In this document: one piece after another, positions 1-28,635 of the stretch
How the letters are laid out: every line of letters begins with the position of its first letter
How positions within the stretch are numbered: the first letter of the stretch is position 1
The notes under the pieces: model-generated
What the model saw: the letters and a program-made list of their open reading frames with translations, nothing else
The model's database searches: none
What the model was told of the DNA's origin: nothing
Position numbers and translations under genes: made by a program
IMG/VR virus record: IMGVR_UViG_3300044720_000028
Location: 1 to 28,635 of that record
Strand: one strand, 5' to 3'
Source of the DNA: a virus
Length of the DNA stretch: 28,635 nucleotides

Positions 1-27
1 AGCAGCTTCGAGCTGGGGGACCTGTGA
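1..27 (+). CDS. 3' end of an upstream gene (partial)
   Basis: The first 27 bases read in frame as SSFELGDL followed by TGA. The stop overlaps the GTG of the next gene (GTGA), the same tight coupling seen in the following two genes, so a real gene probably enters from the left. Too little is present to say what it encodes. Confidence 0.5.
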   Translation, partial: SSFELGDL

Positions 28-437
28 GGCTGGGTGTCGTGGGGTCCCGGGAGTACCCGGCGCTCCGCGACGTTGACAACCTCGTGAACCACCTGCACCG
101 CACGGACGTGGTCGTGTCCGGCGGCGGCCGTGGCGTGGACCTCCGCGCTGAGCGGGCCGCCCGCCGGCGGGGCCTGGGCACGGACATCTACCTGGCCGCG
201 TGGAAGCGCGAGGACGGGACGGTGGACCGCGGCGCCGGCTTCAAGCGTAACCAGCATATCGTGGACGCCTCGGACGCCGTCATCGCGTTCTGGGACGGGG
301 CCTCGAAGGGCACCGCGGACACGCTCCGCAAGGCCCTGGCCGCCGGCAAGCCGGCCTACATCGTGAGCCCGGGCGGGAGCATCGTGAAGGACCAGGCGGC
401 GGTGGCCGCGCTCGTGGGGAAGGGAGGCCGGCGATGA
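24..437 (+). CDS. SLOG-fold protein of the YspA/DUF2493 type
   Basis: A 137-residue protein starting at GTG 24, which has GGGGGA just upstream and overlaps the preceding stop. It has the hallmarks of the small nucleotide-binding SLOG (DprA/YspA-related) fold: GSRE at residues 7-10 after the first beta strand, VVSGGGRGVD at 30-39 (phosphate-binding glycine loop), AGFKRNQHIV at 71-80, and FWDGASKGT at 89-97 followed by a helix. Family members bind nucleotides or nucleotide-derived ligands; many are common in phages and few have an assigned reaction. It is translationally coupled to the next gene (ATGA overlap at 434-437). The fold call is confident; the ligand and role are unknown. Confidence 0.85.
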   Translation: MRLGVVGSREYPALRDVDNLVNHLHRTDVVVSGGGRGVDLRAERAARRRGLGTDIYLAAWKREDGTVDRGAGFKRNQHIVDASDAVIAFWDGASKGTADTLRKALAAGKPAYIVSPGGSIVKDQAAVAALVGKGGRR

Positions 438-589
438 TGTACGACCGCGTGGAGACCCTGATGGGTGACGCCGAGGCGAACGAGTATCTGTCGAAGGGCG
501 GGTGGACCGTGCTGTCCGCGACCTACGTCGTACGCCACCCGGGCAGCCTGTACCCGGTCACGGTCTACGTCCTGGGGAGGGTGGCATGA
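434..589 (+). CDS. small phage protein, 51 residues
   Basis: Starts at ATG 434 inside the stop of the SLOG gene and ends in an ATGA overlap with the next gene, so it sits in a coupled three-gene run. The product begins MMYDRVETLM and has a C-terminal half of alternating hydrophobic residues (TVLSATYVVRH, YPVTVYVLGR), which suggests a small beta-rich domain. No cysteine pairs or membrane segment are seen. I do not recognise the family. The gene is supported by exact overlaps at both ends and by coding-type third-position GC bias. Confidence 0.7.
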   Translation: MMYDRVETLMGDAEANEYLSKGGWTVLSATYVVRHPGSLYPVTVYVLGRVA

Positions 590-987
590 GGAGCGCGGCG
601 ACCGACCAGCTCCGGGGGTGTCCCGTGTGCCAGAAGCCGGTCAAGCCGGGCGAGCTGGGCCTGCGGGACTACCGCTGGCTCAGCGATGCCCTGCCGGGGC
701 GCAACGGCGCCGGCGACATCGACGGCCTCATCACCCAGAACAAGACGGGCCGGGCGCTGATGCTGGAGTTCAAGCCCGGGGGCGCCGCGCTCCCGCTCGG
801 CCAGCGCCTCGCGCTCCAGCTCATGGTCCGCAAGGACATCGACGTGTGGGTGGCCTGGGACGAGGACCTCTCGAACATCGAGGTCCGCAAGCTGGACCGC
901 GACGGCCAGCTCAGCGGCCCCCGGTACGTCGACCAGGCCGGCTTCGCCGGGATGCTGCGGGCCTGGTGGGACAAGGGCCTAGCGTGA
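586..987 (+). CDS. PD-(D/E)XK-like nuclease with N-terminal CxxC
   Basis: A 133-residue protein. ATG 586 is chosen because GGGGAGGG lies just upstream and it overlaps the preceding stop. An N-terminal CPVC (residues 12-15) may bind zinc. The core carries GDIDGLI with Asp46, then ALMLEFKPG with Glu61 and Lys63, then a conserved-looking Gln73 in LGQRLALQL, and VWVAWD. The D...ExK order between beta strands is the pattern of the PD-(D/E)XK nuclease fold, close to VRR-NUC or resolvase-like phage proteins. A DNA-processing role (nicking, junction cleavage or recombination) is inferred from family pattern only. It is the last rightward gene before the converging leftward unit. Confidence 0.6.
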   Translation: MRSAATDQLRGCPVCQKPVKPGELGLRDYRWLSDALPGRNGAGDIDGLITQNKTGRALMLEFKPGGAALPLGQRLALQLMVRKDIDVWVAWDEDLSNIEVRKLDRDGQLSGPRYVDQAGFAGMLRAWWDKGLA

Positions 988-1038
988 ACGGGCCAATCTG
1001 CGTCCCTCCGTACCGCCTGCATATGCCCTGGAAACAGG

Positions 1039-1066
1039 AAGGGGACCGGCGAGTGCCGGTCCCCTT
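1039..1066. terminator. bidirectional hairpin between converging units
   Basis: AAGGGGACCGGC, loop GAGT, GCCGGTCCCCTT: a perfect 12-bp stem with a four-base loop. It ends in A or T on both sides, so each strand has a short U run in its transcript. It lies between the stop at 987 and the stop of the leftward unit at 1092. It is the only strong structure in this 104-base gap, so it probably ends transcription from both sides. Confidence 0.85.
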
Positions 1067-1091
1067 GGACCCTGTGACGGGCTGTCCCCGT

Positions 1092-1283
1092 CTAGCGCCG
1101 AATGAGGGCGAGACCCTCCCGGAGCCCGGTGCCTCGGACGAGGCTCTCCAGGCCGGCGGCGACGGCGGGGGAGAAGATGCCGAACACCTGGATGGCGAGG
1201 TGTCCGACCACCACCCAGAACAGGACACGAACGATGGTGCGGAGCACCCGGTAGGCCCGGGTCCGTGCAGGTCGACGCTGCAC
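1092..1283 (-). CDS. small single-span membrane protein
   Basis: A 63-residue product starting at GTG 1283, with GAGAGGAG about six bases upstream. The arginine-rich N-terminus (MQRRPARTRAYRVLR) precedes a hydrophobic stretch at about residues 17-43 (IVRVLFWVVVGHLAIQVFGI). This is one transmembrane helix with a positive-inside N-terminus, followed by a short polar tail. It is the last gene of the leftward unit, just before the terminator. Size and shape would suit a small host-membrane effector or lysis accessory protein, but no family is recognised. Confidence 0.65.
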   Translation of the reverse strand: MQRRPARTRAYRVLRTIVRVLFWVVVGHLAIQVFGIFSPAVAAGLESLVRGTGLREGLALIRR

Positions 1284-1306
1284 CGTCTTCTCCTCTCGCT
1301 AGGGTG

Positions 1307-1756
1307 TTACCTGGTGGGGGACTGCTCCTGGAGAACCAGGTCTCGGCGCAGAACATTCCACGCCGCGTCCAGCTCCCCCTCGTAGTCCCTGGCCGGCCTG
1401 CCCCGCGTCCCGCGGCGCCGAGCCTCGTCGGAGGCGGCGAACACCGGGTCGGTCAGGGCGATGACCCGCACCAAGGCCTTGCGGGCGGTCTCCAGGCGCC
1501 GGGCCACGGGGCTCTGCGTGATGCCCCGCTCCGCGGCCAGCTCCTCCTGGGTCTTGCGGTGCCAGAAGGCGTCCACCAGCAGCTCACGCTGGTCCTCGGG
1601 CACCTGCTTCAGGTACGGGTCGAGCACAGCTCGCAGCTCGTGGTACCCCGCGGCGAGAGCTGGTTCGACGTGCCCGTTCCCCCAGAGGGGACGAGCGTGC
1701 CGTAGGCTCTCCAGCTCCTCCGCGGAGCCCACCAGGCGGACGGACGGCTTGTTCAT
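1307..1756 (-). CDS. sigma factor-like protein with region 4 helix-turn-helix only
   Basis: A 149-residue protein. ATG 1756 is chosen because it overlaps the preceding stop (ATGA) and has GAGG upstream. Residues 52-100 (VPEDQRELL..., TQEELAAERGITQSPVARRL) match the pattern of sigma-70 region 4: a helix ending in a hydrophobic turn, then a helix-turn-helix with EELA and a basic recognition helix ending ARKAL. No region 2 can be seen: only about 50 residues precede this part. The 45-residue C-terminus is basic then acidic. In sigma factors region 4 binds the -35 element and the RNA polymerase beta flap. The protein may be a phage transcription factor for the late promoters at 7844, 11852 and 25200 (inference). 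A plain helix-turn-helix repressor is the alternative. Confidence 0.6.
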   Translation of the reverse strand: MNKPSVRLVGSAEELESLRHARPLWGNGHVEPALAAGYHELRAVLDPYLKQVPEDQRELLVDAFWHRKTQEELAAERGITQSPVARRLETARKALVRVIALTDPVFAASDEARRRGTRGRPARDYEGELDAAWNVLRRDLVLQEQSPTR

Positions 1757-1956
1757 GCCGTCCTCGGGGCGGACGAGACCTTGCACGCCCTCCGGTGCGC
1801 CCCGATGCCGAGGCCTGAGCCCCACAGGCGCTTCCCGCAGGGCCGGTGGACCACCCGGTAGACGCTGGGCGGGTACCGGTGGCTCCCGAGCCAGTCGGCC
1901 ATCTCCTCCCGGGTCGGGAAGGTCCGGTCGAAGTCCGCTGGACCCTTGTGCGCCAT
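1753..1956 (-). CDS. small Cys/His-containing protein, 67 residues
   Basis: Starts at ATG 1956, which forms TGATG with the stop of the 29-residue gene upstream, and ends in ATGA with the sigma-like gene. These exact overlaps decide the start over the upstream GTG 1983. The product begins MAHKGPADFDRTFPTREEM and ends with HRPC...H..C (VVHRPCGKRLW, GAHRRACK), a possible small metal-binding site. I do not recognise it. The coupling to the sigma-like gene suggests the two are made in fixed ratio. Confidence 0.6.
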   Translation of the reverse strand: MAHKGPADFDRTFPTREEMADWLGSHRYPPSVYRVVHRPCGKRLWGSGLGIGAHRRACKVSSAPRTA

Positions 1957-2045
1957 CACCACCACCCCCATCTCGTACCCCACAGGACCACGTCGACCAG
2001 GGTGGTCATGGCCCCGAAGGCGTAGAGGTACCGTGCGACCTTCAT
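1956..2045 (-). CDS. 29-residue hydrophobic peptide gene
   Basis: ATG 2045 follows GAGAGGAGGAG at ideal spacing, one of the best ribosome binding sites in the unit. The frame reads MKVARYLYAFGAMTTLVDVV and ends LWGTRWGWW before TGA, which overlaps the next ATG (TGATG). The middle is hydrophobic enough for a short membrane segment, and the end is tryptophan-rich. It may be a real micro-protein or a coupling leader that delivers ribosomes to the next gene. Confidence 0.5.
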   Translation of the reverse strand: MKVARYLYAFGAMTTLVDVVLWGTRWGWW

Positions 2046-2060
2046 GGCTCCTCCTCTCGG

Positions 2061-2108
2061 CTGGTACGTCCAGCTCGTCGGGGAGCCCTCACGGGCTCCC
2101 CTGCGAGC
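2061..2108 (-). repeat. two-hairpin intergenic element, copy 1
   Basis: Plus-strand coordinates. Hairpin I: CTGG 2061-2064 with CCAG 2070-2073. Hairpin II: outer GCTCG 2073-2077 with CGAGC 2104-2108, a TC/TG internal loop, inner GGGGAGCCC 2080-2088 with GGGCTCCCC 2093-2101 and loop TCAC. It lies between the stop at 2137 and the ribosome binding site of the 29-residue gene. There is no U run, so it is not a classical terminator. Confidence 0.85.
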
Positions 2109-2136
2109 GGGGCCTACCGGGTCGCTACTCCACCCG

Positions 2137-2436
2137 TCAGCGGGTCTCGAACCGCTCCGCGGCCCGCGTGTCCCGGGCCTGCTCGGCCTCGAACTCCGGG
2201 GTGCTGGGGACCAGGCCCTCGGCCTCGACGAACCGCTCGAACTGGTCCATGAAGGCGTTGTACGCCTCGGTGAGCGCGTCGTACGCCTGCCGGCACGCCG
2301 GGACCTCGTGCGGGGCGCGGCTGTTCAGCACGCGCTCGAACATCTCGATGTCGCCCAGGATGGTCCGGGTGTTGTGGGCCATCGCCTGCGCCATCGTGGC
2401 GCTGTGCTGGTGGACGTGAACCTCCATGACGCACAC
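2137..2436 (-). CDS. helical protein, 99 residues, unknown function
   Basis: GTG 2436 is preferred to ATG 2427 because GGGAGG lies five bases upstream of it; the product then begins MCVMEVHVHQHSAT. The N-terminus is histidine-rich (HVHQH). The rest is predicted helical with heptad-like hydrophobics (ILGDIEMFERVLN, AYDALTEAYNAFMDQFERF) and ends in charged EFEAEQARDTRAAERFETR. No motif is recognised. It lies between two intergenic hairpin elements. Its own ribosome binding site lacks the GAGAGGAG sequence common in this unit. Confidence 0.65.
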   Translation of the reverse strand: MCVMEVHVHQHSATMAQAMAHNTRTILGDIEMFERVLNSRAPHEVPACRQAYDALTEAYNAFMDQFERFVEAEGLVPSTPEFEAEQARDTRAAERFETR

Positions 2437-2452
2437 GGGCGCCTCCCTTCGT

Positions 2453-2500
2453 GAGCCCCTGCGGCTCGTCGGGGAGCCCTTGGTGGGCTCCCCTGCGAGC
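2453..2500 (-). repeat. two-hairpin intergenic element, copy 2
   Basis: Hairpin I: GAGCC 2453-2457 with GGCTC 2463-2467. Hairpin II: outer GCTCG 2464-2468 with CGAGC 2496-2500, inner GGGGAGCCC 2471-2479 with GGGCTCCCC 2485-2493, loop TTGGT. In this copy hairpin I shares four bases with the outer stem of hairpin II, so the two cannot both be fully formed. Confidence 0.85.
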
Positions 2501-2512
2501 GGTAGGAACGCC

Positions 2513-2848
2513 TCAGCTCGCGCTGATGTTCCCGTCCTGGTCGACCTTGATGGTGACCGTGACACCCCCGCCCCTGCGGTTCTTGCGGCCGTTCGACCAC
2601 TCGTACCAGATGGGCCAGGCCGCGTCCAGGTGGTCGCACCCGAACTGCTTCCGCGGGGACCCGTCCAGCGCGGGCTTCGTGACCCGGTAGAAGTAGTCCT
2701 CGCAGGTGCAGGTGCCGGCGCCCTCACCGAGCGCCACCGTGTGGGACTTGCCTGGCCGCGACCGGGACGCGACCTCGAACATGGCGACGTCCCTGCCCCG
2801 CTGGTCGACCATGACCACGTCCTGCGGGTTCAACCCTCCGATGCCCAT
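2513..2848 (-). CDS. SWIM-type zinc-finger protein
   Basis: A 111-residue protein starting at ATG 2848, preceded by AGGAGAGGAG. It has strand-like residues 21-40 (VAMFEVASRS..., KSHTVAL), then Cys47-x-Cys49 in TCTCEDYFYR and Cys71-x-His73 in FGCDHLDAA. This is the CxCx(n)CxH spacing of the SWIM zinc finger, including the usual aromatic residues after CxC. SWIM domains bind DNA or proteins and occur in helicases, transposases and recombination partners. The C-terminus (GGGVTVTIKVDQDGNISAS) looks like a beta hairpin. As a stand-alone SWIM protein it may act with a DNA-repair or recombination partner encoded elsewhere (inference). The upstream gene ends four bases before its start. Confidence 0.75.
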   Translation of the reverse strand: MGIGGLNPQDVVMVDQRGRDVAMFEVASRSRPGKSHTVALGEGAGTCTCEDYFYRVTKPALDGSPRKQFGCDHLDAAWPIWYEWSNGRKNRRGGGVTVTIKVDQDGNISAS

Positions 2849-2851
2849 GCC

Positions 2852-3058
2852 CTACTCCTCTCCTGGCCCCGGTGCGAACCGGCAGCCCGTCAGGTGTGAC
2901 GCTCCCTGCCATCCCAGCATCCCGCAGGCCGGGCAGTTCGGCGTGCGGTCCCCGAGGGTCGGCAGGGCCTTGACCCTGGCCTCCTCGGCCTGCCTCTGGC
3001 GCAGCGGTCGAAGGGCCAGTCGCTCCCCCCGCACGTTGCCCTTGCTTCGTCGTACCAC
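2852..3058 (-). CDS. small basic protein with zinc-ribbon-like C-terminus
   Basis: GTG 3058 is chosen because GAGAGGAGGAG precedes it; the long frame further upstream has non-coding character. The 68-residue product starts MVRRSKGNVRGERLALRPLR, is strongly basic and helical, and ends with CPAC (residues 42-45), His55 and Cys59, so a single C-C-H-C metal site is likely. It could bind nucleic acid. No family is recognised. It is tightly followed by the SWIM gene, so both are probably translated from one message segment. Confidence 0.65.
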   Translation of the reverse strand: MVRRSKGNVRGERLALRPLRQRQAEEARVKALPTLGDRTPNCPACGMLGWQGASHLTGCRFAPGPGEE

Positions 3059-3073
3059 GCTCTCCTCCTCTCG

Positions 3074-3123
3074 CTGCCGCCCTGGCAGCTCGTCGGGGAG
3101 CCCTGACGGGCTCCCCTGCGAGC
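3074..3123 (-). repeat. two-hairpin intergenic element, copy 3
   Basis: Hairpin I: CTGCC 3074-3078 with GGCAG 3084-3088. Hairpin II: outer GCTCG 3088-3092 with CGAGC 3119-3123, inner GGGGAGCCC 3095-3103 with GGGCTCCCC 3108-3116, loop TGAC. The last G of hairpin I is the first G of hairpin II, as in most copies. Confidence 0.85.
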
Positions 3124-3141
3124 GGTCAGCTTCAGGTCCTA

Positions 3142-3414
3142 TCAGTTCGTCGCCTCCCCCTGAGCCTCCCAGAGCCTCGCGTGGACCTGGGCGTCGGCGT
3201 TCCGAAGTAGCGCCATCGCCAGGCTGTACTGGCCTGCCACTGTGAACCGGACAGGGGCCATCGCGGTGCGCTGGCCGATGGTCAGGGTGATGTCCCCGTC
3301 CCCCTCGGTGTGCAGCGACCAGGTGTCGGCGTGGTCCGGCTCGGCGCCGACCGTGTCGGCCGCCCCTACCATGCTCCGCACGGGGCCAACCCGTGGGGAC
3401 TTCTCTCGTGCCAT
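3142..3414 (-). CDS. unknown protein, 90 residues
   Basis: ATG 3414 is preceded by GAGAGGAG at normal spacing. The product begins MAREKSPRVGPVRSMVGAAD and has a central beta-type stretch (TWSLHTEGDGDITLTIG, MAPVRFTVAG) and a C-terminal helix (SLAMALLRNADAQVHARLWE). No cysteines, signal or membrane segment are seen. The pattern resembles small phage proteins with one beta sheet and a helix, but I cannot name a family. Confidence 0.65.
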   Translation of the reverse strand: MAREKSPRVGPVRSMVGAADTVGAEPDHADTWSLHTEGDGDITLTIGQRTAMAPVRFTVAGQYSLAMALLRNADAQVHARLWEAQGEATN

Positions 3415-3432
3415 CGGTTCTCCTCTCGTCGT

Positions 3433-3489
3433 CCGGTCGCGGCGACCGGCTCGTCGGACCGAGGAGTACAACCCCTCGGCCCTGCGAGC
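3433..3489 (-). repeat. two-hairpin intergenic element, copy 4
   Basis: Hairpin I: CCGGTCG 3433-3439 with CGACCGG 3443-3449. Hairpin II: outer GCTCG 3449-3453 with CGAGC 3485-3489. Its inner stem differs from copies 1-3 (CCGAGG with CCTCGG, flanked by GG/CC across an A-C mismatch), so the fold is kept with other bases. The last base of the element is the first base of the stop codon region of the gene at 3489. Confidence 0.8.
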
Positions 3490-3848
3490 TATTCCCCGCT
3501 GGTCCTGACCTTGTAGCCCCACTCCTCCAGCTCGCCCATGAGGGTCTTCCGGTCGAGCTTCCCGGCCGCCTCCAGGAGGAGCTTCGCCGCGGCCCGGAGG
3601 GTCGGCGCGTCCATGTTCTGGAAGGCGCTGCCCTCCCAGGCGTCCTCCCCGTCGAGGAGGGCCACGACCACCTGGTCAGCCTGCTCGGGCCAGTGCGGGT
3701 TCGGAGGCTCCTGGTCGTACACCCGCAGCTCGTGCCACTCGTCCCCGTACCGCTCCCGGTTCTCCTGCCGGAACAGAACCGCGGTCCACTTCGACTCGCG
3801 CACCTGCCGGTCCGCCGGGTAGGACCCCCGCTCGGTCTTGGTCTCCAT
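3489..3848 (-). CDS. unknown protein, 119 residues
   Basis: ATG 3848 follows GAGAGGAG with a seven-base spacer; the frame further upstream is arginine/glycine-rich and not coding-like. The product begins METKTERGSYPADRQVRESK. It has a beta-rich part (WTAVLFRQEN..., WHELRVYDQE) and a C-terminal half with helices (TLRAAAKLLLEAAGKL, LMGELEEWGYKV). No catalytic motif is recognised. It lies between two hairpin elements in the leftward unit. Confidence 0.65.
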   Translation of the reverse strand: METKTERGSYPADRQVRESKWTAVLFRQENRERYGDEWHELRVYDQEPPNPHWPEQADQVVVALLDGEDAWEGSAFQNMDAPTLRAAAKLLLEAAGKLDRKTLMGELEEWGYKVRTSGE

Positions 3849-3864
3849 CGTGTGCTCCTCTCCA

Positions 3865-3912
3865 CCCGACCATCGGGCTTGTCGGAGGCCGGTGTCCCGG
3901 CCCCCTGCAAGC
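3865..3912 (-). repeat. two-hairpin intergenic element, copy 5
   Basis: Hairpin I: CCCGA 3865-3869 with TCGGG 3873-3877. Hairpin II: outer GCTTG 3877-3881 with CAAGC 3908-3912, so the middle pair of the common GCTCG/CGAGC stem has changed on both sides. The inner stem is GGCCGG/CCGGCC extended by GG/CC across an A-C mismatch. This is a compensatory change supporting a folded RNA. Confidence 0.85.
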
Positions 3913-3919
3913 CTGGTGC

Positions 3920-4213
3920 TCAGCTCAGCAGGACGTGCCCCAGGTCCTGGAAGTGCTCCACCAGGCCCGGCACCGTCTTGTCGACGAACGTGAGCCGCGT
4001 GTACAGGCGCACCGACTCGGTGTACCCGTCGCCCAGCTCGGCCTGGCCGAAGGTGTCCGGGCTCGTGGTCGCGAGGAACCACCGGGCGTACCGCTTCGTG
4101 TCATCGGCCTGGTAGGACTTCAGGACCGCGTAGCGGGTGTCCCCGCTCCAGGTCTCGAACACGGCGTACGGCTTGTCGGCCTTCCGCCCCTTCCGCATGA
4201 GGTTCTCGGCCAC
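3920..4213 (-). CDS. unknown protein, 97 residues
   Basis: GTG 4213 is taken as the start because GAGAGGAG lies six bases upstream; an internal ATG follows at residue 6. The product begins MAENLMRKGRKADKPYAVFE. It alternates short strands (YAVFETWSGDTRYAVLKSY, RYARWFLATTS, SVRLYTRLTFVD) and ends in a helix (VPGLVEHFQDLGHVLL). The composition suggests a compact soluble domain. I do not recognise it. Confidence 0.65.
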   Translation of the reverse strand: MAENLMRKGRKADKPYAVFETWSGDTRYAVLKSYQADDTKRYARWFLATTSPDTFGQAELGDGYTESVRLYTRLTFVDKTVPGLVEHFQDLGHVLLS

Positions 4214-4227
4214 GGTGCTCCTCTCCG

Positions 4228-4279
4228 CTGGTGACCCTCACCAGCTCGTCGGGGAGCCCTGACGGGCTCCCCTGCGAGC
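4228..4279 (-). repeat. two-hairpin intergenic element, copy 6
   Basis: Hairpin I: CTGGTGA 4228-4234 with TCACCAG 4238-4244. Hairpin II: outer GCTCG 4244-4248 with CGAGC 4275-4279, inner GGGGAGCCC 4251-4259 with GGGCTCCCC 4264-4272, loop TGAC. It is nearly identical to copies 1-3 in hairpin II but has a longer, different hairpin I. Confidence 0.85.
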
Positions 4280-4287
4280 CGTCCGAC

Positions 4288-4926
4288 CTACTGGTCGGCC
4301 TTGACGCCCGGCCCGAACGCGGCCAGCTCGGCCAGGTCCAGGAGCTTGACGAGCCCCGGGATGGCGTACTCCGGGACCTCCGCGCCGAAGGCCTGGAGCC
4401 CGCCACTGGTGACCCACACGGCGGACGTGCCCTTCCCGACCAGGTTGTTCAGCCGCGTGGCGATGGCCTGGTTCTTCTCCCGGCGAGCCTCAGCGTCGGC
4501 CTTCTGCTTCCGGTAGTTCGCCTGGATGGCCTGCACCTCGGCCTTGCGGTTGGTCCAGGTGTCGCGAATCTCCTGGGGCCGCACCAGCTGGAAGCTCCAG
4601 CGGGTCTCGGGACCCTCGGCCGCCTCCGGGTTGTAGGCCTGCGCCACCATGCAGGGGACCCCGTGCGCGCCCAGCGCGTAGTACACGGGCCGCTCGATGG
4701 TGAGGGTGGTCTCGTGGTGCCACTTCTCCGGGGTCGGCCGGTTGGCCTTGCCCGTCTGGGGGTCGAAGGGCGGGTCCGCCGGGATGGCGGGCGCGTCCAC
4801 GACCTTGCGGGTCCTGGAGTACAACATCTTCGCCTCCAGGACCACGACCCGGCGCCGGTCGCCCAGGTGGCGCGTACCGCTCGCGGCGAAGTAGTCCTTC
4901 CCCGCTTCCAGCTCTGACACCTTCAT
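4288..4926 (-). CDS. unknown protein with central coiled coil, 212 residues
   Basis: ATG 4926 is preceded by GAGAGGAGGAC; upstream sequence in the same frame is open to 5148 but has weak coding character. The N-terminal part is beta-rich (residues 1-115: KDYFAASGTRHL, RVVVLEAKMLYS, VYYALGAHG). It is followed by a charged helix with coiled-coil potential at about 118-163 (rich in K, E, Q, R). A short C-terminal domain (AVWVTSGGLQAF, PGLVKLLDLAELAAF) follows. It is the second-largest product of the leftward unit. Function is unknown; a DNA- or protein-binding scaffold role is only a guess. Confidence 0.7.
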   Translation of the reverse strand: MKVSELEAGKDYFAASGTRHLGDRRRVVVLEAKMLYSRTRKVVDAPAIPADPPFDPQTGKANRPTPEKWHHETTLTIERPVYYALGAHGVPCMVAQAYNPEAAEGPETRWSFQLVRPQEIRDTWTNRKAEVQAIQANYRKQKADAEARREKNQAIATRLNNLVGKGTSAVWVTSGGLQAFGAEVPEYAIPGLVKLLDLAELAAFGPGVKADQ

Positions 4927-5176
4927 CGGTGTCCTCCTCTCCGGGCCTCCCGGCCCCTCGGTTGCTCGGAGGGCGGTGGGGGGTCGCCACTCGGGTCCCC
5001 TTCGCTCGGGTCGGCCTTGGCCTGGTCCTCCGCTCCCGGTCAGGCCCTCTCGGGTCCTCCGGTCACTCGGGGGGCTGTACCCGTCCCCACCGCCTCCGTG
5101 CGCTCCCTGCAACCCAGGACGGTAGCAGGGGTATTCCCGGGGTGTCATCTTCCCTGGTCAGAGGGCAGATTGGGCA
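4927..5176 (-). other. 250-base leader without a convincing gene
   Basis: One frame stays open from ATG 5148 into the downstream gene, but its codons lack the strong third-position GC bias of neighbours and its translation is low-complexity Gly/Pro/Arg. The message strand has short direct repeats (GGAGGACC twice, GGACCCGAG twice) and a hairpin GGGCC/GGCCC at 4943-4956 near the ribosome binding site. It looks like a long structured 5' leader. An N-terminal extension of the 212-residue protein is the alternative. Confidence 0.4.
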
Positions 5177-5214
5177 CTCCGTCGGGGAGCCTCGTAGGAG
5201 GCTCCCCTGCGGAG
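5177..5214 (-). repeat. intergenic hairpin element, copy 7 (hairpin II)
   Basis: Outer CTCCG 5177-5181 with CGGAG 5210-5214, TC/TG internal loop, inner GGGGAGCCT 5184-5192 with AGGCTCCCC 5199-5207, loop CGTAGG. Relative to copies 1-3 both the outer stem and the last inner pair changed on both strands, so pairing is kept. Hairpin I is weak here (imperfect pairing at 5161-5179). Confidence 0.8.
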
Positions 5215-5218
5215 GGTC

Positions 5219-5467
5219 CTACCAGCCGATGTTCTCGCGCACGTCCTCGTACGCCTCGTACCACTGCGCGGCCAGGCTCGTGTGGCCCAGGCCCTCCTCC
5301 ACCATCGCCTCCTGGTGGTAGGCGTCCATCTCGGCCACGGACCGGCTGAGGTACCGGCCCACCAGGCCACCGGTCTCGATGCGGACCAGGTCCCACCGGT
5401 CGTACCTGGGCTCGCGGCCCGGCACCCGGTCGATGCGGAAGTGCTCCATCCCTGCTCGCAGCGCCAT
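5219..5467 (-). CDS. unknown protein, 82 residues
   Basis: ATG 5467 overlaps the stop of the upstream gene (TGATG), and its ribosome binding site GAGGAGGAG is the Asp/Glu codon run at the end of that gene. The product begins MALRAGMEHFRIDRVPGREP. It contains a probable strand-helix-helix arrangement (WDLVRIETGGLVGRYL, VAEMDAYHQEAMVEEGL, AAQWYEAYEDVRENIGW). It is acidic and soluble. The sequence is not assigned to a family. The coupling suggests co-production with the 75-residue acidic protein. Confidence 0.65.
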   Translation of the reverse strand: MALRAGMEHFRIDRVPGREPRYDRWDLVRIETGGLVGRYLSRSVAEMDAYHQEAMVEEGLGHTSLAAQWYEAYEDVRENIGW

Positions 5468-5694
5468 CACTCCTCCTCGTCGTACTCGTCGTCCAGCAGC
5501 TCGGTCTTCGACTCCTGGACCTCGGCCTCGGACTCCACGACCTCGGTGACGTGGCTCTGCACGTCGTCCGCGTACATGCCGTCCCGGACGAAGGCGTACC
5601 CGCGGTCCTGAGCCTCGGCCTCGTCCTGTGCGCGGACCTCGACCGTCGTCCGCTTGACCTCGGTCTCCTCGACCACCACCTGGTAGAGCGCCAC
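5467..5694 (-). CDS. very acidic small protein, DpnD/PcfM-like pattern
   Basis: GTG 5694 is chosen because GAGAGGAGG lies upstream. The 75-residue product begins MALYQVVVEETEVKRTTVEV. It continues with an EAEAQDRGYAFVRDG helix and ends in a long acidic tail (ESEAEVQESKTELLDDEYDE and two more Glu). The pattern of a short strand, VEV(R)A, an Asp/Glu-rich helix and a Tyr resembles small phage/plasmid proteins of the DpnD/PcfM type, but this is a weak recollection. The acidic tail could mimic DNA or bind a basic partner (inference). Confidence 0.55.
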   Translation of the reverse strand: MALYQVVVEETEVKRTTVEVRAQDEAEAQDRGYAFVRDGMYADDVQSHVTEVVESEAEVQESKTELLDDEYDEEE

Positions 5695-5710
5695 ACCTGC
5701 CTCCTCTCCA

Positions 5711-5769
5711 CTGCCGGACCATCCGGGCAGCTTGTCGGAAGGGCCAGTCGCCTGACCCTCCCTGCAAGC
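5711..5769 (-). repeat. two-hairpin intergenic element, copy 8
   Basis: Hairpin I: CTGCC 5711-5715 with GGCAG 5726-5730, continued by GGA/TCC across a one-base bulge. Hairpin II: outer GCTTG 5730-5734 with CAAGC 5765-5769, enclosing an imperfect inner stem (GG/CC, AGGG/CCCT, CAG/CTG with one mismatch). Same layout as the other copies with different inner bases. Confidence 0.8.
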
Positions 5770-5773
5770 CGTC

Positions 5774-5968
5774 CTAGACCTGGAACAGCTCCTCGCCGTC
5801 GCTGGTGAACAGCGCGATGGCAATGAACAGGTCATCGCAGTCGCCGCGGAGCACCGCGTCGGCCACGATGTCCTCGAACGCGACTGCCCGAGCCAGCTGG
5901 GCCATCGCCTGGTCGCTGGCCTGGCGCCGCTCTGCGGTCTGCACTGCGCAGTCATACGGGGTGAGCAT
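5774..5968 (-). CDS. unknown small protein, 64 residues
   Basis: ATG 5968 with AAGGGGCAA upstream, a weaker ribosome binding site than its neighbours. The product begins MLTPYDCAVQTAERRQASDQ and is predicted almost wholly helical (AMAQLARAVAFEDIVADAVL), ending DDLFIAIALFTSDGEELFQV. It is acidic and has two cysteines far apart. No family is recognised. It is flanked by hairpin elements on both sides. Confidence 0.6.
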   Translation of the reverse strand: MLTPYDCAVQTAERRQASDQAMAQLARAVAFEDIVADAVLRGDCDDLFIAIALFTSDGEELFQV

Positions 5969-5991
5969 CGACTTGCCCCTTTCCTTGCCGT

Positions 5992-6049
5992 CCGGTCGAC
6001 CTTGTGCCGACCGGCCAACAGGCGGGCCGCCGTAGCGGCCCCCTGCTGG
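5992..6049 (-). repeat. two-hairpin intergenic element, copy 9 (second subtype)
   Basis: Hairpin I: CCGGTCG 5992-5998 with CGACCGG 6008-6014. Hairpin II starts on the next base: CCA 6015-6017 with TGG 6047-6049, an A-C mismatch, CAGG 6019-6022 with CCTG 6042-6045, a one-base C bulge, then GGGCCGC 6024-6030 with GCGGCCC 6035-6041. This subtype lacks the GCTCG outer stem but keeps the two-hairpin layout. Confidence 0.8.
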
Positions 6050-6063
6050 TAGGCGGGCTGCGC

Positions 6064-6273
6064 CTAGCTCATGCAGCCGTGCCGGAACGGCCCGCTGGGG
6101 ACCTGGGTGAAGTGCCGCATCCCGGTCGCCACGCGCTGGGCGGCCTGGCGGTCGCCGGGCCGGTTCAGGTTCGACCCGGTCCTGGTGAGCACGTCCGCCA
6201 GGAGGTTGCGAGCGTGCAGGTCCTCGGCCTTGCGCTGGTCGAAGGCCTGGGCCTCGGTGGTGAGCTGTGCCAT
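6064..6273 (-). CDS. unknown small protein, 69 residues
   Basis: ATG 6273 with GAGAGGAG nine bases upstream. The product begins MAQLTTEAQAFDQRKAEDLH, is helical and charged through residue 50, and ends HFTQVPSGPFRHGCMS. It is basic and without a membrane segment. No motif is recognised. It is flanked by the two hairpin elements of the second subtype. Confidence 0.6.
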   Translation of the reverse strand: MAQLTTEAQAFDQRKAEDLHARNLLADVLTRTGSNLNRPGDRQAAQRVATGMRHFTQVPSGPFRHGCMS

Positions 6274-6295
6274 CTCAGTGCTCCTCTCGTGCCGT

Positions 6296-6355
6296 CCCGG
6301 CGCCCCACTGGCGCCGGGCCAACGGGCGGGCTCCCTCTCGGGAGCCCCCCGCTGG
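6296..6355 (-). repeat. two-hairpin intergenic element, copy 10 (second subtype)
   Basis: Hairpin I: CCCGGCGCC 6296-6304 with GGCGCCGGG 6310-6318. Hairpin II: CCA 6319-6321 with TGG 6353-6355, the same A-C mismatch as copy 9, CGGG 6323-6326 with CCCG 6348-6351, a C bulge, then GGGCTCCC 6328-6335 with GGGAGCCC 6340-6347. Against copy 9 the second helix changed A-T to G-C on both sides, and the inner helix changed completely while staying paired. Confidence 0.85.
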
Positions 6356-6365
6356 TAGGCAGGTC

Positions 6366-6614
6366 CTAGGCGTAGCCGACCACGCCCAGCTCATGCTGGA
6401 TGGGGGTGCCGTTCGGCAGCAGCTCCCACCCGGAGGCGAGCACCACGTCCGCACGGTAGCCACCGACTCGGTACCCGGCGGCCAGCTCGGTCGCCCCGGC
6501 CAGGGTCATCGGCCCGAACCGCTGGTAGCGCACCTCGAACGGTGCCCTACGGGCCTGCTCCCACCGAATCTCGGTGTCCCAGCACTCCACCTGCGGGTTA
6601 CTTGCGTGTCCCAT
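6366..6614 (-). CDS. unknown protein, 82 residues
   Basis: ATG 6614 with GAGAGGAG upstream. The product begins MGHASNPQVECWDTEIRWEQ and looks like a small alpha/beta domain: a helix-forming N-terminal part (WEQARRAPFEVRYQRF), then glycine-punctuated strands (YRVGGYRADVVLASGWELL, PIQHELGVVGYA). No family is recognised. Coding is supported by the start context and by its position between two hairpin elements. Confidence 0.65.
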   Translation of the reverse strand: MGHASNPQVECWDTEIRWEQARRAPFEVRYQRFGPMTLAGATELAAGYRVGGYRADVVLASGWELLPNGTPIQHELGVVGYA

Positions 6615-6633
6615 CTCCGCTCCTCTCGTTCCG

Positions 6634-6691
6634 ACCGCCCCCGCTGGGCGGTTCGTCCGAGCACCTACCGTAGCAGGTGCCCGTGCGAACC
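6634..6691 (-). repeat. two-hairpin intergenic element, copy 11
   Basis: Hairpin I: ACCGCCC 6634-6640 with GGGCGGT 6646-6652. Hairpin II: outer GGTTCG 6650-6655 with CGAACC 6686-6691 (sharing three bases with hairpin I), inner GCACCT 6661-6666 with AGGTGC 6675-6680. The bases differ from all other copies but the layout is the same. Confidence 0.8.
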
Positions 6692-6705
6692 GTCAAACGC
6701 GCTGC

Positions 6706-6903
6706 TCAGAGCACCTGTTCCCAGGTCGAACCCTCGGACTTGAAGACCCACACCCGGGCAGCGCCCATCGCCGTGAGCAGGTCCGCGTGGAGCACCGCGT
6801 CGACCTCGGAGACCCGTTCCCGGACCTCCACCCGGGTAAACCCGGCGCCTAGCAGCTCATGGTCCTCCCGGTCCGAGCCGAACCCTGCTATGACAGTGTA
6901 CAT
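6706..6903 (-). CDS. unknown small protein, 65 residues
   Basis: ATG 6903 with GGGGCGGAG upstream. The product begins MYTVIAGFGSDREDHELLGA. It resembles a short beta-alpha unit: strand MYTVIAGFG, a charged turn, helix/strand FTRVEVRERVSEVDAVLHAD, helix LLTAMGAARVWV, and a final WEQVL. No motif is recognised. It is the second gene of the leftward unit, 33 bases from the glycosylase-like gene. Confidence 0.6.
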   Translation of the reverse strand: MYTVIAGFGSDREDHELLGAGFTRVEVRERVSEVDAVLHADLLTAMGAARVWVFKSEGSTWEQVL

Positions 6904-6927
6904 TCTCCGCCCCTTCCCGTCAGTCCT

Positions 6928-6948
6928 GAGCTGGTCTTATGCCAGCTC
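6928..6948 (-). promoter_or_regulatory. hairpin overlapping the stop of the glycosylase-like gene
   Basis: GAGCTGG 6928-6934 pairs with CCAGCTC 6942-6948; the seven-base loop contains the TAA stop (6937-6939). It may be a reduced relative of the two-hairpin elements seen in the other gaps of the unit. Confidence 0.55.
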
Positions 6949-7530
6949 GGAGATGCCCGCGGTCGACAATGCCGACCCATTACCCTTCGTCCGAACGACG
7001 ACCCATGCCGTAGCCTGCGCGGCGGCCGGGGCCATGCCGTACTCCGCGGCGACCTCGGCATACACCGCGGCGAGCTGCGCGTACAGCTTCGGCGTCAGCT
7101 TCAGGTCTCCCGCCAGCCCCAATGCCCTGAGCGCCCAGACGTCGACCGTGACTGCCGACAGGTCGCCCGAGATGTTCGCCCAGAATGCCCGGGTCTTAGG
7201 ACCGCCCAGCACGTCCAGCGGCGCCTCTCCAGCCACGATGCGCTGCGCCTTGTCCCAGGACGTACGGAACACGCCGCTCGGACGCTCGGACGACTGGAAC
7301 GCGAGCACCGCGAGGCGCCGGTTCCGGCCCCATTGGGTCCGCGGAGACAGTGCCGACAGGACCCCAGCGGCCACGGTAGCGTCGACCCCATGCGCCGACC
7401 CCAGTTCGGCCGCATCCCGCTGCGCCGACCCGTACCACGCTTGACCTGCCGAGATGTCCGCTTCGTCCGCCCGGTCAAGGACCTCGCGAAGCGTCCGCTT
7501 CAATGCATCGGTCTCCAGCTGGACTGCCAT
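6937..7530 (-). CDS. HhH-GPD DNA glycosylase-like protein
   Basis: A 197-residue protein. ATG 7530 is chosen because a ribosome binding site (GGGAGCGGGAG) lies just upstream and the promoter at 7564-7592 would fall inside the longer frame. Motifs in order: ALSPRTQWGRN (60-70), GGPKTRAFWANI (109-120), VTVDVWALRAL (127-137) and AQATAWVVVR (171-180). A hairpin-like GGPK followed 18 residues later by VDVWAxR matches endonuclease III-type HhH-GPD glycosylases, where the catalytic Lys and Asp are 18 residues apart; here they would be Lys112 and Asp130. There are no iron-sulfur cysteines. Such a protein could excise or handle modified bases. Similar phage proteins are often annotated only as conserved hypothetical. 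It is the first gene after the leftward promoter. Confidence 0.6.
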   Translation of the reverse strand: MAVQLETDALKRTLREVLDRADEADISAGQAWYGSAQRDAAELGSAHGVDATVAAGVLSALSPRTQWGRNRRLAVLAFQSSERPSGVFRTSWDKAQRIVAGEAPLDVLGGPKTRAFWANISGDLSAVTVDVWALRALGLAGDLKLTPKLYAQLAAVYAEVAAEYGMAPAAAQATAWVVVRTKGNGSALSTAGISELA

Positions 7531-7563
7531 CTCCCGCTCCCTTCCATCGGTTGCCGAGACCAC

Positions 7564-7592
7564 AACGTAGCCGATGCCATGACCGATGTCAA
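7564..7592 (-). promoter_or_regulatory. leftward promoter, near consensus
   Basis: On the minus strand TTGACA (7587-7592), a 17-base spacer, then TACGTT (7564-7569). The -35 is a full match to the vegetative sigma consensus and the -10 fits TAnnnT. The expected start point leaves roughly 27 bases before the ATG at 7530. It would be served by the host's main sigma factor, as expected for early genes. Confidence 0.7.
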
Positions 7593-7840
7593 ACACGCGC
7601 CTTGACCTGCGCTTATGCGACGGGCCAATCGCCCTATGCCCTACCATGATGCGACCCTAGGACCTGGGCAGTACCCTAGGCACCCATGTCAGGGCGGTCT
7701 CTTGACTTTCAAGAGGTTGCGTGTGCAAGTATCGGAGCACCAGGGAGAGCGATTGGCGCTTCGGGACGGGGTCTTGCCCCCTCCCGCCGGGTCCCCCCGC
7801 GCCAAAGACACCCACGGAGACCCCCAGAGGCCGCCTAAAC
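7593..7840. other. gene-free divergent control region with nested hairpins
   Basis: No credible gene is seen. Two copies of ACCCTAGG (7654-7661 and 7673-7680), each holding the palindrome CCTAGG, lie 19 bases apart. A 17-bp palindrome follows at 7699-7715. A nested structure follows that: outer TTGGCGC 7753-7759 with GCGCCAA 7799-7805, inner CGGGACGGGG 7762-7771 with CCCCCTCCCG 7777-7786. Being next to the terminase genes, it may hold the packaging site (inference). Confidence 0.5.
7699..7715. promoter_or_regulatory. 17-bp palindrome over a TTGACT box, candidate operator
   Basis: CTCTTGA, spacer CTT, TCAAGAG: seven perfect paired bases on each side. TTGACT at 7702-7707 could be a rightward -35, but the possible -10 (AAGTAT, 7727-7732) is weak and spaced 19 bases away. 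A dimeric regulator binding here would block that promoter. Confidence 0.4.
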
Positions 7841-7843
7841 GTG

Positions 7844-7884
7844 CTGGTCCAGACTTTACCTGCATAGCGAGGGCGTACTAGTAG
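7844..7884 (+). promoter_or_regulatory. late promoter P1 (terminase-portal)
   Basis: A 23-base block (7844-7866) identical to that at 11852-11874. It contains the 15-base core GACTTTACCTGCATA (7852-7866), shared also with 25200-25214. The AT-containing block TACTAGTAG (7876-7884) follows and runs into GGGG. In all three copies the block ends TAGGG, 14-15 bases after the core. The core is longer than a normal -35 and unlike TTGACA, so a phage-specific factor is likely. It lies upstream of the small terminase. Confidence 0.75.
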
Positions 7885-8056
7885 GGGAGGGAAGGGGGAA
7901 GAACCACCTTCCCGACATCGCGAGGAGCGAGGCTCGACGAGAGCCCGAAGGAGAGGGCAAATCGCCTCTCCCCAGATGATTCCCCGAACCAGTGCGCCGG
8001 GCGGACCCGCCGCGGCGCTTCCTAGTAGCCGAGTCGCACCACACCGGGGTACCGCC
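7885..8056 (+). other. structured leader of the terminase transcript
   Basis: No gene in these 172 bases. Four stem-loops follow P1: GGGAAGG/CCTTCCC (7889-7913), GGCTC/GAGCC (7931-7945), GGAGAGG/CCTCTCC (7950-7971), and GCGCCG/CGGCGC (7995-8019) continued by GGCG/CGCC past a one-base bulge. None has a U run. The leader may act in translation control of the terminase genes or, as DNA, in packaging recognition. Confidence 0.5.
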
Positions 8057-8371
8057 ATGCCGTGGACGCCTGACGAAGCCAAAGCCAACGCCTCCCTGGG
8101 GGGCAAGGCCGCGGCAGCCCGCGGCAAGGCCCGGCGCCAGATGCCGGTTGTGGAAAGAGCGCGCAAAGCGTTGGAGGACGCGACCGGGCAAGCGGCCAAG
8201 GCTCTTGTAGACGCGGCCCTCGGCCAGAACGGCTTCGAGGACCTCGACGTCGGTGAGCGACTGAAGGCCGTCCTGAAGGTGCTCGACTATGGCCTCGGCC
8301 GACCGGCGACCAACAAGCCCGAGGAGAAGCCCCCTGCTGAAGGTGAGCAGAGCGGACTGGCCCTTTCCTAG
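8057..8371 (+). CDS. probable terminase small subunit
   Basis: A 104-residue protein. ATG 8057 is preferred over the earlier in-frame ATG 7976 because upstream codons fall in the hairpin-rich leader; the ribosome binding site (GGGG) is modest. The N-terminus (MPWTPDEAKANASLGGKAAA) is basic and helix-turn-helix-like. The middle helices (QMPVVERARKALEDATGQAA, GERLKAVLKVLDYGLGRP) resemble the terminase small-subunit pattern ending in a GxGRP turn, and a charged disordered tail follows. Small terminases recognise phage DNA and load the large subunit. The call rests mainly on position directly before the large terminase and this helical pattern; sequence similarity is weak. Confidence 0.6.
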   Translation: MPWTPDEAKANASLGGKAAAARGKARRQMPVVERARKALEDATGQAAKALVDAALGQNGFEDLDVGERLKAVLKVLDYGLGRPATNKPEEKPPAEGEQSGLALS

Positions 8372-8377
8372 GACCCG

Positions 8378-9919
8378 ATGAAGACCATCAAGCTGACCGA
8401 GTTCTGGACGGTCGACGGGGTCCTGGATGAGAAGGGCCGGCCTCGCCAGTTCGACACCCCCGAAGAGGCGGCCCAGCACGGCGAGCCCCGCCGGCACGGC
8501 GCTCAGAAGGACTTCGTCCTGACAGACGCCCGCTACGCCGGGTACATCGGCGGCCTGGGCTCAGGGAAGACCTTCGCCGGCGTGGCCCGCGGCCTCGCCT
8601 TCTCTCAGCAGCCGAAGCCGCCCGGGACCCTGCACGGGGCCCGCGGCCTCTGTGGCGCCATCTCGTACCCCGTCCTCCGGGACGTGGTCATCCCGGTCTT
8701 CCACGAGCTTATCGAGGGGACCGGCCTGATGGGCCCCCACGGGTACTCGAAGTCGGAGAAGAAGGCGACCCTGAAGAATGGGGCCGAAATCCTGTTCCGC
8801 TCCCTCGACAACCCGAACAGCATCCGTGGTGTCGAGCTGAGCTGGTTCTTCATCGACGAGGGACGCCACCTGTCCCGCGAGGCCTTCGACATCCTGAACG
8901 GCCGCCTGCGGCAGCCCGGCTTCGCCCACGCGGGCTGGGTCGCCTCCACACCGAACGGGTACGACTGGATGTGGTCCCTGCTCCACCCGGACTCCCCGGA
9001 CCAGTACGAGGGGGCCGAGTTCTTCGAGGCCAGCACGTACGACAACCGGCGCCACCTGCCGGCGCAGTACATCGACGAGCTGGACGCGACGTACGAGGGC
9101 AAGTGGCACGAGCAGGAGGTCCTGGGTCGGTTCGTCGGCCTGATGACCGGGTCCGCGCTCCCCTCGTGGCGCCCCGAGGTCGGCCTGGCTGACCTGGAAT
9201 ACGACCCGGACTTGCCCCTCTTCAGCACCTGGGACTTCGGCATCGGGGACCTGGGCGTGTGCGAGTTCGCCCAGATAGCGACCACCGAGCGCCGGATGCC
9301 TGATGGCTCGAAGCAGTACGTGCCCGAGCTTCGGGTGCTGGACCTCATCGAGTCGCAGGACTGGTCCATCGACGAGTGGGCCCTGGCCTTTGAGTCCAAG
9401 CTGGCGGACCGCTTCGGCGGTCACCGCCCGGTCCGCTCCTGGGGCGACCCCGCCGGCAAGCAGCGGAGCATGGTGACGGGCACATCCGTCATCGACGCGC
9501 TTGCCTCGAAGGGCATCTCGGTCGGCGCCGCACGGAAGCAGAACCACGACCTGGGCCTCCTCATCCTCGACAACATGATGGCCGGTGGCCGGGTCAAGGT
9601 GGACCGGCGCCACTGCACGCGCCTCTCCGCGGCGGCCAGCACGCACCACTTCCCGACCGACGAGAACGGGAACCGCATGAGCAACACCCCCGTTCACGAC
9701 TGGACCTCCCACTTCATCGATGCGCTGAGGTACCTCGCCACGTCCGAGCTGAGCCTGCACTTCAACCAGTCCGCGCCTCCGCGGCCCGCCCAACCAGGGG
9801 CAGGCACGATGGGGGCGCTCATGGCTGAGCTGACCAGGAAGCCCGAATCGTGGCTCGGCGTCCCGCAGACCAAGACCGGCCTCTGGGTGCCGGGCACCCT
9901 AGGAGTCCCGAATGGCTAG
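8378..9919 (+). CDS. terL: terminase large subunit
   Basis: A 513-residue ATPase-nuclease that packages DNA through the portal and cuts it. Walker A GGLGSGKT is at 58-65, Walker B WFFIDEG at 156-162, and an ASTPNG coupling motif at 189-194. The C-terminal RNase H-like nuclease has acidic residues at TWDFG (Asp286), GDPAG (Asp357) and DWTSHFIDAL (Asp441, Asp448). Length and motif order match full-length large terminases. ATG 8378 follows AGGA at 8370-8373. The gene starts six bases after the small terminase and overlaps the portal gene by eight bases, a standard packaging operon. Confidence 0.95.
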   Translation: MKTIKLTEFWTVDGVLDEKGRPRQFDTPEEAAQHGEPRRHGAQKDFVLTDARYAGYIGGLGSGKTFAGVARGLAFSQQPKPPGTLHGARGLCGAISYPVLRDVVIPVFHELIEGTGLMGPHGYSKSEKKATLKNGAEILFRSLDNPNSIRGVELSWFFIDEGRHLSREAFDILNGRLRQPGFAHAGWVASTPNGYDWMWSLLHPDSPDQYEGAEFFEASTYDNRRHLPAQYIDELDATYEGKWHEQEVLGRFVGLMTGSALPSWRPEVGLADLEYDPDLPLFSTWDFGIGDLGVCEFAQIATTERRMPDGSKQYVPELRVLDLIESQDWSIDEWALAFESKLADRFGGHRPVRSWGDPAGKQRSMVTGTSVIDALASKGISVGAARKQNHDLGLLILDNMMAGGRVKVDRRHCTRLSAAASTHHFPTDENGNRMSNTPVHDWTSHFIDALRYLATSELSLHFNQSAPPRPAQPGAGTMGALMAELTRKPESWLGVPQTKTGLWVPGTLGVPNG

Positions 9920-11846
9920 CCCCGACCAGTACAAGGTCTACAAGGACCCGGCCACCAAGCTGAAGGTCTACCGGGACCGCATCGCCCGCGCCGAGAAGGA
10001 ACTGGACAAGCGCCGGCCGGCGGCAGCCGACGCCTTCAAGCGGTACCGGAACGACCCTCGCGAGGACACGGTCTCCCCGGGGGGCCACCAGGTGGCCGTC
10101 CCGGATGGCATCGGTGTCGTCGACACGATGTACTCCTCGCTGACCGCCGTCGAGGTCGACGTGCAGGTCACCCCGCACGCGGGGTCGCGAGACCAGGCCA
10201 GGGCAACGCAGCAGGCCCTCTCGAACGAGGCTCGCATCATCAAGGTGAACGAGCGAGTGGCCCCTGCCGTGAAGGACGCCATCCTGGTCGACGCCGGCTT
10301 CGTGAAGACGGCCTACGAGTACGCGGACCAGGTCATGGAGGTCGACCGGGACCCCGAGCACATCGCGGCCGATGCGAGGGGCCTCATACAGGCCGCCTCC
10401 CTGGCCGGGGAGAAGGTGCCGACGCCCGACGAGATTGCCTCGGTCGTTCCCGCGACCGAGGAGCAGACGGTAGTCCTGAAGGACCGCATCGTGGTCGACT
10501 ACGTCCCGTGGGACATGATGCTGTGGGACCCGGACGTGAAGCGGTGGGAGGACGTGGGCTGGGTGGCCCAGAAGTCCGTCGTCCCGCTGGAGGACGTCAC
10601 TGAGAACCCGGCCTTCAAGGCCTACGCCGAGAAGAACAAGGGCCAGTCGAAGAAGCTGGAGAAGCTGAAGGGTGACTCCTCGACGGACCGGGACGGCAAG
10701 TGGGTGGAGGCGGCCGGGGACTACATCACCCTGTACGAGGTCTATGACCTCCGCGCCGGCACGGTCTGCACCATCACGAAGAACGCCGACTTCATCCTTG
10801 ACGAGCGGCCGAATACGTTCGCCCTCTTCCCAGACCTGGAGGACCGCAACCCGTTCTCCCGGTACGTGGAGCGCACCGACCCGGAGAAGGTGACCGGCAT
10901 CGGGGACATGCGCGTCATCATGCCTTCCCTGCACGAGCTGGACCTGTACAGGAGCAGACTGGCCCTCTACCTCGACCGGAGCGTACCGAAGCTCGTCGGC
11001 CCCGAGGGTGGCCTCACCGACGCCGGCAAGGCGGCGCTGGAGAGTCGCGAGTGGGGCGCGTACGTGGAGCTGACCAAGAGCACCAACGGCCAGGAGGTCC
11101 GGCCGCTGGAGGTCCCGCAGCTCCCGCAGGAGATGTTCAACGTCCCGGACAAGATTCAGGGCTCCATCCTGGAGGCGACCGGGACGAACGAAATCCTCCG
11201 CGGCCTGTTCAGTGACCACCGCACGTCGGCCACCGAGGTCAACGCGGTGGGCCAGGCGAGCGGAGTCCGGCAGGCCGAGAAGCAGAACGGCCTGGAGGCG
11301 TTCTACCACAGCATCTTCAAGCGCGTGCTGGTCCTGATGCAGGTGTTCTACGACCAGGAGCGCGTCGTGCGCCTAGTCGAGCACGAGGGCGACGTGCAGT
11401 GGAAGTGGTCGAACCAGGACATCGTCCTGGGGGCGGACCTCGAAGTCTCCCTCACGCCGAAGGAGCCGAACACCCTGGAGTCCCGCCAGCAGCGGGCCTT
11501 CCAGTGGTTCAACCTCCTGGCCCCTGCGGCTGTCCAAGGCGGGCCAATCGACCTGTCGAAGATGACTCTCTGGGCTCTCCAGGAGTCCGGTTTCCGCATG
11601 GAGGACATCCGGTCCTTCGTCAAGACGGACGAGCAGCAGCAGCAGGCGCAGCAGGCGGCCATGCAGCAGGCGGCGCAGGGCGCGGCGGCTCAGGCTCAGG
11701 GCGCAGCGGCCGGCCAGGCCGCGGGCGCACCGGCGGACGCCGGCGGCGGGCTCCCCGCACCGGTGGCCTCCTCGCTCGGGTCCAGCCTCGTCCGGCCCAT
11801 CACGCCGGCCGACGCGAACAACGAGCAGACCATCTTCACCCCGTAA
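9912..11846 (+). CDS. portal protein
   Basis: A 644-residue protein beginning MASPDQYKVYKDPATKLKVY inside the end of the terminase gene. It has the layout of a portal subunit of a short-tailed phage: a mixed alpha/beta body with VDYVPWDMMLWDPDVKRWED (about 196-215), where a strand-loop of this kind is typical of portal wing regions. Long helices in the last third include a probable stem/tunnel helix (DKIQGSILEATGTNEILRG). A low-complexity Gln/Ala-rich tail (about 575-620) precedes a polar C-terminus. Twelve copies would form the DNA entry ring that receives the terminase and later the adaptor. Position directly after the large terminase and before the scaffold supports the call. Confidence 0.88.
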   Translation: MASPDQYKVYKDPATKLKVYRDRIARAEKELDKRRPAAADAFKRYRNDPREDTVSPGGHQVAVPDGIGVVDTMYSSLTAVEVDVQVTPHAGSRDQARATQQALSNEARIIKVNERVAPAVKDAILVDAGFVKTAYEYADQVMEVDRDPEHIAADARGLIQAASLAGEKVPTPDEIASVVPATEEQTVVLKDRIVVDYVPWDMMLWDPDVKRWEDVGWVAQKSVVPLEDVTENPAFKAYAEKNKGQSKKLEKLKGDSSTDRDGKWVEAAGDYITLYEVYDLRAGTVCTITKNADFILDERPNTFALFPDLEDRNPFSRYVERTDPEKVTGIGDMRVIMPSLHELDLYRSRLALYLDRSVPKLVGPEGGLTDAGKAALESREWGAYVELTKSTNGQEVRPLEVPQLPQEMFNVPDKIQGSILEATGTNEILRGLFSDHRTSATEVNAVGQASGVRQAEKQNGLEAFYHSIFKRVLVLMQVFYDQERVVRLVEHEGDVQWKWSNQDIVLGADLEVSLTPKEPNTLESRQQRAFQWFNLLAPAAVQGGPIDLSKMTLWALQESGFRMEDIRSFVKTDEQQQQAQQAAMQQAAQGAAAQAQGAAAGQAAGAPADAGGGLPAPVASSLGSSLVRPITPADANNEQTIFTP

Positions 11847-11851
11847 ACGCC

Positions 11852-11892
11852 CTGGTCCAGACTTTACCTGCATAGGCCAGGTAGGTATATAG
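11852..11892 (+). promoter_or_regulatory. late promoter P2 (scaffold-capsid)
   Basis: The same 23-base block as P1 (11852-11874) with core GACTTTACCTGCATA at 11860-11874. TATATAG follows at 11886-11892, ending in TAGGGG. It begins six bases after the portal stop. It would add transcripts for scaffold and capsid, proteins needed in large amounts, on top of read-through from P1. Confidence 0.78.
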
Positions 11893-12273
11893 GGGGCAGA
11901 TGCCGGTCCTGGAACCCTCGGACGAAGCCCGACATGGCGTGGAGTGCGGAAGACGAGGACACGCCCTTCCCGGACAGACACCGACCCGCTATCTTGCTCG
12001 GGAGGTCCCTCCAAGGACACCAGGGTGGCTATGCCGCCCGTTGACACCGGAGGGACCTCTAGGCAGGAACCGGACCCCCGACCCACTCCTCCCGACCGGG
12101 AGCCGCCCCGCTGAGAAGTGGGACGACGGCACAGCGTCGGACTGCGGCGGCCTCCACCCTCCTCTCCAGGCCGCCAGTCTTCTGCCCCAACACCGAGGCA
12201 GAACCAGCCCCGTGCAAGGGGCAGGAACCCGCGCCGAGCGCCCTTCGAGGCAACAGCGCAGCAAGGGGTCCCA
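11893..12273 (+). ncRNA. stem-loop-rich untranslated RNA before the scaffold gene
   Basis: 381 bases without a convincing gene. Stems: GGCGTG/CACGCC (11936-11965); an 11-bp stem GAGGTCCCTCC 12002-12012 with 12049-12059 enclosing GGGTGGC/GCCGCCC (12023-12039); CCCACT 12082-12087 with AGTGGG 12117-12122 enclosing CTCCC/GGGAG (12089-12102); CGACG/CGTCG (12124-12139); GACT plus GGCGGCCT with AGGCCGCC plus AGTC (12140-12179); TTCTGCC/GGCAGAA (12180-12203); GCCCC/GGGGC (12207-12222). The last five domains are separated by at most a few unpaired bases. It may be a structured leader or a separate RNA. A frame open from ATG 11900 is judged non-coding by its rare codons. Confidence 0.5.
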
Positions 12274-13242
12274 ATGCCAGAAGCACCCCGCCCCGACATG
12301 CTCGCCGCACTGACGGCGGCCATCGGGGACACGAACCTCGTCGTCGAACCGGAGGAAGGGACAGCCCCCGAGGCCGAGCCCGAACCCGGCGAAGGCGCCG
12401 AAGCCCTCAGCTCCGAGGGTGGTACGTCTGACGCAGGAGCCGAAACGCCGGCAGGCTCAGGGTCCGAGGGCACCAGCCCAGACCGTGGCGAGCCTCCCGA
12501 ATCGTACTTCGGCCTCTCGCTCAAAGACCTCGACCGCGACACCGCCTGGGCCATCATCGACAGGGTGTCCGAGCAGGACAAGGTCATCCAGCAGGTGCAG
12601 CGCGACCGCGCCGAGCTTCGCAAGCAGCTCGACGAACAGGGCACATCCGCACCTGCCCCGAAGACCGAGTCTCCGACCGAGCTGTCCGACGAGGACATCA
12701 TGCGAGCCGCCGGGTACGACCCGGACGACCCGATGTACGACGTGGTCTCCTCGATGGTTCTCCCCATCCTGAAGCAGGTCCAGCCCCTCCGAAACGAGGT
12801 CCAGGAGTTGCGACAGGCGCGAGAGCTGGAGGAAGCCGCCCTGTTCTGGGACGGCCGCCTCACCGCTCTGGAGACCGAGCACGGGGTCATCCCCGGGCCG
12901 GACGGCAAGCCCATGTCCCACGAGGACATCTTCCGCTACGCGGCCCAGAACAACCTTCTGGACCCGGACCTGGCCTACCACCGCATGACCGCGGGCGGGC
13001 GCCAGGCGACCTCTGAGGCGGTACTGGCCGAGGCCAGGGCCCTCATCGAGAGGAAGCGGGAGCAGGGCGGAACGGTACGACCGAGGACTGGCGCTCCCGT
13101 GAAGACCACGGTGGTGTCCGGTCAGGACTCCGATGGCAAGGACCGGTCACTGACCGACGTCATCAAGGAGGCCGCACGGTTGGCCGAACAGGAGACCGGC
13201 TTCAAGTGGGCAGACACGGTCGGCCCAGGCGCCACCGACTAG
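12274..13242 (+). CDS. capsid scaffolding protein
   Basis: A 322-residue protein beginning MPEAPRPDMLAALTAAIGDT; ATG 12274 has AGGGG at good spacing, and the in-frame extension upstream reads through the structured RNA. The N-terminal 75 residues are acidic and disordered (Glu, Pro, Ala, Gly). A long helical part with coiled-coil potential follows (about 95-200: DRVSEQDKVIQQVQRDRAEL, EVQELRQARELEEAALFWDG). A further helical part and a basic C-terminal region precede ETGFKWADTV. This layout is typical of scaffolds, which bind capsid subunits through a basic C-terminal helix-turn-helix and leave the procapsid. Its position just before the major capsid gene supports this. Confidence 0.85.
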   Translation: MPEAPRPDMLAALTAAIGDTNLVVEPEEGTAPEAEPEPGEGAEALSSEGGTSDAGAETPAGSGSEGTSPDRGEPPESYFGLSLKDLDRDTAWAIIDRVSEQDKVIQQVQRDRAELRKQLDEQGTSAPAPKTESPTELSDEDIMRAAGYDPDDPMYDVVSSMVLPILKQVQPLRNEVQELRQARELEEAALFWDGRLTALETEHGVIPGPDGKPMSHEDIFRYAAQNNLLDPDLAYHRMTAGGRQATSEAVLAEARALIERKREQGGTVRPRTGAPVKTTVVSGQDSDGKDRSLTDVIKEAARLAEQETGFKWADTVGPGATD

Positions 13243-13261
13243 CCACTACGGAGCAACGACA

Positions 13262-14245
13262 ATGGCAACCCCAGCTTCCCAGCTCGACCAGCTCATCGCC
13301 ACGACCTTCCAGAAGGTCAAGGGCGTCCTGAGCGACCAGATTACGCGGAACACCGCGCTTCTGGCGTTCCTGAACAGCAAGTCCAAGGTCACCGAGGACG
13401 GCGGACTCGAAATCCGCCGGCCGCTGATGTACGCGCTGAACAACACCGTGAAGTCGTACGACGGGTACGACCTGCTCGACACCACGCCGCAGGGCGGGTT
13501 CGGGTACGCGGTGTACAACTGGCGCCAGTTCGCGGGCTCGCTGACCATCGACGGCAAGACCGAGCGCATCAACATGGGCTCCGCGGCCATCATCAAGCTG
13601 ATGGCGGCCAAGATGGAGCAGCTGCGGCTGTCCTTCGAGGACGCGCTGACGACCATGCTGTACTCGGACGGAACCGGCAACAGCGGCAAGGACCTCCTCG
13701 GCCTCCAGGCCATCGTGACGGATTCGGGCACCCTCGGCGGTGTCGACTCCTCGACCGAGACCTGGTGGAAGTCGAAGGTCGTGGGCGCGGTGTCCGGCGC
13801 GGTCGGCATCGACCTGACCACCGACGCGGGCATCAAGCAGATGAACAACGTGTACAACAGCGTGTCCATCGCGAAGTCCCACGTCGACCTGGAGCTGACC
13901 ACGCAGGCCGTGTTCGAGGCCTACGAGGCCCTGGCAGAGGCGCACATCCGGTTCACCAGCACCAGCATGGCGGACCTGGGCTTCGAGTCCATCGCCCACA
14001 AGCGGGCGAACCTGGTCTTCGACGCCTACGCCCCGGCCCCCGCGGGCTCGGACGGTGGGTTCCTGTACTTCCTGAACAGCGACCGCCTGGAGTTCGTGCA
14101 GCACTCCGCGGCTTGGATGAAGGACCTGGACTTCGTCCGGCCCGCCAACCAGGACGCGAAGTCGGCGCTCGTCGTGTCGATGGGTAACCTCATCACCGAC
14201 AACCGCCGGTCGCACGCCGTGTCCAAGCGGACGAAGGTCAGCTAA
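13262..14245 (+). CDS. major capsid protein
   Basis: A 327-residue protein beginning MATPASQLDQLIATTFQKVK, with GGAG upstream of ATG 13262. It shows the order expected of an HK97-fold coat. An N-terminal helix (ATTFQKVKGVLSDQITRN) is followed by an E-loop-like beta part (GGLEIRRPLMYALNNTVKSY). A long spine helix comes next (NMGSAAIIKLMAAKMEQLRL, SFEDALTTMLY). A glycine-rich turn introduces the GLQAIV region common in phage coats, followed by the P-domain and a C-terminal part (RANLVFDAYAP, FLYFLNSDRLEF). Position after the scaffold and the length agree. It forms the icosahedral shell. A terminator-like hairpin follows directly. Confidence 0.92.
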   Translation: MATPASQLDQLIATTFQKVKGVLSDQITRNTALLAFLNSKSKVTEDGGLEIRRPLMYALNNTVKSYDGYDLLDTTPQGGFGYAVYNWRQFAGSLTIDGKTERINMGSAAIIKLMAAKMEQLRLSFEDALTTMLYSDGTGNSGKDLLGLQAIVTDSGTLGGVDSSTETWWKSKVVGAVSGAVGIDLTTDAGIKQMNNVYNSVSIAKSHVDLELTTQAVFEAYEALAEAHIRFTSTSMADLGFESIAHKRANLVFDAYAPAPAGSDGGFLYFLNSDRLEFVQHSAAWMKDLDFVRPANQDAKSALVVSMGNLITDNRRSHAVSKRTKVS

Positions 14246-14258
14246 CAGACGCCAGTGG

Positions 14259-14283
14259 GGGAGCCCTTCGGGGCTCCCTTATT
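14259..14283 (+). terminator. UUCG-capped hairpin after the major capsid gene
   Basis: GGGAGCCC (14259-14266), loop TTCG, GGGCTCCC (14271-14278), then TTATT. The C(UUCG)G loop is exceptionally stable. With a short U-rich tail it looks like a partial terminator that lets some transcription continue, giving excess capsid over the later genes. The next gene's ribosome binding site is just downstream. Confidence 0.75.
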
Positions 14284-14299
14284 GGAGCCAGGAGCCCCA

Positions 14300-15031
14300 A
14301 TGCCCATCCGAGACTTCATCCCAGAAGGCGAAGAGAAGACCCCCGCGGAGCGGGCGGCCTTCGAGGCCCGTGGCGGCATCTCGCTCGGGCGCGTTCGCCC
14401 GGACTTCATCCCCGGCCCGGAAGACGACAAGGTCGTCGACCGCACCGAGGACGAGAAGAACGACGTCGCTCGCGAAGCGGCGGTGAAGGCCGCCCAGGTC
14501 GACGAGGACACGCGCCGGGCCTACGCGAAGGAGAAGCTGGCGAAGCTCTCCGTGAGCGCGGCCATCGACTTCATCGAGGGGCTGAGCCCCTCCGAACGCG
14601 AGCGGTTCGTCAAGGTCGAACGAGACAACCGACAGCGCATCGCCATCCTGAAGCGGTTCCACAGCTTCCCAGATGACGCTTCACGCGAGGACGACCCCAT
14701 CTCAGAACCTCCCGCGGAGGGGGACGTTGTGGGGAAGGACGGGGATGCCGACACCCCGGCCGGCGGCGAGACAGGGTCGGCCGATTCATCGGTCGAAGCT
14801 GCGGCAGCCGATGCCGGTGTTCCGGCCGGCTCTGTCGAGACCGTTGCGGACCCGCCCAACGCGGACGGCGAGCACGCCAATCCCGGCGACCAGGTCGAAG
14901 ACGAGGGCGACAAGCCCCCGCGGGTCGACTGGCTGACCGAGACCAAGTCCAAGGAAGGTACCGTCGAGCCGGTAGCCTCCGCGAACGCCCCGAAACAGCA
15001 GCGCAGGACCCGCGCTCGGGACAAGGAGTAA
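14300..15031 (+). CDS. acidic capsid-associated protein of unknown role
   Basis: A 243-residue protein; ATG 14300 has GGAG upstream, while the earlier in-frame ATG 14255 would lie inside the terminator. The N-terminal half is charged and helical (EEKTPAERAAFEARGG, KNDVAREAAVKAAQVDEDTR, SAAIDFIEGLSPSERERFVK). The C-terminal half is disordered and rich in Asp, Glu, Gly, Pro and Ala, ending in a basic KQQRRTRARDKE. No family is recognised. Lying between the coat and a decoration-like protein, it may be a minor head protein or assembly factor (inference). It is not a repeat of the scaffold. Confidence 0.7.
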   Translation: MPIRDFIPEGEEKTPAERAAFEARGGISLGRVRPDFIPGPEDDKVVDRTEDEKNDVAREAAVKAAQVDEDTRRAYAKEKLAKLSVSAAIDFIEGLSPSERERFVKVERDNRQRIAILKRFHSFPDDASREDDPISEPPAEGDVVGKDGDADTPAGGETGSADSSVEAAAADAGVPAGSVETVADPPNADGEHANPGDQVEDEGDKPPRVDWLTETKSKEGTVEPVASANAPKQQRRTRARDKE

Positions 15032-15034
15032 CCC

Positions 15035-15508
15035 ATGCCCGTCGACGAACACCTTCACACCAACGGCGACCCGCTGGACCTGGAGAACGAGACCTACTTC
15101 AAGACGGGTACCGCTCAGGGTGAGCCCCTGTACGTCGGCGGCATCCGGCAGGACTCCAGTGGCTCGGCCGGCGCAGGAGCCGACGCGGCGAACTACAACG
15201 CCGGCTTCCTGGGGACGGACGCGAACGTCGCCCCTCCGACCGCGGTCACCATCGCGACCGGGGCCGGCGCGGCCGGGACCATCTCGGTGACCTTCACGCT
15301 CCCCGCGGGCGCGTCGGCCGAAGAGGTCCTCGTGTACCTGAACTCGACCGGCGAGTTCGTGAAGAAGCTCGACATGACCGCGACCAACACGCCCGCCCTG
15401 ACCGGCCTGACGCCGGCCACGTCCTACGACGTGCGGCTGCGGACCATCATGTCGGACGGCCGGCTCGGCCGCTTCACGAACAAGACGACCGTCACCAGCC
15501 ACGCCTAG
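15035..15508 (+). CDS. decoration-like protein with fibronectin type III domain
   Basis: A 157-residue protein beginning MPVDEHLHTNGDPLDLENET. The N-terminal 60 residues are extended and polar (TYFKTGTAQGEPLYVGGIRQ). Residues 67-157 form an immunoglobulin-like fold with fibronectin type III character: PPTAVTIATG, ISVTFTLPAGASAEEVLVYL, TGLTPATSYDVRLRTI and a final strand. Phages often display such domains on capsid decoration or tail proteins, where they bind weakly to cell or mucus glycans. Position next to the major capsid gene favours a head decoration protein. The domain call is strong, the location on the particle is inferred. Confidence 0.75.
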   Translation: MPVDEHLHTNGDPLDLENETYFKTGTAQGEPLYVGGIRQDSSGSAGAGADAANYNAGFLGTDANVAPPTAVTIATGAGAAGTISVTFTLPAGASAEEVLVYLNSTGEFVKKLDMTATNTPALTGLTPATSYDVRLRTIMSDGRLGRFTNKTTVTSHA

Positions 15509-15517
15509 TACCACGAT

Positions 15518-15563
15518 GCAGCCCCGCCCCGCAAGTGCCCCTACGGGCCGGGGGCGGGGCTGC
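15518..15563 (+). terminator. 13-bp hairpin between decoration and zinc-ribbon genes
   Basis: GCAGCCCCGCCCC (15518-15530) pairs perfectly with GGGGCGGGGCTGC (15551-15563). The loop holds GCCC/GGGC as a small second stem. Only CTTCATCTC follows, so there is no real U run. It may be an attenuator or an RNA-stabilising structure at the 3' end of the head-gene messages. Confidence 0.6.
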
Positions 15564-15583
15564 CTTCATCTCGGGGAGTGAAC

Positions 15584-15940
15584 ATGGCGCAGTACGTGTG
15601 GAAGTGCGAGAACGGGCACGTCTTCGTACAGAAGAGCCCAATGGCGATTGGCCCTGTGGTGCCCGGCGCGGGCTGCCTGGAGTGCGGCGCCCCCATGCGT
15701 CACGACTACCTCGCGGAGAACGCGGGCATCGACCGGACGTCCCTGACGCCCGACCACGTCGACCGCGTGCGGAAGCACCAGGCCCTGTTCCTCCCCGGCG
15801 CGAAGGACTTCGCCGGCCCGGATGACCCGGACGGCATCGTCGGACTGAAGGAGTGGCAGGACACGCACCAGCCGCGACCCTCGAACAAGAAGCCCGCCTG
15901 GCCCACAGACAGCCTCGGCGGGGCAAGGACGAGCTTCTAA
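15584..15940 (+). CDS. small zinc-ribbon-like protein
   Basis: A 118-residue protein; ATG 15584 is six bases after GGGGAG, while GTG 15578 directly abuts it. MAQYVWKCEN with Cys8 and His12, then CLEC (Cys31, Cys34), forms a C-H-C-C metal site like a rubredoxin/zinc ribbon. The rest is helical and charged (TPDHVDRVRKHQALFL, GIVGLKEWQDTHQP). Small zinc-ribbon proteins in phage structural regions are common and of unknown role. The stop overlaps the next ATG (TAATG), so it is coupled to the fibre-like gene. Confidence 0.7.
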   Translation: MAQYVWKCENGHVFVQKSPMAIGPVVPGAGCLECGAPMRHDYLAENAGIDRTSLTPDHVDRVRKHQALFLPGAKDFAGPDDPDGIVGLKEWQDTHQPRPSNKKPAWPTDSLGGARTSF

Positions 15941-16764
15941 TGCATATCGCGACCCCGAAGTCATTGGCCGGGTCTGACCCGACCGCCATACACAGCGGCG
16001 ACAGCGCCGCGGGTGCGGACATCAAGGCCGGCAGCACGTACCCGACCGCGCTCACCATCGCGGACGGGGCGGTGTCGGCCGTCAAGCTCGCGGCTGGGGC
16101 GCTGACCCAGGCTAAGTGGCCCACGGCCAGCGGCCTGTATAGTGCCATACCGGCGGCGGGCCCAGGCGTGTCCCCGTTCTACTTTGCCACCGACATCCCG
16201 GGTGGGGGTCGCCTGTTCTTCAACAACGGGTCGACATGGTCTCCGGTCGGACCCTCTAAGGCCGTCAATCTGGCCGCGGTCACCACGTTTACAGGCACGG
16301 GACAGGCCGGCGGCACCGACGTGCAGTTCTGGGCGCCGGGCACCATACCGGCCAACTCGCTCGCGGCCAATGACGTCATCTCGGTCAAGGTCTGGATGGA
16401 CATTGACTACGTGTCCAACGCGACCGCGAGGAACCTGGTCCTGAAGCTGAAGTTCGGTGGCACGACCGTGCAGACGGCGACCAACGTCGTGGCCCCGTCG
16501 ACCGCGTACACCAACTTCGGTGTCATGGTCGAGTTCGCGCTGACCATCTACAGCATCGGTGCCGGCGGCACGTTCCGCGCTCAGGTCGCGGGTGACGCGC
16601 CGGGTACAGTGAACTCGGACCGGCCGTGGAACGGCAGCACGGGCACCAACACGGTTGCCCTAGACACGACTGCCAGCCAGGCCATCACCATGACCGTCAA
16701 CGAGTCCGTCAACAGTGTCGCGGACATCGTTCGTTTCCAGCAGGCACAGCTCATGGTGGTCTAG
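15940..16764 (+). CDS. beta-rich appendage (fibre-like) protein
   Basis: A 274-residue protein starting at ATG 15940 within the preceding stop. N-terminal residues (SGDSAAGADIKAGSTYPTAL, ADGAVSAVKLAAGAL) have the repetitive Gly/Ala/Ser-rich look of fibre shafts that contact the head or tail. The last 150 residues are a beta-sandwich-like domain (VISVKVWMDIDYVSNATARN, LVLKLKFGGTTVQTATNV, FGVMVEFALTIYSIGAGGTF). No enzyme motif is recognised. It opens a run of five coupled appendage genes before the adaptor, so it probably forms part of the adsorption apparatus or head fibres. Confidence 0.65.
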   Translation: MHIATPKSLAGSDPTAIHSGDSAAGADIKAGSTYPTALTIADGAVSAVKLAAGALTQAKWPTASGLYSAIPAAGPGVSPFYFATDIPGGGRLFFNNGSTWSPVGPSKAVNLAAVTTFTGTGQAGGTDVQFWAPGTIPANSLAANDVISVKVWMDIDYVSNATARNLVLKLKFGGTTVQTATNVVAPSTAYTNFGVMVEFALTIYSIGAGGTFRAQVAGDAPGTVNSDRPWNGSTGTNTVALDTTASQAITMTVNESVNSVADIVRFQQAQLMVV

Positions 16765-17235
16765 ATGCCGAGCGCAGGGGACGACCTCCAGATAATGCCC
16801 GTTGGGGCGCCGGCCGGCATGGCCTCGGGGAGCCTTCCCGTGGCAGCGGCCTGGCCCGGCCAGGCCGTGAACAGCCTCACCATCTTCGCCCCAGACGCCA
16901 CGAAGCGTTACACCGTTCGGGACCTCTACCTGGGGACCGTGGGCCTGACCGTCGCAAGTGGCATCGCCATCGTCCGCTTCGCGCTGGCCTTCGTGGAGGC
17001 GGACGGCGTCACGGAGCACCCGTTCTTCTCCATCCCAGGCGCGGCAATCCCTGCACCAGGCTCACCCTACGCGGGGCAGACCTTCCTGGTGGGCTCGAAC
17101 TTCTCGGCGCCCGCGAAGGGCTGGGGCATCGTCGCGAAGTGGTCAGAGCAGGGCAGCCAGCCCGGCGGCAGCACCCAGAGCCTCACCAACGGCTACGGCC
17201 GGTTCCGTCTACGGTTCTTCACCAGGAGCAGCTAA
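16765..17235 (+). CDS. beta-rich virion protein, 156 residues
   Basis: ATG 16765 comes directly after the stop of the previous gene, and the stop overlaps the next ATG (TAATG). The product begins MPSAGDDLQIMPVGAPAGMA. It is almost all short strands and turns (LTIFAPDATKRYTVRDLYLG, GIAIVRFALAFVE) and ends GYGRFRLRFFTRSS. It has no cysteines. Overlaps place it in the appendage cluster, so an accessory fibre or structural role is likely, but no family is recognised. Confidence 0.65.
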   Translation: MPSAGDDLQIMPVGAPAGMASGSLPVAAAWPGQAVNSLTIFAPDATKRYTVRDLYLGTVGLTVASGIAIVRFALAFVEADGVTEHPFFSIPGAAIPAPGSPYAGQTFLVGSNFSAPAKGWGIVAKWSEQGSQPGGSTQSLTNGYGRFRLRFFTRSS

Positions 17236-17528
17236 TGTTCGCAGCATCGCAGGTCACCGTCCCGGCCACGGTCGGCGGCATCATCATCCTCTCCGGCGGG
17301 GACGTCCTCGGAGCGCAAGTCGCTGTGGGTCGTGGGCAGGTCGGCATCCGCAACATGGACGCGGCGAAGACCCTCTGGCTCGGAGGCATCAACGTGGACG
17401 CTACCACGCACGGCTTCGACGTCCTGCCGGGGGAAACCTTCTTCGCGGATGACCTCGGGGCCGGCGATGCCATCTACGGCATCACGTCCGCGGGCACCAT
17501 CACCGTCAAGGTCTTCTACCAGGAGTAG
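17235..17528 (+). CDS. small beta-barrel-like virion protein, 97 residues
   Basis: ATG 17235 overlaps the previous stop; the longer open frame through 16626 is a shadow of the preceding gene. The product begins MFAASQVTVPATVGGIIILS. It has the repeating strand-turn pattern of small phage barrels (VGIRNMDAAKTLWLGGINV, DVLPGETFFADDLGAGDAIY, GITSAGTITVKVFYQE). The phrase about a value being equal to the signal, then xLWLGG, then LPGETF is common in phage head- or tail-associated small proteins. Role is unknown. Confidence 0.65.
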   Translation: MFAASQVTVPATVGGIIILSGGDVLGAQVAVGRGQVGIRNMDAAKTLWLGGINVDATTHGFDVLPGETFFADDLGAGDAIYGITSAGTITVKVFYQE

Positions 17529-17533
17529 CCCCT

Positions 17534-19237
17534 GTGCGCTGGCTCGGGCACGACATCTTCAAGTACGAGGTCGGCGGTAACCCGGTAACGGGTTACGGCC
17601 TACTCGTGTTCACCGACGCCGACCGCACGGTACCGGCGGTCGTGTACGACAGCCCGCTGGCGGCCGGCGCCGTCGAGGTCCCGCAGCCCATCGAGGGGGA
17701 CGACCGTTCGATGGTGAACCTGTACATGGTCCCGGGCCACTACTACTTCACCGTGACCGACAACGGCGGCTCCGCGGCCGACCTCCTGACGACGAACAGC
17801 GTGGCGTTCGACGACGACACCAGCATCGACTACGCCATCCAGCCGAACATGGCGAACTGGAACGGACTGGAGCTGTTCAGCCTGAACGCCTACGGCGCGA
17901 AGGACGGGGACACGGCAGCCAACAAGACGGCGGTGCGACTGGCCTTCGGAGACCTGGTCGCCAACGGCAGTGGCTTCCTGTACCTGCCGCACGGCAACTA
18001 CGACCTCGACGACGTCACGTACCAGGGGGACGAAGTCGTCCACCTGGACGACACGCTGGGCCCGTTCCGCCTCGGTGGGGACGGCAAGGGTCTCTCCGTC
18101 ATCCGTCAGACGGGGGACTGGGGAGGCGACAACAACTTCCTCTCCGCGCTCGGCCGGCACAACGTGTCGAACGACTTTCGGCGCCTCGACGACATGGTGG
18201 ACAACATCACCATCCAGGGCGACCGGACGTACATCGGCAACGGCATCGGCATGTGGCAGGAGGAGAACCTGGTCATCCGGGACGTGGCCCTGAACGACTT
18301 TCGCGGCACGGCCTTGAAGTTCACGTCCGTCAGGGCCCCCTTCGTTCGCGGGCTGACCATCGCCCGCAGCGGAGACCGCGCTACCAGCTCCCCGGCCCTG
18401 TGGCTGTCGAACAGCGACGAGGGCGGCACCGTCGTCGGCCACACCGAAGACGGCGACATGCAGGTCGTGGTGCGGGACAGCTACGACGTGGGCATCTACT
18501 CACGCGGCAGCCTGCGGATGAAGGTAGCCGCGCTGGTCAGTGGCTCGGCGCTGGACAAGCCGGCGGTGAGCCTCCTGGACGACCAGCTGGGCGACTGGCG
18601 CATCCGAGGCAAGGGCGCCGGTAAGAGCATCGTCGAGGTCCGAAGCACCAATCCGCTGCGGGCCTACGGCACGCGCATCACCGGCTCCTACGACGGCGCC
18701 GGGGCCTGGGGAGTGCGCTTCATTCAGGCCTTCCCGGCCGACTCCCAGTTCCCGGGGTACGTTGTGGACGGCGCTGCCGGACTCGAAACGGCGAACGCGA
18801 GCGGGGGCTTCAGCCTTCCCGAGACCGACGACGTCATCCTCGCGGCGACCGCCCGCTCGAACGACACGCCGAAGTGGGACCGCGCACGTCGCTCTGACCC
18901 CAACGTCGTGAACGTGAACGTGGCGAACCTCGGCACGTATGCGCCGGACCTGTCGAAGGGGACGAAGTTCGTCATCACGGCCACGACCAATGGCGGCGCG
19001 TCGGCCATCACCATCGCGGACCCCATCAACGGGTACGAGGGCCTGCCCTTCCGCATCATGGTCGTGAACAACGCGGGCGGGGTCCTGACCATCACCTGGG
19101 GCGCTGGCTACAAGTTCCCCGCCGCGGGCTGCACTCAGGCTACGCGAGCGCCGGCGAACACGAAGAAGACCGGCACCATCTTCGACAAGACGGCGAACGG
19201 CGCTGATTGCGTCGGCTGCTCCGGGGGCGACATCTAG
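17534..19237 (+). CDS. tailspike with right-handed beta-helix (pectate lyase-like)
   Basis: A 567-residue protein starting at GTG 17534. Residues 1-100 form a beta-rich N-terminal domain (GYGLLVFTDADRTVPAVVYD, GHYYFTVTDNGG) that may attach to the virion. From about 114 the sequence FSLNAYGAKDGDTAANKTAV, then GFLYLPHGNYDL, is the start of the Pectate_lyase_3 type beta-helix. It continues with parallel-strand repeats (DNITIQGDRTYI, NLVIRDVALNDF, RGLTIARSGDRA, MQVVVRDSYDVG). A C-terminal domain (about 455-567) ends in a Cys-rich segment. Tailspikes of this kind bind and often cut surface polysaccharide. Catalytic residues cannot be assigned by reading. Confidence 0.85.
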   Translation: MRWLGHDIFKYEVGGNPVTGYGLLVFTDADRTVPAVVYDSPLAAGAVEVPQPIEGDDRSMVNLYMVPGHYYFTVTDNGGSAADLLTTNSVAFDDDTSIDYAIQPNMANWNGLELFSLNAYGAKDGDTAANKTAVRLAFGDLVANGSGFLYLPHGNYDLDDVTYQGDEVVHLDDTLGPFRLGGDGKGLSVIRQTGDWGGDNNFLSALGRHNVSNDFRRLDDMVDNITIQGDRTYIGNGIGMWQEENLVIRDVALNDFRGTALKFTSVRAPFVRGLTIARSGDRATSSPALWLSNSDEGGTVVGHTEDGDMQVVVRDSYDVGIYSRGSLRMKVAALVSGSALDKPAVSLLDDQLGDWRIRGKGAGKSIVEVRSTNPLRAYGTRITGSYDGAGAWGVRFIQAFPADSQFPGYVVDGAAGLETANASGGFSLPETDDVILAATARSNDTPKWDRARRSDPNVVNVNVANLGTYAPDLSKGTKFVITATTNGGASAITIADPINGYEGLPFRIMVVNNAGGVLTITWGAGYKFPAAGCTQATRAPANTKKTGTIFDKTANGADCVGCSGGDI

Positions 19238-19259
19238 TGCGGCACGCAGGGAGCAGCTA

Positions 19260-20480
19260 GTGGCAATCCACACCACCACCAACTGGCAGGGGCTGTTCTT
19301 CGGCGCCGGCGGGTCGAACCGTCTGAACACGGTCGACGTCGACCCCCTGGACCTCAGTCCCTCGGATGCCGCTACGCTCCACACCCTGTGGACGTACGTG
19401 CCGAGCGGCGGCGGGTACGTGGGGAACGCTCCCATCGTCGTCGCCAACGGTGCGAAGCTCATCGTCGGTGGGGACGACGCGAAGCTCCGCGTCCTGGACG
19501 CGAACACCGCGAACCCCGCGGGGTCACAGCTCCAGTCGAGCACGTTGGGTGGCGCCATCAAGACCACGGCGTACTCGGACCTGACGAACGTGTATGTTGG
19601 GGCCGACGACAGCAAGCTCTACGCTCGCACGGTGGCAGACATCACCGCCACCGCGGCCGGCTGGGCCGGACCCTACACGAGCACGGGCCAAGTCCACACG
19701 AGCCCCAACGTGTCGGGCGGCAAGGTCCTGTTCGGGAACGACGCGGGGGTCTACTACCAGGTCAACGTCGCAGACGGGACCCTGGACTGGTCGTACTCCG
19801 GCGGGGCAGTGCTGACTGGCGCCTTCACGGGCGGGGTGGCCGTCTACGGCGGCCATGCCTTCGTCGCCAACGAGAACGGGTACCTCTACGAGTTCGACGT
19901 CGCGGGCAAGACGCTGGTCCGCACGTACTTCATGGGCGGCCCGGTCGCGACCCCCTCCATCGCCGCCTGGGGCGGCATCCCGCTCCTCATGGTGGGGTCC
20001 GAGGACCACGCGCTGAACGCCTTCCTCATCCAGACGACGGTCGTCGGGAACCGCACCTACGCGGCCGGGGACCGGGTCTGGGAGGACATCGAGAGCGGGG
20101 ACGTGTTCTCGGCGCCGGCGCAGGACCCCAGCTCCGGGTACGCGGTTCGCGGCACGCACAACTGGTCCTTCCAGGTCTTCTTCGGCACCAGCGGCTTCAT
20201 GCGCTGGAAGCAGGACGGCGGGTCCGGGTCCGGCTGCAAGGGCGCCGCGTTCACCGCCCACCCCGGCATCACGAACGGGTTGGCGTACAACACCTACGCG
20301 GGGCCGGACGGCCGCATCAAGGTCTTCCAGCTCTCGGACACGCCAGGTGGGCACAGCGCCCTGTTCAAGGACCCGAGTGACTGCGGGACGAGCACGTTCC
20401 AGGACGGCTCACCCATCGTCGTGAACAACACACTCTACGTGGTGGACAACGTCGGCACCATCCATGCCTACAAGAGGTAG
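19260..20480 (+). CDS. PQQ/quinoprotein-type beta-propeller virion protein
   Basis: A 406-residue protein; GTG 19260 overlaps the in-frame TAG (19258-19260) of short upstream sequence, with GGGAGCA upstream. It contains repeated propeller blades in the order seen in PQQ/BamB-like proteins: PIVVANGAKLIVGGDDAKLR, NVYVGADDSKLYARTV, GKVLFGNDAGVYYQVNVADG, GHAFVANENGYLYEFDVAGK and finally GSPIVVNNTLYVVDNVGTIH. The blade signature is a short strand, Gly/Asn turn and D-x-L-Y/V-x-x-D. No signal peptide is seen. Two cysteines occur late (GCKG, DCGT). It probably forms a seven- or eight-bladed disc in an appendage; binding a host surface ligand is inferred. Confidence 0.75.
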   Translation: MAIHTTTNWQGLFFGAGGSNRLNTVDVDPLDLSPSDAATLHTLWTYVPSGGGYVGNAPIVVANGAKLIVGGDDAKLRVLDANTANPAGSQLQSSTLGGAIKTTAYSDLTNVYVGADDSKLYARTVADITATAAGWAGPYTSTGQVHTSPNVSGGKVLFGNDAGVYYQVNVADGTLDWSYSGGAVLTGAFTGGVAVYGGHAFVANENGYLYEFDVAGKTLVRTYFMGGPVATPSIAAWGGIPLLMVGSEDHALNAFLIQTTVVGNRTYAAGDRVWEDIESGDVFSAPAQDPSSGYAVRGTHNWSFQVFFGTSGFMRWKQDGGSGSGCKGAAFTAHPGITNGLAYNTYAGPDGRIKVFQLSDTPGGHSALFKDPSDCGTSTFQDGSPIVVNNTLYVVDNVGTIHAYKR

Positions 20481-20486
20481 CCAGCT

Positions 20487-21329
20487 GTGATTGAGGGACT
20501 GTCCCTACCATCCGGCCTCGGCGGCGGCGGTGACTCGCCGCTGAACGACGGCCCGAGCCTCTGCGGGTACCGCGAGGAGATTCGGTCGCGGCTCGGGGAG
20601 AGCACGGAGAACGCGGACTTCTGGTCGGAGGCGCAAGTCGACCGTGCCATCAACGAAGCCCTGCGTCGGTTCTCCCGCGAGCAGCGGTGGAGCTGGCTCT
20701 ACACGTCCGTCGAGGGCGTGGTCATCCCGGCAGACACGAAGACCCTCGCGCTCCAGCCCGAGGTCGCAGCGCACCGGCACCTGAACCTGTCGGCCGTTCG
20801 CGCCGGCGACTCGAACATCATGCCCTTCCGCCGGGTGGCTCCGAACGTGGGCTTCGACCTGCGAAGGACGTACGAACGCACCGGGGTCTCCATCAATGGG
20901 TACACGACCTGGTACTACCTGGAGTCGGCCGCGCTCGGCCCGGGGGACGGCAGTACGCCGGGCCCCATGACCTGGGTCATTCGCCTCGTGCCCCCGCCGG
21001 ACGTGGAGTACGTGCTGGACTACCAGTTCATCCGCAACCCGGCGAAGCTGGTAGCCTGTGGAGACATCGGGGACATCCCCGGCGTCTACTCAGAGGCCGT
21101 GAACAGCTGGGCCACCGGTACCCTGTGGCTGGCCGAGCTGAACGGGGGCTCGAAGGCCCAGGAGCAGTTCAACATCTACGCCTCCGTGCTGGAGCAGGCC
21201 CAGAACGACGAGACCGGCTCCATCCCCGACACCATCGTGAGGTGGGGCGGCGCTGAGCCGCAACTGGAGCAGCCCCTGACCGGCGACCTCTGGTCTCGGC
21301 TCCATATGCCCGGGACGTTGGGGCCCTAG
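20487..21329 (+). CDS. head-tail adaptor protein
   Basis: A 280-residue protein starting at GTG 20487. After a glycine-rich start it is a helical bundle (YREEIRSRLGESTENADFWS, AQVDRAINEALRRFSREQRW), a hydrophobic strand (WSWLYTSVEGVVIPADTKTL), and a beta part. It ends in a helix (SKAQEQFNIYASVLEQAQND). The beginning matches the layout of podovirus adaptors (P22 gp4-like), where a short helical repeat binds under the portal: an N-terminal Arg/Glu-rich helix, DxAINEALR, then Trp-rich strands. It would dock below the portal ring and above the nozzle. Confidence 0.7.
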   Translation: MIEGLSLPSGLGGGGDSPLNDGPSLCGYREEIRSRLGESTENADFWSEAQVDRAINEALRRFSREQRWSWLYTSVEGVVIPADTKTLALQPEVAAHRHLNLSAVRAGDSNIMPFRRVAPNVGFDLRRTYERTGVSINGYTTWYYLESAALGPGDGSTPGPMTWVIRLVPPPDVEYVLDYQFIRNPAKLVACGDIGDIPGVYSEAVNSWATGTLWLAELNGGSKAQEQFNIYASVLEQAQNDETGSIPDTIVRWGGAEPQLEQPLTGDLWSRLHMPGTLGP

Positions 21330-21626
21330 ATGGGCCTGCCACACGTCATCACGAAGGGCGTCATCGAGAGCGACAAGGCGGCCCAGGCGTTCCAGCAGAA
21401 CTTCGAGGAGCTGGACGGGCGACTTGCCCGGTTGTCCAACCCTGGCAAGACCCCCGATTCAGGCAATCCGCTCCCGAACGTCTTCGACCTCTCCATCGAC
21501 GACGCCCCCGTCAACCCGGAAGCCGGCACGCTCCGCATCTACGTGCGGGACAACGGCGCCGGCAAGGCGCAGCTCGTCGTGAAGGACAGCAGCGGGGTCG
21601 TCACGGTCCTCGCGACGGAGACCTAG
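21330..21626 (+). CDS. small appendage protein with RxYVRDNGxGKxQ-like motif
   Basis: A 98-residue protein; ATG 21330 follows the adaptor stop with no gap. It begins MGLPHVITKGVIESDKAAQA, then a helix (FQQNFEELDGRLARL), then a strand-rich end (GTLRIYVRDNGAGKAQLVVK, DSSGVVTVLATE). The latter is a turn often found at the base of phage fibre and minor tail proteins. A trimeric helical stalk plus small head is plausible. Position between adaptor and the secreted-homologue gene favours a structural connector. Confidence 0.65.
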   Translation: MGLPHVITKGVIESDKAAQAFQQNFEELDGRLARLSNPGKTPDSGNPLPNVFDLSIDDAPVNPEAGTLRIYVRDNGAGKAQLVVKDSSGVVTVLATET

Positions 21627-22541
21627 TTGACTCCATACCTCGCCTTCGCCAGCTCCCCCTGGAACGTCGACATCTCCGCGGCTCCAGCGGACGCGCACAG
21701 CGCGGACATCATCGCTTGGATGAAGGCAGACGCCAGTCAGCTCAATCTGAACCTGTCCGGCGTGAACGGCACAGGGGCCTGGGGCACGCCCATCTACTGG
21801 GCAGCCACGACTGACATCGCCTACAATGTCAGGCCGTCAGATGGCGGGAACTGCGGCAAGCTGCCGCCCGAGTTCGCCTCCGTCCGCATCCCGAATGGGG
21901 CCAAGCCGAGCATCGACACGGACGCTCACATGGTGGTGTTCGACGCGGCGGCCGGCATGGTCTACTCGTTCTGGCGGGCGGCGGTCACGCAGTCGCCTAC
22001 CCCTTCCGTCGTCACGGACAGCACCATCTGGACTACCTGCCAGGGCGCAGTCTACTACCTCGCCAGTAACGGCCTCGCCGGTTCCCTTCCCGAGAGCAAT
22101 GAGGCGCGGAACCAGGGGCACAGAGGACTGGCGCCTTCCGTGTTCGCGGTTCGCAAGGACGAGACCGACTTCGGTACCATCGCCCACGCGCTGCGGATGC
22201 TGGTGAACACGACCAAGGCGGCCCACGTCTTCCCCATGAGCGGCGACGAAGGCGGCACGACCGCCACGTATGCGCCGCCCGAGGGCACGCGGGTTCGAAT
22301 CAAGGCCTCCGTCGACCTGGCCGCTCGCGGCCTGGCCGGTGCGGCGCTCGTCGTCGGGACCGCCCTGAAGACCTACGGCGCGGTCATCGGGGACCAGAAC
22401 AGCGGTCCTCCCTCCATCATGGTCGAGAACGGCGTGGCCGAAACGGGCAGCAACATCTGGGCCGGCGTCCTGACGCCGACCAGCCTGAAGGCCATCACCC
22501 TGGACGACTTCGAGGTCGTCCAGCTCGGCTACGGGGCCTAG
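21627..22541 (+). CDS. homologue of secreted bacterial surface-type protein (304 residues)
   Basis: Starts at TTG 21627, immediately after the previous stop; no nearer start fits. It has a bacterial secreted-protein look: SAAPADAHSADIIAWMKADA, a GTPIYWAA motif, GAKPSIDTDAHMVVFDAAAG, SFWRAAVTQ, GHRGLAPSVFAVRKDET, IAHALRMLV, and a strongly conserved-looking end (RIKASVDLAARGLAGAALVV, LKTYGAVIGD, FEVVQLG). From memory this order matches a family of extracellular proteins in Actinobacteria and myxobacteria with no established function. No signal peptide remains. As a virion protein it may attach to or cut host surface polymers; catalytic residues are not identified. Confidence 0.6.
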   Translation: MTPYLAFASSPWNVDISAAPADAHSADIIAWMKADASQLNLNLSGVNGTGAWGTPIYWAATTDIAYNVRPSDGGNCGKLPPEFASVRIPNGAKPSIDTDAHMVVFDAAAGMVYSFWRAAVTQSPTPSVVTDSTIWTTCQGAVYYLASNGLAGSLPESNEARNQGHRGLAPSVFAVRKDETDFGTIAHALRMLVNTTKAAHVFPMSGDEGGTTATYAPPEGTRVRIKASVDLAARGLAGAALVVGTALKTYGAVIGDQNSGPPSIMVENGVAETGSNIWAGVLTPTSLKAITLDDFEVVQLGYGA

Positions 22542-22543
22542 AC

Positions 22544-25186
22544 ATGCCGGGACTCACCACAGCACCGAACGTCATCGAGCAGACCGACTTCAGTGGCGGC
22601 TGGCGGCCGGACGAAGAGGCCGCAGCGGTCCCACCGAACGGTCTGCTCGCTGCGTTGAACCTCCTACCCGACGTGGGCTCGGTGGTGCCGCAGGTCCGCA
22701 AGGGCTTCAAGCGGCTCGCGGAGGTCCTTCAGGGGTACCGCATCGAGAGCATCCACCCATACAACCGGCTCACCGGTGACAAGGCCGGCCAGTACCTCAT
22801 GCTGGTGCTGACGAACCACCTGGATGGTGTGCCGGACAACGTGCAGCTCTGGTCGCTGAACCTCGCCACGAGCGAGGTCAAGCGCCGGGACACGACCAGC
22901 GTGGCCTGGAACTCGGCGGACGGCCATCACTACGGGCTGACCATCAACCAGACCTTCTTCGGGGGCGGCCCTGGCGACCCGATGTACTCCTGGAACCCGG
23001 TCGACGGGTATGACCGCAACCCGAGCGGCCAGGACTTCCCGGTCCTGGTGAACAGCAACGACCCGGGGACAGGGCAAGTCGCTCACAACTTCGCCTTCCT
23101 GAAGGAGACCAAGGTCCTCTACACGGACCCCCTGACCGGCATCCAGCAGGCCTACATCGTGTCGGCCGAGGCCGGCGGGGTGACGCCGGGGCGGAACCGG
23201 TTCAAGCTCTGGGACGACGGCGGGGTTCACTACGACAAGGACGAGCTGGTCTCGCACGAAATCACGGACGGGGTCTCTGGCAAGACCTACCTCCGCAGCT
23301 TCTCTGCTCGCGTGGCACACACGTCCGGCCCGGCGAAGGACCCGGGCGGTGGCGCCGGCTACTGGGACGCGCATGACCTGGACCTACCGCGGGACGACGA
23401 GGGCGAGGTCACGGACGACTGGGACATCGTCCCCATCGCCGCGACGACGAATGTGGCCGCGTGGCACGCCGACCGCATGTTCCTGCGGTACGACAACCAC
23501 ACCGACTCGGGCGAGAGCCTGCTCCAGTACAGCTTCCCCCTGGAACCCGACGCCGGCGGTGACATCGGCAAGTTCGTCTGGGACCCCACGAACTTCTCCC
23601 CCGTCAAGGACGAGGACACGGGAGACCACGGAGGCTGGGAGCCGGTCCACACGGGCGACGGCGACAAGCTGACGGCCCTGCTCGACTACGGGTACTACCT
23701 CATCATCGCCAAGCGGCGGACGACCTTCGTCCTAGCTGGCCTCTCCCCCGAGACCTGGGTCCTGCGGAAGCTCGGTAACGTGGGAGGCATCTCCTCGCGG
23801 GCTATCGCGGAACACGAAGGGCAGGTCTACATCCTGTCCGACCGCGGCCTGTACGTCACGGACGGGACGCAGCTCATCGAGGCGCCCGGCGCGGAGCGGG
23901 CTCGCGACTGGCTGCGCCAGGCGGTGAGCTGGGAACAGACCCAGGCGGACGGGACCGTCGTCGACCGCGAGGTCACCATGTGGTCCTTCGGCGGGTACCT
24001 CTGGGCATCGGTCCCGACCACGTCCTCGTACCAGCCCGACCGGGTACTGGTGTACGACGCGAACACGAAGTCCCTGTGGCTCCAGAAGCTGGCCGTGGAG
24101 GCCGCGGCCGTGTCGCGCATCGACGGCGTGGAGGAGCTGTTCTTCTCCTCGCCCACGCAGGTCGGTGAGCAGGTGGGCGCGACGGTCGCATGGGACGGCG
24201 TCCCCGGCCGCAGCACCAGCACGCGCACGCTGGGCGACGTCACCGAGCGGAACCTGTGGGCCAATCCGTCCTTCTCCGTCCTGAAGAACGAGACCCTGAC
24301 GAAGGCTCGGGACAACAGCGGGTGGGCGAAGCACGACTCGAACGCAGACTGGCGCCTCTCCCCGACCGCGGCCCTGGACGGGCCGGTAGGGGCCGTCATC
24401 CACAACACCAACAAGCCCGAGGGCGCCTTCACCGGCATCGGCCGCTCCTTCACGGACGAAAGCAGCGACCTCCACACCCTCTCGGCCTACGTGCGGCCGG
24501 CCGCGTGGAAGACCCGCGGCGCCCGGGCGGACTACTCGAACTTCCGCTTCACGGTGGGCGGGGACGCGCTCCCCGAGTGGCGGCACCACTACCAGTACAT
24601 CGGCCACGGCTGGACTCGGGCTTGGGCGCAGTACACGGGCGACCCGACCGTCGAGCGACCGCACGGCATCAGCAACCTGGGGAACACCACCTTCGAGGTC
24701 GACAAGCTGCTCGCAGAGGGCCAGGGTGGCAGCTCGCGGCCGTGGTTCGACGGTGACCGGACGGACGACATCTCGGGTACCGCCGGCGGGGACATCGGCA
24801 TCGTCTACCAGTACAACCACCCGGACGTGCAGGAGACCCCCACTGACGACCAGGGCCAGGAGGACTACTCCTCCGAGGACATCGGCTGGTCCTTCCGTAC
24901 CGCGTGGTTCCCCTTCGGGATGGTCCACGAGGTCCGGCGCATCAGGCGCATCTGGGCGGTCATCCGTGGCGCCGTGATGACGACCATACGCGGGTACCGG
25001 AACTTCGTCGATGACCCCGTGTTCGAGAAGGACCGGGACGCCCCGGACCCGACGAACTTCGTCGAGGGCCTGAAGATGCCCGACAGCTTCGCCGTGTCCT
25101 TCGAGGTCGAGGGCGTCGGCGCACCGGCCTCGGTGCTGGGAGTGGCCGCAGACACGCAGCCGCGGCGCATCGTGTACCACCACTAA
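22544..25186 (+). CDS. large nozzle-like tail protein with inserted carbohydrate-binding-like domain
   Basis: An 880-residue protein beginning MPGLTTAPNVIEQTDFSGGW. The start FSGGW, then a polar stretch, then NLLPDVGSVVPQVRKGFKRL matches the opening of podovirus nozzle/stabilisation proteins. Propeller-like repeats of strands follow (QYLMLVLTNHLDG, YIVSAEAGGVT, MFLRYDNHTDSG, YYLIIAKRRTTFVLAGL, VYILSDRGLYVTDG). From about 565 to 738 it reads as a jelly-roll module of carbohydrate-binding type: NLWANPSFSVL, TLSAYVRPAAWKTRGA, TTFEVDKLLAEGQG. The C-terminus returns to the nozzle. It closes the tail tip under the adaptor; the insertion may contact the host surface. Confidence 0.7.
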   Translation: MPGLTTAPNVIEQTDFSGGWRPDEEAAAVPPNGLLAALNLLPDVGSVVPQVRKGFKRLAEVLQGYRIESIHPYNRLTGDKAGQYLMLVLTNHLDGVPDNVQLWSLNLATSEVKRRDTTSVAWNSADGHHYGLTINQTFFGGGPGDPMYSWNPVDGYDRNPSGQDFPVLVNSNDPGTGQVAHNFAFLKETKVLYTDPLTGIQQAYIVSAEAGGVTPGRNRFKLWDDGGVHYDKDELVSHEITDGVSGKTYLRSFSARVAHTSGPAKDPGGGAGYWDAHDLDLPRDDEGEVTDDWDIVPIAATTNVAAWHADRMFLRYDNHTDSGESLLQYSFPLEPDAGGDIGKFVWDPTNFSPVKDEDTGDHGGWEPVHTGDGDKLTALLDYGYYLIIAKRRTTFVLAGLSPETWVLRKLGNVGGISSRAIAEHEGQVYILSDRGLYVTDGTQLIEAPGAERARDWLRQAVSWEQTQADGTVVDREVTMWSFGGYLWASVPTTSSYQPDRVLVYDANTKSLWLQKLAVEAAAVSRIDGVEELFFSSPTQVGEQVGATVAWDGVPGRSTSTRTLGDVTERNLWANPSFSVLKNETLTKARDNSGWAKHDSNADWRLSPTAALDGPVGAVIHNTNKPEGAFTGIGRSFTDESSDLHTLSAYVRPAAWKTRGARADYSNFRFTVGGDALPEWRHHYQYIGHGWTRAWAQYTGDPTVERPHGISNLGNTTFEVDKLLAEGQGGSSRPWFDGDRTDDISGTAGGDIGIVYQYNHPDVQETPTDDQGQEDYSSEDIGWSFRTAWFPFGMVHEVRRIRRIWAVIRGAVMTTIRGYRNFVDDPVFEKDRDAPDPTNFVEGLKMPDSFAVSFEVEGVGAPASVLGVAADTQPRRIVYHH

Positions 25187-25199
25187 CGGCGCAGGTCAG

Positions 25200-25235
25200 G
25201 ACTTTACCTGCATAACCGGATGGTATAGTAGGGAG
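25200..25235 (+). promoter_or_regulatory. late promoter P3 (ejection/lysozyme cluster)
   Basis: Core GACTTTACCTGCATA (25200-25214), identical to P1 and P2 but without the wider 23-base identity, followed by TATAGTAG (25224-25231) running into GGG. It lies between the nozzle stop and the lysozyme gene. The GGGAG right after it is also the ribosome binding site, so this transcript has almost no leader, unlike P1 and P2. Confidence 0.75.
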
Positions 25236-25240
25236 CTAAC

Positions 25241-26029
25241 TTGCCCGCTCCGAATCTTTCAGGCTTCAACGGCCCCCGCAACGAGGCGACCACTGGTCGC
25301 CTGCGGAACACGCTCGCGAACCTGGCATCGAAGCAGAGCGTTCGGTTCTTCCCCGCCGAACTGGTCCAGCGCGGCGGGCTCCCGGGGGTCGCAGGCAAAG
25401 CGCCAGCACCCATGAGGCCCGCGGGCGCCCCCGTCGCAGGACCCTCCGGGTTCGCCGGTCCAGGGGGCCAATCCGGCCTCTCGAACCAGTACACTCCCGG
25501 CACAGGCTCGCTCGACGCAGGCATCAAGGCGAACCAGGATGCCATCCAGTCGCTCCTTCAGCAGCTCCAGGGGATGCAGGACTGGAAGCCGCCGGCGCCG
25601 CCGGCCGGCCAGCAGCCCGGGGGCGGCGGGAGCCAGCACGGGAACTTCCAGGTCCAGGACTACCTGGAGGTCATCCGTCACTTCGAGAGCGGCGGGAACT
25701 ACCAGGCGCGGAGCAAGTACAGCTCGGCGTCCGGCGCCTACCAGGCGACCGACGCGACCTGGGGGAACTACGGCGGCTACGGCCACGCCTATCTGGCGCC
25801 CAAGGCGGTGCAGGATGCCTGGGCCCGCCAGCATGTCGCGGCCATCCAGAAGGTGTATGGGGTGGACCCGAAGTGGGTCCCGGCCGCGTGGTTCGCCGGC
25901 ATCTACGGCGCCGGCCACGAAGACTGGGACCAGATTCCGGGCCACGGGAACAACCTGACCATCCAGCAGTACGTCAACCGCTGGCTCCAGTACCTCTACG
26001 GGCTCGGGCCACCCCCGGGGAGGCAGTAA
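25241..26029 (+). CDS. virion lysozyme/lytic transglycosylase-type protein
   Basis: A 262-residue protein starting at TTG 25241 (GGGAG, then CTAAC). The first 130 residues are low-complexity Pro/Gly/Ala with a short helix (DAIQSLLQQLQGMQDW). Residues 136-255 are a soluble transglycosylase/resuscitation-promoting-factor-like fold: EVIRHFESGGNYQARSKY with catalytic Glu149, then SGAYQATDATWGNYGGYGHA, QDAWARQHVAAIQKVYG, and GIYGAGHEDWDQI. It cuts peptidoglycan glycan strands. Placed first in the ejection cluster and without a signal peptide, it probably acts in the particle during entry. A host-lysis role is the alternative. Confidence 0.8.
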   Translation: MPAPNLSGFNGPRNEATTGRLRNTLANLASKQSVRFFPAELVQRGGLPGVAGKAPAPMRPAGAPVAGPSGFAGPGGQSGLSNQYTPGTGSLDAGIKANQDAIQSLLQQLQGMQDWKPPAPPAGQQPGGGGSQHGNFQVQDYLEVIRHFESGGNYQARSKYSSASGAYQATDATWGNYGGYGHAYLAPKAVQDAWARQHVAAIQKVYGVDPKWVPAAWFAGIYGAGHEDWDQIPGHGNNLTIQQYVNRWLQYLYGLGPPPGRQ

Positions 26030-26751
26030 TGCCCGCACCGAAGCTCCCAGCCATCCCGCCCGGCGAAGCCGCGGCGTACAACCACAAGCTACGCGACCTC
26101 TTCCTGACGTTCCGCAACACGGTGGCCGGCCTCGGCATCGACCGGGCCTCCATCCTGGCGGCGTACCAGTCGAGCGTGGCGAAGACCGGACTGGCCCGGG
26201 TACAGGGGCTCAGCGCCGCCTCCTCGAACGCCGAGGAGCGTGGCACTGCCGGCGGGTCGGTCGACCTGACGAACCGCATCGACGTGAAGGCACAGGCTGC
26301 GCTCGCGCTCGCGGATGCCTTGAACGTGAAGAACGTGGGCCTCGGCACGAACGAGCTGATGGCCGCGCAGGCCCAGCAGTCGCTCGCCACCGGGAAGTTC
26401 GACCTCGCGCAGGACCTGGCGGCCGAGCAGTCCGACATGGCGAACAGCGACTTCGCCAACGGGACCATCCCTGGCGGCGGCGGGGGCGGTGGAGCCCCAG
26501 GCGGTGGCGACAGCCAGTACACGGTCCAGGACCTGAACCGGCTTCACTCGAACATCGACCAGCTGTTCAGGATGTACGCCGTGGTGTCCCCCCACGACCG
26601 CCAATCGTACCTCACCCAGATTCGGCAGCTCTGGGACCGGAGGAACAGCGTTCGCAAGCAGATGGGCCTCTCCGCGTACACCGCGGACCAGCTCCAGAAC
26701 CTGCTCGCGAAGTACGGCAACCAGAACCCCAACGGCCGTGGAGTCTCCTAG
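26029..26751 (+). CDS. probable ejection (internal virion) protein
   Basis: A 240-residue protein; ATG 26029 overlaps the preceding stop (TAATG). It begins MPAPKLPAIPPGEAAAYNHK and is mostly amphipathic helix (KLRDLFLTFRNTVAGLGI, AYQSSVAKTGLARVQGL, DVKAQAALALADALNVKN). A polyglycine linker (about 146-153) precedes a second helical part (NIDQLFRMYAVVS, YLTQIRQLWDRRNSVRKQ). The Ala/Gln-rich helical composition, next to two cell-wall enzymes, matches podovirus internal proteins that enter the host with the DNA. No specific family is recognised. Confidence 0.6.
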   Translation: MPAPKLPAIPPGEAAAYNHKLRDLFLTFRNTVAGLGIDRASILAAYQSSVAKTGLARVQGLSAASSNAEERGTAGGSVDLTNRIDVKAQAALALADALNVKNVGLGTNELMAAQAQQSLATGKFDLAQDLAAEQSDMANSDFANGTIPGGGGGGGAPGGGDSQYTVQDLNRLHSNIDQLFRMYAVVSPHDRQSYLTQIRQLWDRRNSVRKQMGLSAYTADQLQNLLAKYGNQNPNGRGVS

Positions 26752-27545
26752 TGGTAGCCGGACCCATCCCCACGACGGTGCCCCAGGTGGCGCGCCGCTC
26801 GATGGTGCAAGCCATCGGCGGGGTTGGCACCCTTACGGCCCGCGACCGGTACGGCCTCATCGGCCAGGGCCCGGGGCCTGGTACCCCATTCCGCGGCCAG
26901 CCGGCCGCTCCCGGCGCGACGGCTTTCGCCCAGACGCTCGCGAAACTGAACCCGGCCGGGGCCCAGGCGTCACAGGCGTCGGCGGACCTGGCGAACGGCC
27001 AGCAGCTCGCGCAGAGCAACGAGCTGGAACAGCAGCGCCAACAGCTCCTGGAGGCCCTGCGGAAGCAGCAGGAGCTTCAGCAGCAGCGGGAGCAGGGCGC
27101 CCCAGGACAGGGTGACACCTTCCAGGGCGGCGGCAACTGGCAGCAGCAGGTTCAGCAGTGGGAGCACCAGTACAAGAACGGGTACATCCCACAGAACCAG
27201 CTGACCCTGGTCCACGGCTTCCGGGTCTCCTCGCTCATCGCCGGGAACCTGAACAACCTCTTGAACGCGGCCCAGAAGGCCGGCGTCTGGAACGGCCGGG
27301 ACGCCTGGGCCACCGGGACGTACCGGGACTATGCGACCCAGGTCCGCCTGTACGACGACTGGATTCACGGTCGGCGCAGCTCGCCGGCGGCGAAGCCTGG
27401 CACGTCGCTCCACGGCTGGGGCCTCGCCATCGACTTCAACAACAGCAACGCCGCCCTCATCCGGTGGCTCCACGCTAACGCCTCCCGCTTCGGCCTCTAC
27501 AACCTCCCGGGTGAGCCCTGGCACTACTCGGTGAACGGACACTAG
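26751..27545 (+). CDS. virion protein with C-terminal M15 D-Ala-D-Ala carboxypeptidase-type domain
   Basis: A 264-residue protein; GTG 26751 overlaps the previous TAG. Residues 60-120 are Gln/Ala-rich helix (likely coiled coil: QLAQSNELEQQRQQLLEALR). The M15/VanY domain starts at about 150: GTYRDYATQVRLYDDW, then SLHGWGLAIDFN giving His221 and Asp228 of the SxHGxGxAxD zinc motif, and EPWHYSV giving Glu255 and His258. All ligands are present, so it should cleave the stem peptide. Together with the transglycosylase, it lets the particle cut both parts of peptidoglycan. Confidence 0.85.
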   Translation: MVAGPIPTTVPQVARRSMVQAIGGVGTLTARDRYGLIGQGPGPGTPFRGQPAAPGATAFAQTLAKLNPAGAQASQASADLANGQQLAQSNELEQQRQQLLEALRKQQELQQQREQGAPGQGDTFQGGGNWQQQVQQWEHQYKNGYIPQNQLTLVHGFRVSSLIAGNLNNLLNAAQKAGVWNGRDAWATGTYRDYATQVRLYDDWIHGRRSSPAAKPGTSLHGWGLAIDFNNSNAALIRWLHANASRFGLYNLPGEPWHYSVNGH

Positions 27546-27554
27546 GAGAACCTC

Positions 27555-28574
27555 GTGGCGACGGACTACTTCAAGAACGCAGAGGCGCAAGTCGCTCGCA
27601 CCGCTGCCCTCCTCTCGCGTCAGACGCGGAAGGACTACCGCTACACGGGGTCCCTGGAGGACGCCATCTTCGGGAACGCGGGCAACAGCACGCGCTCGGC
27701 GGGGCAGTCCCTGACGGCCAGCTCGGCCCGCATCCTGTCCGCTATGAAGGGCCTCCTGGCGGCGCAGGGCGCCGATGCGAAGGGCATCCTGGGCATGGCG
27801 AACGACCGCTCGCTCGGTGGAGGCCTCGCCGGTGTCATGGGTCAGTCGTTCAACCCGGCCGCGGCCACGGTGGCCGGCGGCCTCGGGGTTGGCCTGGCGC
27901 AGGTCAAGGCGGGGCAGGACTACGGCGACACGGCGACTGGCCTCGTCAAGCTGGCTCAGGCCGGCGTGGAGCAGGCCCGTGCCGGCGCGAAGTACCAGAC
28001 GGCCCAGGTCCTCGCGGGGCGCCAGAAGCAGGACGTGGCGACCATCGCGGCCCAGGAGCACGACATCATCATGGCCCAGCTCCAGGAACAGCTCCAGGAG
28101 AAGGCCCAGCAGGCCCAGTACGACCTGTCCGTCCGTGCTGCGACGAAGGCCCAGGCGGACCTCCAGGCGAAGCAGGGCCCCCAGGCCGTGGCGACCGTGC
28201 GGAGCATGGCGAACGCGGTCATCGAGGCCCAGAAGTTCCTGACCGGCAACCAGGCGGCCACGAACCAGGAAGTGCTGGACGCGGTCAACGCTGCGCTCGG
28301 CACGGCCAACGACCAGTACCTCCAGCAGCTCCTGCCCCAGCTCATCGTGGAGCTGCGGAACGGCGGTTCGGCGCTGAACGCCATCAACACGGTGGCCCGG
28401 CAGAACTTCGCGGACCTCTACTCGAAGTACGGGAAGCAGTGGTCGAAGGTGGCCCAGACTACCCTGAAGGTCTACGAGGCCACGCCGAGGAACACGCCCG
28501 GACAGGGCGGGGGCGGGGAGCCGTGGGGCATCGTCCAGGACTTCGCGCACTTCGTCATGCCGTGGCGAAACTAG
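27555..28574 (+). CDS. probable ejection (internal virion) protein, Ala/Gln-rich
   Basis: A 339-residue protein; GTG 27555 has GGAGAA upstream. It begins MATDYFKNAEAQVARTAALL. Most of it is low-complexity helix rich in Ala, Gln, Leu and Gly (GMANDRSLGGGLAGVMGQSF, TAQVLAGRQKQDVATIAAQE, MAQLQEQLQEKAQQAQYDLS). It ends in a Gly-rich tail and IVQDFAHFVMPWRN. The long helical middle could make a tube or span the host envelope, as podovirus core proteins do. No enzyme motif is seen. The role follows from composition and neighbours only. Confidence 0.6.
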   Translation: MATDYFKNAEAQVARTAALLSRQTRKDYRYTGSLEDAIFGNAGNSTRSAGQSLTASSARILSAMKGLLAAQGADAKGILGMANDRSLGGGLAGVMGQSFNPAAATVAGGLGVGLAQVKAGQDYGDTATGLVKLAQAGVEQARAGAKYQTAQVLAGRQKQDVATIAAQEHDIIMAQLQEQLQEKAQQAQYDLSVRAATKAQADLQAKQGPQAVATVRSMANAVIEAQKFLTGNQAATNQEVLDAVNAALGTANDQYLQQLLPQLIVELRNGGSALNAINTVARQNFADLYSKYGKQWSKVAQTTLKVYEATPRNTPGQGGGGEPWGIVQDFAHFVMPWRN

Positions 28575-28582
28575 GAGGGTAG

Positions 28583-28635
28583 ATGACACTCGCGCCGACG
28601 ACGGGGGTCGGCACGCTCGCGCCCACCACGGGCGC
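28583..28635 (+). CDS. 5' end of a gene (partial), LAPTTG repeats
   Basis: ATG 28583 with GGAGGG upstream; the visible reading frame is MTLAPTTGVGTLAPTTG and continues past the edge. Two copies of TLAPTTG within 17 residues suggest a low-complexity N-terminus. It follows the ejection proteins directly, so it is likely another late virion protein. Confidence 0.6.
   Translation, partial: MTLAPTTGVGTLAPTTG

Follow-up and report, generated by a model that had tools for sequence, protein, structure and literature searches.

The leftward operon of small genes in the window (the 28,635 nucleotides of IMGVR_UViG_3300044720_000028, from an unclassified and probably actinobacterial phage) contains eleven intergenic hairpin elements, all oriented along the minus strand. 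Among the many unexplained start-associated repeats of actinophage genomes (SAS/ESAS and others), these are a case in which selection clearly acts on the structure of the message-strand RNA and not on DNA binding. This follows from the presence of G-U at nine positions and A-C at none among the 166 pairs of the elements, read in the message strand, and from a nearly constant stability in the sense orientation (-30.9 to -35.3 kcal/mol in ten of the eleven copies, with -27.0 kcal/mol for copy 9 as cut); the antisense energies spread from -20.7 to -33.9 kcal/mol.

Layout of the elements along the operon

Every gap of at least 70 nt between 6706 and 2046 holds an element, and gene pairs that overlap or touch (5467; 2852/2848) lack one. 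All eleven elements, together with a hairpin near 1041 at the operon end, showed energy z-scores below -3.5 when the minus strand was scanned 80 nt at a time. The eleven copies of the first-pass annotation all exist and fold far better than shuffled sequence, and its description of a start-associated RNA element lying between stop codon and ribosome binding site proved correct. The positions listed there are the low ends of hairpin I, apart from 5177, which is the low end of a hairpin II. The features are, in message order:

7564-7592, minus strand: candidate operon promoter, TTGACA-17-TACGTT (promoter-like sequence score)
6649-6692, minus strand: element 11 hairpin II, CA/GA family, 7+11 bp (covariation)
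6634-6652, minus strand: element 11 hairpin I; SD 6620-6627, ATG 6614
6319-6355, minus strand: element 10 hairpin II, 8 bp (one of them G-U) and 8 bp separated by a bulged G, GAGA loop (fold)
6296-6318, minus strand: element 10 hairpin I, flush with hairpin II; SD 6281-6288, ATG 6273
6015-6049, minus strand: element 9 hairpin II, 8 bp (one of them G-U) and 7 bp separated by a bulged G, TACG loop (fold)
5992-6014, minus strand: element 9 hairpin I, flush with hairpin II; ATG 5968
5728-5771, minus strand: element 8 hairpin II (covariation)
5711-5730, minus strand: element 8 hairpin I, one bulged C; SD 5701-5708, GTG 5694
5177-5214, minus strand: element 7, hairpin II alone, outer stem CTCCG/CGGAG (covariation)
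4242-4281, minus strand: element 6 hairpin II (covariation)
4227-4245, minus strand: element 6 hairpin I; SD 4218-4225, GTG 4213
3876-3913, minus strand: element 5 hairpin II, outer stem GCTTG/CAAGC (covariation)
3864-3878, minus strand: element 5 hairpin I; SD 3855-3862, ATG 3848
3449-3489, minus strand: element 4 hairpin II, starting on the final base of the upstream stop codon (covariation)
3433-3449, minus strand: element 4 hairpin I; SD 3420-3427, ATG 3414
3088-3123, minus strand: element 3 hairpin II (covariation)
3073-3089, minus strand: element 3 hairpin I; SD 3065-3072, GTG 3058
2464-2500, minus strand: element 2 hairpin II, CA/GA loop (covariation)
2453-2467, minus strand: element 2 hairpin I, GAGCC GCAGG GGCTC, with a 4-nt overlap with the outer arm of hairpin II; GTG 2436
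2073-2108, minus strand: element 1 hairpin II, GCTCG-CA-GGGGAGCCC GTGA GGGCTCCCC-GA-CGAGC (fold and covariation)
2060-2074, minus strand: element 1 hairpin I, GCTGG ACGTA CCAGC; SD GAGAGGAG 2051-2058, ATG 2045
1020-1062, minus strand: strong hairpin closing the leftward operon, interpreted as its terminator (energy scan)

The weak hairpin I initially ascribed to copy 7 is in fact absent; no start codon is placed nearby, and what follows is a non-coding stretch of 250 nt that includes a promoter-like site. A promoter-like TTGACG-18-TACGGT, which begins at 6696, overlaps hairpin II of element 11. Only copy 11 and the stretch past copy 7 reached a promoter-like score of 8 of 12; the remaining nine copies scored 7 at most, and in 10 of the 11 elements the interval between hairpin and start codon is too short to fit a promoter. 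None of the 11 copies is followed by a U run, which rules out canonical intrinsic terminators, as the first reading had already stated.

Two hairpins with covarying stems

In the message strand, nine copies have in common a hairpin II formed by an outer stem, an invariant CA/GA internal loop and an inner stem of 9-11 bp. The core G-CA-NGG / C-GA-C is fixed, and the inner helices and terminal loops (4-5 nt, the tetraloops being stable) differ. The helix comprises about 14-17 pairs in nine of the eleven hairpins II and about 18 only in copies 8 and 11, with two mismatches each. The window contains nine CA/GA hairpins, all placed inside 4.6 kb. Besides copies 1-8, copy 11 also belongs to this family; the TC/TG loop first given for the family had been quoted from the wrong strand. 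Copies 9 and 10 do share a second, separate shape with a bulged G instead of the CA/GA loop, while the A-C mismatch and C bulge attributed to them again came from the wrong strand, the message having a G-U pair and the bulged G.

Pair counts, controlled by shuffling and sliding, bore out the covariation claimed for the stems. The nine CA/GA copies were aligned as eight distinct rows, with loops cut to a common length. All 14 pairs of hairpin II were kept in every row, double changes occurred at 11 pairs and the covariation score was 0.747, versus 0.230 in shuffles and at most 0.22 when slid. Hairpin I is present in ten copies, and its count (made on 5-bp arms and leaving out the single bulged C of copy 8) gave 50 of 50 cells paired and a score of 1.316 versus 0.265. 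Its sequences are unrelated between copies yet always paired, around loops of 5 nt that are mostly A-N-N-G-N. Hairpins I and II abut or overlap in all ten complete copies, and a hairpin I of at least 5 bp abutting hairpin II was found in nine of the ten, the maximum in 2000 shuffled sets being seven.

Relatives and other repeated elements

The earlier expectation that a related phage would carry the element between genes was answered in part. No copy was found with the CA/GA model (R1) in 32 complete records of relatives or in about 100 loci from relatives, but three relatives (G003, G014 and G023; capsid identity 50-52%) present a different covarying hairpin family (R2/R3) in the same setting, among leftward small genes and in the order stop codon, mismatch-bearing hairpin, SD, start. 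It is a single hairpin of 20-22 bp with a G-G mismatch and a conserved motif GGCGGTGA/TGAC, which differs from the window element in lacking both the CA/GA loop and hairpin I. A model built on four copies found three further copies outside the building set; the window gave at best 16.4 bits (E 0.62) with the R2 model and no match with R3. Two independent covarying hairpin families are seen within one phage group, and the occurrence of a different family in the same place in some relatives suggests that the group may cut or control its long mRNA gene by gene.

Sixteen occurrences of the CA/GA hairpin pattern in 3.06 Mb of other loci included no clear member. Exact hairpin II patterns in IMG/VR (71 and 61 contigs) gave no true copy, the best-scoring match being coding sequence, and neither did the pattern with SD in 49 IMG/VR contigs or its 29 matches in bacterial genomes; model scores of 20-33 bits for such matches reflect merely the fixed arms of the pattern. 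A scan of 296 actinobacterial genomes carries little weight, since only about 20 candidates were scored per genome. Megablast returned no near phage relatives, the capsid search of bacterial genomes no match, and Rfam no family at or above the gathering threshold.

The SAS/ESAS of clusters K and EF are inverted repeats just upstream of the SD or start (PMC3203893, PMC7302621), and resemble the window elements as repeats before the SD and start of small non-structural genes. However, variation among cluster K ESAS gives no support to RNA pairing (PMC3203893), and SigA-like promoters are part of ESAS (PMC11373665), whereas the window stems covary with all cells paired and 9 of the 11 elements have no SigA-like promoter. 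No site within two mismatches of the 13-bp SAS (GGGATAGGAGCCC) was found at the SD. Identity with cluster K SAS/ESAS was rejected because the SAS is missing, the stems covary and nine elements lack a promoter, in agreement with the distinction first drawn. The 17-bp palindromes of cluster O (PMC4351075) and the 18-bp inverted repeats of cluster EG (PMC7302621) are also repeated actinophage intergenic dyads, but conserved in sequence as DNA, with no covariation reported for them; the cluster O arms are invariant across 34 sites, many of them inside genes (PMC4351075). ANTAR-target RNA, made of two stem-loops with hexanucleotide A1/G4 loops and a linker of 2-25 nt (PMC8164766), was ruled out by the loops of hairpin II (4-5 nt) and hairpin I (5 nt) and by a linker of 0.

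Proposed intercistronic processing and its alternatives

The role in RNA processing or protein binding proposed at first is plausible. Our preferred reading, a tentative one, is that the elements could be intercistronic RNA-processing and insulating structures of the leftward polycistronic message. We infer that each would split the transcript into units that are handled and translated apart, each made of a single gene or an overlapping pair. Hairpin II, carrying the CA/GA loop (the bulged G in copies 9-10), would most likely be the site of recognition and cleavage by a double-strand-specific endonuclease of RNase III type or by a phage factor using this hairpin. Cleavage would leave the upstream message with a terminal stem and the downstream message beginning near hairpin I; the latter hairpin would shield the new 5' end just ahead of a ribosome binding site left exposed. 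Lying flush, hairpin I may also stack on the short outer stem of hairpin II, lengthening the helix.

The nearest likeness is with the T7 signals R0.3, R0.5, R1, R1.1 and R1.3, through an intergenic inner helix, an internal loop and a lower stem upstream of the start codon. R1.1, between genes 1 and 1.1, is a proven RNase III site with an internal loop (PMC6121014), and in folds of T7 DNA the early intergenic hairpins, each with an inner stem of 9-10 bp under a small loop, then an internal loop and a lower stem, precede the start codon by about 30-36 nt; in the window the distance is about 33-42 nt for the eight CA/GA copies that have a start codon close by. The T7 lower stems are longer, the loops asymmetric, and no second hairpin lies flush before the SD; moreover, cleavage at R1.1 is proven, whereas the window elements are known from sequence folds. 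Against a T7-type helix of about 20 bp or more, hairpin II has 14-18 pairs and two mismatches, to which hairpin I would add only by the presumed stacking. The 14-17 pairs of nine of the eleven hairpins II are short for a typical RNase III substrate, and no RNase or RNA-binding domain was found among the leftward proteins scanned, which also weighs against this reading. The T7-like layout, together with the 20-22 bp mismatch-bearing covarying hairpins of the relatives in their stop-hairpin-SD setting, is in keeping with processing. So are the covarying stems, the selection in the message strand, the invariant core, the contact between the two hairpins, the element in each wide gap and the lack of room for a promoter in ten elements. 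The elements allow a direct test of message segmentation by hairpins in phages beyond the T7 group, and could serve as compact parts separating genes on one transcript in GC-rich bacteria. A broader proposal, possible but doubtful, is that the phage group may carry an undescribed class of intercistronic RNA with lineage-specific mismatch codes (CA/GA with a flush second hairpin; G-G with GGCGGTGA/TGAC), and that a dedicated factor, of phage or host origin, would read these codes and resolve the polycistronic message of small genes into single-gene units.

RNase III tolerates varied loops, and an invariant internal loop amid variable helices suits a specific RNA-binding protein no less well. 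The elements would then serve as operators: a protein of phage or host origin would bind the CA/GA loop, the hairpin I pentaloop or both, and jointly turn translation of the small genes up or down. The recurrent A-N-N-G-N loops and the location directly before the ribosome binding site agree with this. We consider it rather unlikely: the predicted SD accessibility is 0.37-0.88 in most copies (only 0.04 in copy 8) and not clearly unlike that of genes without elements, no candidate protein was found, and eleven operators of one kind per operon would be unusual.

Unlikely as well are U-less intrinsic terminators or attenuators that would grade transcription along the operon. Such terminators are reported from the early region of phiC31 (Ingham 1995, as cited in PMC4411717), and adjacent hairpins after stop codons have been proposed as terminators (PMC8355165). 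The phiC31 hairpins are likewise intergenic, GC-rich, without a U tail and from an actinophage, and the promoter-like site beyond element 7 would suit this role. Many phiC31 early gaps show a repeated GGGTTGCCGACT..CCTTAC sequence beyond the hairpin, which we take to be the early promoter; the window elements have no such arrangement, and their model gave no match in phiC31. Besides the missing U run, termination should be weakened by the internal loop near the base of the stem, and a row of eleven terminators, at least nine of which have no promoter behind them, would call for antitermination.

Passive insulators, which would halt exonucleases from the 3' and the 5' side and keep ribosomes from re-initiating after the upstream gene, all without a dedicated enzyme, are improbable: they account for stable tetraloops and for elements exactly where genes are not translationally coupled, but leave the invariant core of nine copies and the conserved motif of the relatives unexplained. 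DNA-level repeats (operators, ESAS-like promoters or REP-like mobile palindromes, the last two rejected as the main explanation) are scarcely credible, since the near identity of several copies and the promoter-like site at element 11 are set against the G-U to A-C imbalance with constant sense-strand energy, the single orientation of all eleven copies and the unfailing pairing of unrelated hairpin I sequences.

Architecture and placement of the intergenic elements

On this virus fragment of 28.6 kb, the genes for terminase, portal and major capsid lie on the plus strand, and small genes of the minus strand form a leftward unit that runs from ~7530 to 1092. All eleven hairpin elements that a first-pass annotation had proposed in this unit were found, each far above shuffled sequence in fold stability; the loop and mismatch sequences it gave, however, had been taken from the plus strand and not from the message strand. 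In message sense a typical copy runs from the stop codon through hairpin II and hairpin I to GAGAGGAG and the start. Hairpin II of nine copies (1–8 and 11) is formed by an outer stem of 5–7 bp, an invariant CA/GA internal loop and an inner stem of 9–12 bp, which in most copies ends in a short, stable loop. The unchanging bases of this hairpin II are G-CA-N-GG in the left arm and C-N-GA-C in the right arm. Copies 9 and 10 have a different hairpin II, in which a helix of 8 bp, one of them G-U, is separated by a bulged G from a helix of 7 or 8 bp. Hairpin I has a 5-nt loop and adjoins or overlaps hairpin II, without any linker, in 10 of 10 complete copies.

Between 6706 and 2046, one element is present in each gap that is 70 nt or longer. 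Gene pairs that overlap or touch (5467; 2852/2848) lack it, as do the short gaps 6937/6903 and 1307/1283. Downstream of copy 7 lie 250 non-coding nt that include a promoter-like site, one of three in the unit whose -10 hexamers resemble each other. No site of comparable quality was seen inside the remaining nine elements.

Promoter-like sites of the leftward unit
5148, minus strand: -10 hexamer TACCGT, beyond copy 7
6696, minus strand: -10 hexamer TACGGT, overlapping copy 11
7592, minus strand: TTGACA-17-TACGTT, the best of the unit, ahead of its first gene

The leftward genes look real, judging by their third-position GC (0.82–0.98). The first encodes a DUF7178 protein with its top matches in actinophages, which makes an actinobacterial host likely. 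The phage collection held no near relative; the capsid protein shares 26–32% identity with scattered phages and 50–61% with closer metagenomic virus contigs. A 212-aa leftward protein (4288–4926, minus strand), with a 250-nt non-coding stretch ahead of its gene, had no tblastn match in that collection. At the end of the unit, a small protein that matches sigma-70 region 4 (1307–1786, minus strand) is a possible phage transcription factor.

Covariation and selection on the leftward message

Hairpin II shows double changes at 11 of 14 pairs with pairing kept in every cell, a level of covariation attained by no shuffle, and the hairpin I sequences are almost wholly different among copies with pairing kept in all. 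The window has nine hairpins of the CA/GA type with an inner stem of at least 7. Other sequence totaling 3.06 Mb has 16, roughly half of which are a single site recurring across related contigs.

The 166 pairs of the hairpin II stems include nine G-U and no A-C, and on the opposite strand those nine would become mismatches. The sense fold energy is nearly constant (-30.9 to -35.3 kcal/mol in 10 of 11 copies), but folding of the antisense strand gives only -20.7 to -27.2 kcal/mol for copies 4, 5, 8 and 11, which have diverged. Therefore, selection acts on the leftward message.

Possible function and known classes

The closest parallel is with the signals at which RNase III processes the early mRNA of T7. 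The hairpins folded from T7 early gaps, which are proven RNase III sites, have an inner stem of 9–10 bp closed by a small loop, and an internal loop between it and a lower stem, ~30–36 nt ahead of the start codon; the CA/GA loop lies ~33–42 nt ahead in the eight CA/GA copies having a nearby start. This likeness in fold and distance favors hairpin II as a putative processing site of the polycistronic message, where hairpin I would shield the newly made 5' end. The T7 site R1.1 is described in PMC6121014.

Binding of a specific protein is a serious alternative, given the invariant loop sequence and the short helix of most copies. The elements may also be U-less terminators, by analogy with the termination reported for phiC31 (Ingham 1995, as cited in PMC4411717). 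A canonical terminator was rejected, as the first-pass annotation had anticipated. It had also set the elements apart from SAS/ESAS, and this holds: SAS is absent from them and their stems pair throughout, whereas ESAS repeats give no support to RNA pairing (PMC3203893) and carry promoters within (PMC11373665). ANTAR RNA was rejected by comparison with PMC8164766, and no Rfam family matched.

An analogous hairpin family in relatives

The covariance model of the CA/GA hairpin matched the nine window copies only. Two relatives, G003 (IMGVR_UViG_3300003320_000267) and G014 (IMGVR_UViG_3300037070_001864), have different hairpins immediately ahead of leftward genes. A model of these (R2), built on four hairpins, recovered in a single scan three extra copies from outside its training set, besides a weaker member of what is here called the R2/R3 family.

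Further copies in relatives (E-values from R2 are approximate, given its short calibration)
G014: one extra copy, E 1.4e-9
G023 (IMGVR_UViG_3300037339_000136): two extra copies, E 1.9e-9 and 2.4e-8
G014, locus L245, 8309–8361, minus strand: weaker R2/R3 member, E 0.02, with altered inner stem, between a stop codon directly upstream and the SD

These hairpins share a lower stem that contains one mismatch, followed by a G-G mismatch, an upper stem of ~12 pairs and a small loop; seven aligned copies show double changes at 13 pairs and a covariation score of 0.669 (0.191 when shuffled). The eight copies begin at most ~10 nt from the upstream stop codon wherever the gene end was located, and all eight stop 0–9 nt short of a AAGGAGGTGA-type SD and start codon. 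This family was not found in the other relatives searched. The window elements are real, RNA-level and lineage-specific, with an analogous family in relatives.

One further hairpin with a CA/GA loop, ahead of the DUF7178 gene of G003 (locus L156, ~17225–17170), may be due to chance, as it is a single case. The same locus carries repeated CCTAGGGC..GCCCTTGAC..GGGTG.TAG ahead of small leftward genes (~19847–19780, 19565–19530 and 19095–19060, minus strand), different from both hairpin families.

On the plus strand of the window, a 32-base sequence with core CTGGTCCAGACTTTACCTGCATAG occurs in two copies 94% alike (7836–7867 and 11844–11875), one upstream of the terminase gene and the other after the portal gene, and is a candidate late promoter or regulatory site. 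A strong hairpin immediately 3' of the major capsid gene (~14252–14285, plus strand) is possibly an attenuator or mRNA stabilizer; several relatives have strong hairpins immediately ahead of start codons, in the sense of their structural genes.

Follow-up and report, generated by a model that had tools for sequence, protein, structure and literature searches.

The positions of a set of very likely promoters are kept among many relatives of the phage studied here, and their sequence is not. The window, by which we mean the whole 28,635-base stretch of IMG/VR virus record IMGVR_UViG_3300044720_000028, is probably a fragment of a virus genome, and an earlier note on this DNA had described in it a three-copy late promoter motif. 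The 15-base core of that motif, GACTTTACCTGCATA, is present exactly where the note had placed it, on the plus strand at 7852–7866, 11860–11874 and 25200–25214, and neither strand of the window has a further site when up to three mismatches are allowed. In shuffled versions of the window the chance expectation is 0.04 sites, and none of 100 shuffles reaches three. The core is followed by a TAGGG block at a distance of 15, 14 and 14 bases for copies 1, 2 and 3, also as described, and the identity reported between copies 1 and 2 is real but runs over 24 bases rather than 23 (CTGGTCCAGACTTTACCTGCATAG; 7844–7867 and 11852–11875). All three copies are intergenic and each faces the downstream gene, in a window of which a purpose-built gene caller based on codon usage makes 10.6% intergenic; the random scatter inside genes that the note had named as evidence against its reading is not seen. 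An exact scan of IMG/VR found the 15-mer in 44 contigs, and we regard these as chance matches because most of the contigs are rich in A+T and the matches come without the flanking layout.

Most window genes to the left of 7.6 kb are on the minus strand, and to the right lies a plus-strand structural module with the large terminase, portal, scaffold (assigned by position only), capsid and tail genes and, further on, the transglycosylase-like and VanY-type genes described below, so that the labels given earlier to the three gene clusters (terminase-portal, scaffold-capsid, ejection-lysozyme) are essentially right. Copy 1 lies between genes, 5′ of the one that occupies the small-terminase position and ahead of the terminase-portal genes, with the next plus-strand gene 178 nt downstream; its putative −10-like box and start region, TACTAGTAGGG, is at 7876–7886 on the plus strand. 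Copy 2 is in the portal-scaffold gap, directly 3′ of the portal stop codon at 11846, and its putative box and start region, TATATAGGG, is at 11885–11893 on the same strand. Copy 3 is directly 3′ of the stop of the ORF at 22544–25186, with its box and start region, TATAGTAGGG, at 25224–25233 (plus strand) and the next plus-strand gene 14 nt past the scanned motif. In each case the box was read from the sequence and aligned with the family sites. The ORF after copy 3 (25241–26029) is transglycosylase-like, with an Rpf-like domain (PF06737) just below the cut-off, and 26802–27545 encodes a VanY-type peptidase. Both the antisense reading and the relatives had raised the suspicion of tRNA genes after copy 2, and the window has none.

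An alignment search recovered some 60 contigs whose large terminases are clearly related, and the closest relatives are uncultivated, with capsid identities of 60% in the first IMG/VR contig and 51% in the second. Among GenBank phages there are only distant capsid or terminase relatives and no relative of the region 4 protein described below, so there is no cultured close relative with transcription data; no terminase relatives were found in host genomes. Another 12 phage contigs of IMG/VR have a recurrent intergenic motif that differs from the one in the window and stands in the same slots, before the small terminase and in the portal-scaffold gap. For each relative we compared the region upstream of the large terminase with the portal-scaffold gap, with tRNA genes masked. 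The two regions share a same-strand block far above both shuffles and the reverse-strand control in the window, in G016 and in G002, and likewise in L072, L101, L005, L050, L092, L118 and L103. L102 is marginal, and G022 does not exceed its best shuffle yet carries an exact 15-mer repeat in both slots. The motif of G021 was missed by this comparison and came from an intergenic repeat search; one of its copies is before the small-terminase gene and the others are before replication genes, with none seen in the portal-scaffold gap. The blocks vary by lineage, for example GCGTTTTCCTTGTGCT...GGTATAACTAGAGG in L050, TCGGTGTACA..GGGGTGTTAGAGTAG in G002 and ATGTACCTTGACGCGCTCACCTACGTAGTGA in L005.

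When each of the 13 records was scanned with its own motif, 33 distinct copies were found (a terminal repeat in G016 being counted once) and shuffles gave none. All 33 are intergenic, and wherever the downstream gene is on the record it is on the same strand as the copy; this includes the minus-strand copies in G002 and G021, which also face genes on their own strand. Because the motifs were defined from these copies, their number is not an independent test, but their placement and direction are. We also identified replication genes (helicase, primase and polymerase) in relatives. The motifs of G016 (CCCTGTNNNNNNCACCTACCTGT), G021 (CCTGACANAACCYACTATWGTG) and G002 are unrelated, and in all three genomes they stand before the small terminase, before the pre-DnaB-helicase gene and where the replication genes begin; G016 and G002 also have a copy in the portal-scaffold gap, and G016 and G021 have one before the family A DNA polymerase. 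The term late promoter is thus too narrow, and the motif is better called a general phage promoter. The terminases of G002 and G021 are 66% identical and their blocks are unrelated (22% identical, about background), and in general, among relatives whose large terminases are about 45–66% identical, the promoter sequences ahead of corresponding genes are mostly unrelated. In many relatives no clear site is seen, and the sites in G004, G020, G003, L079, G023, G012 and G009 were chosen by eye. A profile search of relatives, as proposed in the earlier note and run with a profile made from the family sites, placed 2 of 28 held-out contigs above a shuffle-based threshold; both show the family layout where it was expected, in the gap upstream of the terminase, so that placement is correct but sensitivity is low.

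When aligned with MAFFT, the family sites share a layout in which a T-rich stretch leads to a centre resembling GGGTTG or CCTG and, after a spacer, TAnTAnT and (A)GAGGG follow; the −35-like block is extended, at about 15 nt. If the window sites are taken as bacterial promoters, TTTACC falls at about −33 and continues to TGCATA, with 15–17 bp between TTTACC and a −10 box (TATAGT, TACTAG or TATATA); these boxes are imperfect (TACTAGT, TATATA and TATAGT), and their spacing differs by 1–2 bp among the copies. The sites therefore have what a bipartite bacterial-type promoter has, namely −35-side and −10-side blocks at near-fixed spacing and facing a gene, and the three repeats are very likely promoters. 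They do not have the TTGACA-like element, 17-bp spacer and TATAAT-like box of a host sigmaA promoter, and in the relatives that contain TTG the TTG hexamer is just 8–12 bp or so, by eye, from the TAnTnT box. The sites also do not fit T4 late promoters, since a 15-nt block on the −35 side is conserved, or the contiguous block (about −17 to +6) of T7-like promoters, since the conserved 15-mer ends 14–15 nt upstream of TAGGG.

A candidate for the protein that reads these sites is encoded in the window itself, on the minus strand at 1307–1756, by a gene called at 149 aa whose open frame reaches 1825 or beyond. It matches sigma-70 region 4 (PF04545) at 5.6e-7, above the cut-off. AlphaFold2, run with a four-sequence alignment, predicts a fold with mean pLDDT of 75–90 per ten-residue block over residues 41–140 and a low-confidence N-terminus, and the best Foldseek matches in the PDB are −35-binding sigma domains at a probability of about 1, with E-values above 0.1 because the domain is short. 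Region 4 proteins are encoded by nine larger relatives (G002, G003, G004, G009, G012, G016, G020, G021 and G023), with the sigma homology of G009 being weak and only distant. Among the relatives above 30 kb, the only ones in which no such protein was found are G019 (43 kb) and G005 and G018, which are shorter and incomplete, and these three also have no recognisable site. Sigma region 2 (PF04542) gave no match in 13 records while the control was positive in 10 known genomes, and for this reason we call the protein a region 4 protein rather than a full sigma factor. WhiB was not found in the 13 records either, and the region 4 protein is the sole transcription factor that we found to be common to the larger relatives.

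We propose that the sites are phage promoters and that the host RNA polymerase core is redirected to them by the phage region 4 protein, a mechanism that we consider probable, as we do its central element, that this protein is what reads the promoters. The helix-turn-helix of the phage protein would contact the extended −35 block, GACTTTACCTGCATA, and hold the polymerase there. The TAnTAnT box would serve as the −10 element, with melting presumably aided by region 2 of the host sigma factor; no region 2 was found in the phage. RNA would start in or just after the GGG run, and the resulting transcripts would cover the terminase-portal, scaffold-capsid and transglycosylase-peptidase genes.

The element upstream of the core needs to be considered separately. 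CTGGTC stands just 5′ of the core. The upstream element is CTGGTCCA at 7844–7851 in copy 1 and at 11852–11859 in copy 2, where TAAACGCC precedes it; the corresponding element in copy 3, CAGGTCAG, is at 25192–25199, some 31 bp 5′ of the −10 box (all on the plus strand). The copy 1 element resembles, and CAGGTCAG belongs to, an intergenic motif, AAAACCGCAGGTCAGAG, which is common in Actinomycetota genomes, the source of most of the matches listed, and is sometimes directly behind tRNA genes. A loose pattern for the element matches within 60 bases at 25 of 31 sites. It is near most late-slot copies of the relatives, on their upstream side and in either orientation, and the two late copies in G016 carry it in opposite orientations. 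At the replication-gene copies of G016, G021 and G002, whose site sequences we inspected, it is not visible. We treat the upstream element as separate from the promoter motif, and a search of the open-access literature for the CAGGTCAG element and actinophage promoters turned up nothing usable. Its distribution, together with the Rpf-like transglycosylase domain, suggests an actinobacterial host.

The upstream element bears on the strongest competing explanation, which is that the sites are promoters but the 15-nt block is read by another phage or host activator working with an ordinary host sigma factor, while the region 4 protein regulates elsewhere. In its favor, the block does extend further downstream than a −35 hexamer would, and a separate element common in Actinomycetota is near most late-slot copies. 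We nevertheless think this unlikely, since the replication-gene copies do without the visible element and since the larger relatives have in common no transcription factor that we could find besides the region 4 protein, WhiB included. The earlier suggestion of a phage-specific recognition factor is plausible, with the region 4 protein of the window and its larger relatives as the candidate.

The repeats could also be operators or other protein-binding sites, for a repressor, packaging or recombination, and not promoters at all. Intergenic repeats can be operators, and the adjoining upstream element is widespread and indifferent to orientation. The motif copies themselves behave otherwise, in that their direction strictly agrees with that of the downstream gene, the divergent gaps of G016, G021 and G002 carry a separate copy for each direction, and a −10-like box follows at a near-fixed distance; a packaging site, moreover, would be single, and there are several copies per genome. 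We consider this explanation improbable. Still less probable is a reading in which the sites are used by a single-subunit RNA polymerase of the phage, either T7-like or very divergent, with transcription beginning at the GGG run. A TATA-like box followed by GGG or GAGGG does recall T7 and SP6 promoters, but the best-conserved block lies beyond −18 from the GGG and so outside the footprint of about −17 to +6 of such enzymes. No match to RNA_pol (PF00940) was found in 15 records, a weak result given that the control genomes do not have this family; among the G016 and G021 replication genes that we searched there is a DNA polymerase but not an RNA polymerase, and the giant late protein has no RNA polymerase match. 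Chance or a recent functionless duplication, which the 24-base identity of copies 1 and 2 might reflect, is very hard to credit, because equivalent repeats occupy the same slots in relatives and because copy 3 has mainly the core and box in common with the other two, which indicates that the core is selectively conserved.

Returning to the region 4 protein as the probable reader, we compared its recognition helix with the promoter block across nine genomes. G004 and G020 have near-identical recognition helices and identical portal-gap sites, and G012 and G023 have helices that are 71% identical and the AAAAGTGGTTGTG block in common. Helix identity and block identity correlate at r 0.67, and a partial Mantel test controlling for terminase identity gives r 0.42 (p 0.0034). 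The correlation falls to r 0.10 when one member of each close pair is removed, and because it is significant only via these two pairs we do not count it as proof. The comparison fits, and is only suggestive of, the region 4 protein and the promoters diverging together; if they do, replacement of promoter sequence at unchanged positions would follow. The kept positions with differing sequence, alongside a diverging region 4 protein that probably reads them, suggest that the phages repeatedly re-code their own gene switches. More tentatively, and with somewhat less than even confidence, we put forward that in this uncultivated actinobacterial phage family a stand-alone region 4 protein redirects the host polymerase and has been re-coded many times together with its promoter set, with the positions fixed. 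If true, the family would supply, as a natural series, factor-promoter pairs that are potentially orthogonal. A regulator that acts at many sites is expected to change slowly, since any change in it has to be matched at each of them, and the family would, if the proposal is confirmed, provide a tractable case of a regulon changing its code. It would also yield candidates for orthogonal promoter systems in actinobacteria, and allow regulatory sites to be recognised in phages that have no cultured members.

A phage protein that redirects the host polymerase is a known kind of regulator, with SPO1 and T4 as examples; for a protein with region 4 alone whose promoters keep their positions but have been re-coded again and again, we found no description in the open-access literature. 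Promoters of T7-like single-subunit polymerases have an A+T box and then a G run, and their sequence diverges between relatives. The present sites are like them in both respects but differ in that no such polymerase was found and the conserved block is too far upstream. Late regulators of the Q/ArpU type have a region 4-like helix-turn-helix, and the window protein matches the profiles of phage antitermination Q families weakly (E 0.1 and 0.08, far below the cut-off); they serve one late promoter, whereas here there are multiple dispersed promoters, on both strands in relatives. T4 late promoters consist only of the −10 element TATAAATA, and gp55 resembles region 2. The likeness to the T4 late system (gp55 and gp33) is that partial sigma-like proteins work with the host core polymerase, and the difference is that here the longest conserved block is on the −35 side and the protein resembles region 4. 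In SPO1, gp28 and gp33/34 are phage-encoded sigma factors, and as we propose here a sigma-homologous phage protein redirects the host polymerase to phage-specific promoters. Our phages differ from SPO1 in that region 4 alone was detected, with no region 2 in any record, and in that promoter sequence varies between relatives while positions persist. In T4 middle transcription the phage factors AsiA and MotA alter recognition on the −35 side while region 2 of the host sigma factor still reads the −10 element. This is the same division of labor as in our proposal, in which −35-side recognition would be changed and the −10 element would still be read by host sigma region 2, with the difference that the candidate factor here itself carries a region 4 domain.

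The minus-strand genes in the left part of the window are accompanied by a stem-loop element, of which we found nine copies between 2040 and 6710 on the minus strand, one in each of nine gaps preceding these genes. Each copy has an outer stem and an inner stem of about 9–11 bp, and in most of them the two are separated by a 2x2 internal loop (CA/GA). Where the stems differ between copies, the changes are compensating (GCTCG/CGAGC, CTCCG/CGGAG, GCTTG/CAAGC), and the six copies that we folded gave z-scores of −3.3 to −6.9. A search of Rfam returned no match for the element; early transcripts may carry it as a leader or as a processing element. Also on the minus strand, the window encodes a DUF7178 protein at 6937–7530 (PF23802, 2.9e-43) that is present too in the related phage contigs G002, G009, G016, and G021.

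Other intergenic repeats occur in the relatives. In one subclade (phage contigs G012, G023, and G009 and locus L107), the portal–scaffold gap holds a partly degenerate palindrome resembling TTCACGnnnnnCGTGAA, which could be a regulator site. Contig G020 carries several intergenic copies of a 20–25-nt repeat, GTTACTGCAGATGGTGAAACGCTAC, between 34665 and 40622; it differs from that contig's portal-gap site and may represent an iteron or a second promoter class.

Giant late proteins of about 1900–2050 aa are encoded by G016 (19810–25431, with a ParB-like domain at residues 1212–1283), G021 (23285–29458), G012 (27682–33489), and G004 (25746–31664); the expected position of this gene is close to where the window ends. 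Locus L005, a 9.7-kb contig, has 21 tRNA genes, sited in the terminase gap and the portal–scaffold gap (589–2245 and 6291–6695), and G002, G018, and G021 have the same number apiece.

The upstream elements starting at 7844, 11852, and 25192 in the window are of the AAAACCGCAGGTCAGAG type, and this sequence and its variants are common across Actinomycetota genomes (e.g., loci L192 and L264) and their phages, where they lie in both orientations, some immediately 3′ of tRNA genes, and form an inverted pair at 206–258 of locus L082.
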